DNA of 64,000 nt from Gammaproteobacteria bacterium (GTDB taxonomy: Bacteria; Pseudomonadota; Gammaproteobacteria; SZUA-152). Under the pieces are notes generated by a model that did no database searches, was not told where the DNA came from, and saw nothing but the letters and a program-made list of their open reading frames with translations. The DNA lies in NCBI GenBank assembly GCA_021647505.1, contig JAKIUN010000010.1:1-64000 (forward strand). Reading direction: 5' to 3'. Position numbers and translations under genes: made by a program. Shown here piece after piece: positions 1 to 64,000 of the stretch; within the stretch, counting starts at the first letter, position 1; every line of letters begins with the position of its first letter.

Positions 1-235
1 TGGAGCCGATCAAGGCAAAAGCCAGAATGATTAAAAATCACTTACCCAACTTGCTAACCTATTTCCAACATCGGATTAGTAACGCGGTTGCCGAAGGACT
101 GAACTCGAAGATTCAGACCGTCAAGTCAAATGCCAGGGGTTATCGTTCATTCGATGGATTCAGAAATAGCATATTGTTTTATTGTGGTGGCCTGAAAATG
201 GCCCCATAGGCCTTCACACAATTCTTCGAAGAACC
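1..235 (+). mobile_element. Right end of an ISL3-family insertion sequence (left part outside window)
   Basis: The window opens inside an insertion sequence. The transposase frame ends at 209. The following bases 213-235 (ending cttcgaagaacc) resemble the right terminal inverted repeat of ISL3 elements, whose ends commonly contain a CTTCG-type core. The left end and target duplication cannot be seen, so the exact boundary is inferred. Confidence 0.6.
3..209 (+). CDS. ISL3-family transposase, C-terminal fragment (truncated by window start)
   Basis: This is the last 68 residues of a DDE transposase of the ISL3 family. The frame is open from base 3. It contains the typical C-terminal block in which the sequence SNAVAEGLNSKIQTVK is followed by GYRSF and NSILFYCGG. 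In this family the Glu of the AEGLNSKIQ stretch is the last acid of the catalytic triad. Only the C-terminus is visible, so it cannot be said whether the element is intact. It lies directly before a toxin-antitoxin pair and a REP-transposase remnant, which marks the left edge of the window as an accessory region. Confidence 0.8.
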   Translation, partial: EPIKAKARMIKNHLPNLLTYFQHRISNAVAEGLNSKIQTVKSNARGYRSFDGFRNSILFYCGGLKMAP

Positions 236-243
236 AAAAAAAC

Positions 244-260
244 ATTCACCCCAACCTACG
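244..260. repeat. REP-like half-site (attcaccccaacctacg)
   Basis: The reverse complement begins cgtaggttggggt, and the same 13 bases recur at 28876-28888 beside another REP-transposase fragment. Such GT-rich sites are typical of repetitive extragenic palindromes mobilised by RAYT transposases. The assignment rests on one shared stretch within this window only. Confidence 0.4.
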
Positions 261-370
261 CACAGAGGATTAGCGCAGCAGACCATTTTAATCGTGATCT
301 GTCCCCTACGGCACTATGGCATCTTCCGACCCAAAAGTTCTGAATTTAACTTGACACGAAACCTTATTCG

Positions 371-739
371 TTAGGCATGTTGTTCCACTTTGCCAATCAG
401 GCTCTCTAAAGGAATATGGAGATTTGAATGCAAATTCCGAATCATGTTTATAGAAAGTCCTCGACGGCGATTAAGAATTTCTGATACTCGACCTCTTGGC
501 CCGATGTATTTTTCTAGGTCTTTTCTTGATAGGTTCATTTGTTCCATTCTGAATTCAATTGCATCAATGGGATCTGGAGGGTCAATTGGATGGTGTTTAT
601 TCTCGTAATCCTCTATTAGAACGATAAGGACATCTAACTTATCACCTTTTTTACTACTTTCCTCAGAACCCCATAATTTTTCAACTTCAGATAGAGCTTG
701 CTCATAATCCGATTCGGTTTTAATTGGATGGATATTCAT
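371..739 (-). CDS. higA: HigA-family antitoxin, helix-turn-helix DNA-binding protein
   Basis: The 122-residue protein is the antitoxin partner of the HigB-like toxin immediately upstream on the same strand. The C-terminal half (about residues 66-115) is a Cro/CI-type helix-turn-helix, with MNLSRKDLEKYIGPRGRVSE followed by ILNRRRGLS, which is the usual HigA pattern. The N-terminal half is acidic and would wrap the toxin. Its ATG overlaps the toxin stop codon as TAATG, so the two genes are translationally coupled in the toxin-first order normal for higBA. In this family the antitoxin, alone or with toxin, represses its own promoter; no operator was identified here. Confidence 0.88.
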   Translation of the reverse strand: MNIHPIKTESDYEQALSEVEKLWGSEESSKKGDKLDVLIVLIEDYENKHHPIDPPDPIDAIEFRMEQMNLSRKDLEKYIGPRGRVSEILNRRRGLSINMIRNLHSNLHIPLESLIGKVEQHA

Positions 740-1041
740 TACACTACCTCCGCATCTATCCGGTCATATTGCTTATGTGTACCGATGAACTTAACGAAAC
801 AAACCTGCCGCTCATAATCAACAGCAACAACCAGTCTATATTTATTACCAGCGATATTGAAAACAACACGATTACCTTTCAATATACTGGCGTTTCTGAA
901 TTTAGCCTTAATTTTCTGAGGAGAATTCCATTTTGCTTTTAGTGCTTCTGAGTGCCATGCCTCTAAGGGTGATTTTGCATCCAAGTACTGAGGCGATGAC
1001 AACCAAAATTTTCTCAGTGTGCGCTTTGCTATAACTCTCAT
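739..1041 (-). CDS. higB: HigB-family type II toxin (RelE-like mRNA interferase)
   Basis: This is a 100-residue basic protein of the HigB/RelE fold, predicted to cleave mRNA on the ribosome. The start was set at the internal ATG giving MRVIAKRTLRKFW, the standard beginning of this family; another ATG four codons upstream at 1053 is possible. The core strands GNKYRLVVAVDYERQVCFVK and the C-terminal FIGTHKQYDRIDA, with the conserved His-Lys-x-Tyr-Asp, match HigB toxins. It precedes higA with a one-base overlap. The pair sits between an insertion sequence and a transposase remnant, in keeping with horizontal movement of such modules. Confidence 0.87.
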   Translation of the reverse strand: MRVIAKRTLRKFWLSSPQYLDAKSPLEAWHSEALKAKWNSPQKIKAKFRNASILKGNRVVFNIAGNKYRLVVAVDYERQVCFVKFIGTHKQYDRIDAEVV

Positions 1042-1277
1042 AATACGAAGCATAGACCGATACCATTACGGGATCAAGAGTTTTTTGAATGCTGTCGCAG
1101 CAGGAACGCCGGTTACTCGACGCCCCCTGCACAGATCCGTTCTATTACCCATAAGTTATGTACTCTGTGTGAGAATCCAGCCCCGTAAAATATCATTTAG
1201 TCATTTCCAGCCTCGCCACAACGTTGTTATTTCTGGATTTCCATCACCCGCCCTTCCAGAAATAAGCATAGAAATAG

Positions 1278-1496
1278 AGGTTAGAAATAGGATTCGGGCG
1301 GAATCCACAGGCAAGACAGAGCGCCTATTGGCAACTACTCAGAGCGACCCTGGGCAAGGGAGAACTGGACGCCATCCGCGAGGCAACAAATACCGGCTGG
1401 GTGTTGGACAATGACCTTTTTCGAGAGAAGATAGAGCGATTATCTGGGCGGCGCACGGCATCGAAACTGAGAGGCAAGCCACGAAAGGAAACTTAA
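1278..1496 (+). pseudogene. REP-associated tyrosine transposase (RAYT), C-terminal remnant
   Basis: Reading the frame that ends at the TAA at 1494-1496 gives ARQSAYWQLLR, then ELDAIREATNTGWVLDND, then REKIERLSGRR and a basic tail. This is the diagnostic C-terminal end of RAYT transposases (IS200-like Y1 family). No start or catalytic HUH/Tyr domain is present upstream, so it is a decayed fragment. The bases just after it (about 1505-1530, cgagtctgaccccgtttc) resemble the flanks often found beside such genes. The rest of the roughly 500 bases between higB and the malic enzyme gene holds nothing else I recognise. Confidence 0.7.
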
Positions 1497-1553
1497 TGAG
1501 CAGTTAATTCGAGTCTGACCCCGTTTCTCCGACGATATATGCCGGATTCAGGC

Positions 1554-2804
1554 TTAAGCCACCACCGGATAACCCGGCGGATAAGGCAGCCGGGCCACGC
1601 CACTGTCGACCGCCGCACGCGCCACCGCCGGTGACACAAAGTCCGACAGGCGCGGATCGAAGGGAGTAGGGATAATATACTCGGGACCGAAAACCAGGCT
1701 GTCCACACCATAGGCTTGGCAGACCTCCACTGGCACCAATTCATGGGCCAGCCAAGCAAGGGCGTGTACGGCAGCAACCTTCATTTCCTCATTGATTCTT
1801 GCCGCCCGCACGTCCAGCGCACCGCGGAAAATAAAGGGAAAACCCAGCACATTGTTTACCTGATTGGGGTAGTCGCTGCGGCCCGTGGCCATGATGAGAT
1901 CATCACGCACCCGGTGTGCCCGTTCCGGTGCTATCTCAGGATCTGGATTGGACAGGGCAAACACCACAGGCTTTGCGGCCATGCTCCGCAGCATGTCTTC
2001 ACTCACCAGATCCGGGCCGGATACGCCAATAAACACATCGGCTCCCACCATCGCATCGGCCAGGGTGCGACACTCGGTGACGTTGGCAAACTCTTGCTTG
2101 TATGGATTAAGATTGTCACGGCCGGCGTGGATCACGCCCTTGCGGTCGATGAGATACAGGTTCTTTTTTTGTGCTCCCAACGTTACCAGCAGGCGCATGG
2201 AGGCAATACCCGCCGCCCCGGCACCCAGACAGACGATGCGAGCCTCGGCGAGAGACTTGCCCTGCACCTCCAGGGCATTGAGCAGGCCGGCGGCGATAAT
2301 GATCGCCGTGCCGTGCTGATCATCGTGAAAAACCGGGATATCCAGGCGTTCGACCAACGCCTGTTCGATCTCGAAACAGTGCGGCGCGGCAATGTCTTCC
2401 AGATTGATACCACCAAAGGTCGGCGCGATATTGGCCACGGTATCGATAAAGGCCTGCGGCGTCTGCGCATCCACCTCGATATCGAACACATCGATATCGG
2501 CGAACTTCTTGAACAACACTCCCTTGCCTTCCATTACCGGCTTGGCCGCCAGTGGGCCCACGTTGCCCAGCCCCAGCACTGCCGTGCCATCAGTGATCAC
2601 CGCCACCAGGTTGCCGCGCGCCGTGTAGCGATAGACCAGATCGGCATCCTCGGCAATGGCGCGAACCGGTTCAGCCACGCCCGGCGTATAGGCCAGCGAC
2701 AGATCCTCCTGTGTCTCACAAAACGTGGTCACCTCAATGGCGACTTTGCCAGGGCGTACACCGGCGTGATAGTCCAGGGCCTGCTGCTTGAAACTCTTAT
2801 TCAT
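1554..2804 (-). CDS. maeB: NADP-type malic enzyme (oxaloacetate-decarboxylating malate dehydrogenase)
   Basis: The 416-residue enzyme converts malate to pyruvate and CO2 with reduction of NAD(P), linking the TCA cycle to pyruvate and NADPH supply. Residues 36-46 ([11 protein letters not shown]) hold the catalytic Tyr, and Lys94 in [20 protein letters not shown] is the general base with the metal-binding acids following. A Rossmann dinucleotide site ([10 protein letters not shown]) lies near residue 195. The length is that of the short bacterial form without the phosphotransacetylase-like tail found in E. coli MaeB. It follows the nuclease gene and rpmE on the same strand, a gene order also common in related gammaproteobacteria. 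Confidence 0.93.
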
Positions 2805-2892
2805 GACTCTCTCTTACATTACTGCTTTGAATATTTTGTCACTATTCAACTCGCCGCAGAGACATGGAGGAATTGGATAATGACAGTATTTT

Positions 2893-3741
2893 TTAATCCG
2901 TGACCGCATTAACCACTGCAACCTGCATCCCGGCTGGCCGAACCTCCAACGCCGCCGGATGGCGAATCACCATCACCAACTGTTTCTTGTGCCGGAACAG
3001 CCAACCGCGTGCTACAACGTGCCGGCCCTGCAGATCACGCAGGAAGCCGTTCGGAAAATTCACCAAATCCTTGCGAGGAACCCGCAGAGCCACTCCTTCA
3101 CGCTTTTTTTCACCCGCCTTACGCGGAAAATTCAGCCACACGGAGTATTTACTGTCACCGACAGACGTGATCCTGCCGCTGATGAGGCGGAATCCCCGCG
3201 TCGACCTCGGCAATGCTTCCACGGCCTGTGGACGATAAATCGACTCCCATACCCCGCGCCCGCTTTCCCGCGCCTCACGCTCGGCCGCACGGTAACATGC
3301 CTGCCCGTACACATTGGGTGGCACCACAATTTGTGCCGCCAAGCCCTGCGTCAGCAAGGCTACCTCCACAGATCGGCCATCGGCGTGATAAACATGAGCC
3401 AGCAGGCGACCATAGCGATCCTTGCGCTCGGCGCCAAAGCGCAGGCCAACCACCGCATTGCGGCCCAACATCCGCTTCACGGTATCTCGCGCCTGTTGCG
3501 CAAATGGCTCAGAGGGTCTTCCGTCACGACCGATCTCCGCTGCATTGACACCGATAAGGCGAACCAGGCGACCGTCGCGAAGACGCAAGGTATCACCATC
3601 GACCACCTGGGCCAGCTCTGCCCGCTCGTCAATACGATCTGCGGGGCAAACCTGCCCCCAGACCGGCGGGGTGAATAGCAGCCCGACGCAAACGAAAAAG
3701 GCGCCCCAGTGGGACGCCTTTTTGCGGACTCGATCCGTCAC
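2893..3741 (-). CDS. Secreted thermonuclease-family (SNase-like) nuclease
   Basis: The 282-residue protein has a signal peptide (about residues 1-30, ending in VWG-Q) followed by a staphylococcal-nuclease fold at about 40-165. VVDGDTLRL, VRLIGVNAAE and ERKDRYGRLLA carry the calcium-binding Asp and the catalytic Arg/Glu/Arg set of the family. Residues 170-282 form a C-terminal extension of unknown role. It should degrade nucleic acid in the periplasm or outside the cell. The start is a GTG; no ATG is available that keeps the signal peptide. The 5' coding part contains the terminator hairpin of the upstream rpmE gene, which may limit its expression from that promoter. Confidence 0.88.
   Translation of the reverse strand: MTDRVRKKASHWGAFFVCVGLLFTPPVWGQVCPADRIDERAELAQVVDGDTLRLRDGRLVRLIGVNAAEIGRDGRPSEPFAQQARDTVKRMLGRNAVVGLRFGAERKDRYGRLLAHVYHADGRSVEVALLTQGLAAQIVVPPNVYGQACYRAAEREARESGRGVWESIYRPQAVEALPRSTRGFRLISGRITSVGDSKYSVWLNFPRKAGEKKREGVALRVPRKDLVNFPNGFLRDLQGRHVVARGWLFRHKKQLVMVIRHPAALEVRPAGMQVAVVNAVTD
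3695..3723 (-). terminator. Rho-independent terminator of rpmE, inside the next gene
   Basis: A stem aaaaaggcg / cgccttttt with extra C-G pairs in the loop is followed on the minus strand by a run of five T. It lies about 47 bases after the rpmE stop. It also lies within the codons for residues 7-16 of the downstream nuclease. Confidence 0.7.
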
Positions 3742-3770
3742 CCGGATACTGTCGTCCGAATACAGAATGC

Positions 3771-3974
3771 TTACTTCCTGCCGTACTTCTGACGGAACTT
3801 GTCGACACGTCCACCGCTGTCGATCAGTTTCTGCTTACCCGTGTAGAAGGGGTGACACTGGGAGCACACGTCAAGCTGCAGCGCCTGATTCAGCGTGGAA
3901 CGTGTCTGGAAGGAGTTCCCACAGCTGCATTTCACATCAATCTCATGGTATGCAGGATGAATTTCCGGCTTCAT
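3771..3974 (-). CDS. rpmE: 50S ribosomal protein L31, zinc-binding form
   Basis: This 67-residue protein of the large ribosomal subunit sits at the bridge between the subunits. It is the zinc-containing C+ form: Cys16, Cys18, Cys37 and Cys40 are all present (VKCSCGN and [14 protein letters not shown]). Length and ending match the family. In many bacteria a zinc-free paralogue replaces this form under zinc limitation; none lies in this window. A terminator follows within the next gene. Confidence 0.97.
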
Positions 3975-4107
3975 TGTGCTTCTCTCTCAACTAATTTGGT
4001 TGTTCGGGTGTGCGCCCGGATTGGTCGTGTTCCCCTACGAAAAACAGGAAGATCGGCGCGCGCGAACCGCGTATTTTAGGGCTTGTCAGTGGCAATTGCA
4101 AACCCAC

Positions 4108-4860
4108 TCACGCCGGGTTGTCGATGTCCACAAATTCGACCTGTAGCGCAAACCGCTCCGCCAAATGCGCACCCAGTGCCTGCGCTCCGTAACGCTCCGT
4201 GGCATGGTGGCCGGCGGCAAAAAAATGCAGGCCGGTCTCACGCGCGATGTGTACCGTCTGCTCGGACACCTCGCCTGTCAGATAGGCGTCCACCCCCAGC
4301 GCAGCGGCTTGCTCGATATAACCCTGGGCACCGCCGCTGCACCAGGCGATGCGACGAATCTCGGTAGCCTGACCCGGAATATGCAACGGCACGCGCTGCA
4401 GTCGCTCGGCAATACGGGCGGCAAAGGCCTCACCGCTCACCGGCTCATCCACGCTGCCGGCAAAGACGAGGGCGGGCTCACCGACAAAACCATCGCTGGC
4501 CGTCAGGCCCAGACGCTGCCCCAGCTGCGCATTGTTGCCCAGCTGCGGGTGTGCATCCAGAGGCAGATGATAGGCCAGCAGATTGATACCGGCCTCCAGC
4601 AGGGTCTGCACGCGACGCCGCTTGAGGCCGGTGATGGTGGGCTCCTCGCCCTTCCAGAAATAACCATGGTGTACCAATAGGGCATCAGCGCCAGCCACCA
4701 CGGCTGCATCCAGCAGCGCCTGACAGGCGCTTACGCCACACATCAGCTTGTGGATTTCCGCCCGCCCTTCCACCTGCAGGCCGTTGGGGCAGTAGTCGGA
4801 AAAGGCGTCCACATCGAGCAATTCATGCAAGTACCGCCGCAATTCGTCACGCTGAATCAT
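4108..4860 (-). CDS. Nif3-like dinuclear metal centre protein (YbgI/DUF34 family)
   Basis: The 250-residue protein belongs to the Nif3/YbgI family, which forms toroidal hexamers with two metals per subunit. The role is unsettled; databases often label it GTP cyclohydrolase 1 type 2. The ATG at 4860 (MIQRDELRRYLHELLD) is chosen because it matches the family N-terminus and leaves a promoter gap to the divergent protease gene; an upstream in-frame start would overlap that gene. Metal ligands are visible in LLVHHGYFWKGEEP (His64, His65) and in the C-terminal GHHATERYGAQALG. A Nif3 gene beside a DegS/AlgW gene is a recurring arrangement in gammaproteobacteria. Confidence 0.9.
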   Translation of the reverse strand: MIQRDELRRYLHELLDVDAFSDYCPNGLQVEGRAEIHKLMCGVSACQALLDAAVVAGADALLVHHGYFWKGEEPTITGLKRRRVQTLLEAGINLLAYHLPLDAHPQLGNNAQLGQRLGLTASDGFVGEPALVFAGSVDEPVSGEAFAARIAERLQRVPLHIPGQATEIRRIAWCSGGAQGYIEQAAALGVDAYLTGEVSEQTVHIARETGLHFFAAGHHATERYGAQALGAHLAERFALQVEFVDIDNPA

Positions 4861-4931
4861 GTCACTGTTCTCGTCGGAAAATTTGTCCGCAATATCCTCA
4901 GCAACAAACACTACATGATAAGATTCCGCCC

Positions 4932-6092
4932 ATGAAGCATTCCAGCCCATTCTGGTTCATCGTCAAGGCCGCCATTGCCGGTCTCGCCGTGGCCTTTGTC
5001 ATCCTGGCCCTGCGCCCGGATCTCCTCGGCCAGAGTCGCCCGGTAGTGGAGATCACCGAGTCCACACCTCAGCGTGCACTGGCGGGCGGCGGCCCGGTCT
5101 CCTATGCCGATGCCGTCGATGCTGCAGCACCGGCGGTGGTCAATGTCTACACCACCAAAATCGTCACCGAACGCGCCAGCCCACTCTACCGCGATCCTAT
5201 CTTCCGCTATTTTTTTGGTGACCAGCTGGCGCCACGCCAACGCCTGGAGACCAGCCTGGGCTCCGGGGTCATCGTCAGCAATCAGGGTTATATCCTCACC
5301 AACAACCACGTCATCGAAGGCGCCGCCGACATCCAGGTTGCCCTGCGTGATGGCCGCAGCATCGAGGCGACCCTGGTCGGCACCGACAGTGACACCGACC
5401 TCGCGGTACTGAAGATCGACCTGCAGGCACTACCCGCCATCACCTTCGGCTCCTCCGAAAACCTGCGCGTGGGCGACGTGGTACTGGCGATCGGCAACCC
5501 CTTTGGTTTCGGCCAGACGGTGACCATCGGTATTGCCAGCGCCACCGGCCGCAACCGCGTCGGCATCAGCACCTTTGAGAACTTCATCCAGACCGACGCC
5601 GCAATCAATCCCGGCAACTCCGGGGGCGCGTTGGTCAACGCCCATGGTCAACTGGTGGGCATCAACACCGCCATTGTCTCCCGTTCCGGCGGCTCACAGG
5701 GTATTGGCTTTGCCATCCCCGTCGACTTGGCCAAGGAGGTCATGAGCCAGATCATCGAAACCGGCCATGTGGTGCGTGGCTGGCTGGGGGTCGAAGGGCA
5801 GGATATCACGCCTCAGCTGGCCGAATCCTTCGGCCTGCAGGGCGTGCGCGGAGTCATCATCGCCGGTGTGCAGCGTAACGGGCCGGCCGGCCGTGCCGGT
5901 CTGCGCCCAGGCGACATCCTTACCCACATCAATGGCCTGCCCGCCATCGACAGCAAGACCAGCATGGGCCTGATCGCCGGCTTTTCCCCCGGTACGCAAA
6001 TCACCCTGCGCATCCTGCGCGCCGGCCTGGAAATGGAACTCAAGGCCATCGTCGCGGAACGTCCCTCGCGCGCCGGCAGTGGCCGGGGCTGA
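4932..6092 (+). CDS. Membrane-anchored HtrA-type serine protease (DegS/AlgW-like)
   Basis: The 386-residue protease has one N-terminal membrane anchor (residues 7-30), a trypsin-like domain (about 60-255) and a single PDZ domain (about 270-370). His126 (NNHVIEG), Asp156 (DTDLAVLKID) and Ser230 (NPGNSGGAL) form the catalytic triad. One anchor plus one PDZ domain is the DegS/AlgW layout rather than the two-PDZ DegP/DegQ layout. Those proteins sense misfolded outer-membrane proteins through the PDZ domain and start cleavage of the anti-sigma factor RseA/MucA. The gene diverges from the Nif3-like gene. Activation by outer-membrane stress is inferred from the family, not seen here. Confidence 0.92.
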   Translation: MKHSSPFWFIVKAAIAGLAVAFVILALRPDLLGQSRPVVEITESTPQRALAGGGPVSYADAVDAAAPAVVNVYTTKIVTERASPLYRDPIFRYFFGDQLAPRQRLETSLGSGVIVSNQGYILTNNHVIEGAADIQVALRDGRSIEATLVGTDSDTDLAVLKIDLQALPAITFGSSENLRVGDVVLAIGNPFGFGQTVTIGIASATGRNRVGISTFENFIQTDAAINPGNSGGALVNAHGQLVGINTAIVSRSGGSQGIGFAIPVDLAKEVMSQIIETGHVVRGWLGVEGQDITPQLAESFGLQGVRGVIIAGVQRNGPAGRAGLRPGDILTHINGLPAIDSKTSMGLIAGFSPGTQITLRILRAGLEMELKAIVAERPSRAGSGRG

Positions 6093-6123
6093 CCGACAAC
6101 CCGGCAGGAGCACTCAATCAAGC

Positions 6124-6897
6124 ATGTGCCAGCTACTCGGCATGAACTGCAACGTCCCTACGGACATCTGCTTTTCCTTTGAGGGCTTCCGCGCCCGTGG
6201 CGGCCGCACCGATCTGCACAGCGACGGCTGGGGCATTGCCTTTTTTGAAGACCAGGGCTGCCGCCTGTTCCTCGACGACCGGGCCTCCGCCGAATCCACC
6301 ATCGCGGAGCTGGTGCGCAGCTATCCCATCCGTTCGCTGAACGTCATCGCCCACATTCGCAAGGCCACCCATGGTCATGTCGCCCTGCAGAATACCCACC
6401 CCTTCCAGCGCGAACTGTGGGGACGCTACTGGGTATTTGCCCATAATGGCGAGCTAAAGGACTTCACGCCGATGGACAAAGGTCGCTTTCGCCCGGTCGG
6501 CGACACCGACAGCGAGACCGCCTTCTGCCACATCCTCAACACCCTGCAGCAGCAATACCCACAACAACAACCGACACCAGTGGAACTGCTGAAATCCCTG
6601 CGTAAAATCAGCAACAGCATTGCCCGCCATGGCATGTTCAACTTCCTGCTGTCTAACGGAGAGTTGCTGCTCGCGTACTGCGCCACGGATCTGAATTATG
6701 TACTGCGCAAGGCGCCATTTTTCACCGCACACCTGATCGACGAAGATGTCAGCGTGAATTTCAACGAGCTCACCACTCCCGACGACCGTGTAGCCCTGAT
6801 CGCCACCCTGCCACTGACCGACAATGAAAACTGGGCGAAAATGGCGCCCGGGGAACTGCTGGCCTTTCATCATGGGCGGGTGCTGGCGCGGGGTTAG
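6124..6897 (+). CDS. Class II glutamine amidotransferase domain protein (YafJ-like)
   Basis: The 257-residue protein consists of one N-terminal-nucleophile glutaminase domain. The start is the ATG at 6124, giving MCQLLGMNCNVP, since Cys2 must become the N-terminal nucleophile after Met removal; longer readings would bury it. An aggag ribosome-binding site precedes it. SDGWGIAFFE, AHIRKATHG and FAHNGELKDF are the substrate-binding loops of the family. No synthase domain is attached, so the ammonia acceptor is unknown. It follows the protease by 31 bases and may share its transcript. Confidence 0.88.
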   Translation: MCQLLGMNCNVPTDICFSFEGFRARGGRTDLHSDGWGIAFFEDQGCRLFLDDRASAESTIAELVRSYPIRSLNVIAHIRKATHGHVALQNTHPFQRELWGRYWVFAHNGELKDFTPMDKGRFRPVGDTDSETAFCHILNTLQQQYPQQQPTPVELLKSLRKISNSIARHGMFNFLLSNGELLLAYCATDLNYVLRKAPFFTAHLIDEDVSVNFNELTTPDDRVALIATLPLTDNENWAKMAPGELLAFHHGRVLARG

Positions 6898-7044
6898 CGC
6901 AGAAACCCGGGACTTCCGTAGGAGTGGGCCATGCCCGCGATAGCTTACCCTTTCAATTGTCACAGGAGGCTCTTGCAAAACTATTTCGCACACATTATCC
7001 AGTTGCTGTGCGCCCGCCTCCAACGCCATCAGCACCAAAACACA

Positions 7045-8373
7045 TCAAATCACGGGGTTTCCCCGACTCAAAAATGCTCTGAACTCATCGGAAATCCGTT
7101 CATCGCCTGCCACTCTTTCCCAGAAGTCGTGCGCCATTTTCATTATTGACGAAACCAGTTCTTCCGAAAAACCCGGGCCACTGATCTCAGGCGGTATAAA
7201 GCCATAAGGTGCCACCTCCCCACCACTCTTCGGTGCAAAACCCATGGAACACATATCATAGACCGGTAATAGCCGGAACACGCTTCCCTCCATTGCCAGA
7301 CTCAAGTTGCCTAAATGCATATCTGTATTATTAATGAGGCGGCCAAAGGCCCACAAAAACGCCGCATCATAAACATACTGCTTATGCACTAGGCCCCGCC
7401 GTTCAAGCGCAACCATCACCCGCGGCCAATCACTACCCAGCCCGGTAAATTCCGCATCAACCGATTGAAGCGAAAGCATCGGCTTTCGCCCATACTCTCC
7501 GCTTCTGTCAAAGCGCTGCGATTGCAAAAAAAGCCGGCCCTCCATTTCAATCAGCCGGGTCTCTGCGGCTGGAAAATTCTGCGCATGAATGGCTTCTGTC
7601 GCGTGATACTCCGTGATCAGAATATCGCGCCAGCGCCAGGCAATGGCATCATTTCCTTTAGGCGAGAATTTAACGATGACATGCGCAGAGCAATCACCAC
7701 AGAAAGCGGTAAATTTAGGTTGCTCGCCACCTGCCGATGAACCGGGAATAACGCCGCTCATGACACTGTCCGCAAGCGCCGGGTAATCCTGCACGGAACG
7801 AACAACAGGCTTACGCCGGACGCGCCAAAGTGCTTGCTGGCCGAACTTTAAATTCCCAGAAAGATCATCACCATTGGAGATCAAGTAACGCCCAATGTGG
7901 CTGGCGTTCCAATGCCGCGGATCCGGCGGAAAATCATCAGACTGAGAGGCCATTTCTTCCGCAATCTGTCGCCCCAGAAATCCCTGGGGGCTCAGGTCAT
8001 CGAGAAAATACGGCAAATCATCGTATAGGCCATCGCCATTTTCACCCAGCAATATAGAGGGCATGCCGGTTTCTGCTGCAACAAAAAAACCGCCATGGGC
8101 CAATGGGCGTATATACGCAGCCAAAGTGCTATTTCCGTGTGCATCCATCATCACCAAAGGCAACTTGTCATCTCCGCCAAAGGCATTGCGTGTTAGCGCA
8201 TAGCGGGGTGAGCGCCCATTCGGCAGCTTGATGACGCTATCTCCCATGCCTCTCAGCTGGCGCGACACGGCGACCTGGTTCAGACCCGTTGCGGCCTGTA
8301 TCTCTTTTGATGTCGCAGGCCCTTGCTGCAAGTATTCTCTAATGCTTAATGGCATGCGGTTTTGTCTCGACAC
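7045..8373 (-). CDS. yjjJ: HipA-family serine/threonine kinase of the YjjJ type
   Basis: The 442-residue protein has an N-terminal winged helix (about 1-60, SIREYLQQGPATSKEIQAAT) fused to a HipA-like kinase. Visible kinase elements are the glycine-rich loop GSSAGGEQPKF, the strand VIVKFSPKG with the nucleotide-binding Lys, the catalytic loop NNTDMHLGNLS, and YDMCS in the DFG position. Classical HipA phosphorylates glutamyl-tRNA synthetase and is restrained by HipB. YjjJ-type proteins carry their own DNA-binding domain, and no separate hipB is found next to this gene. The substrate is unknown. Tandem 12-bp repeats just upstream could serve as binding sites for autoregulation. Confidence 0.87.
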   Translation of the reverse strand: MSRQNRMPLSIREYLQQGPATSKEIQAATGLNQVAVSRQLRGMGDSVIKLPNGRSPRYALTRNAFGGDDKLPLVMMDAHGNSTLAAYIRPLAHGGFFVAAETGMPSILLGENGDGLYDDLPYFLDDLSPQGFLGRQIAEEMASQSDDFPPDPRHWNASHIGRYLISNGDDLSGNLKFGQQALWRVRRKPVVRSVQDYPALADSVMSGVIPGSSAGGEQPKFTAFCGDCSAHVIVKFSPKGNDAIAWRWRDILITEYHATEAIHAQNFPAAETRLIEMEGRLFLQSQRFDRSGEYGRKPMLSLQSVDAEFTGLGSDWPRVMVALERRGLVHKQYVYDAAFLWAFGRLINNTDMHLGNLSLAMEGSVFRLLPVYDMCSMGFAPKSGGEVAPYGFIPPEISGPGFSEELVSSIMKMAHDFWERVAGDERISDEFRAFLSRGNPVI

Positions 8374-8467
8374 GATGAAATAAGTCAGTTAATGAATAGA
8401 TATACACACACAATAAGAGCATATATATTCATTAAATACAACTATTTACATAACTTTTTTGCGCATT

Positions 8468-8500
8468 AATGACTAGAATAATGACTAGAATAATGACTAG
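8468..8500. repeat. 12-bp tandem repeat (aatgactagaat, 2.75 copies)
   Basis: Two full and one partial copy lie between the DUF255 gene and the start of yjjJ, inside an AT-rich stretch (8374-8496). The stop codon of the DUF255 gene falls in the last unit. They are direct, not inverted, repeats and could be operator iterons for yjjJ or simple slippage. Confidence 0.85.
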
Positions 8501-10329
8501 CGTACAATCTCCGCCAGCAGCTCAACCTGCCCGGCATATTCGAACGCCGCCGTCTCCAGCTCCGTGTGGTCACTGGCCGCAGCCTTTAGCACCCGCTCCC
8601 GCAAGGCCTTGTCATCCGCCCTCCCGGCCAGCCGCCAGGCCGTGCGCATCAGCACCACGGATGGCGAGGGCAGCGGGCTGTCGCTGAACATGGCGACGCC
8701 GTAACCACTGGCTAGCAGCGTCTGGTCGGACAGGCGCCAGCCGCTGCCATCGTGAAAACGCCGCCAGGCATCATCGACCCAGCGCCGCACCATTTGCCGG
8801 TCTGCCTTGCTGTTCGTCAACTCTGCCCAGTCCAACAGACCCTGTGCGGCAAAGGCATAATCCTCTAGTGTCGCCTGCCCCAGTTCACCGCGCTTGCCGC
8901 GCGCACGCCACAGACGCTGACCGTCCCACAGCGTCTCGAGCAAATGATTGCGTAATTTTTGTGCGCCCTGCCGGTAGCGCACATCACCCAACTGCCGTGC
9001 ACCCGCCACCAATGCCGTCAGCGCCAGACCGTTCCAGCCAGCCAGAATCTTGTGATCCACCGGCAACTGGCGTTTGCGGCGCTCAACGAGCAATCGCTCT
9101 GTGGCTAATTGGAATTGTTTTTCTGCCATACGCACATCCATGTCCAGCACCTTTGCGGCCTCGGCAAACGACATCTGCATCATCGGCAAATGGCCGTCAT
9201 CGTATGGCGGCACTCCCTGCATGCCCCATATTTTCTGCATCAGGGCCAACTGTGACTTGTCGAAAACCCGTTGCAGGGTTTCGTTATCCCACAGGTAATA
9301 ACCCCCCTCCGCGCCAGCCTCATCCACGGCGGAAAAACTGGCCATCATGCCACCTGCCGGCGCCATCATTTCACGCAGCATGAAGTCCAGAGTATCGCGC
9401 GCCACGGCTGCGTAATCCGGACGATCAAAGACCTGTGCGGCACGCAGATACAGCACAGCCAGCTGGGCATTGCCGTAGAGCATTTTTTCGAAATGCGGTG
9501 TATACCAGTCGGGGTCGACGGTGTAGCGGAAGAAACCACCACCCAACTGGTCACGCAACCCTCCCAGGGCCATGCGGTCGAGGGTGAGGGTAAGAAACTC
9601 CTCCAGGGCGGCATCGGGCCTGTGTTGCCAGGCGGCCAGCAGGCTACGCAGATGGGGCACCAGAGGGAACTTGGTCTGCTCACCGAAACCACCGGACATG
9701 TCATCACCGAGCGCCAGCGCCTGACTCACCAGGATCTCCTCATAACGCTGCACATCCACAACCTTCAGCGCGGGTGCCGGCGTGAGGGGAGTGCCCTTCA
9801 TGGCCTCCGCCGCCTTCGCCGCCACCTGTCTAAAATAGTCCGGCGCTTCCAGCCACTGATCCTGCAGCTCCCTCAACAGGGTTTCGAAGCGGGCTGTGGG
9901 CAGGTAGGTCATGCCAACCAGCGGATGGCCGTCGGGGGTCAGAAAAACATTCAGCGGCCAGCCCGCCGAACCGCGAGTGCGGGTGACGAATTCGATCAGG
10001 TAGGCATCCAGCGCCAGGTTCAGCTCGCGGTCGACCTTGATAGAAATGAAGTGCTCATTGAGATAGCCCGCCACGGCCTCGTCGCGATAGGTTTCGCGCT
10101 GCATGACGTGGCACCAGTGGCAGGCAAAATAGCCGATGGAGACGAACAGCAGCTTGTTTTCCCGCTTCGCCTGCGCCAGCACCTCGGCGGACCACGGCTG
10201 CCAGTCCACCGGATCATCGCCGTGCATAGCGAGATAGGGGGAATCACTGTCACGCAAAGTATTACCGGTTACCGCCAGAGGCAGCAGAACCAGCAGCAGA
10301 AAAATCGACGACAATGGGCGTGGGTGCAT
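8497..10329 (-). CDS. Exported DUF255 (thioredoxin-like N-terminus, YyaL/SPATA20-related) protein
   Basis: The 610-residue protein starts with a signal peptide (residues 1-22). A DUF255 thioredoxin-like domain follows, with the conserved DPVDWQPW, then a Cys-His-Trp-Cys-His motif at residues 70-74 in the redox position. The remainder (about 200-610) looks like the alpha/alpha-barrel region of the family, with the conserved GGFFRYTVDPDWYTPHFEKM near residue 265. The family also occurs in eukaryotes (SPATA20), but no reaction is established. Most relatives are cytoplasmic, so the export signal is notable. The CXXCH here is the family's redox motif, not a heme site. It reads away from the Fe-S carrier gene. 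Confidence 0.85.
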   Translation of the reverse strand: MHPRPLSSIFLLLVLLPLAVTGNTLRDSDSPYLAMHGDDPVDWQPWSAEVLAQAKRENKLLFVSIGYFACHWCHVMQRETYRDEAVAGYLNEHFISIKVDRELNLALDAYLIEFVTRTRGSAGWPLNVFLTPDGHPLVGMTYLPTARFETLLRELQDQWLEAPDYFRQVAAKAAEAMKGTPLTPAPALKVVDVQRYEEILVSQALALGDDMSGGFGEQTKFPLVPHLRSLLAAWQHRPDAALEEFLTLTLDRMALGGLRDQLGGGFFRYTVDPDWYTPHFEKMLYGNAQLAVLYLRAAQVFDRPDYAAVARDTLDFMLREMMAPAGGMMASFSAVDEAGAEGGYYLWDNETLQRVFDKSQLALMQKIWGMQGVPPYDDGHLPMMQMSFAEAAKVLDMDVRMAEKQFQLATERLLVERRKRQLPVDHKILAGWNGLALTALVAGARQLGDVRYRQGAQKLRNHLLETLWDGQRLWRARGKRGELGQATLEDYAFAAQGLLDWAELTNSKADRQMVRRWVDDAWRRFHDGSGWRLSDQTLLASGYGVAMFSDSPLPSPSVVLMRTAWRLAGRADDKALRERVLKAAASDHTELETAAFEYAGQVELLAEIVR

Positions 10330-10496
10330 ACGGTTCTCCAGATGCAGGGAGCTTTCTCATTGGAACACGAATTGCCGCATCTGTTGCTTAAGGGTGTTCC
10401 CCGCGCCGACAAAACCCGCCAATCCACGCGTATTTATGCGCCGTTGGCAGTGCTAGAATCAGAGACACTCGCAGCCACCCTAACCGGAGTCCCAAC

Positions 10497-10865
10497 ATGA
10501 GCGCACAACCCGAATTCAACAAAACCCTCAGCGACGAAATCAACATCATGCCCGCCGCTCACGAAAAACTGGTGGAGCTGCTCGGCAGCGAGGAAGACAT
10601 CAATGGCGTGCGTATCTTCGTCTCCGGCGGCGGCTGCAGCGGCATGACCTATGGCATGACCTTCTCCGAGACCCCCAATGAGTACGACGCCATTCTCAAA
10701 AAAGACGGCCTGACCCTGTACATCGACGCCATAGCACTGAGCTACCTCAATGGCGTGGAGATCGACTTCGTGCAGCAGGGCATGGGCACCAGCTTTGTGT
10801 TCCGCAACGCCTTCGCCGCCACCGGTGGCTCCGGCGCCTGCGGTGGTTGTGGCTCGGCGGGCTGA
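10497..10865 (+). CDS. HesB/IscA-family A-type iron-sulfur carrier with a CxxC tail
   Basis: The 122-residue protein is an A-type carrier that would deliver Fe-S clusters to apoproteins. Cys47 lies in the standard VSGGGCSGMTYG motif. The C-terminal pair is Cys115 and Cys118 in GACGGCGSAG, which is CxxC within a Gly-rich tail instead of the usual CGCG (CxC). The fold and length otherwise match. It is the second A-type protein in the window, the other being erpA at 20053. It lies 47 bases before selO on the same strand. Confidence 0.87.
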   Translation: MSAQPEFNKTLSDEINIMPAAHEKLVELLGSEEDINGVRIFVSGGGCSGMTYGMTFSETPNEYDAILKKDGLTLYIDAIALSYLNGVEIDFVQQGMGTSFVFRNAFAATGGSGACGGCGSAG

Positions 10866-10912
10866 GGCGACAACAAAAACGCCATCCCCCGCCGTGCCGG
10901 CAGCCTGTGCGA

Positions 10913-12481
10913 ATGAATAACCTCCGCTTCGACAATACCTTCATCCGCGAGCTGCCCGGCGATTCCGAAACCGGCTCGCGCCAACGCCAGGTGCATTGCG
11001 CGCTGTTTTCACACGTCAACCCGACACCGGTGGCGGCGCCACGGCTGGCAGCCCATTCCGCAGAGGTCGCCACGCTGCTCGGCATTGCGACAGAAAGCAT
11101 CGACACGACGCACTTTGCGCAGGTATTTGCCGGTAACACTTCCGTCGAGGGCATGCAACCCTACGCCGCCAACTACGGCGGCCACCAGTTCGGCCACTGG
11201 GCAGGACAGTTGGGCGACGGTCGCGCCATCAGCCTCGGTGAAACCATCAACGCCGCCGGCGAACGCTGGGAACTGCAACTCAAGGGTGCCGGCCAGACAC
11301 CCTATTCACGCTCCGCCGATGGCCGCGCCGTACTACGTTCCTCGGTGCGCGAATTTCTCTGCAGCGAGGCTATGCATCATCTCGGTGTGCCGACTACCCG
11401 TGCCCTCAGTCTGGTCGCCACAGGCGAGACGGTGGTGCGCGACATGCTCTATGACGGCAACCCCCGCGCTGAACCAGGCGCCGTGATATGCCGCGTCGCC
11501 CCTTCCTTCATCCGCTTCGGCAACTTCGAACTGCCCGCCTCGCGCGGCGAAGTGCCGCTGCTGGAGCAACTGGTGGACTTCACCATCCGCCGCGACTTCC
11601 CTACCCTGGCCACCAGCGACCACAAAGGCGAAGCCCTGTACGCAGCCTGGTTCACCGAGGTCTGCGAACGCACTGCGGAGATGATCGCGCATTGGATGCG
11701 CGTGGGCTTCGTGCACGGCGTGATGAACACCGACAACATGTCCATCCTCGGCCTGACCATCGACTACGGCCCCTACGGCTGGATCGACGACTACGACCCC
11801 GACCGGACCCCCAATACCACCGACGCCCAGGGCCGCCGCTACGCCTTCAGCCGTCAGGCCGAGATCGCCTACTGGAACCTCAGCCAACTGGCGCGCGCCC
11901 TGTCACCACTGTTCGACGACCACGACGCATTGCATGCCGGCCTGGAACGCTACATCGACACCTATACTGCCGCTGACCGCCGCAACATCGCCGCCAAGCT
12001 GGGCCTCGGCGAGTGCCGTGACAGTGATGTGAAACTAATGGCCGACCTGCACCGCCTGCTGCACACGGCCGAGGTCGATATGACCCTGTTCTTCTGCGGC
12101 CTGGCAGATGTTGACTCCACAGCGGCCCGCCTGACAGTACTGGGTGACGTCTTTTACGACAAACAAAAACAACAAGATGCCAGCCCCGCCTTCAACGACT
12201 GGCTGGCCCGCTATACCGCGCGCCTGAGCACAGACCTTCTGTCAGCAACAGAGCGCCGCGCCCTCATGCAAGCCGCCAATCCTCGCTACGTACTGCGCAA
12301 CTACCTCACGCAACAGGCCATCGAACGTGCTGAGCAAGGCGACGACAGCGGTATCCACGAACTGCTCGACGTCTTGCGCCGCCCCTACGACGACCAGCCC
12401 GGCCGCGAGGCCTACGCCCAGCGTCGCCCCGACTGGGCGCGCAACCACGTTGGTTGTTCCATGCTTTCCTGCAGTTCCTGA
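10913..12481 (+). CDS. selO: Protein adenylyltransferase SelO (YdiU/UPF0061)
   Basis: The 522-residue pseudokinase-fold enzyme transfers AMP from ATP to Ser, Thr or Tyr of target proteins and is linked to redox homeostasis. The ATG at 10913 (MNNLRFDNTFIREL) fits the family N-terminus. Conserved blocks are YGGHQFGHWAGQLGDGRA, the Lys-bearing ELQLKGAGQTPYSR, and VMNTDNMSILGLTIDYGPYG, which contains the metal-binding Asn/Asp. It ends with the characteristic CSMLSCSS, whose cysteines may form a regulatory disulfide. It converges on tyrS with only 27 bases between the two stops. Confidence 0.95.
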   Translation: MNNLRFDNTFIRELPGDSETGSRQRQVHCALFSHVNPTPVAAPRLAAHSAEVATLLGIATESIDTTHFAQVFAGNTSVEGMQPYAANYGGHQFGHWAGQLGDGRAISLGETINAAGERWELQLKGAGQTPYSRSADGRAVLRSSVREFLCSEAMHHLGVPTTRALSLVATGETVVRDMLYDGNPRAEPGAVICRVAPSFIRFGNFELPASRGEVPLLEQLVDFTIRRDFPTLATSDHKGEALYAAWFTEVCERTAEMIAHWMRVGFVHGVMNTDNMSILGLTIDYGPYGWIDDYDPDRTPNTTDAQGRRYAFSRQAEIAYWNLSQLARALSPLFDDHDALHAGLERYIDTYTAADRRNIAAKLGLGECRDSDVKLMADLHRLLHTAEVDMTLFFCGLADVDSTAARLTVLGDVFYDKQKQQDASPAFNDWLARYTARLSTDLLSATERRALMQAANPRYVLRNYLTQQAIERAEQGDDSGIHELLDVLRRPYDDQPGREAYAQRRPDWARNHVGCSMLSCSS

Positions 12482-12508
12482 GCAGCACAAGAGCCTCTAC
12501 AGGCATTT

Positions 12509-13708
12509 TCAAACCATCATGACACGCGCGAAGCGGCGCTTGCCGACCTGGAACACATGCTGCACGCCAGCGACAACGGTGAGCTTGCTGTCCTCGACCC
12601 GTTCACCGTCGATTTTCACCGCGCCCTGTTTGATCATGCGCAGAGCCTCGGAGGTACTCTTCACCAAACCTGCCTCCTTGAGCAGGTTGGCAATGGCCAG
12701 CCCGCCCTCGGGCGCGCTCAGCGCCAACTCCAGCATGTCGTCGGGCATGGCGCCCTTCTGGAAGCGGGCGATAAAGGCCTGCTGCGCTTTCTGCGCCGCC
12801 TCAGCACAGTGAAAGCGTGTAACAATCTCTTCGCATAACAGAAATTTTATGTCACGCGGGTTCTTGCCAGCCTCTATTTCCCGCTTAAAACCTTCAATGT
12901 CTGACACCGGGCGAAAACTGAGCAGCTCAAAATAACGCCACATGAGATCATCAGAAATAGACATCAGCTTACCGAACATCTCCTCCGGCGCCTCGTCGAT
13001 GCCGATGTAGTTGCCCAACGACTTGGACATCTTCTGCACCCCATCCAGGCCTTCGAGAATCGGCATGGTCAGCACCACCTGCTGTTCCTGGCCGTAGGCC
13101 TTCTGTAGTTCGCGCCCCACCAGTAGGTTGAATTTCTGGTCGGTACCGCCCAGCTCTACATCGGCGCGCATGGCCACCGAGTCATAACCCTGGATCAGCG
13201 GGTAGAGGAACTCGTGGATGGCGATGGCCTGACCGCCCTTGTAACGCTTGCTGAAATCGTCACGCTCCAGCATGCGCGCCACGGTGTGTTTGGCTGTCAG
13301 CTGGATCAGCTCGGCAGTGGACATCGCGTTCATCCAGCTGGAGTTAAACATCACCAGGGTCTTTTCCCCATCAAGAATCTTAAAAATCTGCTGTTCGTAG
13401 CTGCGTGCATTCTCGATCACATCATCGCGGGTCAGTGGCGGACGGGTCGCACTCTTGCCGGTAGGATCACCGATCATGCCGGTAAAATCACCGATCAAGA
13501 ACAGCACCTCGTGGCCGAGATCCTGAAACTGGCGCAGTTTGTTGATCAGCACCGTATGACCCAGGTGCAGATCCGGCGCCGTAGGGTCGAAACCGGCCTT
13601 GATACGCAGCGGCTTGCCGCGTTCCAGCTTGGCCTTCAGCTCGCTTTCGATGAGGATCTCGTCCGCACCTCGTTTGATCTGCTCCAGCGCATCACCCACA
13701 GACACCAT
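12509..13708 (-). CDS. tyrS: Tyrosyl-tRNA synthetase
   Basis: This class I synthetase charges tRNA-Tyr. The ATG at 13708 gives a 399-residue protein of the expected length; the frame extends further upstream without family similarity. The nucleotide-binding HLGH motif is at residues 48-51 and KMSKS at 226-230. An S4 RNA-binding domain closes the protein (about 335-399). The long bacterial TyrZ-like form is suggested by LHLGHTVL and the about 400-residue length. The neighbouring CheY-type gene is divergent, with a promoter region at 13709-13944. Confidence 0.96.
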
Positions 13709-13944
13709 TGCACCATTCTCCCCAATATTGATTGTCAATTCCCACCCGGCCGGATTGTCCTTCCGCTGCCACAGCCGACTCCCGGAGGGGCCGGCGATTA
13801 TACCGCAAGCGCGCCCAACAACGGGGACATGCCTCCGCCATGACCACACCGCCATCGTCATTAAGCCTTGTTAAACTAGGTTAAAGGCTGTCCCCAGCTT
13901 GCCGATAAACTCTGACAGCAAACCGCTCGAGGGATAAATTGATC

Positions 13945-14310
13945 ATGGCTGTACCCCTAACCGTCGTTGATGACTCCAGGATCTCACGCAAAATGGTCAT
14001 CCGTGCCCTGCCGCCCGGCTGGGACGTGGAGATCACCCAGGCCGAAAATGGCGAGGAGGCCCTGACAGCCTATCGTGCCGGCAAGGCTGACGTCATGTTT
14101 CTCGACCTCACCATGCCGGTGATGGATGGCTATGAGGTACTGGAACATCTACAAAAAGAATCACTGAACACCTTTGTCGTCGTCATTTCCGCTGACATCC
14201 AGCCCGAGGCGCAAGAGCGGGTAAAAAAACTCGGCGCCATGGCCTTTATCAAGAAACCAGTGAAGACCGAAAATATCGTGGCGGTACTGGAAGAGTACGG
14301 ATTGATATGA
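13945..14310 (+). CDS. CheY-like single-domain response regulator
   Basis: The 121-residue receiver domain has the acidic pair Asp9-Asp10, the phosphoacceptor Asp54 (MFLDLTMPVMDG) and a conserved Lys near 104 (AFIKKPV). There is no output domain. The ATG at 13945 is preferred over an in-frame TTG two codons upstream. Its stop overlaps the start of the CheC-like gene by four bases (ATGA). The pair is therefore a translationally coupled receiver and its likely phosphatase. No CheA kinase is seen nearby, so the phosphodonor must be encoded elsewhere. Confidence 0.92.
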   Translation: MAVPLTVVDDSRISRKMVIRALPPGWDVEITQAENGEEALTAYRAGKADVMFLDLTMPVMDGYEVLEHLQKESLNTFVVVISADIQPEAQERVKKLGAMAFIKKPVKTENIVAVLEEYGLI

Positions 14311-14921
14311 GCGTCCAGCCCTATAACGAGGATCAAACCGACGCCCTGCAGGAAGTAGCCAATATTGCCATGGGGCAGGCGGGGGATTCACTGGCGCGCA
14401 TTCTCGACAATTTCGTCACTCTCTCGGTACCGCGCATCCGCCAGATCGCCATACATGAACTGGTGGATACCGTCACCACCATGGTGGGTGACGAAGAAGA
14501 AGTCTCGGCTGTGCGACAGGCCTTCTACAATTCCCTGCGCGGCGAGGCCATTGTCATCTTCACCCAGAGTGGCGCCGATGAACTGGCCGAACTGCTGGGC
14601 TATGACTGCGAACTGGATGCCGCCATCGAGCAGGAGCTGTTATTGGAAGTCGGTAATCTACTGGTCGGCGCCATTCTCAGCGGCATTTCCGAAACCCTGG
14701 GCACCGAGGTGGGCTTTTCCGCTCCCTCGTTGATGGCCGAGCGCACCCCGTTGTATCAAGTGCTGGCGCCTGATCAGCTGTCATGGCAACACGCCCTGCT
14801 GGTGGAGGTGAATTTCTCGGTGGAAAAACACCGTTTCAAAAGCCATCTGCTGATGTTCATGACTGAAGAGACCATCGAAACATTGCGCAGCATCCTCGAT
14901 GAATTCATGGATGACTTCTAG
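14307..14921 (+). CDS. CheC-family phosphatase
   Basis: The 204-residue protein carries both CheC/FliY active-site signatures: Glu16 and Asn19 in LQEVANIAMGQAGDSLA, and Glu114 and Asn117 in LLEVGNLLVGAILS. In this family the Glu/Asn pairs dephosphorylate CheY. It overlaps the upstream receiver gene by four bases, so the receiver is the evident partner. The downstream diguanylate cyclase gene begins 57 bases later and may belong to the same unit. Confidence 0.9.
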   Translation: MSVQPYNEDQTDALQEVANIAMGQAGDSLARILDNFVTLSVPRIRQIAIHELVDTVTTMVGDEEEVSAVRQAFYNSLRGEAIVIFTQSGADELAELLGYDCELDAAIEQELLLEVGNLLVGAILSGISETLGTEVGFSAPSLMAERTPLYQVLAPDQLSWQHALLVEVNFSVEKHRFKSHLLMFMTEETIETLRSILDEFMDDF

Positions 14922-14977
14922 GGGCTGTCGAAATGATTGTTAACACCCCCTAGCCCCCATCGAGACTCACCCCTCAC

Positions 14978-15943
14978 ATGACGGATAGCCAGCCACCCAA
15001 CCTGCTCGATTTCATCGTTGATCGCACCCATGCTGGCATCTTCGTCGTTAACCGCGATATGGAATTAGTGCTGTGGAACCAGTTCATGGAGGTACACAGC
15101 GGGCGCAAGGCGCAGACATTGCTCGGTAAGAACCTGTTTGATGCCTTCCCCGAACTGCCGCGCAAGTGGCTGGCGCGCAAGGTGGAAAACGTCTTCATCC
15201 TGAAGAACTTTTCCTTTACCTCCTGGGAACAGCGCCCCTACCTGTTCAAGTTCCCCCATAACCGGCCGGTCACCGGCGGCGTGGACTGCATGCGTCAGGA
15301 CTGTACCCTGATGCCGGTAAAAAACACGCTTGGTGACGTCGAATACGTCTGCTTCACTCTGTTCGATGTCACCGACACCAGCATCTATCAGCAACAACTC
15401 ACTGCTCTCACCCAGGAGTTGCGTGAAGTCAGCAACCATGACGGCCTCACCCAGCTATTCAACCGGCGCTATATTGAGGAAACCCTGAGCAAGGAATTCA
15501 AGCGCGCCCAACGCTATTCACACCCACTGACGGTCATTCTCAGCGACATTGACCACTTCAAGCAGGTCAATGATACCCATGGCCACTTGGCCGGCGACGA
15601 GGTATTGCGCATCATCTCCCGGCGCCTGCAAAGCAACCTGCGCGACACCGACGTTCTGGGCCGTTACGGTGGCGAAGAATTTCTCATCGTGCTGCCGAAT
15701 ACGGGCACAAAAGGTGGTAAAGTGCTGGCCGAGCGCCTGCGACACGCCATTGAAAGTGAACCGGTGACGTTCGGTGATATCCACCTGAGCATCAACATCA
15801 GCCTCGGCATCACCGAGCTGCGTGAAGAAGACAGTCGGGATTACGAACAACTCATCGGCGAGGCCGACCAGGCGCTGTATCAATCCAAGGAAAGTGGACG
15901 TAATCAGGCAACGGTATTTACCGCAAACAACCCCGCCAACTGA
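14978..15943 (+). CDS. PAS-GGDEF diguanylate cyclase
   Basis: The 321-residue protein combines an N-terminal PAS domain (about 8-130, RTHAGIFVVNRDMELVLWN) with a GGDEF domain (about 150-315). The catalytic motif is GGEEF at 231-235. The product-inhibition I-site RxxD is present as Arg222-Asp-Thr-Asp225, exactly five residues ahead. It should make cyclic di-GMP and be restrained by it. There is no membrane segment, so the signal sensed by the PAS domain is probably cytoplasmic. Its position after a CheY-CheC pair suggests a surface-behaviour module. Confidence 0.93.
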   Translation: MTDSQPPNLLDFIVDRTHAGIFVVNRDMELVLWNQFMEVHSGRKAQTLLGKNLFDAFPELPRKWLARKVENVFILKNFSFTSWEQRPYLFKFPHNRPVTGGVDCMRQDCTLMPVKNTLGDVEYVCFTLFDVTDTSIYQQQLTALTQELREVSNHDGLTQLFNRRYIEETLSKEFKRAQRYSHPLTVILSDIDHFKQVNDTHGHLAGDEVLRIISRRLQSNLRDTDVLGRYGGEEFLIVLPNTGTKGGKVLAERLRHAIESEPVTFGDIHLSINISLGITELREEDSRDYEQLIGEADQALYQSKESGRNQATVFTANNPAN

Positions 15944-16052
15944 TAAACTATCGAAGAATCCGCGATAAGGTGCGTAAAAACCTGATATTCCTCTTCATTG
16001 ACGCAGGCCTGCCGCCGATATATAAAGATGAGATCAATGCTGTAGCGATGCT

Positions 16053-17498
16053 ATGAATCACACCAAACCGCCAAAAACAGTGATGCAGCGAGACTACAAG
16101 TCGCTGCTGGATAACCCCACAGGCTCTGCCCTGAGGCGCCCACGCGCCCGATGGGCCGGGCTGGTTAGCGGGTTGATGTTATTTGCCGCAGCCGGCCTCC
16201 TGTTTACCGATACGGACGCCGATGCCGATGCCGATGCAATCCACAGTACGGACGGCATGAACAGTGTGCTGCTGGAAAACCATCTCTCCGAAGACGCTCG
16301 CATCACCCTGCCGTTGAGCCTGCCATCAGGGGCTGCCGATGAAGCCGCCGAAACAACTCTCGCCACAGAACCCGCGGTTGCGGCGGAACCGGCGGTCAAT
16401 TGGCAGATAGAGACTGTGCGTTCCGGTGACAGCCTGGCACGGATCTTCTCGCGCCTGCGCATCAGCCCACAGCAACTCGACCGGCTCATGCGAACCGGCG
16501 AGGACACCGCCATTCTCAAGCGCATCATGCCAGGACAGACACTCAGGTTCGACGTGCAAGACGGTGAACTACAGCAACTGGTGGTCGAGATCAACCGTCT
16601 CAACACCCTGCACATACAACGCGAGGGCGAGAGCTTCAGCACTCACACCACCACCCGCGAGCTGGAAACCCGCGTCACCAACGCCAGCGGTGAAATCAGC
16701 TCTTCGCTGTTCCTCGCCGGTATGGACGCAGGCCTGTCCGACAATCTGATCATGGAACTAGCCGGCATCTTCGGCTGGGACGTGGACTTCGCCTTGGACA
16801 TCCGTGCAGGCGACCGCTTCACCCTGCTCTACGAAGAAAAATACCTCGACGGTGAGAAACTGCGCGACGGAGACATCCTCGCCGCCGAATTCACTAACCG
16901 AAGCAAGACCTACCGTGCCCTGCGCTACACCGATGCCAGCGGCCGCAGTGACTATTACACACCGGATGGCAAGAGCATGCGCAAGGCCTTCATCCGCACC
17001 CCGGTGGACTTCACCCGCATTAGTTCCCGCTTCGGCAAGCGCACTCACCCGACCCTGAAAAAGCGCAAGGATCACCATGGCGTGGACTACGCCGCGCCAC
17101 GCGGCACACCCATCAAGGCCGCCGGCGACGGCAAGATCGTGCACCTTGGCCGCAAGGGCGGCTACGGCAAGACCATCATCATCCAGCACGGCGGCAAATA
17201 CAGCACCCTCTACGCCCACATGTCCAACTACAACCGCAAGCTGCGCCGCGGCGCACGCGTAAAACAGGGCCAGACCATCGGCTATGTGGGCACCACCGGC
17301 CGCTCCACCGGCCCGCATTTGCATTATGAATTCCGCATCAACGGCGTGCACCGTAACCCGCTCACCGTGAAGCTACCCACCGCCGCCCCTATTCAGGCCA
17401 AGTACCGCGACGACTTCCTCGCCAAGACCCGTGTGCTGGTCAGCCAGCTGGACATGCTCACCGCCACCACGGTGGCCGCCAACGAGCACACGGAGTAA
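16053..17498 (+). CDS. M23-family peptidoglycan metalloendopeptidase (MepM-like)
   Basis: The 481-residue envelope enzyme has a membrane anchor near residues 33-50, an OapA/LysM-like region (about 110-165, SGDSLARIFSRLRISPQQLD) and a C-terminal LytM/M23 peptidase domain. Zinc ligands are the His and Asp in HHGVDYAAPRGTP (about 341-346) and the His in GPHLHYEF (about 422). It should cut peptide cross-links during cell-wall growth. A short run of alternating Asp-Ala codons sits after the anchor. The placement next to anmK is a common gammaproteobacterial order and links wall cutting to recycling of the released sugars. Confidence 0.92.
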   Translation: MNHTKPPKTVMQRDYKSLLDNPTGSALRRPRARWAGLVSGLMLFAAAGLLFTDTDADADADAIHSTDGMNSVLLENHLSEDARITLPLSLPSGAADEAAETTLATEPAVAAEPAVNWQIETVRSGDSLARIFSRLRISPQQLDRLMRTGEDTAILKRIMPGQTLRFDVQDGELQQLVVEINRLNTLHIQREGESFSTHTTTRELETRVTNASGEISSSLFLAGMDAGLSDNLIMELAGIFGWDVDFALDIRAGDRFTLLYEEKYLDGEKLRDGDILAAEFTNRSKTYRALRYTDASGRSDYYTPDGKSMRKAFIRTPVDFTRISSRFGKRTHPTLKKRKDHHGVDYAAPRGTPIKAAGDGKIVHLGRKGGYGKTIIIQHGGKYSTLYAHMSNYNRKLRRGARVKQGQTIGYVGTTGRSTGPHLHYEFRINGVHRNPLTVKLPTAAPIQAKYRDDFLAKTRVLVSQLDMLTATTVAANEHTE

Positions 17499-17545
17499 CA
17501 CCACGCCGATGCCCTTCGTCCTTTGCAAGAGACGCAACGTAGTTC

Positions 17546-18685
17546 ATGGACGCTGAACCCGGTAAAAGCGGGCTGACAGACCATTACATCGGCCTGATGT
17601 CCGGCACCAGCCTGGACAGCATCGATGCCGTGCTGGTGGATTTTGCCGACGACCCACCCCGGCTCATCGAGGCCTACACCCATCCCTTGCCCGATGCCCT
17701 GCGCCAGCAGCTGGTCGCCCTGTGCCAGCCGGGCGATGATGAGATCGAACGCATGGGCCGGGCCGATATGGTGCTGGGCGAGCTGTTTGCCGACGCTGTA
17801 CAACAATTGCTGAGTCAGGCCAACCTTCCCAGCAGCGAAATCCACGCTATCGGCAGCCACGGCCAGACCATCCGCCACCGCCCCGAGGCCGGCTTCACCC
17901 TACAGATCGGCGATGCCAACCGCATCGCCCGGCGCACCGGCATCACCACGGTGACCGACTTCCGCCGCCGCGACATGGCCGCCGGTGGACAGGGCGCCCC
18001 CCTGGTACCCGCCTTTCACGCCGCCCTGTTCCGCTCGCCGGACATCTCGCGCGTCGTACTGAATCTGGGCGGCATGGCCAATATCACCCTGCTGCCTGCC
18101 GACCCTGAACAGCCTGTTTCTGGCTACGACACCGGCCCCGGTAACGTGCTCATGGATGCCTGGGCACGGCAACATTTAGGCCGCCCGCTGGATGAAAACG
18201 GCACCTGGGCCGCCACCGGCTGCGTGGATGAAGCATTGCTGACGCACTGCCTGAGTGATATCTATTTCCGCCAATTGCCACCCAAGAGCACCGGCCGGGA
18301 GTACTTCAATACCGACTGGCTGGCAGCACGACTAATCAAGAGCGAGAGTAAGCGCTCACGCTCCCCCGCCAACGTACAGGCGACTCTCTGCGAACTCACC
18401 GCCATCTCAGTGGCAGAGGCCATCCGGCAGGCAGACACAGACGCCACTGAATTACTGGTCTGCGGCGGCGGTGTACACAATGCCCACCTGCTAGCACGCC
18501 TGGGTGCGCATCTCGACTCGATGAACATCATTCCCAGCAATGAACGGGGACTGGCAGCGGACTGGGTGGAGGCCGTTGCCTTTGCCTGGCTGGCGCGCGA
18601 AACCCTGGCCGGACGGCCCGGCAACCTGCCGGCCGTGACAGGGGCCAGCGAGGCCGTGGTGCTAGGAGCGGTATATCAGTGCTGA
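17546..18685 (+). CDS. anmK: Anhydro-N-acetylmuramic acid kinase
   Basis: The 379-residue enzyme phosphorylates and opens 1,6-anhydro-MurNAc during peptidoglycan recycling, giving MurNAc-6-phosphate. The N-terminal GLMSGTSLDSIDAVLVDF and the SHGQTIRH and GYDTGPGNVLMDAW blocks are those of the AnmK family (ASKHA fold). The size is normal. It follows the M23 endopeptidase by 47 bases. The stop codon lies inside a 7-bp tandem repeat. Confidence 0.95.
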   Translation: MDAEPGKSGLTDHYIGLMSGTSLDSIDAVLVDFADDPPRLIEAYTHPLPDALRQQLVALCQPGDDEIERMGRADMVLGELFADAVQQLLSQANLPSSEIHAIGSHGQTIRHRPEAGFTLQIGDANRIARRTGITTVTDFRRRDMAAGGQGAPLVPAFHAALFRSPDISRVVLNLGGMANITLLPADPEQPVSGYDTGPGNVLMDAWARQHLGRPLDENGTWAATGCVDEALLTHCLSDIYFRQLPPKSTGREYFNTDWLAARLIKSESKRSRSPANVQATLCELTAISVAEAIRQADTDATELLVCGGGVHNAHLLARLGAHLDSMNIIPSNERGLAADWVEAVAFAWLARETLAGRPGNLPAVTGASEAVVLGAVYQC

Positions 18686-18708
18686 GTGCTGAGTGCTGAG
18701 TGCTGAGT
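18678..18708. repeat. 7-bp tandem repeat (agtgctg, about 4.4 copies) at the anmK stop
   Basis: The repeat begins in the last codons of anmK and runs into the intergenic space. Each unit carries a TGA in the anmK frame or a neighbouring frame, so changes in copy number would hardly alter the protein end. Confidence 0.9.
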
Positions 18709-18736
18709 AATTGTAGCCCTGTGGTTGACATCACTC

Positions 18737-18773
18737 ACGAAAAAAGGGGCCACATGGCCCCTTTTTTTCGTGC
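18737..18773. terminator. Bidirectional terminator between anmK and citrate synthase
   Basis: A long stem with a core aaaaaaggggcc / ggcccctttttt around an acat loop lies between two converging genes. It has A and T runs on both sides, so it can end transcripts from either direction. Confidence 0.92.
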
Positions 18774-18787
18774 CAGATCCAAAGACC

Positions 18788-19948
18788 TCAGCGCTGCGCC
18801 AACGGCACATAATCCCGTGCCGGATGCCCGGTATAAACCTGGGTCGGCCGGAAGATGCGGTTATCGCCCAATTGCTCGCGCCAGTGGGCCAGCCAACCAG
18901 CGGTACGGGCAATAGCGAAAATGGCGGTAAACTGATCTGCGGGAATGCCCATCTCGTGGTAGAGGATACCCGAGTAGAAATCCACGTTGGCATAGACGCC
19001 CTTATGCGCCAATCGCTCCTCGGCGGCCTTTTCCACCGCCAGCGCCGTCTCCATCAGGGGATTGACGTCGTCGCCGCCACGTGCCTCCTTTAGCCTTGCT
19101 ACCAGGCCCTGGAGGATTGTTGCACGGGGATCCTTGGTCTTGTATTCGCGGTGCCCCATACCCCAGACTACCTGTTTGCTGGCCAGCTTTTCCTCTACAT
19201 AGGCCTCGGCCCGCTCCGGACATCCAATCTCATGCAACATCTCCAGCACCCGCTGATTAGCGCCGCCGTGCAGCGGGCCGGACAGGGTGCCAATGGCGGC
19301 AGCAATGACGCTGTAAGGGCTGGCCAGGGTTGATGCGGTCACCAGGGTGGAGAAGGTCGAGGCATTGATGGTGTGTTCGGCGTGCAGAATCAGACACACG
19401 TCCATGATACGCGCCAGCAGCGGATCCGGCTCCTCGCCGGTGAGCATGTAGAGGAAATTTTCGGCGTAGTTGAGATCCGTGCGTGGCGCCGGCGGCTCGT
19501 AGCCATTGCGCAGGTGTTCCCACATGGCGACGATGGTACCCATGCGGGCAATAATCTTCACCGTCATGCGGTGAATATAGTTGAGATCCTCGCAGACGTC
19601 CTTGCCGGTCAGGCACTCATTGCCGGGATAAAACATGGAGAGGCTGGCTATGGCGGTCTGCAGCATGTCCATCGGGTGCCCGGTGGAGGGCAAGTTCTTC
19701 ATCAATTCTTCAATATGAAACTTGACCCGGCGATTGGCGCGTAACTCCCGATCAAAGTCTGCCAGATCTTCACGGATCGGCAGCTCGCCATCCAGCAGCA
19801 ACAACGTGGTTTCCTCGAAGCTGCTGTGTTCAGCCAGCTGTTCAATGGGGTAACCCCGATAATAGAGGACGCCTTTTTCGCCATCGATATCCGAAATATT
19901 GGACTGGGTGGCAGGCACCCCCGCCAGTCCGGGCAGGTATTCGCTCAT
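18788..19948 (-). CDS. gltA: Citrate synthase, short form
   Basis: The 386-residue enzyme condenses acetyl-CoA and oxaloacetate to citrate. The ATG at 19948 (MSEYLPGLAGVP) is used; the longer open frame upstream lacks similarity. Active-site residues are visible in HAEHTINASTF (His), GPLHGGANQRVLEM (His) and YANVDFYSG (Asp). The length is closer to the approximately 375-residue Bacillus/archaeal type than to the 427-residue NADH-inhibited E. coli enzyme. A methylcitrate synthase role cannot be excluded, but no prp genes are nearby. It converges on anmK over a shared terminator. Confidence 0.93.
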   Translation of the reverse strand: MSEYLPGLAGVPATQSNISDIDGEKGVLYYRGYPIEQLAEHSSFEETTLLLLDGELPIREDLADFDRELRANRRVKFHIEELMKNLPSTGHPMDMLQTAIASLSMFYPGNECLTGKDVCEDLNYIHRMTVKIIARMGTIVAMWEHLRNGYEPPAPRTDLNYAENFLYMLTGEEPDPLLARIMDVCLILHAEHTINASTFSTLVTASTLASPYSVIAAAIGTLSGPLHGGANQRVLEMLHEIGCPERAEAYVEEKLASKQVVWGMGHREYKTKDPRATILQGLVARLKEARGGDDVNPLMETALAVEKAAEERLAHKGVYANVDFYSGILYHEMGIPADQFTAIFAIARTAGWLAHWREQLGDNRIFRPTQVYTGHPARDYVPLAQR

Positions 19949-19993
19949 GGGGAGTCTCCGCGTAACGCTGAAATGGAATCCGCTAAGGGTAAC

Positions 19994-20018
19994 AAAAAAG
20001 GGAGGCCGGCGGCCTCCC
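19994..20018 (-). terminator. Terminator of erpA
   Basis: A nine-pair stem gggaggccg / cggcctccc with a one-base apex on paper is followed on the minus strand by six T. It lies 35-60 bases after the erpA stop. Confidence 0.85.
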
Positions 20019-20052
20019 TTGCTAACCCGGCGCCTGCCGGGCCGGGTAGAAC

Positions 20053-20409
20053 TCAGACCGAAAAGGACGAACCACAACCACAGGTGGTGCTGGCATTGGG
20101 GTTACGGATCACGAACTGCGCGCCCTGCAGGCCTTCAGTGTAATCCACCTCGGAACCGGCCAGGTACTGGTAACTCATGGGGTCGACGAGGAAGGTCACA
20201 CCGCCCTTTTCCACCGCCGTATCGCCATCATTGATGGTTTCATCAAAGGTAAAACCGTACTGGAAACCCGAGCAGCCGCCACCAGAGATAAAGACACGCA
20301 GCTTCAATGCCGCATTGCCCTCTTCCTCGATCAACGCCCGAACCTTGTTGGCCGCACTGTCGGTAATGGTAATCGGGGCCTCGGCTTCGCTCGCCACTTC
20401 AGTCGCCAT
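20053..20409 (-). CDS. erpA: ErpA-type iron-sulfur cluster insertion protein
   Basis: The 118-residue A-type carrier delivers Fe-S clusters to essential apoproteins such as isoprenoid-synthesis enzymes. Cys46 ([15 protein letters not shown]) and Cys110/Cys112 in the C-terminal TTCGCG complete the cluster-binding triad. The ATG at 20409 is chosen over a start six codons upstream. It is the last gene of the run argC-DUF6776-bactofilin-erpA and is followed by its own terminator. Confidence 0.95.
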
Positions 20410-20473
20410 GGTCAAATCTCCCATCAAATATCAGCATTCGTTAATACTACCTTTCCATTTCCGACCTATACAG

Positions 20474-20908
20474 TCAAGCTTTATCGGCAATCGGCTCACC
20501 GCCCTCTGTATCCGCTTCCGGCTCTGACTCTGCCGCCTCGTTCTGATGCACCAGATTACCATTGACCTCGGCACCCATCGCCATCTCGATGAGGCTGTAA
20601 TAGACATTACCTGTGACCCGCGCCTGTGGTGCAAGTTCGATGTGCTCCAGCGCATGCACATCACCCTGCACCTCACCATTGAGCACGATACAGCGCACCC
20701 GTACCTCGCCCTCGATACGGCCATTTTCACTCATGGTGAGCATGCTGCCCTCATCCTCGGCAATAACGTTGCCCATCACCACACCGTCGATGTGCAGGCC
20801 GTCTTTGAAATGGATATCTCCCCGCAGCACAGTGCCCTTGCCAATCAGAGTATCAATCTGCGCATTGCGGCGCCGGGAATGCTGTTTTGACTTGCGACCT
20901 CGAAACAT
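20474..20908 (-). CDS. Bactofilin (polymer-forming cytoskeletal protein)
   Basis: The 144-residue protein has a basic N-terminus (MFRGRKSKQHSRRR), a right-handed beta-helix core with repeated hydrophobic turns (about 20-115, DTLIGKGTVLRGDIHF and on), and an acidic tail. Bactofilins polymerise without nucleotide and scaffold wall enzymes or cell-shape machinery. There is no transmembrane segment. It lies between the DUF6776 gene and erpA on one strand. Confidence 0.9.
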   Translation of the reverse strand: MFRGRKSKQHSRRRNAQIDTLIGKGTVLRGDIHFKDGLHIDGVVMGNVIAEDEGSMLTMSENGRIEGEVRVRCIVLNGEVQGDVHALEHIELAPQARVTGNVYYSLIEMAMGAEVNGNLVHQNEAAESEPEADTEGGEPIADKA

Positions 20909-20946
20909 GGGCACACTGCTCCTTCAATGGGTTTAATCTGATTTAA

Positions 20947-21663
20947 TCAGGCAACGATATCCGACCAATCAAAGCTTTTCTTAAAAGGCTTCCAACCTTT
21001 TCCGACGGGCACCACCTCAATGATCACCCGTGAGGGCAAAAAACCTTCCGGCAGGACGATGTCGCCCTCGATATTCTGAAAATACTTGAAACGCAGCTTG
21101 AGCCGATCCAGGGTACCTCCGGATACCTCTTTCAGGCTAAGCTGGGTCTGTTTGCCCTGCAAGACACCCTCGATAACGATGCGAGCATGGCCCTTGACCA
21201 GGCGGTTATTGGTACGCAGCTGGGTCAGCACCAGTTTGAAACGATACACGCCCGCCCCGCCCATGCCGAACAGACTGAAACGGGTTACGTTCAGGCCACT
21301 GGCGGTCTCCGCCGGGGACACAATACCGCGATAAAAGGCCACCTCCTCCCTAAGTTCAAGCATTTCATCCTGCACCTGTTTGAGGGAGCGCTCCACCTCA
21401 CCATAGGCCTGGCGGTCGATCTGTTCCGCACGTTCCAGCACCACCACGCGGCTACTCAAGCGCCGGTTATCGGCCTCAGTCTCAGCCAGCTGTGCCCCTA
21501 GTCGATCCCGTTCGATGCGCAGGCTGTCATTGTCCAGCCCCGCCGCCTGCTGACCCAGCAGGAAGACACCCCAACTCCCCAGTCCCAGCATCAACAATAG
21601 CAAGGCCAGCTTGGTGCGACGCAGCCACTGCGAATGCGATTTGATAATCAGGCGGGAAGACAT
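20947..21663 (-). CDS. DUF6776-family single-pass membrane protein with coiled coil
   Basis: The 238-residue protein has a short cytoplasmic N-terminus, one membrane segment (about 17-38, TKLALLLLMLGLGSWGVFLL) and a heptad-rich coiled coil (about 45-110). The rest is a compact periplasmic domain. The family is conserved beside bactofilin genes; its function is unknown. The start at 21663 gives MSSRLIIKSHSQW. It abuts the inverted-repeat element at 21665-21905, so any upstream ribosome-binding or promoter signal must lie within that element. Confidence 0.85.
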   Translation of the reverse strand: MSSRLIIKSHSQWLRRTKLALLLLMLGLGSWGVFLLGQQAAGLDNDSLRIERDRLGAQLAETEADNRRLSSRVVVLERAEQIDRQAYGEVERSLKQVQDEMLELREEVAFYRGIVSPAETASGLNVTRFSLFGMGGAGVYRFKLVLTQLRTNNRLVKGHARIVIEGVLQGKQTQLSLKEVSGGTLDRLKLRFKYFQNIEGDIVLPEGFLPSRVIIEVVPVGKGWKPFKKSFDWSDIVA

Positions 21664-21664
21664 G

Positions 21665-21905
21665 ATCCTAGAATCCGCAGTTGGACGGGGTGGAGTGTGT
21701 GCTTGTGGGGGTACATGGCAAGGCGCAACGACGCGGAATAGTCGTTCTATTCCAAGATGTTGCAACGCTGCCATGTGCCGCCACAAGCGTGCAATCCGTC
21801 CCGTAGCGTGGCTCACCCAGCGGGTAAATAAGACCGTCGTGGCTAATAACTTGCATAACAGTAACTTAGTCTCAGTTCGGAGCAGTCAACTGCGGATTCT
21901 AGGAT
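21665..21905. mobile_element. MITE-like element with 19-bp terminal inverted repeats
   Basis: Perfect inverted repeats atcctagaatccgcagttg at 21665-21683 and its complement at 21887-21905 bound 241 bases without an ORF. Inside are further pairings: ggaatag-tcgtt-ctattcc near 21737-21757, within a longer imperfect hairpin from acatggca to tgccatgt. The layout is that of a non-autonomous transposable element. It lies between argC and the DUF6776 gene, one base from the latter's start codon. Confidence 0.8.
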
Positions 21906-21926
21906 GATAGCTTTAGTGACAAATCC

Positions 21927-22955
21927 TTAAGGCACCAGCGCAATCCCCTCCAGACCCGCCTGTTCCGGCAGGCCAAACATGATGTTCATGTTCTGCACCG
22001 CTTGCCCGGCGGCGCCCTTGACCAGATTGTCGATCACCGACAATACCACCACCGTATCACCACCCTGTGGCCGGTGCACGGCGATACGGCAGGTATTGGC
22101 CCCCTTCACGCTGCGCGTCTCCGGGTGGCTGCCGGCGGGCAACACATCGACGAAGGGTTCGTTGGCATAACGCTGTTCAAACAAGGCCTGAAGATCGGCG
22201 CCATCCTCCACCAGCGTGGCATAGAGGGTGGCGTGAATACCGCGCAACATGGGCACCAGATGCGGCACAAAGGTCAATCCTACACCTTCGGCCACGGCAT
22301 CCAGGCCCTGGCGGATCTCTGGCCAGTGGCGATGCCCTGGCACGGCGTAGGCCTTGAAGCTCTCGCTGGTCTCACACAGCAGGGTGGCGACACTGGCTTT
22401 GCGCCCGGCGCCGCTGACACCGGACTTGCAGTCGGCAATGATGCGCCCGGGCTCGATGCAGTCCTGTTCCAGCAACGGCAGCAGACCCAGCTGCACCGCC
22501 GTCGGATAGCAACCGGGGTTGGCGATCAGGCGAGCCTCGCGGATGGCCTCGCGGTTGACCTCCGGCAGACCATAGACCGCCTCGGCCAGTACGTCTGGGC
22601 AGGCATGGGGCATGCCATACCATTGCACCCATTCGCCGGTGTCTTTGAGACGAAAGTCCGCAGCCAGATCGATGATGCGCACACCAGCGCCCAGCAGCGC
22701 CGGCACCGACTGCATGGCCACGCCGTTGGGAGTCGCAAAAAATACCAGGTCGCAGGCAGCCAGGGCCTCGGCATTCGGCTCGCTGAAGGCCAGATCCACA
22801 CGCCCGCGCAGGTTGGGGAACATTTCCGCCACCGGCAAGCCGGCCTCGGAGCGGGAGGTGATCAGCGACAGTTCCGCGTCAGGATGCGCCGCCAGCAGGC
22901 GCAACAACTCGACACCGGTATAACCCGTACCGCCAACGATGCCAATCTTGATCAT
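21927..22955 (-). CDS. argC: N-acetyl-gamma-glutamyl-phosphate reductase
   Basis: The 342-residue enzyme catalyses the NADPH-dependent third step of arginine synthesis. The nucleotide-binding GGTGYTG is at residues 8-14 and the catalytic Cys149 is in [10 protein letters not shown] conserved His near 210 ([10 protein letters not shown]) is present. Length and both ends fit the long bacterial form. It heads the argC-DUF6776-bactofilin-erpA run and follows the triheme cytochrome genes on the same strand with a 76-base gap. Confidence 0.96.
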
Positions 22956-23031
22956 GAGTCTCTACTCCGTGTGCCGCTGAACCGGTAATGGTAAGTGCTG
23001 AGCGACAAAAGCGAAAGGCTTGCAAGCCACT

Positions 23032-23994
23032 CTAATTTTCCCCGGCGATACCGGCAACGGGATGAAAGGCCCGACTGATATAGGCCATGACGGCCTCAAG
23101 CTGTGACTCGCTCAGCACCGACTTCCAGGCTGGCATGGTGGTACCGGGCAGGCCTTCACGGATCGAATGCCGCAGGCGCTCGCGATTCATCCCCGACATG
23201 AAGCCCTCATCCGTCAAATTGCGCGGATGTGGCTCGAGAAAACTGCCAATCCAGTTTTTACCCGTCCCGTTTGCACCATGACAAAAGGCGCAGTTTGCCA
23301 ACCAAAGAACCTCCCCCTTTTTTTCCAGCGGCGTGAGACCCGCAATCTGTAGTGTCACGTCATGCTCGGCATAGGGCGTTGCGCCGGTCACCGTATCAGC
23401 CCGTCCATCCGCGCGATGTGAATAGCTGTTGCGCGGATATGATACCGGTCGTGGATCCCATATCACCCCTTCATCCAGCACCTTCGCCCGGTCGTGGCAA
23501 CTGATACAACTGTTCATAAAGACACGTTTACCCTGCTGCTGCTCCACACTCAGTGACTCCCAGGGTGTATCGATAGGGATGTCACCCCGCGCAAAGGGGA
23601 AGGCCGGCGCATATTTCTCTTCATGATCCGACCAACCATTCTCCGGCGTGTGATAGCGCGTATTTTCCGCCTTGCGCTCCATGAACTCCGTGCGAACAAA
23701 GTCCACCGCCAACACAATCTCTTCTTCCGTCAGGGTGTTATCAAAGGCCTTCATCGCCGTTCCGGCATTGCCGTGGGTCACCGTCATCAGCATGGTCTTG
23801 CGACTGAGCGTTGCCGGAGAGGTCGTACTGAAATCGCGCGGGACAGGATCCAGAAAGGTCGCTGCCAGGGTTTTGGCGTTACCGGAATACCCATGGCAAT
23901 AGTAGCAGCGGAAGTTGTAGATATCGCGGCCGCGCTCGTGGGCGGCCGCTTTCTCGTCAGGGCTCCTTAACAGGAGGTTTAACGGCTGACTCAA
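23032..23994 (-). CDS. Triheme c-type cytochrome without its own signal peptide (possible frameshift continuation)
   Basis: The 320-residue frame holds three CXXCH sites (CYYCH, CISCH, CAFCH), each in a cbb3-subunit-III-like or class I cytochrome c domain with distal Met candidates such as GTAM and GTTMPAW. It lacks any export signal. The only start near its beginning is a TTG that overlaps the upstream stop as TTGA and has no ribosome-binding site. Directly upstream is an A9 run at the end of the preceding cytochrome gene. A -1 slip there would join the two frames into one exported hexaheme protein of about 745 residues. Independent re-initiation is the alternative, but the product would then stay in the cytoplasm. 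Confidence 0.8.
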   Translation of the reverse strand: MSQPLNLLLRSPDEKAAAHERGRDIYNFRCYYCHGYSGNAKTLAATFLDPVPRDFSTTSPATLSRKTMLMTVTHGNAGTAMKAFDNTLTEEEIVLAVDFVRTEFMERKAENTRYHTPENGWSDHEEKYAPAFPFARGDIPIDTPWESLSVEQQQGKRVFMNSCISCHDRAKVLDEGVIWDPRPVSYPRNSYSHRADGRADTVTGATPYAEHDVTLQIAGLTPLEKKGEVLWLANCAFCHGANGTGKNWIGSFLEPHPRNLTDEGFMSGMNRERLRHSIREGLPGTTMPAWKSVLSESQLEAVMAYISRAFHPVAGIAGEN

Positions 23995-25253
23995 TCGGCT
24001 TTTTTTTTAATTTCTTCCGTCTGCTGCATCCCTTCTGTCGCTGCGGCTTCTTCCACGCCGCCGGCCTTGACGTCTTCAATAAAGGCGCGGAACACAAATT
24101 CGGTAATATCGGCAATCTGCTGGTCATCCAACACCTTGCTCCAGGCCGGCATCACCGTCCCCCGGCGCCCCTCGGCAATGCTGTCAAAGATGCGAGGGCG
24201 ATTCAGCGCCTGACGTGATTCCGGGCTGGTAAAGTCACGCGGACGCGGGATATTGAAGTAGGCGCGCGGACCGTTGCCGCCACCCTTGATCCCATGACAG
24301 GTAAAACAATTTTTCATGAAAAAATCACGCCCCTTGACCGGGTCGCCCGTCAACCCCTTCGGCAGCGGGAGGGTCATGTCGTTAGCCTCTGCATGACCCG
24401 GTGACACACCGGCGCCCATGGCCGGCATGCCACCCGCATGCGGGGAATGCTGGCCAGTCTGGGGCTCGGCAGAATCGGAGTTCACATTTTCCACGGGATT
24501 TTCAGGAGGCGCGGATTCATGCCGGTTTTCCACAACGGCTGACCCTGTAGCGACAGGCGCAGAACCGTTCTGCTGCATTCTGGGCACATGCCCCGTATCC
24601 TGATTCGGCGCAATTCCCATAAACTCATGACGGATATAGATGACAGCGGCCTCAATTTCCTCGCTCGATAGACGGCTCTTGAACGACTGCATCCCGGAGC
24701 CCGGTCGGCCATGAGTTACCGAGGTGATCATCCGCTGGCGCGTCAGAATGGACTTCGCCTCATCGCCGGTAAAGTCACGCGGCGGGGGATTGAGGCCATT
24801 TCTAGCCCAGTATGCAGTACTGCCCTTATCGCCATGGCAGACGGCACAGTGCTGGGCATAAATCGCCTCGCCCAGGCTCAGCTGGGGGGGCTCATCCGGC
24901 GTCTTTTCCGTCGGTGTCCGCATGAAAGTCTCACGCACATAGTCCACCACCGCTTCAATCTCCGCCGGTGTAAAGCGTCCCTCGTGGGACATCATGGCTG
25001 TGCCACGCCGACCATGGGTGACCGCGAAGATCATACGCTCGCGCGTCAACTCCATGGCGGCCTCCGTGCTGGTAAAATCTCTGGGACTTGGCCTCAGGCC
25101 ACTTTGAGTCGCCGTCTTGCCATCCCCGGCATCGCCGTGACAAATCGCACAAGCCTCACGGTAAAGCTTCCCCGCATCGATCACTTCAGCCTGGGCAACC
25201 GAAACCAACAGGCCGCCCAGCGTCAATCCAGACCACAGGACAAATTTCTTCAT
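23991..25253 (-). CDS. Triheme c-type cytochrome, exported
   Basis: The 420-residue protein has a clear signal peptide (residues 1-22, ending SVAQA). Two similar heme domains follow (CAICH near 36, CAVCH near 137), each with a PRDFT turn and an RMI..VTHGR motif. A Pro/Ala/Met-rich linker (about 225-310) leads to a third heme domain (CFTCH) with GTVMPAW as a probable Met-ligand loop. It belongs to the class I monoheme-domain type rather than the OmcS/OmcE-like type. It probably carries electrons in the periplasm. The 3' end, three AAA codons in an A9 run, overlaps the next cytochrome frame. Confidence 0.87.
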   Translation of the reverse strand: MKKFVLWSGLTLGGLLVSVAQAEVIDAGKLYREACAICHGDAGDGKTATQSGLRPSPRDFTSTEAAMELTRERMIFAVTHGRRGTAMMSHEGRFTPAEIEAVVDYVRETFMRTPTEKTPDEPPQLSLGEAIYAQHCAVCHGDKGSTAYWARNGLNPPPRDFTGDEAKSILTRQRMITSVTHGRPGSGMQSFKSRLSSEEIEAAVIYIRHEFMGIAPNQDTGHVPRMQQNGSAPVATGSAVVENRHESAPPENPVENVNSDSAEPQTGQHSPHAGGMPAMGAGVSPGHAEANDMTLPLPKGLTGDPVKGRDFFMKNCFTCHGIKGGGNGPRAYFNIPRPRDFTSPESRQALNRPRIFDSIAEGRRGTVMPAWSKVLDDQQIADITEFVFRAFIEDVKAGGVEEAAATEGMQQTEEIKKKAD

Positions 25254-25516
25254 GCTACCCTCAATTATGTTCGCGACTCATAATGCCAAGCGAAAACCAC
25301 CCGCCGCAGCCCACAGATTGTGGCGTAAAAAATAATATTACGCTACTCTACTAATGGGCATGGACGGCGACCACCGCTGCTATTGTAGCAATACCCATAT
25401 AACAACATAATACCCATATAATTATAATTAATAATCAAAACCAAGCAACGGCCAACTAAAAATATAACCGCAACAGGCCGACACAGGGTAAATAATACCA
25501 ACGTCAGTTTCGGGTA
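25254..25516. promoter_or_regulatory. AT-rich divergent intergenic region between two cytochrome transcripts
   Basis: This gap separates the minus-strand triheme genes from the plus-strand pentaheme gene, so it must hold promoters for both. It is far richer in A and T than its surroundings and contains the direct repeat aatacccatata at about 25388 and 25409. I could not fix specific -35/-10 pairs or an operator. Confidence 0.4.
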
Positions 25517-26323
25517 ATGATCATGGCGCCAAAATCCAGCAGGTCAGACAAGCACACAAAATTTATACTCATCCTGTCTTTACTGGCAGGGACGGTTTGG
25601 GGAACCGATACCTTCGCCGCCGCGATTGTTGGCGACCCGGTGCTGGGCGCCAGTGACCCTATCCTGGGCTCAAAACACGATTTTACCGGTCTGAATGAGC
25701 GTTCAGGCGTAAACTCCATGTCCGGCGTCGCCTTTTCTGACTACGGGTACTCCTGTGTATATTGCCACGTTCCGCCGGAAGAAGCGGGCGCAAGCCCCGC
25801 AAACTTTGGCGGCATTGATGGATGGAACCGCTATGTACCCACACTCAGCAACTACCAGCTATTCGATAGCCCGACCCTCGACCACAAGACCAACACCCCC
25901 AACCCCATCAGCATGCTCTGCCTGTCCTGTCACGACGGCACAATGGCGGTCGACATGGTCATCTTCAAACCGGCAACCTTCGACGCCAGTCAAAACGACT
26001 CTATGCACATGCGCCTCAGCGCGAGCGACGATATCGAGAGCTGTGGCAAATGCCATGATGGCCGGATCGGGCACGACATCACCGCAAAAGTACTGGGCAC
26101 CGACCTGCGCAATGACCACCCGATTTCCATGCAATATGCCGGCATTGGCTTCAATGATGTAGACTTCCGTCCACTGGAAACCCCCGATGGATTCCTTAAT
26201 GGTGTAAAACTCTATGATGGGAATGTAGAATGCATGACCTGCCACGATGTGCACGACCCCTCCCGCCCACTACTGCTTCGCGCCAACCCTGAGGTTCTAT
26301 GCTCTACCTGCCACACAAAGTGA
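25517..26323 (+). CDS. Pentaheme c-type cytochrome with OmcS/OmcE-like N-terminal module
   Basis: The 268-residue protein has a signal peptide (about 12-35) and five CXXCH sites (CVYCH, CLSCH, CGKCH, CMTCH, CSTCH). The spacing of the first two, with WNR between them and CLSCHDGTMA after, and the later GTDLRNDHPISM, repeat the module seen in the two undecaheme proteins and in the pentaheme protein at 27596. That pattern resembles Geobacter OmcS/OmcE filament cytochromes; His residues outside CXXCH would give bis-His ligation. Two ATGs six bases apart are possible starts. The stop overlaps the next start as TGATG, coupling it to an NHL lipoprotein. Confidence 0.88.
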   Translation: MIMAPKSSRSDKHTKFILILSLLAGTVWGTDTFAAAIVGDPVLGASDPILGSKHDFTGLNERSGVNSMSGVAFSDYGYSCVYCHVPPEEAGASPANFGGIDGWNRYVPTLSNYQLFDSPTLDHKTNTPNPISMLCLSCHDGTMAVDMVIFKPATFDASQNDSMHMRLSASDDIESCGKCHDGRIGHDITAKVLGTDLRNDHPISMQYAGIGFNDVDFRPLETPDGFLNGVKLYDGNVECMTCHDVHDPSRPLLLRANPEVLCSTCHTK

Positions 26324-27420
26324 TGAGAAAAAATGTACACCCCTTCCTGGTTCTGCTGACCGTCACGCTGCTAAGCGGCTGCGCTGGAGACGGGATCCGC
26401 AAACAGGCCATCGAACTGGCCTACCCGCCCGCCCCCGAGGAGCCTCGTTTCTATTTTGAGCGCACCATCACCTCGAGTTTCGACGTCAAGAAAACCACCG
26501 CCGTCGATTCGCTGCGGCAATTCGCGACGGGTACCATGGGTAGCGCCTCCGGACTCGGGAAGCCCTATGGTGTCGCGGTTCATCAAGGACGCATCTACGT
26601 CACGGACACGGTTAAACGCGCCATCCTCATGTTTGACGTACCGGGCAAGGACTTCAAGCTCATTGGCACGGAAGGCCCCGGCAAGCTCCGCAAGCCCATT
26701 GGCATCGACACCGCTAAAAGCGGCGATATCTATGTGGCCGATAACTCGGCAAGGCGTGCCGTTGTGTTTGACAGAGACGGCAATTTTTTACGCGCCTTTG
26801 GTGGCCAGGATCTGATGACCCGCCCCTCCGGCATCGCCGTCAGCCCGGATGAAACGCGTGCCTACGTGATCGACACCGGCGGCATCGAAACCCAGGAGCA
26901 CCACCTGCTCATCTTCGACGCCCAGACCGGCGAGCACCTGAAAACCATCGGCACCCGCGGCAGAGGCGAAGGCGACTTCAACCTTGCCCTACAGGTGACC
27001 ACCACACCGGACGGTACAGTCTACGTCACGGACAGCGGCAATTTCCGTGTTCAGGCCTTTGATCGCGATGGCAACTTCAAGCTGGCCTTTGGCAGCGTGG
27101 GCCGGAAAAGCGGACAGTTTGCCCGCCCCAAGGGCATTGCCTCTGATCCTGACGGTCACATCTATGTTGCCGATGCCGCCTTCGGCAATTTTCAGATCTT
27201 CGACAGCAAGGGCCGGCTGCTGATGTTCATCGGCGACCGCAGCCAGACTCCTGGGCCGGGCCGTTACATGCTGCCAGCCGGCATCGCCGTCGATGAAGAC
27301 GGCCGCGTCTACATTGTCGACCAATTTTTCAGAAAGGTGGATGTTTTCCGTCCCGCCGGCATCGAGAAAAATCAGGGATACTTGGGAGGAGAGCACTACG
27401 TTGAACCGAAAAAAGGCTGA
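26323..27420 (+). CDS. NHL-repeat beta-propeller lipoprotein
   Basis: The 365-residue protein begins MRKNVHPFLVLL and has a lipobox LLSGC at about residue 20, so it is membrane-anchored after lipidation. From about 70 on there are six NHL-type blades with recurring GIAxDxxGxIYVAD-like strands, for example PKGIASDPDGHIYVADA and LPAGIAVDEDGRVYIVD. NHL propellers usually bind partners rather than catalyse. The start was chosen at the ATG that overlaps the pentaheme cytochrome stop (TGATG). That coupling suggests equimolar production and a physical link to the cytochrome. Confidence 0.87.
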   Translation: MRKNVHPFLVLLTVTLLSGCAGDGIRKQAIELAYPPAPEEPRFYFERTITSSFDVKKTTAVDSLRQFATGTMGSASGLGKPYGVAVHQGRIYVTDTVKRAILMFDVPGKDFKLIGTEGPGKLRKPIGIDTAKSGDIYVADNSARRAVVFDRDGNFLRAFGGQDLMTRPSGIAVSPDETRAYVIDTGGIETQEHHLLIFDAQTGEHLKTIGTRGRGEGDFNLALQVTTTPDGTVYVTDSGNFRVQAFDRDGNFKLAFGSVGRKSGQFARPKGIASDPDGHIYVADAAFGNFQIFDSKGRLLMFIGDRSQTPGPGRYMLPAGIAVDEDGRVYIVDQFFRKVDVFRPAGIEKNQGYLGGEHYVEPKKG

Positions 27421-27595
27421 TAGACCTGCAAAACAAGAAATAGACTGAAAAACCATTGCGATCCCCCCACCACTCATTATAATGCTTAGAGATACTCTAT
27501 AACTCACGCTGATTTGCTTTATCTGTGAAGGAGATTATGGATTCAGGAAAACGAGACCAGGGAGTACGGTCTCAACTCTAGGGGGCTAGAAAACG

Positions 27596-28630
27596 ATGGA
27601 TATTACGAAGACAGTCAGGCTTATTGCCGGATTCGGTGTGCTTATCTTCACGGGCGGTGTGTTTGCTGATGGGTGGGCGCCTGACTCTCAGGCCACTGAG
27701 ATGCCAAGGGATCATGTTGCTAATGCTGGCGGCATTACAGATACCCGCCATAACCTGTCACTTAGCTACAACATACGTGGCGCTGTCGCAATGGATCCTT
27801 ACCGCAACCAGTATGGAGCAGTCTGCATCTATTGCCACACGCCCCACGGCGCCAACTCGCAGATTGAGGCTCCCCTCTGGAATCGCACTGTCAATAGAGA
27901 CGCCGCCTATCAGATCTACGACGCACCAACGACGCTGATGCGCACTGTCAGCGCACCCGGACCAACCTCACTGACCTGCCTATCCTGCCATGATGGCACA
28001 ATTGCCATCGATTCCGTGCTCAATATGCCAAGTTCGGGCAGGTCGCCGACAGGCACCCTCAGTAACAATGAAAGAGGCTCGGCTAATACCGCCTTCCTGG
28101 ATGACTGGGCAAATAACGAATTCGGCATCTTCGGTGCGCCCCAGCACTTCCAGTTGGGCGATGGAGTGGCGACTGGAATTCCTCGAAACCCTGATAAGTG
28201 CACCTTGTGCCACTTCGAAAGCGTTCCAGGCTCCGCCGTAGATGACTTCAATGTCTTCGTCATGGGCACCGACCTGCGTGACGACCACCCCGTTGGCGTG
28301 CTCTACCCCGACGCAGCTGGGGTGGACGGGGGCTTCTTCAATGCACCCACCGTCGAACTTCCGGGCAGCATGGCCTTTTTCGATACCAACGGCAACAACC
28401 GTGCCGACCCCGATGAAGTCCGCCTCTACGACAGCGGAGAGGGTTATGAGGTAGAGTGCGCCTCCTGCCATGACCCACATGGCGTACCTTCTGGCGGCAT
28501 CGGCACAAACACCCGCTTCAGCCCGAGCTTCCTGCGCGTCAACAATGGCGTTGTCGGCAGCCATGCCGGAGCCACCGGGATCGTTAGCGCCGCCCCCAGC
28601 GCTCTTTGCCTGACCTGCCATACCAAGTAA
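27596..28630 (+). CDS. Pentaheme c-type cytochrome with OmcS/OmcE-like module (second copy)
   Basis: The 344-residue protein has a signal peptide (residues 1-24, ending GGVFA) and five CXXCH sites (CIYCH, CLSCH, CTLCH, CASCH, CLTCH). It shares CIYCHTPHGA, PLWNRTV, CLSCHDGTIAID, GTDLRDDHPVG and CASCHDPHG with the undecaheme proteins, and ends in CLTCHTK much as the pentaheme at 25517 ends in CSTCHTK. It is predicted to be periplasmic or extracellular. A 176-base gap with a small hairpin (gagacc/ggtctc, 27553-27573) precedes it, and a strong terminator follows. It may be transcribed with the NHL gene or from its own promoter. Confidence 0.88.
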   Translation: MDITKTVRLIAGFGVLIFTGGVFADGWAPDSQATEMPRDHVANAGGITDTRHNLSLSYNIRGAVAMDPYRNQYGAVCIYCHTPHGANSQIEAPLWNRTVNRDAAYQIYDAPTTLMRTVSAPGPTSLTCLSCHDGTIAIDSVLNMPSSGRSPTGTLSNNERGSANTAFLDDWANNEFGIFGAPQHFQLGDGVATGIPRNPDKCTLCHFESVPGSAVDDFNVFVMGTDLRDDHPVGVLYPDAAGVDGGFFNAPTVELPGSMAFFDTNGNNRADPDEVRLYDSGEGYEVECASCHDPHGVPSGGIGTNTRFSPSFLRVNNGVVGSHAGATGIVSAAPSALCLTCHTK

Positions 28631-28649
28631 CTGCAAGTTTTTAACCGAT

Positions 28650-28686
28650 AAAAAAAGGCAGCCCTGACTGGGGCTGCCCTTTTTTT
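28650..28686 (+). terminator. Terminator after the pentaheme cytochrome
   Basis: The stem aggcagccc / gggctgcct with a single-base bulge and a short loop is preceded by an A run and followed by seven T. It lies 20 bases after the stop codon at 28630. Confidence 0.93.
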
Positions 28687-28699
28687 ATGCCTGCATCGT

Positions 28700-28880
28700 A
28701 TTTCATCGTATAGGGCGGGTTCCACCCGCCATTAACCCGCTTTGCAAAAAAACCATCCATATCTGTACCAGCCCATCCGGCTGGCAACAATCCGCTACGC
28801 ATATAGTTATGGAAGCTCGAATAAGGCCAATGCACAACTTCTTTCCCATAGTGGTACTTCAGCGGATTCCAGGGCCGTAG
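28700..28880 (-). pseudogene. RAYT transposase, C-terminal fragment with an embedded REP palindrome
   Basis: The frame reads NPLKYHYGKEVVHWPYSSFH then NYMRSGLLPAGWAG, the well-known C-terminal block of REP-associated tyrosine transposases. Only this end remains; no catalytic domain is found upstream. The trailing part encodes NGGWNPPY across a palindrome ggcgggt-tcc-acccgcc (28714-28730), a form common in REP units. The 320 bases beyond it (28893-29215) carry only the likely promoter of the next gene and nothing else I recognise. Confidence 0.7.
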
Positions 28881-28912
28881 GTTGGGGTTCATAAAAAATA
28901 TTCACCCCTACG
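28876..28912. repeat. REP-like imperfect palindrome
   Basis: The arms cgtaggttgggg and cccctacg face each other around an AT-rich loop with a ttg bulge. The left arm shares 13 bases with the site at 244-260, which also lies in RAYT-related surroundings. Confidence 0.5.
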
Positions 28913-29215
28913 CGCTGATGGAGCACGGAAACAGCCTTGATAGTATATCTGGAATTTGTCGGCCGCCACACATATAGCATAGATGGTTGAAAGCCTCTTC
29001 GGTCAGACTTGAAACCAAGCGCTTCTTTATGTCACCATTCATACAAGCCTCCGGCTGGTTTTGACGTTGGGCTTTGGGCTTCTATATTACACTTTCCATG
29101 ATGCCTACTTTCTTTATTCATCAGCTCTGTTAAGTACTTTCTTAGTGAAGATGAAACCTGATTTACGCGTACAGGTTCTTTCACTCATTTTTTATTTTCA
29201 TCACGGAGAAAAAAA

Positions 29216-30286
29216 ATGATTTGGAATATAAAAAAAGGATTACCTTCTTTTTTGTTGCCCAATAACGAACCCACCAAAAAACGAACCGTTATATTTGGTT
29301 ACATATTGGGCACGATATTGGGCTTGGCTCCGGCTCACACTGTATTCGCCATTGGGTATACGGTGACACTGCTGCCATCATTAGAGGGAGGGTATAGCGG
29401 TGTATCAGCCACTGCGATTAGTGACTCAGGATATGTATCAGGCACTTCCGGACTGACCAGTGGCGTGCGTCATGCCGTACGCTGGAAAGGCAACGTGATC
29501 ACCGACATTGACTCCTATGCGATTGCCTACGGCGTTAACAGTGCAGGCGATACTGTTGGCAGTACCATGAGCTTCGGCGGAGCATTTCTATATGATGGCA
29601 ACTTAACAAGTATTGGTAGTGGTGGTAGTGCCAAAGACATTAACGATGCAGGCCAAATAATCATTAACGGCACCAATAGTAGTGGCAATACCGCATACTT
29701 TTACGACAATGGCGTATTGACCGATCTTGGTGGACTCGGAGGACAATATAGCACTGCGGATGCCATCAACAATGCTGGACAGGTGGTGGGATATATTTAT
29801 AACTATCCTGTGAGTGGGCAAGTGGGTATACGACACCGTGCCTTCATCTGGAAAAATGGGGAAATTACGGTGTTAGAACCTATTGGCGCCAATGGCAACA
29901 ACGGATTTAGCGGTATGACTTACGCTAAGGATATCAATGACGCTGGCCAAGTTGTAGGAACAACATCCACCGACGCAGGAACCCATTACTTTCTTTGGGA
30001 TAACGGAAATATGATTGACTTGGGGATCGCTACCATTCAGGGCAACCCCATCCATATCAATAATTCAGGAATAATCGTTACTCGTAGCGTCCTATACAAC
30101 AACGGCGTGATTACCGATGCCAAGGATTTGCTGCCACCGGACATCCGCAGTGAATATTTCGGTTTTAGCATTGTTGACATCAACAATGCGGGACAGATTG
30201 TTGGTAATGGGCTGAAGTTCGATTTAACTACCTATGAAACTGAGTATAACTCTCTGGTGTTAACTCCCATCGCAGCCTGTTACTAA
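29216..30286 (+). CDS. Exported HAF-repeat protein (propeller-like), AT-rich
   Basis: The 356-residue protein starts with a long N-terminal extension and a signal-like hydrophobic segment (about 25-45, ending TVFA). Repeats of about 45 residues follow, of the form AxxINxxGQVVGxxxxxxGxxHAFLW (here split as KDINDAGQVVG, DAINNAGQVVG and DINNAGQIVG). These are HAF repeats, typical of extracellular proteins and probably forming a propeller. The function is unknown. Base composition and codon choice are markedly more AT-rich than neighbours, and RAYT debris lies just upstream, so recent acquisition is likely. An aacg-ggag-like site (cacggagaaa) precedes the ATG. Confidence 0.82.
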   Translation: MIWNIKKGLPSFLLPNNEPTKKRTVIFGYILGTILGLAPAHTVFAIGYTVTLLPSLEGGYSGVSATAISDSGYVSGTSGLTSGVRHAVRWKGNVITDIDSYAIAYGVNSAGDTVGSTMSFGGAFLYDGNLTSIGSGGSAKDINDAGQIIINGTNSSGNTAYFYDNGVLTDLGGLGGQYSTADAINNAGQVVGYIYNYPVSGQVGIRHRAFIWKNGEITVLEPIGANGNNGFSGMTYAKDINDAGQVVGTTSTDAGTHYFLWDNGNMIDLGIATIQGNPIHINNSGIIVTRSVLYNNGVITDAKDLLPPDIRSEYFGFSIVDINNAGQIVGNGLKFDLTTYETEYNSLVLTPIAACY

Positions 30287-30303
30287 CAGTCGCAAGAGAA
30301 TAA

Positions 30304-30333
30304 AGACGGGTTTGCCTGTGGGTGAACCCGTCT
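30304..30333 (+). terminator. Stem-loop after the HAF gene
   Basis: The arms agacgggtt and aacccgtct pair around a 12-base loop 17 bases after the stop. No T run follows, so it may act as an mRNA 3' stabiliser or a weak terminator. Confidence 0.55.
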
Positions 30334-30623
30334 GTCTCGCTGGTAGCCTAGAAATATCTGAAGGTTAAAGGTTGATGAGAATCCTTCTCATTCTGACTTC
30401 AGCTTATAACCGAAAACACCGTCATTCCCGGAACCCAGGGTTCGTTGACGTTTCATTTTCATCACTGTGCCTGAGAAATTGTCAATCACCAACAGCAGGC
30501 GCTTTGAGCGAGGTTAGGCGGCGTCAAATGAACGACGGGCAAGGCTACCGTGCCCTCAGCCAATAGCCCCTTGCTCTCAAATCCGAGCAAAGTGCTAGTG
30601 CAGAACCTACACTACCCCACCCA
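30334..30623. other. Intergenic stretch without recognisable gene
   Basis: About 290 bases between two converging transcripts. The small open frame at 30372-30566 has no family resemblance, no clear ribosome-binding site and an unlikely composition. I see no further structure beyond the flanking hairpins. Confidence 0.5.
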
Positions 30624-30662
30624 CAAAAAAACCCTGCCCGGAGTTATTACTGGGCAGCAGGG
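30624..30662 (-). terminator. Terminator of the regulator-propeller gene
   Basis: The stem ccctgcccg / tgggcagcaggg (imperfect) is followed on the minus strand by seven T. It lies about 30 bases past the stop of the gene at 30691. Confidence 0.85.
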
Positions 30663-30690
30663 CCTGATCTTTACCGCACGGGCGTAAACG

Positions 30691-31929
30691 TTATTTCGGA
30701 TTAAAAATCCTCGCCACACCACCAAAGCTGCCCACCCACAGACTGCCGTCACTCGCTTCCGCCAGAGAGAAGACATTATTGGCAAACAGGCCATCGGCCT
30801 GAGTCATGACGATAAATCCGCTACCGTCCGGACGAAAACGCGCCAGGCCTTTGTTGGTACCGATCCACAGCGGCCCACCGCGGCTCTTGTGCAGCATGAA
30901 GACATGATTACCGGGCAATCCATCCTTGACCGTATAGGTCTTCCAGGTCTTACCGTCAAAGCTGGACAAGCCACCACCCCAGGTACCAGCCCAGACAATC
31001 CCTTCTTCATCGACAACCATTGAAACGATATAGTTGGGGTTGAAGCCAACCTTCACGTCGCCCAAACCCTGCTCCTCCTTCTGACGAGCATGATGTTTGG
31101 AGGTCTCGGCCGGGTCATTGGCGAAGGCGATGTCGTCCTTTACGTCCTCGTACTTCGCACCCAAACCGGCCTCATGATTCCAGTTGACCCAGGTACCGTC
31201 TTTGTAGCGGGCCAGGCCACCTTCGGTCGCCAACCAGATTTCACCGTTCTTACCAACTTCAATGCCATACACCCAGTCATTGGGCAGGCCGCCATTGGTG
31301 TTGGCAACAGTGAACGTTTCCCAGCTGCCGGCGTCATCAAGATTGCCACCCTTGATGCGGTTGGCGCCAGACCAGGTCGCAATCCACAAATCGCCATTTC
31401 TGTCCTCAACAACGTCGTAGACAAACTGGTCAGCCAGGCCCGCCGGAATGTTGTAATTTTTCCAGCTGTCCGCCGCCGGATCATAGACCGAAAGACCGCC
31501 GCCATAGGTGCCAACGATGATCTTGCCGCGAACCTTGCTGACATGAAAAACACCGTTGGAGATCAGGCTACCATTCTTGACGTCGAAGAGATTGTAGTCG
31601 TTACTGTGGATATCGTAGCGAATCACGCCACCGGAAGTCCCCACCCAAACTTCATCACCATCGGACAACATGCCTTTGACGTTGCGATTGCCGACACGAA
31701 AATGGGCAAAGTCGGCCGCCTTCGCCTCTGGAGGCTCACTGGGCAGCAAATCACTCACCGTGGGCACCCCCCCCAGGGGAGCCGAAACTACAGATGCCGC
31801 CGGGGCTGTTGCCGCCACAGGCGCTTCGGCCTTTTTAGTACCTATGGTATAGGCGCCGATGACGAGCCCACCAACCGCAATAGCACCAATCGCCAGATAT
31901 TTTGAATTAATATTCACAAGCCTCTCCAA
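30691..31929 (-). CDS. Membrane-anchored regulator-propeller protein
   Basis: The 412-residue protein has one N-terminal membrane helix (about 9-28) and a Pro/Ala-rich linker. The remainder is built from two-component-regulator-type propeller blades, with the repeated pattern WVGTxGGxxxYD and GLxxNxVxxxxED (for example WIATWSGANR, WLATEGGLARY, WAGTWGGGLSSFDG). No histidine-kinase or DNA-binding domain follows, so it is a free-standing propeller, not a sensor kinase. A close relative lies at 32427, separated by an inverted-repeat element. Its placement after a cytochrome and the ccm genes suggests a role in the electron-transfer system, by inference only. Confidence 0.84.
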   Translation of the reverse strand: MERLVNINSKYLAIGAIAVGGLVIGAYTIGTKKAEAPVAATAPAASVVSAPLGGVPTVSDLLPSEPPEAKAADFAHFRVGNRNVKGMLSDGDEVWVGTSGGVIRYDIHSNDYNLFDVKNGSLISNGVFHVSKVRGKIIVGTYGGGLSVYDPAADSWKNYNIPAGLADQFVYDVVEDRNGDLWIATWSGANRIKGGNLDDAGSWETFTVANTNGGLPNDWVYGIEVGKNGEIWLATEGGLARYKDGTWVNWNHEAGLGAKYEDVKDDIAFANDPAETSKHHARQKEEQGLGDVKVGFNPNYIVSMVVDEEGIVWAGTWGGGLSSFDGKTWKTYTVKDGLPGNHVFMLHKSRGGPLWIGTNKGLARFRPDGSGFIVMTQADGLFANNVFSLAEASDGSLWVGSFGGVARIFNPK

Positions 31930-32044
31930 GTCCTTGAATCAAACATGCCGGTACTTTGCTCCCCCCGACATTTTTTTATATGCCCCCAAACAATCCTCAG
32001 CTTGAGGCGTATGTCACCACAAAATACGCAATTCTCTTTAATAT

Positions 32045-32313
32045 CTAGTGTAGTGTCCTGAACTGTATGCATATTAATACGAGACGAAAGAGGCCAGCCG
32101 GTAGGCGCGCCCTCGCAGGGGTGGCCATTCCACCTCAAGAGGGCGCAACACCCCGGATGGCTTCTTTCGTCTCGCCCGAAGGGAAGCCATTAAATACGCG
32201 ATTGCGGCGTTGCAGACCTTGGAAAGGGAGCAGCCATTCCCTGCGGTCTGCGCCTTGCACTCGCGTATTTACTGGTTTTCTTAATGTGTATACAGTTCAG
32301 GACACTACACTAG
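32045..32313. mobile_element. MITE-like element with 24-bp terminal inverted repeats and internal hairpins
   Basis: Perfect 24-base inverted repeats at 32045-32068 and 32290-32313 begin ctagtgtagtgtcctgaact. The 221 bases between encode nothing but fold extensively: gagacgaaag (32080s) with ctttcgtctc (32160s), gcgccctc with gagggcgc nested inside, and aatacgcg with cgcgtatt in the right half around gcagacc/ggtctgc. CTAG at both outer ends could be a target duplication or part of the repeat. It separates two related propeller genes. The surrounding gap 31930-32426 holds nothing else except the promoter region of the gene at 30691. Confidence 0.85.
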
Positions 32314-32426
32314 GGTAGGCACTGCCCACCATTGCTGGCGGGGTAAAATCTAACGAGTGGGCAGTAACCCGCCCCACGTCAGAAAACTAAAAATTGTCAG
32401 GATCTATTTTTTTCGTAGATAACTAC

Positions 32427-33602
32427 TTATTGCTCAGCATTCAGCGATTTACTCAACAGGGCCACACCCGAGCGGGTGCCAACCCAGACTTCACCATTAT
32501 CGGTCGGAACAATGGCGTACACGTGGTCATCCAGCAGACCATCCTGCTTGGTGAAAACCTGCCAGTCTTTTCCATCATAGGACGTCAGGCCCCCACTGGT
32601 ACCAAACCACATCACCCCATCTTCGCTACGTGCAATACTGTAAACAATATTGCCACCGAGGCCGTCCACGATCGTGAAGTTCTCCCACTTGGCGCCATCG
32701 AAACGGGCCACACCCCCGCCCCAGGTGCCTGCCCACACATTGTCCTTGGGGTCGACCAACAGGCTGAAGATATAGTTGGGATTGTAGGTCGACTGGCCCT
32801 CTGCCATGATACTGAGGTCATGCCGTGAACGGGTTCCCAGCCCGGTGTTAGTGCTGACCGGCAAATTGTTTTCATTGCTGGCGCCCAAGCCATCATCGTG
32901 TGTCCAGGTGTGCCACTGGCTGCCATCGAACATATTGACGCCACCCTCGGTACCAATCCAGACATTGTCTTTGGAATCGACGCCCAGACCATACACCCAT
33001 TCGTTGACCAGCTGGGTAAGGTAGGTGGTGAATTTCCCTGTCTTGGGGGCAAAATGACTCAGCCCCGCCCAAGTGCCGATCCAAATCTCTCCCTCGGAAT
33101 CCTCAACGAAGGAGTAAATCCAGTAATCCGCCAGTCCATGCATCGGGAAATACGTCTGCCACTCATCCTCTGCGGAAAGCCGCGAAACCCCGCCGCCATT
33201 GGTGCCAAACCAGCGATTACCCTGGCTGTCGACGAGCATGCCAAACACATATTCATTGGCCAGGCCGTGCTCGCGGGTATAGGTTCCCAGCAATGCATGG
33301 GTGGCAACATCCACTTCCATCGCGCCAACACTGGTTCCCACCCAGACGCTGCTCTTCTTTTTGTCCAGCACCAGTGAGCGCACGTACGTGTATTCACCCA
33401 CGTTAAAGGTGTCGATGACACGATAGTCTCTCTTCGCCTCCGGTACAGGTACAGTAGCTGATTCACTAGCGGGTGGCACACGGGTGGATGGTGCAACCGG
33501 CGCACTACCATCACTGGCTGGCGGGTCATCGGAACAAGCCGTCAAACCAACGCTCACCAGGGCAGCCAGGGCAGCTCCTGCGAGAAAAATACGCTGTTTC
33601 AT
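32427..33602 (-). CDS. Regulator-propeller lipoprotein
   Basis: The 391-residue lipoprotein starts at the ATG at 33602 (MKQRIFLAGAALAALVSVG) with a lipobox LTAC near residue 23 and a Ser/Pro-rich linker. It then carries about six regulator-propeller blades such as WFGTNGGGVSRLS, WIGTWAGLSHFAP, WIGTEGGVNMFDG and WAGTWGGGVARFDG. It is the paralogue of the protein at 30691; one is anchored by lipid and the other by a helix. The ATG overlaps the stop of the monoheme cytochrome gene as TGATG, which couples the two. The function is unknown; a partner role for the cytochrome is inferred. Confidence 0.85.
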   Translation of the reverse strand: MKQRIFLAGAALAALVSVGLTACSDDPPASDGSAPVAPSTRVPPASESATVPVPEAKRDYRVIDTFNVGEYTYVRSLVLDKKKSSVWVGTSVGAMEVDVATHALLGTYTREHGLANEYVFGMLVDSQGNRWFGTNGGGVSRLSAEDEWQTYFPMHGLADYWIYSFVEDSEGEIWIGTWAGLSHFAPKTGKFTTYLTQLVNEWVYGLGVDSKDNVWIGTEGGVNMFDGSQWHTWTHDDGLGASNENNLPVSTNTGLGTRSRHDLSIMAEGQSTYNPNYIFSLLVDPKDNVWAGTWGGGVARFDGAKWENFTIVDGLGGNIVYSIARSEDGVMWFGTSGGLTSYDGKDWQVFTKQDGLLDDHVYAIVPTDNGEVWVGTRSGVALLSKSLNAEQ

Positions 33603-33916
33603 CAAAATAGGGTCCTGATAAAGGCGAGCGTGTCGCGGATTTCCAACTCGGTCAACAAGCCATCATAGCCCGGCATAACACCCTGACCACGCTTGATAAA
33701 GGTTAATAATTCCTGATCCGACTTCATCACCCCTTCGCCGCGCGAAAAGGCCGGCACTGCGGCCATGGTAGGCGACCCCATCCGGCCATGACAGCCTGCG
33801 CAGTGATCAATATAAATTTGCCGGCCACGCTGGGGGTCGCCCGCTTGAGCCGCCCCAACGGTAAACAACACCACAAACAGTACAAAGATACGATAAAAGC
33901 CTACCCTGCAATCCAT
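33602..33916 (-). CDS. Small monoheme cytochrome c
   Basis: The 104-residue protein has a signal peptide (residues 1-25, ending GAAQA) and one class I cytochrome c domain. CAGCH is near residue 39 and the probable distal Met is in GQGVMPGYDG. It would shuttle electrons in the periplasm. It lies downstream of ccmI across a repeat-filled gap of nearly 400 bases, so it probably has its own promoter, and it is coupled by TGATG to a propeller lipoprotein gene. Confidence 0.9.
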   Translation of the reverse strand: MDCRVGFYRIFVLFVVLFTVGAAQAGDPQRGRQIYIDHCAGCHGRMGSPTMAAVPAFSRGEGVMKSDQELLTFIKRGQGVMPGYDGLLTELEIRDTLAFIRTLF

Positions 33917-34025
33917 ATTGCATCTCCTACTATGGTCAGATTAGTGACGATAAATTTTATGTTTGGGAACCGTGGGTCGTAACGAGGATAAAGCCATGCT
34001 AAGTCCGTTCTTATGATCGTTTGAG

Positions 34026-34158
34026 GCGAAAGCTACCGCGTCCTGCTATCGCCCCTCACCTACATCCCTGTAGGCGAAGCTACCGCGTCCTCGGCAACTG
34101 GCTCCTGCGTTGCCCTACCTCCTGCGTCCATGCAGTCGTGCTATCGCCCCTCACCTAC
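34026..34158. repeat. Short interspersed repeat cluster upstream of the monoheme cytochrome gene
   Basis: Two motifs each occur twice: ggcgaagctaccgcgtcct (34026-34045 with one extra a, and 34073-34092) and tgctatcgcccctcacctac (34045-34064 and 34139-34158). Further cctgcgt and ctgtagg words lie between. No coding potential is evident. This accounts for much of the gap 33917-34309; the remainder shows nothing else and must include the cytochrome promoter. Confidence 0.75.
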
Positions 34159-34309
34159 TTTTGATGTCTGGCGCTTTTTTCAGCGGCAACAGGACGGTCA
34201 ACATGATCGGGAACGCCCCCCCTAAGTATTCCGTCCAGGTACTCCTGACAAACGGCTTTCGGCCGTCAGCAATTTACAGCACGGAATTTACACGAAAACC
34301 CCGTCTATA

Positions 34310-35560
34310 TTACGGCACGATCGTATCGATCACCAGCTCCAGTTCGCCGGCAGACGATACATTGACAGGCCCCATGACGGTCTCCATATCACCACTTTGC
34401 AGAACAGCATTTCCGTCCATTGAAACCCGTGCACCCACCATGACCTGCGGGAAGGCTGACAGCTTCATGGCCGGCGTCATGGCCGTGGAATCATCCAGGG
34501 TAAAGGTCAGTGGCAGATCTTTTACCTGCTTGCGCACGATGGCCAGCGGCATGCGCGGACCACTCGGCGCGCGGGCATAAACAAAGACTGTCTGCTCCGG
34601 TGATACGCGCCCTTTCAGCTCATCGGACAGGCGCACCACACCGTGCAAAGAGACGCCCGCGGCTGGCGTCTCGACTGCCACCGTTTGCGGTTCCTCGGCC
34701 GAGGTACCCAGCATCTCCTTGATTTCATCGATATTGCGCTGCATCTGCACATGGTTTTCAGAGCCTTCCGGGAACTGCTTCACCAGACGCTGCCAATACT
34801 CCAGGGTAGCCGTGTAATCATTGGTCTCAAAAGCCGCCGTACCTGCCAGCCATAAGGCTTTCTGGTGAGAGGGGTCGAGGCTCAGGGCCTTCTGTGCCAG
34901 CTCGTAGGGTCTGCCCGCCATCTGCCGGCCCTGTGCCATGGCGGCGGTATCGGCCCAGTCGGCAAGAAAATTCGGATCGGGATTCTGAATCAATGCCGAC
35001 GCCCGTTCATAGGCCCCATTGGCGTTGGTGTAGTCCTTCATGAAGTAATAGGAACGCGCCAACATCAGCCAGCCCTCGGCATCTTCAGGAGTATTCTGCA
35101 AATGCTCCCTCAGCGTGACAATCTGCTCATCCAGCGAGCCTTGATGGCCCTCTGCCTGCACATCGGGCCGGGCACTGTCGGGATCGAGCCCTGCCGCGCC
35201 GGCGCCCAGCAGGCCATAGATACTCACAGCCATTACCGGCAGCAGTACAACAATCACCGCGGCTGCCGCACGACCGATAACACGGTCGGTCTGCCCAACG
35301 ACCTCACTGCTCTCGCCACCGCTGTCATGCAAAAAGTCACGTTCGAGATCTTGCCGCGCAACGTCGTATTGTTCCGATGTCAACACACCCACGGCCTGAT
35401 CCGACTTCAACTCCTTCATTTGATCTTTGAAAATCACCAGATTCAGCTCATCACGCGCCAAAGCATCACTCTCGCCGACACGCGTCTTGATTAAAGGCGG
35501 TAACAAAAACAGCAACGTGGCAACCATCAGCAATACCGCAACCAACCAGAAAATCATCAT
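34310..35560 (-). CDS. ccmI: Cytochrome c maturation protein CcmI (TPR chaperone)
   Basis: The 416-residue inner-membrane protein has two N-terminal membrane segments (about 2-22 and 95-115) flanking a cytoplasmic loop, then a periplasmic TPR domain (about 135-290) and a C-terminal beta domain. CcmI binds the C-terminus of apocytochrome c and presents it to CcmF-CcmH. The family signature near the start is WLVAVLLMVATLLFLLPPL. The start overlaps ccmH by four bases. It is the last ccm gene of the run; the next gene downstream is a monoheme cytochrome. Confidence 0.93.
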   Translation of the reverse strand: MMIFWLVAVLLMVATLLFLLPPLIKTRVGESDALARDELNLVIFKDQMKELKSDQAVGVLTSEQYDVARQDLERDFLHDSGGESSEVVGQTDRVIGRAAAAVIVVLLPVMAVSIYGLLGAGAAGLDPDSARPDVQAEGHQGSLDEQIVTLREHLQNTPEDAEGWLMLARSYYFMKDYTNANGAYERASALIQNPDPNFLADWADTAAMAQGRQMAGRPYELAQKALSLDPSHQKALWLAGTAAFETNDYTATLEYWQRLVKQFPEGSENHVQMQRNIDEIKEMLGTSAEEPQTVAVETPAAGVSLHGVVRLSDELKGRVSPEQTVFVYARAPSGPRMPLAIVRKQVKDLPLTFTLDDSTAMTPAMKLSAFPQVMVGARVSMDGNAVLQSGDMETVMGPVNVSSAGELELVIDTIVP

Positions 35561-36051
35561 GATTTGTTTTTCTCTTTTTCAGTCTTCAACAGTTGCGTCA
35601 GGCGATCACTTTCCTCCGGCGATAGTGCCGCATCTTGTTCACCCGTCAGTAAGCGGCGCTTCCGCAGATTCAATATCAAGACGGTAAGACCGACAAACAG
35701 CAACAGAAAGGGGCCGACCCACAACAAATAAGTCGAGGCCTTCATGGGCGGACGGTAACGAATAAAATCGCCGTAGCGCTGCACCATGTAGTCGATGATT
35801 TCATCCTGTGTCTTGCCCTCACGCACCATGTCCCGCACCTGACTTTTCAGGTCGACGGCCAGGTCGGCGTCGGAGTCAGCAATGGTCTGGTTCTGACACA
35901 CCAGGCAACGCAGTTCGTCGGCAATCTCATTGACTATTTTTTCCAGCACCGGGTCTTTCGCCATCGGCACCGCCTCTTTGGCCGCCAGCAGGGGAACCTG
36001 TAATAGTAATACGGCGGCGAATACCGCACTCAACGATGACATCAGGCGCAT
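35557..36051 (-). CDS. ccmH: Cytochrome c maturation thioreductase CcmH
   Basis: The 164-residue protein has a signal peptide and the LRCLVCQNQ motif with Cys49 and Cys52, which reduces the CXXCH cysteines of apocytochrome c together with CcmG. A C-terminal membrane helix (about 107-128) anchors it. The size fits the short CcmH type paired with a separate CcmI, rather than the fused E. coli form. It overlaps ccmG by ten bases and ccmI by four. Confidence 0.95.
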   Translation of the reverse strand: MRLMSSLSAVFAAVLLLQVPLLAAKEAVPMAKDPVLEKIVNEIADELRCLVCQNQTIADSDADLAVDLKSQVRDMVREGKTQDEIIDYMVQRYGDFIRYRPPMKASTYLLWVGPFLLLFVGLTVLILNLRKRRLLTGEQDAALSPEESDRLTQLLKTEKEKNKS

Positions 36052-36611
36052 GCTTTTTTCACCTCGTCAGAAATCGGGCTTTCGGCGGTGGCCTTCTCCA
36101 GCTCACGCACCAGTGGAATCACACAGTCTTGCAGTTCCGCCGGCCCCAGTGGCCCGATCACCTTGTGGCGAATCACGCCCAGCTTGTCGATGACGAAAGA
36201 CTCCGGCACGCCATAGACACCGTAGTCGATACCGATGTTACCTTTTTTGTCCACCACACTCAGTACATAGGGGTCGCCGTCTTCCCGCAGCCAATGCAAG
36301 GCATTCTCGCGTTCGTCCTTGTAATTCAGGCCGACCACGGGAAACAGTTGCGCACGCGACAACTGCACCAACAGCGGATGTTCCTGCCGACAGGCCACAC
36401 ACCACGATGCCCACACATTGAACATCCACACCTTGCCCAGCATGTCCTTGTTGGAGAAGGTTTTCTGCGGGTCATGCAGCTGCTGGAGGGTGAAGTCCGG
36501 TGCCGGCTTGCCGATAAAGGGGGATGGCACCTCGCTCGGATTGAGGCTCAAGCCCACCCAGAGAAACCCGACGATGACGGTAAAGAGGCCCAGCGGCAAC
36601 AAAAAACGCAT
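36042..36611 (-). CDS. ccmG: Periplasmic thiol:disulfide oxidoreductase CcmG/DsbE
   Basis: The 189-residue membrane-anchored thioredoxin-fold protein has Cys71 and Cys74 in WASWCVACRQEH. It keeps the heme-binding cysteines of apocytochromes reduced. A single N-terminal helix (about 4-22) tethers it. The sequence GVYGVPESFVIDKLGVIRHK carries the cis-Pro loop. It starts three bases after ccmF. Confidence 0.95.
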   Translation of the reverse strand: MRFLLPLGLFTVIVGFLWVGLSLNPSEVPSPFIGKPAPDFTLQQLHDPQKTFSNKDMLGKVWMFNVWASWCVACRQEHPLLVQLSRAQLFPVVGLNYKDERENALHWLREDGDPYVLSVVDKKGNIGIDYGVYGVPESFVIDKLGVIRHKVIGPLGPAELQDCVIPLVRELEKATAESPISDEVKKACA

Positions 36612-36614
36612 GGT

Positions 36615-38627
36615 TTATTTCTCCTCCGTCGCCAAGCTGGCACCACCCACGGCCGTCTTCAACTTGGCCTCTTTGCGACGACTACGAGCGGCAATACGAT
36701 AACGACGGTCGCTAACGGCCAGCAGACCGCCCAGCGCCATAATCGCGGTGCCAGCCCAGATCCAACTCACGAAAGGTTTGTAATAAACGCGGACACTCCA
36801 TGCCCCGTTGCTCACCGGCTCACCCAAGGAGACATACAGATCACGGAACAGGCCGGTATCAATGGCAGCCTCGGTCATGGGCATGGTCTGCACCAGATAG
36901 GTGCGTTTTTCGGGGAACAACACGGTAACGGGCTTGCCGTCTTGTGACACCAGAATCTGCCCCCGGCTGGCGTTATAGTTGGGGCCTTCGATCTGGGTCA
37001 CGCCGTCGAAGCGGAAGGTATAACCCCCCATGGTAACGGTGTCGCCGATTTCCATACGCATGTCCTTCTCGACCTCGTAGGTCTGCACCATAGTCACGCC
37101 CATAATGAACACACCGACACCGATATGCGCCGCGTGCATGCCCAGGTAGGATCGTGGCAAACTAAAAATACGCGCCAGCAGGCCAGCCTTCGAATTCTTC
37201 CGGGTCGCGGCCATGCGCTCGCGAATATTGACCACTGAGCTGGCGAAGACCCAGAAGGTCAGGGCAAAACCAAGACTGGCCAATGCCGACCATCTGCCCA
37301 TCACGAAGGGCAGGATAAGCGCCATCACTATACTGACGGCTCCGGCCCAGCGCAGACGATCAGCTATATCCGGAATCGAGGCCTGCTTCCAGCGCGCCAT
37401 CGGTCCCACGCCCATGAGGAAAATCAGTGGCACCATCAGTGGCAGGAATACCGAGTCGAAGTAAGGAGGCCCAACAGAGATCTTACCCAGACCCAGCGAA
37501 TCCAGCAGCAGCGGATACAGGGTGCCCAGCAGCACCGCACCACAGGCCACCACCAACAGCACATTATTGGTCAGCAGGAAGGTCTCCCGCGACACCAGCT
37601 GGAATCGGCCACCCATGCCCACCTTTGGCGCCCGCCAGGCGTAGAGAGCCAGCGAACTGCCGATCACCACCACCAGGAAGCCAAGAATGAATACACCACG
37701 CTCGGGATCGGTGGCAAAGGCATGTACCGAGGTCAGCACACCGGAGCGTACCAGGAAGGTACCCAACAGGCTCAGCGAGAAGGCGAGGATGGCCAGCAGA
37801 ACCGTCCAGTTCTTGAAACCACCGCGCTTTTCGGTCACCGCCAGCGAATGCACCAGTGCGGTACCTACCAGCCATGGCAAGAAGGAGGCGTTCTCGACCG
37901 GATCCCAGAACCACCAACCACCCCAGCCCAGTTCGTAATAGGCCCACCAGCTGCCCAGAGAGATGCCGAGGGTAAGAAAAACCCACGCCACGGTAGTCCA
38001 GGGGCGCGACCAGCGCGCCCAGGTGGCGTCCATATGACCGCCCAGCAAGGCCGCGATGGCGAAGGCAAAGGCCACGGAAAAACCCACATAGCCGATATAC
38101 AGCAGTGGAGGATGAATGATCAGCCCTGGATCCTGCAGCAACGGATTGAGATCACGGCCATCCAGTGCCGCCGGCAGCAAGCGGTCGAAGGGATTGGAGG
38201 TAAACAGCGTGAAGAGCAGAAAGCCCACCGAGATCAGGCCCATGACGCCGATCACGCGTGACACCATCTCCAGTGGCAGGTTGCGCGAGTAGTGCGCCAC
38301 CGCCAGCGTCCAGCCCCCCAGTAGCAGCGCCCACAGCAACAGCGAGCCCTCGTGACCACCCCAGACGGCCGCAATCTGGTACTGGAGAGGCAGCATGGAA
38401 TTGGACACCGAGACGACATACTTCACCGAAAAATCATTGGTGACAAAGGCATAGGTCAGACAACCGTAGGACACGCCAATAAAAACGAAGAAGGCCAGTG
38501 CCGATGGTCGTGCCAGCTCCATCCAGGAGCGGATGCCCAGTTGTGCGCCGGCGATGGAAACAACCCCTTGCACCAGGGCCACACACAGCGCCAGAATGAG
38601 CGCAAAATTTCCAATTTCTGGAATCAT
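36615..38627 (-). CDS. ccmF: Heme lyase CcmF
   Basis: The 670-residue multi-spanning membrane protein joins heme to apocytochrome c. The tryptophan-rich WWD domain is near residue 230 (GWGGWWFWDPVENASFLPW), and WGGHEGSLLLW lies near residue 90. About 14-15 membrane segments and conserved His residues match the family. It sits between ccmE and ccmG in the standard order. Confidence 0.96.
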   Translation of the reverse strand: MIPEIGNFALILALCVALVQGVVSIAGAQLGIRSWMELARPSALAFFVFIGVSYGCLTYAFVTNDFSVKYVVSVSNSMLPLQYQIAAVWGGHEGSLLLWALLLGGWTLAVAHYSRNLPLEMVSRVIGVMGLISVGFLLFTLFTSNPFDRLLPAALDGRDLNPLLQDPGLIIHPPLLYIGYVGFSVAFAFAIAALLGGHMDATWARWSRPWTTVAWVFLTLGISLGSWWAYYELGWGGWWFWDPVENASFLPWLVGTALVHSLAVTEKRGGFKNWTVLLAILAFSLSLLGTFLVRSGVLTSVHAFATDPERGVFILGFLVVVIGSSLALYAWRAPKVGMGGRFQLVSRETFLLTNNVLLVVACGAVLLGTLYPLLLDSLGLGKISVGPPYFDSVFLPLMVPLIFLMGVGPMARWKQASIPDIADRLRWAGAVSIVMALILPFVMGRWSALASLGFALTFWVFASSVVNIRERMAATRKNSKAGLLARIFSLPRSYLGMHAAHIGVGVFIMGVTMVQTYEVEKDMRMEIGDTVTMGGYTFRFDGVTQIEGPNYNASRGQILVSQDGKPVTVLFPEKRTYLVQTMPMTEAAIDTGLFRDLYVSLGEPVSNGAWSVRVYYKPFVSWIWAGTAIMALGGLLAVSDRRYRIAARSRRKEAKLKTAVGGASLATEEK

Positions 38628-38707
38628 AGGTTGGTTACCTTGCCTTTAAGTTTTAAATTTGTCTGCCGGGGAGGGCAAAATCAGAATATGCCGTATTTCT
38701 GCACCGC

Positions 38708-39184
38708 TTACGGCGTCTGCGGAACGGTCGCCGCCCCCTCCGACTGCCCATATTGCTGCTTGAGTTTCTCGCCTTCCTCAAGCATCTCGGCCACCTCTGC
38801 CGGCATGTAGTTTTCATCGTGCTTGGCCAGCACCTCGCTGGCAGCAAAGACCCCGCCCTGCATCTTACCCTGCGCCACCACGCCCTGCCCTTCATCAAAC
38901 AGATCCGGCAGGATACCGGTAAACGTCACCGGGATGGTATTGGCGCTGTCGGTCACCTCGAAATGCACGGTCAGACCATCATCTTCGCGTCTCAGACTGT
39001 CTTCCACCACCAAGCCGCCGAGACGGAAAGTCTGATCCTTGGGCGCATCACCAGCCAGCACATCGGTGGGACTGATATAAAGGGCCAGGTTACTGTTCAG
39101 TGCATTTAGTACCAGCCAGGCCGCCACACTCAGACCGGCCAGGCCCACCAGGATAAATGCCATACGCTTGTGACGTGTTTTCAT
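38708..39184 (-). CDS. ccmE: Heme chaperone CcmE
   Basis: The 158-residue protein has one membrane anchor (about 8-28) and an OB-fold periplasmic domain. His122 in [10 protein letters not shown] binds heme covalently, with Tyr126 as axial ligand. It takes heme from CcmC and hands it to CcmF. The ATG at 39184 ([10 protein letters not shown]) is preferred to a rare start three codons earlier. A 20-bp perfect palindrome lies between it and ccmD. Confidence 0.95.
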
Positions 39185-39292
39185 GCTGTTCAATCCTTAA
39201 TTTGTATATTCTGCACGCACTTCGGCGCCATAAAGCCCTATTACTGCAGAATGAGATGTACATCGATATCATTCAGGCCGCGACAGGATTTT

Positions 39293-39340
39293 AGTGCTCC
39301 ATCAAGGCAATAAGCCGTGTTATTGCCTTGATGGAGCACT
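39293..39340. repeat. 20-bp perfect palindrome at the 3' end of ccmD
   Basis: The arm agtgctccatcaaggcaata (39293-39312) and its exact complement (39321-39340) enclose eight bases. The right arm supplies the last six sense codons, and the stop codon begins in the arm and ends in the loop. There is no T run, so it does not look like a classical terminator. It may be a small mobile palindrome or a processing site. Confidence 0.9.
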
Positions 39341-39481
39341 AGCCAGCCGCACCAGACGCTTTTCCACCGTGCGCTTGCCGCGTGTCACGGCGATCACTTC
39401 AATGATCATACACAGGGCAGTCACCGCATAAGAGACCCAGATATAGAAGCCGTGGCCACCCATGGCGAAGAACTCACTCAT
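39320..39481 (-). CDS. ccmD: Small heme exporter protein CcmD
   Basis: The 53-residue protein MSEFFAMGGHGFYIWVSYAV... has one membrane helix and a basic C-terminal part (RGKRTVEKRLVRL). This is the CcmD form that holds CcmE in the CcmABC complex. Its ATG overlaps the ccmC stop as ATGA. The last residues (SAPSRQ) are encoded by one arm of a perfect palindrome, which suggests an inserted sequence replaced the original end. It was found by reading the gap between ccmC and ccmE. Confidence 0.9.
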   Translation of the reverse strand: MSEFFAMGGHGFYIWVSYAVTALCMIIEVIAVTRGKRTVEKRLVRLASAPSRQ

Positions 39482-40263
39482 TTCCGCTCACCCTTCTCGC
39501 CCTTCCCGCCGCTCGCTTCACCACCAAACAATTCCATCACCCAGGTTGTCTGACGCTCTCTTTCCAAAATAATTCGCCTCACACGCATCAAAACAATGAC
39601 AATGGTGTACATCCAGAAGGCAAAGGTCATGATCAGCATGGTCGTGAGCATGATCGTCGCCATCTTTGGCTCCATGGTGGGGCTGACGGAGGCCCCCTGG
39701 TGCAGGGTGTTCCACCACTGTACAGAAAAATAGATGATGGGCAGATTGATCACGCCGACAATGGCCAGCAGACCCGAGGCCTTGGCGGCACGACGTGGGT
39801 CGTCGATGGCGGATTGCAGAGAAATAAAGCCGATATACAGGAACAGCAGGATCAGTTCAGAAGTCAGGCGCGCATCCCACACCCAGTAGGTGCCCCAGGT
39901 AGGCTTGCCCCAGAGGGCGCCGGTCCACAGGGCAAGGAAGGTAAACATGGCCCCGGTGGGCGCCAGCGCAGAGGCCATCATATCTGCCAAGCGTACTTTC
40001 CAGGCCAGGCCGATGATAGCGTAGATCGCCATCACCAGATAGATCAGCATGGACATCCAGGCCGCCGGCACATGAATGTAAATAATACGGTAGCTCTCGC
40101 CCTGCTTGTAATCCGTGGGGGCGACAAAGAAACTGAGATAAAGTCCTACCACCAGCAGCACGATGGTCAGCCCCCAAAACCAGGGAATCATCTTGCCGGC
40201 CAGTGGATAAAAGTTCTTTGGCGCAGAAAAGTGGTACCACGCGATGGAATCCTTCAAAGCCAT
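39478..40263 (-). CDS. ccmC: Heme transporter subunit CcmC
   Basis: The 261-residue membrane protein has six helices and a periplasmic WWD-type loop (GKPTWGTYWVWDARLTSELI). It loads heme onto CcmE. Conserved His residues lie in IYIHVPAAW and nearby. The C-terminus is extended by a charged, Gly/Lys-rich tail. It follows ccmB by 54 bases and overlaps ccmD by four. Confidence 0.95.
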   Translation of the reverse strand: MALKDSIAWYHFSAPKNFYPLAGKMIPWFWGLTIVLLVVGLYLSFFVAPTDYKQGESYRIIYIHVPAAWMSMLIYLVMAIYAIIGLAWKVRLADMMASALAPTGAMFTFLALWTGALWGKPTWGTYWVWDARLTSELILLFLYIGFISLQSAIDDPRRAAKASGLLAIVGVINLPIIYFSVQWWNTLHQGASVSPTMEPKMATIMLTTMLIMTFAFWMYTIVIVLMRVRRIILERERQTTWVMELFGGEASGGKGEKGERK

Positions 40264-40317
40264 TGATTGCTCTCCGCGGCCAGCCGTGGCGGGCCGCTGA
40301 CATTATTCGATAATTTG

Positions 40318-41013
40318 TTATTCAACGCTGATACGCAGCGCCGCCGCCGTGGCCAGCGGTGTGGTCAACAACGCCATCACCAGAAAAGCACCCAACAGGG
40401 ACAGGTGTCCCTCGTAATCCATCCCGGAAATACCGGCGTCCACCGCCCCGGTGCCAAAAATCAGCACGGGAATATACAACGGCAACACCAACAAGGAAAC
40501 CAGCACGCCACCACCGCGCACACCCAAGGTCAATGCCGCACCCGTGGCACCGATCAGGCTCAGTACCGGCGTACCCAGCAGCAGGGTCAACATCAATAGA
40601 CCGATGGCTTCACCCTCCAGCCCCAGCTGCATACCCAGCAGCGGCGAAAGCAGCACCAGCGGCAGACCCGATACCAGCCAATGCGCCAATACCTTGGCCA
40701 GCACCAACACGGACAGCGGATGCGGCAGCAGCAGCGTCTGCTCCAGGCTACCGTCCTGATGATCATCAGCAAACATGCGCCCCAGCGATAGCATGGTGGC
40801 CAGCAGCGCCGCTACCCAGATCACGCCAGGGGCAATACCACGCAGTACGGCCATCTCCGGGCTCACGCCCAGGGGGAACAAACTCACCACAATCACGAAG
40901 AAAAACAGGCTAGTCAGCACGTCGGCGCGGCGACGCATAGCCAGGGTCAGATCGCGTACCAACATGGCGCGCCAAGCCGCGAACAGCCCGCCCTGCGTCA
41001 CACCATCCGTCAT
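40318..41013 (-). CDS. ccmB: Heme exporter membrane subunit CcmB
   Basis: The 231-residue integral membrane protein is the permease partner of the CcmA ATPase. Six hydrophobic segments and the conserved ADDHQDGSLEQTLLLPHPLS are typical. The CcmAB ATPase releases holo-CcmE. The start overlaps the end of ccmA by four bases. Confidence 0.94.
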   Translation of the reverse strand: MTDGVTQGGLFAAWRAMLVRDLTLAMRRRADVLTSLFFFVIVVSLFPLGVSPEMAVLRGIAPGVIWVAALLATMLSLGRMFADDHQDGSLEQTLLLPHPLSVLVLAKVLAHWLVSGLPLVLLSPLLGMQLGLEGEAIGLLMLTLLLGTPVLSLIGATGAALTLGVRGGGVLVSLLVLPLYIPVLIFGTGAVDAGISGMDYEGHLSLLGAFLVMALLTTPLATAAALRISVE

Positions 41014-41636
41014 GAGTCCAGAGCGTCCAGATTGACTTCACTCACTGCGCCAGCGCGGATATCTACCGCCTGATGGGTGGTAAACATGGCCATGCCGCCC
41101 TTCTGCAAATGGGCCTCGATAAGTTTGGCCAGCTGATCCACCGCGCCCACATCCAGCGCGCTAAAGGGCTCATCCAGCACCCACAGACTGGCTTGGCTCA
41201 GCAACAGCCCAGCCAGCGCAACGCGGCGCTTCTGCCCCTGTGACAACACCTGCGTTGGCAGATCCTCACGGCCGCCGAGACCAATGCGTTCAAGGGCTTG
41301 GTAAATATCGTCCTCACTGACCGCCAGCCCCGACAGGGCGCCACCCAGCTGCAGATTCTCGAATGCCGTCAGCTCGCCTTTGACACCATTGAGGTGCCCC
41401 AGATAAGTAAGTTCGGCGTTGAATTCGTCGCGTTGCGAACGGACATTTCTACCCTTCCACAACACCTCGCCCTCGGCAGGTTCCAGCAAACCACAGACGG
41501 TACGCAACAGGCTGGTCTTACCACTACCGTTTGACCCGCGCAGGTACAGGAGTTCCCCACCTTGCAGGGAAAATTTCAAGCCTGTAAACAGGCGGTGATC
41601 ACCCCGCACACATTCGAGACCCCGGATCTCAAGCAT
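41010..41636 (-). CDS. ccmA: Heme exporter ATP-binding subunit CcmA
   Basis: The 208-residue ABC ATPase has Walker A GSNGSGKTSLLR, signature LSQGQKRRVALAGLLL and Walker B SLWVLDEPFSALD. The ATG at 41636 (MLEIRGLECVRGD) fits the family. It opens the System I ccm run and follows the TlpA-like gene by 68 bases. Confidence 0.95.
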   Translation of the reverse strand: MLEIRGLECVRGDHRLFTGLKFSLQGGELLYLRGSNGSGKTSLLRTVCGLLEPAEGEVLWKGRNVRSQRDEFNAELTYLGHLNGVKGELTAFENLQLGGALSGLAVSEDDIYQALERIGLGGREDLPTQVLSQGQKRRVALAGLLLSQASLWVLDEPFSALDVGAVDQLAKLIEAHLQKGGMAMFTTHQAVDIRAGAVSEVNLDALDS

Positions 41637-41704
41637 CCCGCTACGCCCCCACTCTAGACTTGCGCCGAAAACCGACGAGTTTAGCACTGTTCTGCAAGGC
41701 GTCT

Positions 41705-42220
41705 CTACCGCTCAGGATGCATCACCTTGATCTGCGCCAGTATCTCCACTGAATCCCATTCGCGCGCGCCCTCCATGAGCGCGACGATGCGGCCATCGGG
41801 AGACACGAAATAGGTCGAGGGAAATATGCGGATGCCAAGGATATCGTCGGCCACGGACATGTCCGGGTCGAGCAGGCTGGCGAGGCGTACCTTGCGGTCG
41901 ATGAGAAATTCGCGCACCAGGTGGTCGTCGTCATCCACCGAGAGCAACAGCAGCTCGAAGCGTGCCGGATCCAGCTTCGCAGCCAGGCGCTGCAGGCTGG
42001 GCAGCTCTTCGCGGCAGGGCGCACACCAGGTCGCCCAGAGGTTGAGGATCAGCAGCTTGCCCGGCAACGGCCGCAGGGTCTGTGGCTGCCCCTTGAGGTC
42101 AACCACCGGCAACGACGGCAGCGTATCGCCCACCTGCAGACGCGAGGATGAAACCTCGGCGACATCACAACCCACCAGCGCAGCCGCCAGCAGGATAAGC
42201 GCTAATGCCCTTCCGGCCAC
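41705..42220 (-). CDS. TlpA-like thioredoxin lipoprotein
   Basis: The 171-residue protein has a lipoprotein signal ending LVGC (Cys18) and a thioredoxin fold with Cys66 and Cys69 in LWATWCAPCREELPSL. It is likely to supply reductant for cytochrome c maturation, a role that in System II belongs to CcsX/ResA-type proteins. The GTG start at 42220 is chosen because it directly yields the lipoprotein signal and overlaps the end of the TPR gene by 19 bases; a farther upstream ATG at 42307 would add about 29 residues of doubtful sequence. It lies between System II genes and ccmA. Confidence 0.85.
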   Translation of the reverse strand: MAGRALALILLAAALVGCDVAEVSSSRLQVGDTLPSLPVVDLKGQPQTLRPLPGKLLILNLWATWCAPCREELPSLQRLAAKLDPARFELLLLSVDDDDHLVREFLIDRKVRLASLLDPDMSVADDILGIRIFPSTYFVSPDGRIVALMEGAREWDSVEILAQIKVMHPER

Positions 42221-42960
42221 GGTGGCGACTTGATCGAATCCGGCTCCACACCCTCGGGGGCTGGTTGTACGCCAGGGATACGGCCCAGCTGCGCCTCCCA
42301 TTCCCACACGGCGGCACGGGCCTTGGTTATATAGGGATCATTCGGCGGTGCCAGGTGAATATAGCTGCGCATAGCGCCCAGCGCGGCCTCATATTCGTTC
42401 AATCCTTCCAGTGCCACCGCCAGGCCGTAGTAAGCATTGTATTGATTCAGACGCAGGTCGATGGCCCGCTCGAAGGCCTTGGAGGCCGGGCCGTATTCCT
42501 TCAGGCCGATAAAGGCATAGCCCATGTTGACGTAGGCCTCCGGCATATCCGGCGACATCCCCAGCACCGCATCCAGGGCCGTGATGGCATAGTCATATCG
42601 CTTGGCGTGCAGCATGGCCACGGCCTGCTGGAAACGCTCGGTGATACGCCGTTCACGCTCCGTCGACGGCCCCTTTGGCGGCGGCGTGGCATTGACCGAG
42701 GGTGCAGGCATCACCGAGGGTGGAGCCTCGTGCGGGTTTTGCCGGAGGGCCGGCGCGACGTGTGGAGGTGGCTGCCGTTGCGCAGGAGTGGAGTAACCCT
42801 GTACCGCAGGACGCACAACCGAGCCGCTATTCATTTCGGGTAAGGTGGCGATCAGCGCCGCTATGGCCAACACCGCCGATACAGCAAGAATTGTCGTCAG
42901 GGCCTCGAAATCCTGTTTCGCGGGCATTTTTTTTGCAGCAGCTGTCACTCTACGCGCCAT
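42202..42960 (-). CDS. Membrane-anchored TPR protein of the cytochrome maturation locus
   Basis: The 252-residue protein has an N-terminal membrane helix (about 23-42), a Pro-rich linker (about 50-100) and three to four tetratricopeptide repeats (about 105-225), for example AYVNMGYAFIGLKEYGPASK. It resembles the TPR part of CcmI/NrfG proteins and may present apocytochromes to the ResB-CcsA lyase. The ATG overlaps the ccsA stop as TGATG. A dedicated role is inferred from this coupling. Confidence 0.8.
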   Translation of the reverse strand: MARRVTAAAKKMPAKQDFEALTTILAVSAVLAIAALIATLPEMNSGSVVRPAVQGYSTPAQRQPPPHVAPALRQNPHEAPPSVMPAPSVNATPPPKGPSTERERRITERFQQAVAMLHAKRYDYAITALDAVLGMSPDMPEAYVNMGYAFIGLKEYGPASKAFERAIDLRLNQYNAYYGLAVALEGLNEYEAALGAMRSYIHLAPPNDPYITKARAAVWEWEAQLGRIPGVQPAPEGVEPDSIKSPPWPEGH

Positions 42961-43805
42961 CAAACCATTCCCTTGTGCGCCACAGTACTAACATAGGGCA
43001 TACCAAAATAGGTGACGAACGCCAGCACGAAGATACTGATAATCATCACCCCACTGGCCCACGGCGGTACCTTATAGCTGAGGCGGATATGCAACCCCAC
43101 TGCCAGCAGCAACCAGGTGAAAAAAGCCGAGGTCTCCAGCGCATCCCAGGCCCAGTAACGACCCCAGGCATCCTGCGCCCACACTGCGCCGGTGATCAAC
43201 ATCAGGCTGTCGAACACCAGCGCCAGCATCATCAGGCGCCAAGCCAGCTTGTCGATCACGGCATCGGTGGGCATGGCGCGAAACCACCGCCGCCCCCGTT
43301 CCGTAAGACGCAGGATCATGACCCCACCAAGACCGACACCAGCCAGCAGCAAGGCCAGAAAAACCTTGCCCAGGCCAACGTGGGACCACTTCCAAACATT
43401 GTAATAGGTGGCGGGAAAATAGCTGTCTGCCGGCTCCAGGAGTAACACCCAGCTACCCAGTATCCACATCACCAGCATCACAATCGCGGCGCTGGGACGC
43501 AGCCCTGGCAGGCGCCAGTACAGCAAGGCGTAGATCAGCCCCAGACTCCACAGCTGACTCATCAGCAGCTCAAACAGATTGAGCCACGGCCCGTGACCGA
43601 TGCGCACCCAGCGCACGGCAATGGCAATGGTCAGCAGCAATACGCCGAGAACAATGGCGCCGAGGACAATCCTCTCATGGCGGTGGGACTGCACCGATTC
43701 ACTGCCGACAAGACGCGGCGACAGCCCCCACATAGCGACCAGGGTTGCCACCAGATAGGCCAGCAATCCGGCCCACAACCAGGGTTGTTCAGCGACAATG
43801 TTCAC
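42960..43805 (-). CDS. ccsA: System II cytochrome c synthase subunit CcsA (CcsB/ResC type)
   Basis: The 281-residue membrane protein has about eight helices and the WWD motif WGRYWAWDALETSAFF, with conserved His residues in HVGLGK and VGLHIRLSY. Together with ResB it forms the System II heme lyase. The start is GTG, overlapping the resB stop as GTGA. System II being next to a full System I set is unusual. Confidence 0.92.
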   Translation of the reverse strand: MNIVAEQPWLWAGLLAYLVATLVAMWGLSPRLVGSESVQSHRHERIVLGAIVLGVLLLTIAIAVRWVRIGHGPWLNLFELLMSQLWSLGLIYALLYWRLPGLRPSAAIVMLVMWILGSWVLLLEPADSYFPATYYNVWKWSHVGLGKVFLALLLAGVGLGGVMILRLTERGRRWFRAMPTDAVIDKLAWRLMMLALVFDSLMLITGAVWAQDAWGRYWAWDALETSAFFTWLLLAVGLHIRLSYKVPPWASGVMIISIFVLAFVTYFGMPYVSTVAHKGMV

Positions 43806-44827
43806 ACACTTCCCCTCTTGTTGGCAGTCCCATTGTTGTTGTCCGTCGGACTGTCATCATCCGTCCATGCCGTGAGACTCAATTTTTTCCAGAAAAACTG
43901 CCCCAGACCGAACACACCCGCAACACTGACGAAGAATAGCCACTGTATCGTAGGATCGTAAAATACCCTATATCCCATCCAAGTAGTCAAGTAATCAAAT
44001 CGCAGCCGGCCATGTGGCAGCTGCGTCTCCTCACCCGGCTTCAGCTCCACTCGTTGATCCCCGCTTGTGACCACCAGCACACCACTAGAGTTCCGGCCAT
44101 CCAGCACCCACGCGTCTTCCAGGGTCATGCCGGTATCCAGCTGCAGCCAGAACTTGATGTCTTCTTCCGTGCCCGGCGGTATCCAGTGGTTATCCTGTTT
44201 GTACTCAAACAGCGGATAAGAAGGCATGTGAACGCGCCCGCTGACCCTTTCACCCTCCTCAGGAATCCACGTCAACACCGGTGCAAAACCCTTGTTATGC
44301 GTGGTATAAAAGCGGTAACGCTCCAGTACCAGTGGGCGGTCGTCACCCACATCGATTTCCAGCATGGAACCATCCGGTTGCGGTAAGAACACTTGACTGT
44401 GGGTCAAGCCACGCCGCAGCTTCGGCGCATAATCCACGGTAAAACCTCCCTGGGTAAAGACGACCTTGTCCAGCGCCCCGGCATGCCAGGGGCCCTTACG
44501 CACATCCATCAGCAGTTCCGGACTGAAGGCCTGCTCCTTGCCAATCTCCAGATGAGCATCGAGATGGGTCAGGCGGCCAATACCCGCCAGCACCACCATG
44601 CCCAGCAGGCCGACATGGAATACCAGCAGGCCGGGCTGGCGATTGATGCGCGGGTTGGTGAGTATAGCGGCAGCAAGATTAATGGCCAGTAAGGCCAGCG
44701 GCATTACCAGCACCCAGATGGAAGTCTCCACCGGATTGCCATAACTCAGCGCCGCGCCGATGCCCAGCAGCACCATGCCCAGCAGGGTCAGCTTCAGAGA
44801 GGCCAGAGCCGATAAAACTTGCATCAT
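43802..44827 (-). CDS. resB: ResB/Ccs1-like System II cytochrome c biogenesis protein
   Basis: The 341-residue protein has three N-terminal membrane segments, a large periplasmic domain (about 95-290) and a C-terminal helix (about 298-318), which is the ResB/Ccs1 layout. It is shorter than Bacillus ResB. The family binds apocytochrome and works with CcsA. It heads the minus-strand maturation locus and diverges from the ICMT-like gene; the 100-base gap 44828-44927 must hold both promoters. Confidence 0.87.
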   Translation of the reverse strand: MMQVLSALASLKLTLLGMVLLGIGAALSYGNPVETSIWVLVMPLALLAINLAAAILTNPRINRQPGLLVFHVGLLGMVVLAGIGRLTHLDAHLEIGKEQAFSPELLMDVRKGPWHAGALDKVVFTQGGFTVDYAPKLRRGLTHSQVFLPQPDGSMLEIDVGDDRPLVLERYRFYTTHNKGFAPVLTWIPEEGERVSGRVHMPSYPLFEYKQDNHWIPPGTEEDIKFWLQLDTGMTLEDAWVLDGRNSSGVLVVTSGDQRVELKPGEETQLPHGRLRFDYLTTWMGYRVFYDPTIQWLFFVSVAGVFGLGQFFWKKLSLTAWTDDDSPTDNNNGTANKRGSV

Positions 44828-44927
44828 ATATATGCCATTCAGACGTCAGGGTCGGGCAGTATACCGTGTCGCAGCTGTGTTAGATTAGCCCGGTGTTTCA
44901 ATCAGGAATCAGCGCCCGCGACACAAT

Positions 44928-46187
44928 ATGCGACAGGCCCTCTCTCCCCATTTCTATGTTTCCGCCGCCCTGCTTGTGACCGCAGGATCGCTGGCCTTGT
45001 TCCATCTTTTGGGGCTGAAACAGGGCTATATCTTTCTGCCCATACTGGCCTTGGCGGTGCTCTACGCCCTGGTCTATTTCATCCGCCAGTGCCGCAGCGG
45101 CGGCATCTATCACATCGACGGCAATATCGAGCCGGCCCAGCTGCTGCGGCGCGCCATCGCCCGCTATCTAGTTTGGCTGGCGGTGCTCTATGGCGGCTAC
45201 CAGTTCTATCTCTTCACCCCGTGGTACAATAGCTGGCAGCACCCGACCACCCCGCAGTTGTTCGCCGATTTCCTGCACATCTACCTGTGGGTCGGTATCC
45301 CCTATTTCGCCCTCACCCTCACCTTCAAGGCCTCACGGCGCGAGGACTTCTACGACCCGGCCATCCGCATGCTGCACGTGCTGCGTCAGATCGGCCGCCA
45401 GCTGTGGCGGCGCCTGCGCCACGGTGACGACCGCACACCATTGCTACACGTGCTGCGCCGCCCGTATAACCGCAAGATATTCCTCAACCTGCTGATGCGC
45501 GCCTATTTCCTGCCAGTGATGGTGGAGCAGGTGGCGCCCGCCAGCGTCGACACCCTGCAAACGGTCTATGCCGGGCTGGACAGCAATCAGCTCATCACCT
45601 GGGTGCTGGCCCTCATCGCCATGTTGTGGCTGATGGACATCCTCAACGCCAGCGTGGCCTATGCCCTGGAATCGCGCTGGCTGGAAAACCGTTCACGCTC
45701 CATCGACCTCACCCTCGGCGGCTGGCTGGTCTGTCTGAGCTGCTACCCGCCCCTCAACGAGGCTACCGGCAGCCTGTTCGCCTTCGCCCCCTTCGTCGCC
45801 ACCGGCCAGCCCGGCGACCTGGTCTACGCCAACATCGGCCTGCTCTATGCCCTCAAGATCGCCGAGGCCCTGTTGCTCAGTGTGCACATCTACACCGACG
45901 TCTCGCTCGGTCCCTCGGTGGCCAATATCACCTTGAAGAAGCTGCAGACCCGCGGCATGTACGGCCTCATCCGCCACCCGGGCACAGTCACCAAGCTGCT
46001 GTTCTGGCTGCTGCAGTCGGCCTTTTATCGCCGCTTCTGGACCCTTAAATTTCTTTTCGGCTACCTGGGCTGGGCCGTCATTTATATACTGCGTGCCCTC
46101 ACCGAGGAACGCCATCTGTCAAAATTTACCGAATACCGCGACTACCGCAAAAAGGTGAAATACCGCTTCATCCCGGGACTCTGGTAA
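44928..46187 (+). CDS. Multi-spanning membrane protein with C-terminal ICMT/phospholipid-methyltransferase-like domain
   Basis: The 419-residue protein has about nine to ten membrane segments. The last 100 residues contain GLIRHPGTVTKLLFWLLQS and TEERHLSKFTEYRDYRKKV, the paired signature of isoprenylcysteine or phospholipid methyltransferases (the His-Pro loop and the Glu-Glu-Arg-xx cofactor site). The N-terminal 300 residues are not familiar to me. The substrate is unknown. It is followed after three bases by a second, unrelated methyltransferase gene, so the two probably act in one pathway. Confidence 0.75.
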   Translation: MRQALSPHFYVSAALLVTAGSLALFHLLGLKQGYIFLPILALAVLYALVYFIRQCRSGGIYHIDGNIEPAQLLRRAIARYLVWLAVLYGGYQFYLFTPWYNSWQHPTTPQLFADFLHIYLWVGIPYFALTLTFKASRREDFYDPAIRMLHVLRQIGRQLWRRLRHGDDRTPLLHVLRRPYNRKIFLNLLMRAYFLPVMVEQVAPASVDTLQTVYAGLDSNQLITWVLALIAMLWLMDILNASVAYALESRWLENRSRSIDLTLGGWLVCLSCYPPLNEATGSLFAFAPFVATGQPGDLVYANIGLLYALKIAEALLLSVHIYTDVSLGPSVANITLKKLQTRGMYGLIRHPGTVTKLLFWLLQSAFYRRFWTLKFLFGYLGWAVIYILRALTEERHLSKFTEYRDYRKKVKYRFIPGLW

Positions 46188-46190
46188 GAC

Positions 46191-46931
46191 ATGGGCGAAC
46201 AATCCGCACTCAACCCCGCATACTGGTGGTCAATCTGGCTGCTACTCCTGACCCTTGGCGGCTGCAGCAACCTGCCCCTTGGGGAAAAACTGCCTGCACA
46301 GGATCCCGACCTCACCTACCTGGGCCGCGCCCCCGGTCACCCGCAAAACACCCTGTATCGGGTGCAAGGCCTGCTCTTCACGGTCTTTCCCGGCGTCTTC
46401 CAGCCCTCCCCGGACAGCATGGCGCTGCTGCGGCACACGCAGATCCGTGCCGACGAAATGGTGTTGGACATCGGCACCGGCACCGGCATCCAGGCCATCT
46501 TCGCCGCCCGCGTCGCCCACCGCGTGGTAGCCACAGACATCAACCCGGTGGCGGTGGAAAACACCCGGTTCAACGCCTACCGGCTGGGTCTGGCCGACAG
46601 GATCAGCGTCCGCCTCAGTGATTTGTTCTCGGCCATCGGCCCACAGGAACGTTTCGATGTCATCCTGTTCAACATCGAATACCCCAACAGCGACGCGGAT
46701 CTGGTGTTGTGGGATGTGCACGAACGCTTCTTTGCGCAGGTGAGACGCCATCTCAAGCCGGGTGGGCGTATCTATTACCAATTCGGTTTCCGCCGTAACA
46801 TGGCGCGTCTGCAGGATATGCTACGGCGCAACGGCCTGCAGATTGTGGCGCAATTCCAAGCCCCCGCCATATTGCCGGGGGAGCAATACATCATCTGCGT
46901 GATCCAGCCACGAACGCCAGGTCAACAATAG
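46191..46931 (+). CDS. Lipoprotein-like class I SAM-dependent methyltransferase
   Basis: The 246-residue protein has a hydrophobic N-terminus ending in a lipobox (LLTLGGC, about residue 25) and then a Rossmann methyltransferase. Motif I is MVLDIGTGTGIQAIFAAR, the acidic loop VVATDINPVAVENTRFN follows, and ILFNIEYPN stands where N-methylases have NPPY. SAM is cytoplasmic, so a lipidated, exported methyltransferase would lack cofactor. Either the Cys is not lipidated and the segment is an uncleaved anchor, or the start is misread. The 3' end overlaps the converging propeller gene by 41 bases. Confidence 0.8.
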   Translation: MGEQSALNPAYWWSIWLLLLTLGGCSNLPLGEKLPAQDPDLTYLGRAPGHPQNTLYRVQGLLFTVFPGVFQPSPDSMALLRHTQIRADEMVLDIGTGTGIQAIFAARVAHRVVATDINPVAVENTRFNAYRLGLADRISVRLSDLFSAIGPQERFDVILFNIEYPNSDADLVLWDVHERFFAQVRRHLKPGGRIYYQFGFRRNMARLQDMLRRNGLQIVAQFQAPAILPGEQYIICVIQPRTPGQQ

Positions 46932-49104
46932 CCTGTTTCAGCAACTCATCGCTGAGCAATTTCAGCCCGCCACTCGTGTCATCAACGGCAAAGCGCAGTA
47001 GCCGCCGGCCATCCTCTGACAGCACCCACAGGATGCCCCCCTTTGGGCTCAGCCGCAGTGATCCGGGCCGCACCGGCAGTTTCAACTCACGCACGGCCAG
47101 TGCCAGTGCCCCCAAACCCTTTTCGATGCCATGGATCGAGACCTGTGAGGCATCACGGTTGGCAACGAACAACCAGTGCCCCGACGGATGCACCGTCAGA
47201 TCCACCGGCCGCTTCGCCGTCTTGAAGGGCGAGCCGGGCAAGGCCGAGAGGGCGCCGACCTGGTGCTGGATGCGATAGGCCGAAATATCATTGGATGCGG
47301 CGTTGGCAACGTAGGCGTAGTGCCCGTTCGGCTCTACGGCCAACGCCACGGGTTCCTTGCCGGCAGCGAAGGGAGAGCCATACTTGTGACTGTCGATAAG
47401 CAGCGGCATGGTGCTGGTAAGGTAGCGGAATACAGAAATATCATTCGACCCGGCATTCACCACAAAGGCATAGCGCGCCGCAGGGTCGAGGGTCACCGCC
47501 ACGGGCCGCCGACCGGTTCGTGCCGATGCACGCTGTACCCGGCGGGGGATGCCGCTGTCCGGATCGAGGTGCCAGGCCATCAAAGTATCATCGTCACTGT
47601 TGACGGCATACAGATACCAGCCGTTGACATCGATGGCCATCGCGGCAGGCCGCCGACCCGTAGCCACCGAACCACCCGCCACTGCTCTGAGACCCGCAGG
47701 ATCAATGCGCAGGGTCGTGAGGGTATTACTGTCGGTATTGGCAGCATAGACGAAACGCCCGTCGGGGCGTACCGCCACGGCCTGCGCCGCCCCGCCGGTT
47801 TTAGCGGTCGCCATGACGGAAAGGCTTTTCTTGGCCTGCCCCCTCTTGACCAAATCCTCTTTAGCCAGAACAAAAACCGCCAGTCCGGCCGCACCCCGAG
47901 AAACAACAAGCCACGGTGGCAATGACGCCACTGGCCTGCCCTCGGCCAAGGCCAGATCCCAGGGGCCGGAACGGGTCTTTATCGTCTCCCGCAGCTGCAG
48001 CGCGCCCGTCGTGGTATCCACGTCCAGCAGGGCCACATCATTGGATTCATAGTTCGGTACATAAACTTGGCTGCCCTCGACGTTAAAGATCAGCGCTACA
48101 GGCCCTGTACCTCCACTGGTGAAGGGCGAGCCCGACACGAGGCTGAGCCGGCCCGTGCGCGGGTCGAGGGCATGCACCGCAATCTCACTGGTGGACCACT
48201 GGGTGACGTACACAAAACGCCCGGAGGGGTGTACGGTGACGCTATAGGGGTTAAAGCCGGTAAAGAAGGGGCTACCCGCCACCGCCGTCAAGCGGCCGTT
48301 GTCCGGATCAATGCGAAACACGCTAACACTGGCTGCCGCCCAGTTGACCACAAAGGCAAAGCGCCCGGCTGGATCCAGGGCCATGTGATAGGGGATACCG
48401 CCGGCCCCGGCGGGCACGTCTTCCATCTTTAACAACGCGCGGTAATCGATCGCGTCTATCTCTGCCACGGAAAAAGGCGAGTCCGGCATTTCACGCAAGA
48501 CACCGCTTTGCGGGTCGACGGCATAGGCGGAGACGCTGTTGGAATAGCCATTGACGGCATAGATAAAGCGCCCCGAAGGATGCATCACCACCGAGCGTGT
48601 GCGCTTCTGCGCCTTGAAGGGCGAACCGGGCAGAGGCGTGACCGTGCCGCTCTCGCCATCAAAGACATAGGCGCCGACACCACCGAAGCGGGCCGCCACG
48701 TAGACAAAGCGCCCCGAAGGATGAAAGACGATATCGAAAGGCGAACGGGCTCTGCTCTCAAAGGGTGAGCCGGGAACAGGGGTCAAATCACCGCTGGTAG
48801 AATCCAGCCGGAATACGTTGATGAGGCCTTCGGCCTTCGAAATCGCCAGAACAAACCGGCCCGATGGATCCACCACTACGGCCGGCGGTGATTTACGCAG
48901 GGGAATGTGCCCCAGATGGCGCAGCTGGCCATCGCTCTCAACCTGATAGCGGGAGAGACTGAAGTCCAGACCGTTCACAGTAAATGCAAAACGTGCCGGC
49001 CCGGCATGGGCCACAGCCGCCAACAACACGCAGGCAAGGATGGGCAACAGTCGCAAAATGACTCCGGAGTAAGACATCTGGGGCAATATAGAGGAATACC
49101 GCAT
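46891..49104 (-). CDS. Double beta-propeller, lactonase-like exported protein (copy 1)
   Basis: The 737-residue protein has a signal peptide (ending AAVAHA, about residue 34) and about fourteen blades of the 7-bladed lactonase/YncE type. The recurring unit is HPSGRFVYVxN followed by SVxAYxxDPxTGxL and GSPFxxG. The two sets of blades are joined near residue 390-420. Catalysis is unproven; many such propellers only bind partners. The start at 49104 follows the undecaheme stop by 19 bases, so both are on one transcript. It is a paralogue of the protein at 52282. Confidence 0.85.
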   Translation of the reverse strand: MRYSSILPQMSYSGVILRLLPILACVLLAAVAHAGPARFAFTVNGLDFSLSRYQVESDGQLRHLGHIPLRKSPPAVVVDPSGRFVLAISKAEGLINVFRLDSTSGDLTPVPGSPFESRARSPFDIVFHPSGRFVYVAARFGGVGAYVFDGESGTVTPLPGSPFKAQKRTRSVVMHPSGRFIYAVNGYSNSVSAYAVDPQSGVLREMPDSPFSVAEIDAIDYRALLKMEDVPAGAGGIPYHMALDPAGRFAFVVNWAAASVSVFRIDPDNGRLTAVAGSPFFTGFNPYSVTVHPSGRFVYVTQWSTSEIAVHALDPRTGRLSLVSGSPFTSGGTGPVALIFNVEGSQVYVPNYESNDVALLDVDTTTGALQLRETIKTRSGPWDLALAEGRPVASLPPWLVVSRGAAGLAVFVLAKEDLVKRGQAKKSLSVMATAKTGGAAQAVAVRPDGRFVYAANTDSNTLTTLRIDPAGLRAVAGGSVATGRRPAAMAIDVNGWYLYAVNSDDDTLMAWHLDPDSGIPRRVQRASARTGRRPVAVTLDPAARYAFVVNAGSNDISVFRYLTSTMPLLIDSHKYGSPFAAGKEPVALAVEPNGHYAYVANAASNDISAYRIQHQVGALSALPGSPFKTAKRPVDLTVHPSGHWLFVANRDASQVSIHGIEKGLGALALAVRELKLPVRPGSLRLSPKGGILWVLSEDGRRLLRFAVDDTSGGLKLLSDELLKQAIVDLAFVAGSRR

Positions 49105-49123
49105 CACAGGCCAAGCACCGCCC

Positions 49124-51742
49124 CTAAGGCACGGTGGTGCAGGCCTCGGAACCGCCCACCATCCAGCTTACACCGGTACGACCATTGCCGGGCGAGCCGC
49201 GGGAACCACAGTTACCCGCCGACCAATTACCGCTGGTGGCAAAGCTGTAGACCTTGAGCACCGCGCGGTTGTAGTAGGGACCGTTGACGTAGCCCGCACG
49301 GGTGCTGTTACGCACCTGATTACCGGTGGAAGCAAACCCGCCTTCCGGCCCCACATCATTGAGGTTGACCAGGAAATTCTTGTTTTTCCAGCCATGGGGC
49401 ACGGCCACATGACACAGGTTGCAGCGGAAGTTGTTTACCTGAGCAACATGGAAACGGTGCATGTTGATGCGTGTGGTTCCCGGTGAACACATCATGCCGC
49501 AGGAGGAGCCGCCGAAGCCACTGGCCTGGGTGATGCCGGCGGTGGAGGCATATTGCTCATACTCATGGCACTTGAAGCACAGATGATCGTTGGATGCCGT
49601 GTCTTCGCCAGTGCCCAGGCGGTTGGTAAAGTCATTGGCCGCCGAGCCCGGCACGTTGCCGCTCCAGTCACCCTTGAGCAGAAAATAATTACTCGACCCA
49701 TGCGGCCCCCACGCCGCGCCGTTTTCCTGTCCCGGATCCGGGTCCACGGTTCCTGCCGCCGTATTCGAGCCATGGCAGTCGGTACAATACATAGTCTGGG
49801 TGCCGACCGCATTGTTGAAAGGGGTGATCCAGTTGTCGGCATTGGCTTGACGAACACCCGTTGTGCGGCCCGTGTCATTGGTGACCGGATGCCAACTACG
49901 GTGGTTGTTGGTATTAAAGAGCGGGTCGGCGCCACCATCGCTTCCCAGCGACATGCCCTCCCCCTTGTGCGAATCCGGCGAATTATATTCCTGCGCCTGA
50001 TCGGTGTACTGCCCCATGTTGTTCACTCCTGGAGGAGTCGTGACGCCACTGGCACCCAGAGTAGGCGGTGTATCGTAGGCGTAGGTGGAGTGGCATTTGA
50101 GGCACACCTGGTATTCGCGTGTCACGTAGGGCTCAGTAACATTGGTGGTGCCGGAGGTACCGGGATCACCGCGCTTGACGATGAAGTCCGTTGGCCCAAG
50201 ATCGAAATTATTACTGGCATAGACTGGCTCCACGCCCCAGGTGCCACGCAACACACCGGAGGCGATATTGGTGTGTGGCGCTGCATTGTCGTGGTCATGT
50301 GTACCGGCGGCGTCCATGACGCCGTTGAGGTTGCTGTCGAGAAAGCTCCGCCGGCGCACGACGCGGTGCGGATTGTGGCAATCGGTGCATTCCACGTGGC
50401 GATTGTTCAGACTGCCCCCCAGGCTGACCTTGCCCAGGGCGGCCTGGGACTCGATGAAGTCCTTGCCACGCTGGCTCACGGCCCGGGAGTCGAGGCCCAG
50501 GGTACCGATATCGTGCTGCTCCGAGCCTGCCACCTGCTCGCTGTTGCGAATTGGCATGTGGAAGGCCATGTTGAAGTCGGTCTTGATATCCGGCACCTCG
50601 GTATTTATACCCTGCGAAGTGAGGGTGCCTCCATCGCTGGAATGGCAGGCGAAACAGGTCTCTTCGATGGCCGCCTGACCACCCAGCCGCTCACCGCTGG
50701 GGCCGATGGGGCCGTCCGTGCCTTCACGCAGCAGGCGGCGCGAGCCAGACACGCTATGGGTATCATGGCAGGCCAGACAGGCGGTCTGCCATACGGCAGT
50801 GGGGCCGTCGGGCGAGGTGCTGTTAGGAAAGTCGCGCAGATTGGCGGCAGCATCGGTATAGACTTCGTCGGCGACCTCAGCGGTGGCATGCGCCGAGCCC
50901 ACCCAGCCAGCTTTGTCGTGACAGGCCAGACAGATGATATCGCTGGTCTCGCTAAAGATGCGGGTAGTCGGTGACACCTTCTGGAATCGGTTCAGGCGCA
51001 GAAACTTGATGCTCTTAGTCGGATCAGCGGCGTCGCGGATGTGGGGGTCATGGCAGCTGTTGCACTGCACCTCAGCATTATTGTTGTCCAATGGCACCAA
51101 CGGGTTCACACCGGGCTGGCGCACGCCGATGTGTGCCGAGGTGTTGGGGTCGCGCAGTTCACCGTCTGCAGTTGCCAGGGCGGTATCAAAACGGAATGAG
51201 ATGGGGTGATCATTGCGCAAATCGGTGCCCAAATGACGAGTGAAGCCGGTGTTTTCGCCCAGCGCCTTGGGCATGCTGCCATCGGCCTCGACGCCGGTCA
51301 TGGCGATCTGTCCGCTGGCCCAGGCACCGTTCAGCACCCGCACAGCACCGATGGCGATGGTGCCGTCGTGGCAGGACAGGCAGAGCTTGGAGACACCATT
51401 GGGCTGATCCAGCGCGACGCCCTCGGCGGTGGCGTCCAGCGAGCCGGAATTGTAGGTGTCGTAGGTAGCTGTAGAGAGACTGCGGTTCCACAGTGGCCCC
51501 TGCTGCAGGTTCGCGCCGTGCGGAGTATGGCAGAAGACACAGAGTTCGTCCTCTGTGCTTGCCTGCACATCACGGTTGGCCTGGCTCGGCAAACGGGAGA
51601 GATTATGCTTGGTATTGCGGATATCTGAGACCCGGTTGCTAGGCAAACCACCGGCGGCAACACTCTCAGGCCAAAGGCCGATGGCGACGCTGGCGATGAC
51701 AATAAGCACCGCAAGCAAGCCCTGGTTCCGCTGCTGCTGCAT
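49124..51742 (-). CDS. Undecaheme c-type cytochrome (copy 1)
   Basis: The 872-residue protein has a signal peptide (about 1-30) and eleven CXXCH sites, in order CVFCH, CLSCH, CNSCH, CLACH, CLACH, CFACH, CTDCH, CLKCH, CTDCH, CFKCH, CNLCH. The N-terminal module (KHNLS, CVFCHTPHGA, PLWNR, CLSCHDGTIA, GTDLRNDHPI, CNSCHDPH) is shared with the pentaheme proteins and resembles OmcS/OmcE. There is no lipobox, so it is secreted or periplasmic. A gaggag site two bases before the ATG and a small hairpin (51750-51765) precede it. It is probably an extracellular electron carrier; filament formation is only a suggestion. Confidence 0.9.
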   Translation of the reverse strand: MQQQRNQGLLAVLIVIASVAIGLWPESVAAGGLPSNRVSDIRNTKHNLSRLPSQANRDVQASTEDELCVFCHTPHGANLQQGPLWNRSLSTATYDTYNSGSLDATAEGVALDQPNGVSKLCLSCHDGTIAIGAVRVLNGAWASGQIAMTGVEADGSMPKALGENTGFTRHLGTDLRNDHPISFRFDTALATADGELRDPNTSAHIGVRQPGVNPLVPLDNNNAEVQCNSCHDPHIRDAADPTKSIKFLRLNRFQKVSPTTRIFSETSDIICLACHDKAGWVGSAHATAEVADEVYTDAAANLRDFPNSTSPDGPTAVWQTACLACHDTHSVSGSRRLLREGTDGPIGPSGERLGGQAAIEETCFACHSSDGGTLTSQGINTEVPDIKTDFNMAFHMPIRNSEQVAGSEQHDIGTLGLDSRAVSQRGKDFIESQAALGKVSLGGSLNNRHVECTDCHNPHRVVRRRSFLDSNLNGVMDAAGTHDHDNAAPHTNIASGVLRGTWGVEPVYASNNFDLGPTDFIVKRGDPGTSGTTNVTEPYVTREYQVCLKCHSTYAYDTPPTLGASGVTTPPGVNNMGQYTDQAQEYNSPDSHKGEGMSLGSDGGADPLFNTNNHRSWHPVTNDTGRTTGVRQANADNWITPFNNAVGTQTMYCTDCHGSNTAAGTVDPDPGQENGAAWGPHGSSNYFLLKGDWSGNVPGSAANDFTNRLGTGEDTASNDHLCFKCHEYEQYASTAGITQASGFGGSSCGMMCSPGTTRINMHRFHVAQVNNFRCNLCHVAVPHGWKNKNFLVNLNDVGPEGGFASTGNQVRNSTRAGYVNGPYYNRAVLKVYSFATSGNWSAGNCGSRGSPGNGRTGVSWMVGGSEACTTVP

Positions 51743-51830
51743 AACTCCTCAGATCGAAAGATCTGCTACCCGACATGGACAGCATCAAAGATAGAACGGA
51801 TATCGGCATATTTGTCCGAAACCTGAGGGG

Positions 51831-51876
51831 TGGATAACTTCGTGTTACTGCGGAGTCGTGGCTCACCGCTCTCTGC
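51831..51876. repeat. Partial duplicate of the 3' end of the propeller gene at 52282
   Basis: These 46 bases match 52320-52365 in the same orientation with four differences. The matching part lies in the last codons of the propeller gene (NTKLS region). The copies bracket the transposase fragment at a distance of 489 bases. Confidence 0.85.
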
Positions 51877-52181
51877 TAAAACGAGCGCTCAAGTTTGATG
51901 AGTTTGCCAAAAATCGCTTACCCGAACGGGTACATCAGGCGCTCATTGAGCAACACCTTGAGGGACAGATAGTGGGGCATATCTTTCAAGATTCCACAGT
52001 AATAAGCGCTCGGGAAAGACCAGAAAAGAAAGCCGTTGCAAGGGACAAGAAACCCAAGAAGCGAGGTCGCCCGAAAAAAGGAGAAGGGCACCCCAAAGAG
52101 CGCCAAGCCGCAGCCCAATCCCTTCCAGTAAAAACTGCCCTTAAATTTGATAGGCATGAATGCCGTAGTGAAGGAGGCTGA
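51858..52181 (+). pseudogene. Fragment of an IS4/IS5-type DDE transposase
   Basis: From about residue 9 the frame reads ALKFDEFAKNRLPERVHQAL, then EGQIVGHIFQDSTVISARER, then a Lys/Arg-rich stretch KKRGRPKKGEGHPKE. This is the region around the first catalytic Asp (QDSTVISARE) of a common DDE transposase family; I am unsure of the exact IS group. The conserved CDVGTK region and the rest are missing, so it is inactive. It lies between the two undecaheme/propeller modules. The remaining bases of the gap 51743-52281 show only the duplicated segment. Confidence 0.7.
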
Positions 52182-52281
52182 TGAGGTAAGGTCAGTGCTT
52201 GCTTGGATGGCGACGATAACCAGCGTATTGGTGCTGCTATCAAGGCTGTCGTCATTAGAGGCAACCAGACTCATTGATCAT

Positions 52282-54477
52282 TCAAGGGCTGGAAACAGGC
52301 GCCAGGTCGACAATGGGAATGGATAACTTTGTGTTACTGCGGAGCTGTGGCTCGCCGCTCTCTGCATCGAGAGAAAAACGCAGCAGGCGCTCGCCATCGG
52401 CAGAAAGCACATAGGCCTCTTCACCGCTTGCCGACAGCCACAGGCGCTTTGGCATCATCGGCAGTTTGAGCGGCTTGCCCACCGGCGCGATGGCGCCCAG
52501 CGCCGTCTCTATGTGGTAGAGGGTCAGGTCGGCGGAATCACGATTGATGGCATACAGAAAGCGTCCACCGGGGTGTGTCGCCAGCGCCAGTGGATGCCGT
52601 CCCGCCTTGAACGGCGAACCCGGCAGCGCCGAAAGCGCCCCGGTCTGGTGGTGAATGCGATAGGCGGAAATATCGTTGGATCCGGCATTGGCTACATAGG
52701 CATAGCGGCCGGTGGGGTCTACCGCCAGGGCAACGGGCGCCTTTCCGGCGGCATACGGCGAGCCATGCCGCACACTCTCAAAGATCAGCGGAGTCACGTT
52801 GTTGCGGTAGCGGTAAACAGAAATATTGTCAGAACCGTTATTCACCACATAGGCGTAGCGTGACGCCGGATCCAGCGTAATCGCCACGGGCCGCTGGCCG
52901 GTACTGACGGGTGAGCCACGCACCGGCTTGGGCAGTCCGCTATCGGGATCAAGGTAGTAGATGGACAGGCTGTTATCGCCGGCATTGGTCACGTACAGAT
53001 ACCAGCCATTGAGATCGACGGCAATGTCGCTGGGCGATGCACCGACGGCAACCACGCCATCGGCCAGCGGCTGCAGCTTTTCACTTGCCGATCCAAACCG
53101 AAAGACCATCACGGTGCCCTTGTCACGGTCGGCAACATAGGCATATTCCCCGCCCGGTTTGACCGCCACGGCGATCCCGCTGGCAACGGTTGCCGCCGTG
53201 GCCTGATGCAGCCGGCCATTGACGGCAATCTGCAGGCGGCCCAACCTATTCTCACCCAACGAAATGAACAGCTGGGCCTTCGCAGGCGCTGGAGCGTCAC
53301 CTTCCGCCAGGGTGAAGGCCCAGGGAGCAGAGCGTGTCTTCACCACGTCAAGGATTTCCAAGGCTCCCGTGTCCAGATCCACGTCCATCTGCACCACATC
53401 GCTGGTGAGCATATTGATCACATAGGCGTGGCGGCCATCGGCATTAAAGGTAATGGCGGCGGGCATCTCCCCGCCGCTGGAAAAGGGCGAGCCCGGCAGC
53501 GGCGTCAGCCGGCCCGTTTCCGCATCCAGGGAGAGGGCTTCCAGCAGGTGATCCCGGGGCCTTGCCACGTATACAAAACGGCCAGAGGGGTGCACGGTCA
53601 CACTGTAGGGATTAAAGCCCGCGAAAAAAGGACTGCCCTCGACCTCGGTCAAGTGACCATCCTCGGCATTGAGGCGAAAGACACTGATATTGGCGGAGGC
53701 CGCATTGACCACAAAGGCGAAGCGCCCCTGCGGATCCAGGGTCATGTGATAGGGCAAACCACCGGCGCTATCCGGCACGTCCTGCATGCGTTGGGCCAGA
53801 TAGTCGATCTGCCCCATCTCACCGACGGTGACTGGTGAGCCTGGCATCTCCGTCAATGCCCCGGTTTTCTGATCCAGGCGAAAGATCGAGATGCTGTTCG
53901 AATAGGCGTTCATGGCGTAGAGGAAACGGCTGGAAGGGTGTAACACCACACTACGGGGATGACTCTGTGCCGGATAGGATGAATCAGGCAGAGGGGCGAC
54001 CGCACCGGTCTCGCCATTAAAGGTGTAGGCTCCCACGCCGGCGTAGCGATGCGCCATATAGAGGAAGCGCCCCGAGGGGTGAAAAATGATACTGAAGGGC
54101 GCCCTGCCCTTGACGTCAAATGGCGAGCCGGGCACCTTGTTGAGTTTGCCGTTGGCAGGATCCAGACGGAAGACATAGACACGGTCGATCGACTGGGAAG
54201 TGGCAAGGACAAAGCGTCCCGAGGGATCCAGCACGACCTCAGGGGTGGACTTGCCGAGCGGCATGTAGTCAAGAAACCGCAGCTGGCCGGTCTCGGTATC
54301 GACACTGTAGCGAGCCAGACTGGCGTCGAGGTTATTGGCGCTGAAAGCAAACCGCTGGGGGCCCGCCTGTGCTGAAGACACCCCCCCGGCCACCAGCATC
54401 AAAATGACAACAGCGAGCAGGCTGCAAGGTATCCACCACCTGCTTTGTGGCGAATAAATATGGGCCTCCAACGTCAT
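52282..54477 (-). CDS. Double beta-propeller, lactonase-like exported protein (copy 2)
   Basis: The 731-residue paralogue of the protein at 46891 has the same layout: signal peptide (ending SSAQA), then two propellers with repeated HPSGRFxY and GSPFxxG units (for example FYPYS-like FNPYSVTVHPSGRFVYV). It closes with a variable tail. It follows its undecaheme partner by 36 bases. The last 46-base stretch of its coding region is repeated at 51831. The function is unknown; conserved pairing with an undecaheme gene points to a shared complex. Confidence 0.85.
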   Translation of the reverse strand: MTLEAHIYSPQSRWWIPCSLLAVVILMLVAGGVSSAQAGPQRFAFSANNLDASLARYSVDTETGQLRFLDYMPLGKSTPEVVLDPSGRFVLATSQSIDRVYVFRLDPANGKLNKVPGSPFDVKGRAPFSIIFHPSGRFLYMAHRYAGVGAYTFNGETGAVAPLPDSSYPAQSHPRSVVLHPSSRFLYAMNAYSNSISIFRLDQKTGALTEMPGSPVTVGEMGQIDYLAQRMQDVPDSAGGLPYHMTLDPQGRFAFVVNAASANISVFRLNAEDGHLTEVEGSPFFAGFNPYSVTVHPSGRFVYVARPRDHLLEALSLDAETGRLTPLPGSPFSSGGEMPAAITFNADGRHAYVINMLTSDVVQMDVDLDTGALEILDVVKTRSAPWAFTLAEGDAPAPAKAQLFISLGENRLGRLQIAVNGRLHQATAATVASGIAVAVKPGGEYAYVADRDKGTVMVFRFGSASEKLQPLADGVVAVGASPSDIAVDLNGWYLYVTNAGDNSLSIYYLDPDSGLPKPVRGSPVSTGQRPVAITLDPASRYAYVVNNGSDNISVYRYRNNVTPLIFESVRHGSPYAAGKAPVALAVDPTGRYAYVANAGSNDISAYRIHHQTGALSALPGSPFKAGRHPLALATHPGGRFLYAINRDSADLTLYHIETALGAIAPVGKPLKLPMMPKRLWLSASGEEAYVLSADGERLLRFSLDAESGEPQLRSNTKLSIPIVDLAPVSSP

Positions 54478-54513
54478 GTGAATGATTCAGGCTCCGGTCT
54501 GAGGGAGCGATGG

Positions 54514-57192
54514 CTAAGGCACATTGTTACAAGCTTCCGAGGCACCGCCGCCGCCCATACCACCACCCATGCCACCGCCGTTCATCCAGCCGACACCCAC
54601 TCGGCCATTACCCGGTGAACCGACGGAACCGCAACTGTTCGCACGCCAGCTGCCACTGCGGGCGAAGCTGACTATCTTGTTCACCGCGCGATTGTAGTAT
54701 GGGCCATTGACATAGCCCGAGGTGGTGTTGTTACGCACCTGCGTGCCGGGAGGAAGTCCACCCTCGGGACCCACATCATTGAGATTGACGAGAAAACTCT
54801 TGTTCTTCCAGCCATGTGGTACGGCAACGTGGCACAGGTTGCAGCGGAAGTTGGTCGTGATGGCCTCATGGGCGCGATGCCAATTCCCTCCCCCCATGCC
54901 TCCCATACCACCGAGGCACATGCAGCCCATGCCGGAGAAACCACTGGCCTGGGTGGAGCCCGTAGTCGCCGCATACTGCTCGTATTCGTGACACTTAAAG
55001 CAGAGGTGATCGGAGGTGTCACCACCGCTGTCGTCATCTCCTGTGCCCGGACGGTTGGTAAAATCATTCTCTGGCGAGCCCGGCGCGTTGCCGCTCCAGT
55101 CACCCTTGAGCAGGAAGTAGTTGGTCGAACCATGCGGCCCCCACGCGGCACCGTTTTCATTGTTTTGGCCATCCGGGTCTACCGTCCCTGGCGGCGTATC
55201 CGAGCCATGACAGTCGGTGCAATACATGGTCTGCGTACCCACTGCGGCATTAAACGGTGCAGTCCAGGTATTGGCACTGGCATTGCGCACACTGGGCGTT
55301 CGCCCGGTATCGTTCATCACGGGATGCCAGGAGCGGTGGTTGCAGTCGTTAAAGGCTGGATCCGCGCCACCGTCGGCCCCCAGACCGCCGCCGCTACAGC
55401 CGCCGCCCATACCACCCATCCCTCCGCCTCCCATACCACCGCCACCACTGCCGAACTCACCCTTATGGCTGTCCGGCGAATTGTATTCACGCGCCTGGTC
55501 GGTGTACTGATACATATGATTGACGCCCGGCGGCGTTGTCACCGGACTCACGCCCAGCATCGGCGGTGTGTCATAGGCGTAGCTCGAGTGGCATTTCAGG
55601 CAGACCTGATATTCACGCGTCATATAGGGTGAGGAGACCGCCGTCGAACCCGAGTTACCGGGATCACCGCGTTTGACAATGAAACTCGTCGGCCCGGCAT
55701 TGAAATCATTCGAGGCATAAACGGGCTCCACACCCCAGGCACCGCGCAGCACGCCCGATGCAATATTGGTATGCGGGGTGTTCCAGTGGTCGTGGGTTCC
55801 TGCTGCATCCATCACTCCACCCACATTGCTTTCGTTGAACAGGCGGCGGCGCACCACACGATGCGGGTTGTGGCAGTCCGTACACTCCACATGCCGGTTA
55901 TTCGGATTGCCCTTGCCCAGCATTGCCTGGGACTCGATGAAGTCCTTGCCTCGCTGGTCAACCGCCTGCGAGTCGCTGCCAATTGTCCCGATGTCATGCA
56001 CTTCATAGCCGGCCACCTGCTCAGAATTACGAATCGGCATATGGAAGGGCAGGTCGAAGTCAGTCTTGATATCCGGCACTTCCGTGTTCAGGCCCTGCGA
56101 GGTCAGCGTGCCGCCATCACTGGAATGGCAGGCGAAACAGGTTTCTTCGATGGCCGCCGAGCCACCGATCCTGGCGCCACTGGCCCCGATGAGGCCATCG
56201 GTGCCCTCGCGCAGCAGCCGGCGTGAGCCCGAGACCGTGTGGGTATCGTGGCAGGCCAGGCAGGCCGATTCCCAGACTTCGGTACCTGCCGGGAACTCAC
56301 GCAGATTGACCGCACTGGAGGTATAGGTCTCATTGGCCACCTCGGCCGTGGCATGCGCCGAGCCCACCCAGCCGGCCTTGTCATGGCAGGCCAGACAGAT
56401 AATGTCAGTGGTTTCGTTGAAGGTATTCGTCGAGGGCGAAACCTTCTGGAAGCGGTTCAGACGCAGAAATTTGATGCTCTTTGTGGGATCACCGGCATCA
56501 CGGATGTGCGGGTCGTGGCAGCTGTTGCACTGCACCTGATCATTTTCCAGTGGGACATGCGGCGCATTGCCTGGGCTGCGATTACCGATATGAGGTTCAT
56601 TGGCGGGATCGCGCAGCTCACCATCCCGTTGCGCCAGCGCCGTATCATAGGTAAAGGAAATCGGGTGGTCATTGGTCAGATCGGTACCCAGACGCCGCGT
56701 ATACCCGGACTCTGCACCCACGCTGCCATCCGGCATGGTACCGTCGCTGTTGGTGCCATTCATGGCAATGGCGCTCGTTGCCCAGGCCCCGTTCAGCACG
56801 CGCACCGAGCCGATGGCGATAGTACCATCGTGACAGGACAGGCAAAGCTTGGAGATCCCGTTCGGCTGATCCAGGGCAACGCCTTCACCCGTCGCATCCA
56901 GCGACCCACTGTTGTAGGTATCATAAGTCGCCGAAGAAAGCTGGCGGTTCCATAGGGGGCCCTGACTGGGATTCGCCGCATGGGGCGTATGACAGAAGAC
57001 ACAGATCTCGCGATTGTCGCCTGCCTGCACATTGCGGCTGACGTCACTCGGGTTCGCCGAGAGATTGTGCTTGGTGTTACGAATATCGGAAACGCGGCTG
57101 CTGGGCAAGGCGCCTGCAGCGGCATTTTCTATCCCCAGGAAGACGGCAAACAAGGCAAGAACGATGCGCCGCGTGGTATACAACTGTGTCAC
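54514..57192 (-). CDS. Undecaheme c-type cytochrome with Gly/Met-rich insertions (copy 2)
   Basis: The 892-residue protein has eleven CXXCH sites in the same order and with nearly the same flanks as copy 1. The GTG start at 57192 (MTQLYTTRRIVLALFAVF) gives a proper signal peptide and has a gaggga ribosome-binding site; the longer frame upstream overlaps the NHL gene. It differs from copy 1 by three Gly/Met-rich stretches (bases about 55388-55456, 54895-54935 and 54538-54572), with extra Cys residues in the first two. These loops could bind metal or provide flexible surface contacts. Copy 1 lacks them, so they arose after duplication or were lost there. Confidence 0.9.
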   Translation of the reverse strand: MTQLYTTRRIVLALFAVFLGIENAAAGALPSSRVSDIRNTKHNLSANPSDVSRNVQAGDNREICVFCHTPHAANPSQGPLWNRQLSSATYDTYNSGSLDATGEGVALDQPNGISKLCLSCHDGTIAIGSVRVLNGAWATSAIAMNGTNSDGTMPDGSVGAESGYTRRLGTDLTNDHPISFTYDTALAQRDGELRDPANEPHIGNRSPGNAPHVPLENDQVQCNSCHDPHIRDAGDPTKSIKFLRLNRFQKVSPSTNTFNETTDIICLACHDKAGWVGSAHATAEVANETYTSSAVNLREFPAGTEVWESACLACHDTHTVSGSRRLLREGTDGLIGASGARIGGSAAIEETCFACHSSDGGTLTSQGLNTEVPDIKTDFDLPFHMPIRNSEQVAGYEVHDIGTIGSDSQAVDQRGKDFIESQAMLGKGNPNNRHVECTDCHNPHRVVRRRLFNESNVGGVMDAAGTHDHWNTPHTNIASGVLRGAWGVEPVYASNDFNAGPTSFIVKRGDPGNSGSTAVSSPYMTREYQVCLKCHSSYAYDTPPMLGVSPVTTPPGVNHMYQYTDQAREYNSPDSHKGEFGSGGGGMGGGGMGGMGGGCSGGGLGADGGADPAFNDCNHRSWHPVMNDTGRTPSVRNASANTWTAPFNAAVGTQTMYCTDCHGSDTPPGTVDPDGQNNENGAAWGPHGSTNYFLLKGDWSGNAPGSPENDFTNRPGTGDDDSGGDTSDHLCFKCHEYEQYAATTGSTQASGFSGMGCMCLGGMGGMGGGNWHRAHEAITTNFRCNLCHVAVPHGWKNKSFLVNLNDVGPEGGLPPGTQVRNNTTSGYVNGPYYNRAVNKIVSFARSGSWRANSCGSVGSPGNGRVGVGWMNGGGMGGGMGGGGASEACNNVP

Positions 57193-57244
57193 GCCATCCC
57201 TCGGAACCGCTTCCCCCCGTCCGCAGGCTTGCGCTGGGAGGATC

Positions 57245-58309
57245 TTAGAGATCTTTTTTATTGCCTGCCAGATACTGCAGTACCACAATCCGCCCGTTAA
57301 ACATATCAGCGACATAAATCCGATCATGGCTATCGGTCCAAACCCCCGCAGGCAGATAAAATTGCCCGATCCCCGACCCCGTGCCACCGATAGGCAGCAA
57401 AAACTGACCGTTGGAGTTGTATACTAGCAAGTAATCATGGAAAGACTCAATAACATAGATATTCTCATCCGAGTCCGTGGCAACCCCCTTTGGCCTGACT
57501 AAATTACCGACATAAAGTCCTCGTTCCCCCAGGGAACGCAGGAAATGTCCCTCCGAATCAAGTACCTGCACGCGTGCATTGAAGGTGTCGGTGACGTACA
57601 GCTGCCCATCACGAAAGGTCAGGTGCGTTGGGGCATTGAAGGTTGCTTTGCCGGTTCCCTGACGACCAAAGATGTCGAGCAGGCGACCATCATCGGCAAA
57701 CACCTTGATGTTGTGTTCGGTCGTGTCGGCAACGTAGATGTTACCGCTCGAGGTGTCAATAGCCAGTCCAGTGGGTCGAGCTAGATCCCCCAGGCCAATC
57801 ACCGCCAGTGGTTTTCCCTGCGCGCTCAGCCGGAATACCCTGGCCAGTTCCGAGTCGGCGATGAGAACGTCACCATTTACAGCAACAGCGATCCCGACCG
57901 GTGAGGCAAAATTCGTCGTCTTGCTGGCCTGATCCCAAACCGATAGCGTCCCCGCAGCCTGATCGAAGACAAAAATAGCCAGCCTAGAGGCATCCGTTAC
58001 CAGAATGCGGCCCGCGCCATCAACAACCCCAGACTGAGGTCGTTGTAAAACATTTCGAAAGCCGGCCTTGCTACCCAAGCCAACAATGGCACGGAAAAAA
58101 TCACGCACTCGATTCGCCGCGCCACCCTTTTCCAGGGCTTCAAAGTTCTCTTCCCCGGTCAGCTCACCAACAAAGCGGTATCGGGGCGGTTCCGGAGCCG
58201 ATGGCCAAACATGCGCCAGCTCGCCCCCGGAGAAACGCATCACCTGCCGGGTGTCGGCACAACCACTGATAAGCAGAGCAAGCAATAGAAAGAGAGACAA
58301 TCGATGCAT
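57245..58309 (-). CDS. NHL-repeat beta-propeller lipoprotein
   Basis: The 354-residue lipoprotein (MHRLSLFLLLALLISGC) has its lipidated Cys at residue 17. A short domain with WPSAPEPPRYRFVGEL, also seen as YPPAPEEPRFYFERTI in the NHL protein at 26323, leads to about six NHL blades (SGNIYVADTTEHNIKVF, GQLYVTDTFNARVQVLD, DRIYVADMFNGRIVVL). The shared leader marks these two as one family. It lies directly before the undecaheme gene (52 bases) and seven bases after the next NHL gene. Confidence 0.87.
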   Translation of the reverse strand: MHRLSLFLLLALLISGCADTRQVMRFSGGELAHVWPSAPEPPRYRFVGELTGEENFEALEKGGAANRVRDFFRAIVGLGSKAGFRNVLQRPQSGVVDGAGRILVTDASRLAIFVFDQAAGTLSVWDQASKTTNFASPVGIAVAVNGDVLIADSELARVFRLSAQGKPLAVIGLGDLARPTGLAIDTSSGNIYVADTTEHNIKVFADDGRLLDIFGRQGTGKATFNAPTHLTFRDGQLYVTDTFNARVQVLDSEGHFLRSLGERGLYVGNLVRPKGVATDSDENIYVIESFHDYLLVYNSNGQFLLPIGGTGSGIGQFYLPAGVWTDSHDRIYVADMFNGRIVVLQYLAGNKKDL

Positions 58310-58316
58310 ACACGTA

Positions 58317-59423
58317 TTACCTTCCGCTAGTCGAGGGTATTGCCGCATTTGGATTAATTCGCAGTACCTGAACCCGCCGATTAAGGCTATCCGCAACGTA
58401 GAGGCGATCACCATTCACCCACAGCCCGGACGCCGTTCGGAAACGCCCTGGCGACGAGCCGGCCCCCCCGAATGTCATCAGCAGATTACCATCCTGGAAT
58501 ATCTGCAGAGTATCGTCAGACTGATCGCTGACATAAACCCGCTGATCGCGATCAACGGCTGCGGCAATCGGGTATATCAACACATCTTCACCAAAGGCGT
58601 AACGGAAAGTGCCATCCCAGGTTAGCACCTGAACTGGAGGCATCTCCAGACGGTCGAAGATATAGAGGCCATCCGAGCCGACGGCCAGCGTGGTAATGGC
58701 GCGAAAGCGCCCCGAACCGGTACCACGCCGCCCCAGCAATCTCGTTGCCTTGCCAAATGAATTAAAGACGACGACATGGCTGAATGAACCATCCGCCACA
58801 AAGACATTGCCCGTCAACTCATCAACAGTCACGTCCATCGGCCGAGCCAGGTTTGCCAGATCCTGAAAGCGCGTCAGCAGGCTGCCATCCTCGGCAAAAT
58901 GCAGCACCTGTTTGCCCAGCGTATCCACAACATAAAAGGAATGGTCTTTGGCCACGTAAATACTGCCGGGGTCGCCGGTAAAATGCTCGGCGACTTCCCT
59001 GATGGGACGAAACAGTTTGGCCGTCAGGTCATATTGAAAGACTATTTTCAGAGTCGCATCGACGATATAGAGGATATTGTCGACCCCGCCAACGGCAACC
59101 GGCTGCCGCAATATCACCTCTTCGACAGCACCCACCGCCAGGCGTCGGAACTGCCCGGTGGCCCCGCGCACATCCTGCTGGCCACGCGCAATGACCGACT
59201 CGACAACCAATAGGCTGGTGCCTGACAGAAGTGGGTTGCCGGCCGTATTCGCCGGAGAGACTGTCGGCTGGCTGGCATCAAAGGAACCACCTTCCGTTGC
59301 GACCCTTTCAAGCTCAGCAATACTACAACCGACAAGCAGCACAAACACTGCATTCAATAACAAAGTACGGGTGAGCCGCGAGATCAACGCAACCCGATAT
59401 TTTCCCGGGCGACGCTGTGACAT
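58317..59423 (-). CDS. NHL-like beta-propeller lipoprotein
   Basis: The 368-residue protein has a lipobox LLVGC near residue 32 and propeller blades such as PGSIYVAKDHSFYVVDTLG and GNVFVADGSFSHVVVF. The ATG at 59423 has a ggag site at good distance and overlaps the triheme gene by 40 bases. An in-frame TTG at 59387 would give a more compact signal and a TTGA overlap, so the start is not certain. It differs from the NHL protein at 57245 in its leader. Both are probably held on the outer membrane. Confidence 0.83.
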   Translation of the reverse strand: MSQRRPGKYRVALISRLTRTLLLNAVFVLLVGCSIAELERVATEGGSFDASQPTVSPANTAGNPLLSGTSLLVVESVIARGQQDVRGATGQFRRLAVGAVEEVILRQPVAVGGVDNILYIVDATLKIVFQYDLTAKLFRPIREVAEHFTGDPGSIYVAKDHSFYVVDTLGKQVLHFAEDGSLLTRFQDLANLARPMDVTVDELTGNVFVADGSFSHVVVFNSFGKATRLLGRRGTGSGRFRAITTLAVGSDGLYIFDRLEMPPVQVLTWDGTFRYAFGEDVLIYPIAAAVDRDQRVYVSDQSDDTLQIFQDGNLLMTFGGAGSSPGRFRTASGLWVNGDRLYVADSLNRRVQVLRINPNAAIPSTSGR

Positions 59424-59977
59424 CGATTACACTCCATAGGTGGGAAGGCGACCTTTCCATGGCAAACACCGCAATATTCGCCTTCCATAATTGCAGCCAT
59501 GGTCACGAAATTTCCGCCCCGCTGAGGTAAAAAAATGGCCGGATGACAATTCTTGCAGGTCAGCCACTGGGTATGCGGTAAATGAGGGAAACGCACATAG
59601 GGCATTGACGCTGTATTTTTGAAAATCACGTCAAAATCCACCGAGTGCATCTTTTCACTGCCGGTCACCCCTGTCCGAGGGGCAATCAAACCGCGGTCAA
59701 GCGTATCAACCCAGTTAATGATGCCTAGCGCATCCCGTGGAAAATCCTTCATGGCATCAGCGGGTGGCTGCAGGGTATTGACGGCGTCATTATCGGGATC
59801 ATGAATACCATCTTCTGATAGTGGAACCACATCACCATGCAACTGATAATGACCACCACCTTTATCTGCAAACAGCGGGCCAGGAAGCACAACCATCAAC
59901 AGGAGTACGGCAACCCTCGCGGAAAAATAGTTCACCGAAAACGTCTTGCCAGAGAAAAGCCAAGTCATATCTATCAT
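59384..59977 (-). CDS. Triheme cytochrome of the c7-type triheme family
   Basis: The 197-residue protein has a signal segment (about 15-37, ending GPLFA) and three CXXCH sites (CKNCH, CGVCH, CNRCH) in the last 65 residues. The motif FPHLPHTQWLTCKNCHPAIF, with its His-rich lead, supplies bis-His ligands in the manner of c7/c3-type cytochromes. EDGIHDPDND in the N-terminal part is shared with the protein at 61888. It is probably a periplasmic electron carrier feeding the outer-membrane route. It overlaps the NHL lipoprotein gene. Confidence 0.88.
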   Translation of the reverse strand: MIDMTWLFSGKTFSVNYFSARVAVLLLMVVLPGPLFADKGGGHYQLHGDVVPLSEDGIHDPDNDAVNTLQPPADAMKDFPRDALGIINWVDTLDRGLIAPRTGVTGSEKMHSVDFDVIFKNTASMPYVRFPHLPHTQWLTCKNCHPAIFLPQRGGNFVTMAAIMEGEYCGVCHGKVAFPPMECNRCHSVARENIGLR

Positions 59978-60155
59978 TTAATTGCCTCGTTCGAGCCGAC
60001 ATCCCCCGCCAGCTCTCCTGTAGGCGACCTCAAAAATTCCGTAACGTCTTTTAGATTCTGTGCCATAGGCATTCGCAACACATTCAACGGTTTAATTCAG
60101 CCCTGACATTTCATGAATATGAAGTATCCGGGTCAGGTTAAAGGCGTCAGCGACG

Positions 60156-61730
60156 TCATTGTGACACACCCACCATGCGCAGAGCACGGCGAACGGTCTT
60201 CGTCGCCTGCTGCAGCATGCCCACAGCCACACCATAGTCACCTTCTGCGGCCTTTTCCTTTGCCTCGTCACGACGCTTACGCCCTTTGTCAAGGAAGCTG
60301 TCCATCAACTTCAAGGCACCGGCCGCAGGCCTTTTCATTTCAACGGCCACCGGTATTAATTCTTCGTATCCGCCAAACCGTTTCAACTCGTATTCGTATT
60401 CATCGGCCGGCGTATCGAATTTCAATTCATAAACCAGGGTTTTGGAATCCAGCATCTTGTGCAGGCCCTGGGTAACAATCGCCTGAGCCTGCTCAAGCTT
60501 GGCATTGGCCTTTGCATAGTCACCTTTCGAGGCCAGAACCTGCGCCTCTTTCTTCAGGCTGGCAACCTGAGCCTTGTCATAACCAGAGTCCTTGGGAGCA
60601 TCCCCAGCCTTGGCCATGCGAACATAATTACTGTCATAAGACGCCTCGAAATCCTCAATTTCATGCAAGAGTTCATCGTGACGTTGTGAAAGTTCCGCGA
60701 CCGCATCTTCACTGGGCACCATTTTCGAGGCCGCACCGACCCCCTTTACCGCTTGGTCTGCCAGGGCCAGGGCCTCGGGCAACGCCCCGGCAAGCAGCTT
60801 TTCCCGGCTGGAGACCAAGTCTTTCCTGGCAGAAGCAAGCAAGCGCTTGGCCTCCCCATTATTACTGGCAAGCACTCTTTTGGCACCTTTACTGTTGATC
60901 ATCATGTCCGCAAACACCAGCTTTTGCTCGACCTTTACTTTAGACGCCTGCGCCTTTTTGGGAGCCACTATTGCCGTCACCGCTTCGATCTCTACAGTCT
61001 CGCCAGGCTCTACAACGTACAGAGTCGCCCCCATATAGGGGTGATTTCGGCAGGCATAATAAACCTTGTCCGGGGTCTTTTTACCGGGAACAAACGTCAA
61101 GCTGCCTTTAGAGGTGTAAGCCCCTTGAACCCCTTCAACAACCGGGGCACTGCCCCAACCTATCTCCTTGCTGGAAAGATAGACATCATGCTGCGAATCC
61201 ATATCGATCACAAACGTATATGTCTTGCCGCGTTCGAGAACAATCGACTTCCCCGGCACACCATCAAGACTAAACCCCATCGCATGCCCTTTGCCGTAGG
61301 CAGGATGATTCAAATCCTTCTTGACCAAAGTAACGACATGCTGCTCAGACCCTGCGATTACCGACTTGGTAGTTGTGCGAGAAACGGGCGATGCAGCTTC
61401 CCTCGTCCTTTCATCAACGACACCCTCGTCACCGATAACCACAGCCGCTGCAGCAGGCATGGCCTCGATAGACAGTGTTGGGTCACGAACCTCTTCCACC
61501 GGCATTGTCTCAACAGACCCGACAATATTCGATTCTTCGCCCTGCGCAGTAGAAAGGGGTGTATTTTCTGCGGTCTCGTCGGCAATAGTCGCCCGTATTT
61601 CCGCCGCTGCAGTCGCTTCGCCCTGTATCGTATCCTCCGATGTCTGCGTCTCATTGGCGGCGCAACCCCAGAGACCGAGCAAGGAAAGCAATAGCAGGGC
61701 CGAAATGGTTTTAATGGATGAATTCAACAT
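60156..61730 (-). CDS. Lipoprotein with a cupredoxin-like domain and helical C-terminus
   Basis: The 524-residue lipoprotein has its lipobox Cys at residue 23 (LLGLWGC) and a long Ala/Thr/Glu-rich spacer. A cupredoxin-like domain follows at about 128-242: His181 (DSQHDVYLSS), then Cys227, His230 and Met233 in VYYACRNHPYMGATL, a complete set of candidate type 1 copper ligands. Residues 260-524 are helical and Ala/Lys-rich, with TPR-like features (KGDYAKANAKLEQAQAIV). The combination is not one I recognise. Lying between triheme cytochrome genes, it may be an electron carrier or a scaffold. A 10-bp hairpin (61813-61837) precedes it. Confidence 0.72.
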   Translation of the reverse strand: MLNSSIKTISALLLLSLLGLWGCAANETQTSEDTIQGEATAAAEIRATIADETAENTPLSTAQGEESNIVGSVETMPVEEVRDPTLSIEAMPAAAAVVIGDEGVVDERTREAASPVSRTTTKSVIAGSEQHVVTLVKKDLNHPAYGKGHAMGFSLDGVPGKSIVLERGKTYTFVIDMDSQHDVYLSSKEIGWGSAPVVEGVQGAYTSKGSLTFVPGKKTPDKVYYACRNHPYMGATLYVVEPGETVEIEAVTAIVAPKKAQASKVKVEQKLVFADMMINSKGAKRVLASNNGEAKRLLASARKDLVSSREKLLAGALPEALALADQAVKGVGAASKMVPSEDAVAELSQRHDELLHEIEDFEASYDSNYVRMAKAGDAPKDSGYDKAQVASLKKEAQVLASKGDYAKANAKLEQAQAIVTQGLHKMLDSKTLVYELKFDTPADEYEYELKRFGGYEELIPVAVEMKRPAAGALKLMDSFLDKGRKRRDEAKEKAAEGDYGVAVGMLQQATKTVRRALRMVGVSQ

Positions 61731-61812
61731 ATTTACGATACCCGCCAGCCTCTTAAACCGAATAAACGTCGAAGCGAAAATGAATAAGCAACACCATGCA
61801 CATTAAGAGAAA

Positions 61813-61837
61813 CGGCGCGAACAAAAAGTTCGCGCCG
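61813..61837 (-). other. Intergenic perfect hairpin between triheme and cupredoxin genes
   Basis: The arms cggcgcgaac and gttcgcgccg pair perfectly around aaaaa. No T run follows. It lies inside the presumed operon and could be an mRNA processing or stability element that sets relative expression. Confidence 0.7.
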
Positions 61838-61887
61838 CCAACACTAACACTTGGTCAAAATGTCCCGTCAACACCACAAGGGATCGG

Positions 61888-62550
61888 TTAACGCCACGGT
61901 TCCTTTAGGCTGGTCTCACTTTGCGGCGGCTTCCAGTCGGCCGGCTTGGGTTTGGAATGACACTTGGTGCATGACTGGGTGGTCACCGGGAATGCCACCT
62001 TGCCGTGACACACACCGCACTGCTGGCCCAGCAGGATACCGGACATATTCATCACATTTGCCTTACGTTGCGGTATGAATATCTTCGGATGACAGTTCGA
62101 GCAATGCAGCCATTGGGTATGTGGTTTGTGCGGAAACACCACGTCTGGCACCGTCGATTTCACCTCGCGGACAATATCCAGATCCATGATCAAAGGCTCA
62201 ATAGTGGCATCAAAACGATCATAACGCGGCTGTAAAAGGTCAGTATCCAGCGCCTTCACCCAATCCACATAGTTGCCGAATGGCGTTGTCGGGAGGCCGT
62301 CATAGGCGATCTTCGGTGGCTGCAGAACGTGTGTATTGTCATTGTCCGGATCGTGAATGCCGTCCTCTGCGGGAGGCAGATTCCTGGCCTTGGACTTTTC
62401 CAGCAAGCGGTTAAAGGTGTTTGCCGTACTCACATGGCCTTTTGCGGCCTTCACTTCTTTTAGCGGCGGCTGAGCGGCCTCTACCTGAATAGCAACGACC
62501 GGCAACACGCTCAAAGCCACAACCCCCAAGAAGAATTGTTTAATTTTCAT
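61888..62550 (-). CDS. Triheme cytochrome of the c7-type triheme family
   Basis: The 220-residue protein has a signal peptide (about 1-25, ending QVEA) and three CXXCH sites (CSNCH, CGVCH, CTKCH) near its C-terminus. FPHKPHTQWLHCSNCHPKIF and EDGIHDPDND make it a close paralogue of the protein at 59384. A basic, Pro-rich tail follows the last heme. It should act in the periplasm. An aaggg ribosome-binding site precedes the ATG. Confidence 0.89.
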   Translation of the reverse strand: MKIKQFFLGVVALSVLPVVAIQVEAAQPPLKEVKAAKGHVSTANTFNRLLEKSKARNLPPAEDGIHDPDNDNTHVLQPPKIAYDGLPTTPFGNYVDWVKALDTDLLQPRYDRFDATIEPLIMDLDIVREVKSTVPDVVFPHKPHTQWLHCSNCHPKIFIPQRKANVMNMSGILLGQQCGVCHGKVAFPVTTQSCTKCHSKPKPADWKPPQSETSLKEPWR

Positions 62551-62573
62551 TGTAATAACCCTTCGTTGTTAGC

Positions 62574-62981
62574 TTACTTCTTGTTATTGCCTAACTTTTT
62601 ATAAGTCGGCGCAACCAACCGTTGAACAGTACTGCCATGAATCTGGGTCGGCGTGCCGGCAATACCCGAGTGGCACATACCGCAATTCTCAACGGACCAG
62701 GAAATTTCACCATTGTGACAGGCGCCACAGAACTGACCATCGATAATCTTGGCCATGGTGATTTTGTTACCGCCCGCCTTGAACTTGAAGCCAAGATCCG
62801 CATGGCAAACCTTGCAACGGAAACGAATCCGGTGATACCAGTGCGGGAACACCACAGGTCGCATACCTGCCGCATCCGAGTAGTTATTCATTACCACATC
62901 AGCGTATTCCGCATGGGCCGCTTGCGGCAGCACCATAACAGCCAACATACTCAGCAAGCCTATAAGTGCCGACTTGTACAT
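62574..62981 (-). CDS. Small triheme c7-type cytochrome
   Basis: The 135-residue protein has a signal peptide (ending AAHA, about residue 24) and three CXXCH sites (CKVCH, CGACH, CGMCH). The lead FPHWYHRIRFRCKVCHADLG gives the extra His ligands. The ATG at 62981 (MYKSALIGLL) has a strong ggagg site directly upstream, so in-frame ATGs farther upstream were rejected. It lies 81 bases after the beta-barrel gene and 23 bases before the next triheme gene. Small size and position next to a barrel suggest the heme wire inside or below an outer-membrane pore. Confidence 0.9.
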   Translation of the reverse strand: MYKSALIGLLSMLAVMVLPQAAHAEYADVVMNNYSDAAGMRPVVFPHWYHRIRFRCKVCHADLGFKFKAGGNKITMAKIIDGQFCGACHNGEISWSVENCGMCHSGIAGTPTQIHGSTVQRLVAPTYKKLGNNKK

Positions 62982-63062
62982 AAAGCCTCCCTCCATCGTC
63001 ATTAAATCAAAAGCCAAAACTGAATAATCACTGTCAGTACACCTCGGGCATACTACCCCACA

Positions 63063-64000
63063 TCAAAAGCTGCGGGTAGCCTGAAAGTAAAGTGATTTCA
63101 CCGGAACACCTTCGCCACTCTGCGTCATACGAAAGCTCACTGCCATACTCAGAAGCCCCAAACGGTATTGAAAGCGGTTATCCCAGTCCAGTCTCTGTGA
63201 AGGAACATCATTACCAATCTCCTTGCTAGCCCCAAATCGGGAGTGAAAACGCAGATTGTATATGCCAAAAGGGCGCTGATTCCGGTAATTAAGGCCTAAA
63301 TTGGCATATCGTCGAGACCCCGTCTCGGTGTTACCCGGTTCCACCTGAGATTCCTGGCGGTTGATATCAAAGGAAATATGGCCCGCGATAGTGCTCAATC
63401 TGCTGAGAGTCAGATCTTGCGTCAGATTGACTGCCGCCCGCTGAAACACCGCCTCCCTCTCGCCCATCGAACGGGAATCCGACATCTGAAAACCTCCATA
63501 AGTCGAGCCCCGCCGCCCGCGATAGCTACTGCTCATATTGAAGCTGTTGTTGACTGTTTTAGAAACCCCCTCTACGGCCGAACTCTTACTTACCGACAGC
63601 CCCTGCGAAAACCCCGTACTCAGCGAGGCGGCACGACCCAGGGCCCATTGTCCAGAGACGTTGTGGGCAAGACCGCCACCGAGCGAGCGGGTACTGTTGG
63701 TCTCCTTTCTTCCCGGCGATTCTACTCGGGACAGGCTATTGCCCGCCGAACCCGAGGTCGTCCACACCCAATCAAAACCCGCCCCCAAGGGATAGCGATG
63801 TGAAGAGTAGCTTATCCCCAGAGACTGGCTTGATGTCAACGACCGGGAATTTTCACTTTCCGCCGTTCCGACCGTTAGCCCGGCCCTCATATTCGCCCGC
63901 CGGGTTATCCGGTAGTTCACACCAATGTTGGTATCGAGACTCCTTCGATCCGAACCACCACTGGATTCCGATTTGGAGGCACGAACTCCGCCCGACACAC
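63063..64000 (-). CDS. Outer-membrane beta-barrel-like protein, C-terminal part (cut by window end)
   Basis: At least 311 residues are visible; the N-terminus lies beyond the window. The sequence shows alternating polar/hydrophobic strands about ten residues long, many Ser/Gly/Arg turns, and ends in ...YFQATRSF with the C-terminal Phe typical of outer-membrane barrels. No CXXCH or catalytic motif is seen. It is not clearly MtrB by sequence. Being first in a run of triheme and undecaheme cytochrome genes, it is the best candidate for the pore of a porin-cytochrome conduit. Confidence 0.65.
   Translation of the reverse strand, partial: VSGGVRASKSESSGGSDRRSLDTNIGVNYRITRRANMRAGLTVGTAESENSRSLTSSQSLGISYSSHRYPLGAGFDWVWTTSGSAGNSLSRVESPGRKETNSTRSLGGGLAHNVSGQWALGRAASLSTGFSQGLSVSKSSAVEGVSKTVNNSFNMSSSYRGRRGSTYGGFQMSDSRSMGEREAVFQRAAVNLTQDLTLSRLSTIAGHISFDINRQESQVEPGNTETGSRRYANLGLNYRNQRPFGIYNLRFHSRFGASKEIGNDVPSQRLDWDNRFQYRLGLLSMAVSFRMTQSGEGVPVKSLYFQATRSF

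Follow-up and report, generated by a model that had tools for sequence, protein, structure and literature searches.

A uet gene cluster predicted to export OmcE-type cytochromes carries a tandem undecaheme-propeller duplication in a gammaproteobacterium

Introduction

To our knowledge, electron entry across the outer membrane in cathode- and iron-oxidising bacteria is largely unproven. A uetABCDEFGHIJ cluster was reportedly described by Eddie et al. in 2022, and Shen et al. are said to have described the osc cluster of Geobacter in 2025.

The uetABCDEFGHIJ gene list is published for Tenderiales and Gallionella (PMC10734462; PMC12575090), and uet has also been tied to Leptothrix (PMC10734462; PMC12575090; PMC13386937). 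The carriers named are Tenderiales that oxidise cathodes, and iron oxidisers (PMC10734462; PMC12575090), and the authors term Uet a porin-MHC complex (PMC10734462). Expression of the Tenderia undecaheme gene did not differ between cathode potentials (PMC5371394). The osc cluster, companion of OmcS, is described as combining a secreted nanowire cytochrome with the folding factor OscH, the secretion components OscE/F/G and the morphology factor OscD (PMC13194489). Each domain of the Geobacter cytochrome GSU1996 carries one His-Met heme (PMC10138318).

Results

The stretch of DNA analysed here (the window) comprises 64,000 nucleotides of contig JAKIUN010000010.1 (GCA_021647505.1). All genes of its minus-strand cluster were confirmed among the window ORFs where they had been noted, in the order given by the initial annotation: barrel, trihemes, cupredoxin, triheme, NHL pair and undecaheme/propeller modules. 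That annotation had read 46891-64000 as a 17-kb operon; its genes stood, but the cluster begins further upstream. Extending the sequence past 64000, as had been proposed, completed the barrel (603 aa) and placed N, UetA and UetB at about 65.4-68.8 kb on C13, giving an operon-like run of about 22 kb. The pair of undecaheme J and double propeller K that ends the cluster is present twice (J1-K1, J2-K2). In gene order, the features are:

C13:67740-68831, beyond the window, upstream: N, NHL lipoprotein
about C13:66471-67390, beyond the window, upstream: UetA, tetraheme
C13:65351-66361, beyond the window, upstream of UetC: UetB, prolyl isomerase
C13:63063-64874 (= L002:3064-4875): UetC, full gene, 603 aa; 28-strand AF2 model, PDB match MtrB
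63063-64000, minus strand: UetC, outer-membrane beta-barrel; the window contains only the 3' portion of its gene
62574-63017, minus: UetD, triheme c7-type cytochrome; TIGR04257 E=7.5e-18, GSU1996 (3ov0) E=4e-42
61888-62550, minus: UetE, triheme c7-type cytochrome with N-terminal extension; TIGR04257 E=1.1e-17
60156-61730, minus: UetF, cupredoxin-like lipoprotein with helical C-terminal part; conserved His/Cys/His/Met set
59384-59977, minus: UetG, triheme c7-type cytochrome with N-terminal extension; TIGR04257 E=2e-17
58317-59423, minus: UetH, NHL/6-bladed-propeller lipoprotein; Pfam NHL and DUF5128, lipobox Cys33 in 96%
57245-58414, minus: UetI, NHL lipoprotein; NHL E=3.5e-28, lipobox Cys52 in 100% of 65
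54514-57387, minus: UetJ1, undecaheme, Gly/Met-rich loops; 11 CxxCH, true start probably near 57.2 kb
52282-54477, minus: K1, lactonase-type (7-bladed type) propeller, 731 aa; 6-phosphogluconolactonase-like and YVTN-repeat matches
51831-52281, no strand: K1-J2 insert region, with a 107-aa ORF and a 46-bp repeat of K1 3'-end sequence
49124-51742, minus: UetJ2, undecaheme cytochrome; 11 CxxCH, OmcE 7tfs match
46891-49107, minus: K2, lactonase-type propeller, 738 aa; PF10282 Lactonase E=1.2e-69

The description of the gaps as short or overlapping except around a scar holds only in part, as B and C are separated by 476 bp, E and F by 157 bp, and F and G by 178 bp. That UetI, the second NHL gene, overlaps J1 was dismissed as an artefact of ORF extension, because the J1 ORF spans 957 aa against 901 aa in the genus orthologue of G003. 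Promoter and terminator scans of the locus yielded no more signals than shuffles and therefore do not define transcript units.

The locus belongs to the uet (undecaheme electron transfer) clusters and matches the published uetABCDEFGHIJ in every gene, with the entire A to J set found in the window locus and its upstream extension. The layout had been thought unfamiliar; it is in fact a published one (PMC10734462; PMC12575090), and the idea of a new, unclassified conduit type was dropped because the locus is Uet. Common to both are the ten genes and their order, including tetraheme A, prolyl isomerase B, barrel C, trihemes D, E and G, NHL proteins H and I, and the 11-heme J. The window locus differs in adding the NHL lipoprotein N upstream and the propeller K after J, and in its tandem J-K duplication, Gly/Met-rich loops in J1 and K1-J2 insert.

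The A-to-J order was repeated in dozens of Pseudomonadota loci, each adjacent gene pair being seen 55-78 times (some genomes are counted twice). This conservation across dozens of genomes indicates that the cluster is more than a chance arrangement. The same order appeared in Gallionellaceae, in a biocathode MAG and, for the cluster end F-J only, in a Ca. Tenderia MAG. Uet-like clusters also occur in the culturable bacteria Ramlibacter albus and Ideonella sp. UetJ was 48% identical to its counterparts in the Ca. Tenderia MAG, which is not the type locus Tel_16545, and in Gallionella MAGs, and gene order agreed over the genes present there. A UetJ search of genome contigs returned Pseudomonadota in the best 80 matches, and a UetA search against plasmids found no match.

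A profile of UetA searched against the PDB matched OmcE (7tfs, E=2.6e-37), a multi-chain cytochrome (9yuq, E=3.4e-36) and OmcS (6ef8, E=9e-7). All 54 aligned UetA sequences have exactly eight conserved histidines for four hemes, and in all 54 the last CxxCH lies exactly two residues before the C-terminus, as it does in OmcE. Hemes 1-4 of UetJ carry the same eight-histidine set in the alignment, and residues 37-236 of UetJ2 matched OmcE 7tfs at E=3e-23. Four hemes, eight His ligands and a C-terminal heme, the features that we used to define the OmcE type, are all present in UetA, and in UetJ only as far as its module goes. These alignments place UetA and the first four UetJ hemes in the OmcE nanowire family, an assignment that may already stand in Eddie et al. 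2022. Compared with the OmcE filament of Geobacter (7TFS), UetA is homologous over its length, with the same histidine set and C-terminus, but is longer (279-aa mature part); the UetJ N-terminal module shares the histidine set, and UetJ has seven further hemes. OmcE itself is known to form electrically conductive nanowires.

Across the 87 rows of the UetJ alignment, 11 heme-attaching histidines are invariant, and the free conserved histidines are enough to supply distal ligands. A structure model of UetJ matched only OmcE in the PDB (E=0.004); this model is modest (pLDDT 66.7, with the lowest confidence over the N-terminal module) and was rejected as stand-alone evidence. Eight histidines would also suffice for a self-contained UetA monomer, which counts against a filament.

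UetC gave an AF2 model of high confidence (pLDDT 91.4) with 28 strands, whose best PDB match was MtrB (6r2q_B) at a TM score of only 0.42. Sequence comparison of the barrel with the PDB gave no meaningful match. In nearly every related locus, UetC is flanked by the prolyl isomerase on one side and the first triheme on the other, and the prolyl isomerase almost always adjoins UetA. An autotransporter or unrelated porin, the identity that the initial annotation had named as fatal to its reading, was rejected on the strand count, the MtrB match and the conserved position; a trans-outer-membrane electron route, as that annotation proposed, remains the right reading. Most likely, Uet uses this 28-strand, MtrB-like barrel to export cytochromes of the OmcE type.

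Each triheme retains five invariant histidines and one invariant methionine: Met88 in UetD (75 sequences), Met169 in UetE (48 sequences) and Met160 in UetG (66 sequences). One high-potential His/Met heme is predicted in each. Sequence comparison gives UetD the triheme fold of the GSU1996 dodecaheme (3OV0), and D, E and G all share its ligand pattern with one Met; GSU1996 consists of four fused domains, whereas Uet has three separate one-domain proteins. In UetF, His181, Cys227, His230 and Met233 are 93-95% conserved among 43 homologues, and its match to pseudoazurin is weak (E=0.12).

All 11 CxxCH motifs are intact in both J1 and J2. Each falls in a supported clade of its own that spans several species, and genus orthologues of J1 have GGM-rich loops that J2 lacks. 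Among the fetched loci, propeller K occurred in the window's family only, directly after J wherever both were seen. Its scores against enzyme models fell far below curated cut-offs for 6-phosphogluconolactonase, and a working enzyme of that kind was rejected. The gain of K, the tandem J-K duplication and the restriction of Gly/Met-rich loops to J1 appear to be the new features of the cluster in the window's family.

The K1-J2 gap measures 539 bp, against 155 bp in both sister genomes G003 and G006, indicating an insert of about 0.4 kb. It contains a direct repeat of 46 bp of the K1 3' end (91%) and a plus-strand ORF of 107 aa (51858-52181) that no Pfam or NCBIfam model matched; the 'transposase scar' reported here is thus a real insert whose transposase is unproven. 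Alignment with the sister genomes shows the K1 end intact, excluding a gene-breaking insertion.

Discussion

Our preferred explanation, with a probability of roughly 0.6, is that Uet exports and wires OmcE-type cytochromes for electron uptake. Gene content, synteny, homology and conserved ligands are demonstrated; the export route, polymerisation, electron direction and the roles of F, H, I and K we infer. UetB would help UetA and UetJ fold in the periplasm, and UetC with trihemes D, E and G would provide the outer-membrane passage and a heme relay at its inner side. UetA and UetJ would be secreted as OmcE-type cytochromes. UetA most likely polymerises as OmcE does, a histidine of one subunit ligating the heme of the next, and UetJ, with its four-heme module and seven further hemes, may cap or lengthen this wire and make contact with the solid electron donor. 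UetF, the cupredoxin, and the NHL lipoproteins may serve as carriers or scaffolds anchored in the envelope. Electrons would probably flow inward, via the high-potential His/Met hemes, to a CO2-fixing cell. The window's family gained the propeller partner K and a second J-K pair.

How far this extends to filaments is debatable. That Uet, instead of being a fixed MtrCAB-like plug, exports and assembles nanowires in a wide range of Pseudomonadota, with UetC exporting UetA that polymerises through heme ligation between subunits and UetJ docking on the UetA filament as its tip or base, we offer tentatively, at somewhat less than even odds. Its competitor is a plain porin-cytochrome conduit, akin in principle to MtrCAB, in which UetC sheathes at least one triheme in the membrane, UetJ is a monomeric terminal cytochrome outside, UetA is a small soluble shuttle and no filament forms, and which we consider rather unlikely. 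In its favour, MtrB is the best match of the barrel; loci regularly encode trihemes and a surface cytochrome alongside the barrel, and the published authors describe a porin-MHC complex (PMC10734462). Such co-encoding of a barrel with periplasmic and surface multihemes is shared with MtrCAB/MtoAB and Geobacter OmaB-OmbB-OmcB, but Uet departs from these in its predicted His/Met trihemes, its 28 strands, its prolyl isomerase and its OmcE-type secreted cytochrome, and it lacks a large periplasmic MtrA-like partner: no decaheme of the MtrA/MtoA type (DmsE family) scored above cut-off in cluster or genome. Against a plain conduit also stand the OmcE ligand set and C-terminus of UetA and its near-constant prolyl isomerase neighbour. 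The finding of both genes beyond 64000 speaks for cytochromes that are secreted and may polymerise, instead of a plain MtrCAB-like conduit. By its description (PMC13194489), osc likewise encodes a secreted nanowire cytochrome with a folding factor, secretion components and a morphology factor.

Two further alternatives concern direction and the J-K modules. An outward, dissimilatory metal- or electrode-reducing route is improbable in our estimate: in Geobacter, the sequence relatives OmcE and GSU1996 carry electrons outward (PMC12307469), and related conduits may be reversible (PMC10734462), but the genome encodes RuBisCO, the carriers on record oxidise cathodes (Tenderiales) or iron, and the predicted His/Met hemes suit high potentials. 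It is very unlikely that the J-K modules lie outside the electron route, K being lactonase-like enzymes and J2 a redundant duplicate. K does resemble lactonase propellers, most uet clusters lack it, and the insert may cut J2-K2 off from the remaining cluster; yet the distinct supported clades, each found in several species, indicate that both J1 and J2 were kept, their heme motifs are all intact, K always lies directly 3' of J where both are seen, and the enzyme models score far under their cut-offs.

An OmcE-type ligand set in Uet, which is carried by hundreds of genomes, would make of a vague 'porin-cytochrome complex' a nanowire system open to testing and, if nanowires are indeed formed, would add electron uptake by autotrophs to the roles of cytochrome nanowires. 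Were UetJ a heterotypic part of the wire, the J-K duplication would give the window's family two kinds of wire ends; the duplicated module is in any case a natural instance of diverging undecahemes.

Against our preferred explanation weigh the unchanged expression of the Tenderia undecaheme gene between cathode potentials (PMC5371394), the low TM score of the barrel to MtrB and the presence of a second multiheme-plus-porin cluster in the same genome; RuBisCO by itself, moreover, does not fix the direction of electron flow.

Identity and distribution of the uet cluster

The initial annotation read a 17-kb minus-strand operon (46891-64000) as a trans-outer-membrane electron route of unfamiliar layout. 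Every gene that it listed was found in the window, and the locus is a uet cluster. Published Uet components comprise the undecaheme UetJ, tetraheme UetA, trihemes UetDEG, peptidylprolyl isomerase UetB, NHL proteins UetHI and porin UetC, with cathode-oxidising Tenderiales and also Gallionella as carriers (PMC10734462); the name uetABCDEFGHIJ is from PMC12575090, and UetJ has been reported in Leptothrix (PMC13386937). The window covers bases 1-64000 of contig C13, which extends to 77975 (genome size 3.74 Mb). On the same strand, 5' of the UetC barrel, lie a prolyl isomerase (UetB; 336 aa, PpiC-type, weak SurA_N match), a tetraheme cytochrome and a further NHL lipoprotein, with a porin-like protein and ordinary genes including rpsI and rplM farther out (assigned by eye). 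A promoter and terminator scan gave no more than shuffled sequences did.

Cluster genes in transcription order (minus strand)
N: NHL lipoprotein
A: cytochrome, 4 hemes
B: prolyl isomerase
C: barrel
D: cytochrome, 3 hemes
E: cytochrome, 3 hemes
F: cupredoxin-like protein
G: cytochrome, 3 hemes
H: NHL protein
I: NHL protein
J1: 54514-57387, cytochrome, 11 hemes
K1: lactonase-type propeller protein
insert
J2: cytochrome, 11 hemes
K2: second copy of K

Searching a species collection with UetJ yielded 247 relatives, and 77 loci were kept. By profile assignment, the order A-B-C-D-E-F-G-H-I-J recurs many times among these, in gamma-, beta- and alphaproteobacteria and Magnetococcales, with minor variants in which F is split in two or an additional D-type triheme is present. 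The kept loci include a Ca. Tenderia MAG (L073), whose contig carries F-J only, and a biocathode MAG (L081), where B was not detected. Taken alone, the UetC barrel was present in 28 of the 274 genomes sampled from the class.

Among the loci compared, K follows J solely in the window's family, most members of which carry a tandem J-K duplication where the cluster is complete. In a J tree whose deeper branching is not fully resolved, the J1 and J2 sequences of the window's genus group apart, each clade being joined by G009, from another genus; by this phylogeny the duplication predates the genus, with both copies retained. J1 has three Gly/Met-rich loops that J2 lacks, at matching positions but of varying length in genus and family J1 orthologues. 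The insert adds ~0.4 kb, includes 46 bp that nearly repeat the 3' end of K1, and leaves K1 intact.

UetA and UetJ resemble the filament cytochrome OmcE

UetA matched OmcE, the Geobacter extracellular filament subunit (PDB 7tfs), at 5e-23 as a single sequence and 2.6e-37 as a profile; the next PDB matches were the multiheme cytochrome 9yuq, which has 16 chains, and, at a weak level, OmcS. All 54 UetA-type proteins share exactly eight conserved histidines, of which four attach heme and four are free, and a last CxxCH that stops two residues before the C-terminus, as it likewise does in OmcE and 9yuq. In OmcE filaments a neighbouring subunit supplies a histidine ligand to a heme (PMC9473688).

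Because UetJ residues 37-236 match OmcE (3e-23), hemes 1-4 keep the same eight histidines as UetA (98.9-100% over 87 rows) and a structure model of modest confidence had OmcE as its sole PDB match at E<=10, UetJ is, by sequence and model, an OmcE-type module to which seven more hemes are added.

Elsewhere in the genome, another stand-alone UetA/OmcE-type tetraheme lies amid housekeeping genes (G000:C82:21673-22698; L047:7673-8698), and a gene for a third undecaheme, which shares 61% identity with UetJ2, is solitary amid unrelated metabolic genes (G000:C44:12511-14970; L043). Two further features lie within the window:

25517-28630 (+): an NHL lipoprotein (26299-27420) with a five-heme cytochrome on either side (268 and 344 aa)
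42960-44827 (-): ResC/ResB cytochrome-maturation pair, immediately downstream of the uet cluster

Both five-heme cytochromes are OmcE-like by profile, have 12 histidines each and end two residues past the last CxxCH; this is possibly a second, pentaheme filament locus. A similar ResC/ResB pair, GSU0613-GSU0614, lies near omcE in Geobacter (PMC2700814, PMC7894505).

Barrel, trihemes and proposed electron path

The high-confidence UetC model (pLDDT 91.4) is a barrel of 28 strands by our count. Its top PDB match was MtrB (E=3e-9), at a TM-score of just 0.42 and with many other barrels ranking behind. The model agrees with a wide outer-membrane pore and does not prove a heme-filled conduit.

UetD, UetE and UetG each score above the TIGR04257 cut-off, and UetD matches the Geobacter dodecaheme cytochrome GSU1996 at 4e-42. 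Each family (75, 48 and 66 sequences, respectively) has five invariant histidines and one invariant methionine, that of UetD aligning with the TMA/TML methionine of GSU1996, whose domains have one His-Met heme apiece (PMC10138318). We infer that each Uet triheme would hold one high-potential heme. Over 90% of UetF homologues keep a cupredoxin-like His/Cys/His/Met set. Two adjoining TIGR04257 triheme lipoprotein-like cytochromes also occur at G000:C53 (L044:8279-9612), with neither barrel nor large cytochrome nearby.

Electrons would probably pass from a donor to UetJ, into a UetA wire, through or past a UetC gate to the trihemes and cupredoxin, and on to the inner membrane. Inward flow is favoured since the genome has RuBisCO, no MtrA-type decaheme scored above cut-off in it, and the organisms named as Uet carriers are cathode or iron oxidisers. 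Going by published description, the best functional parallel is the Geobacter osc cluster, where OmcS nanowires have been proposed to depend on OscH for folding, OscE/F/G for secretion and OscD for shape (PMC13194489). A further large multiheme cluster (G000:C105, L131:2152-14802) combines one 975-aa and several other multiheme proteins with a 420-aa porin-like protein, a membrane protein resembling polyferredoxins and an 825-aa NHL-multiheme fusion.
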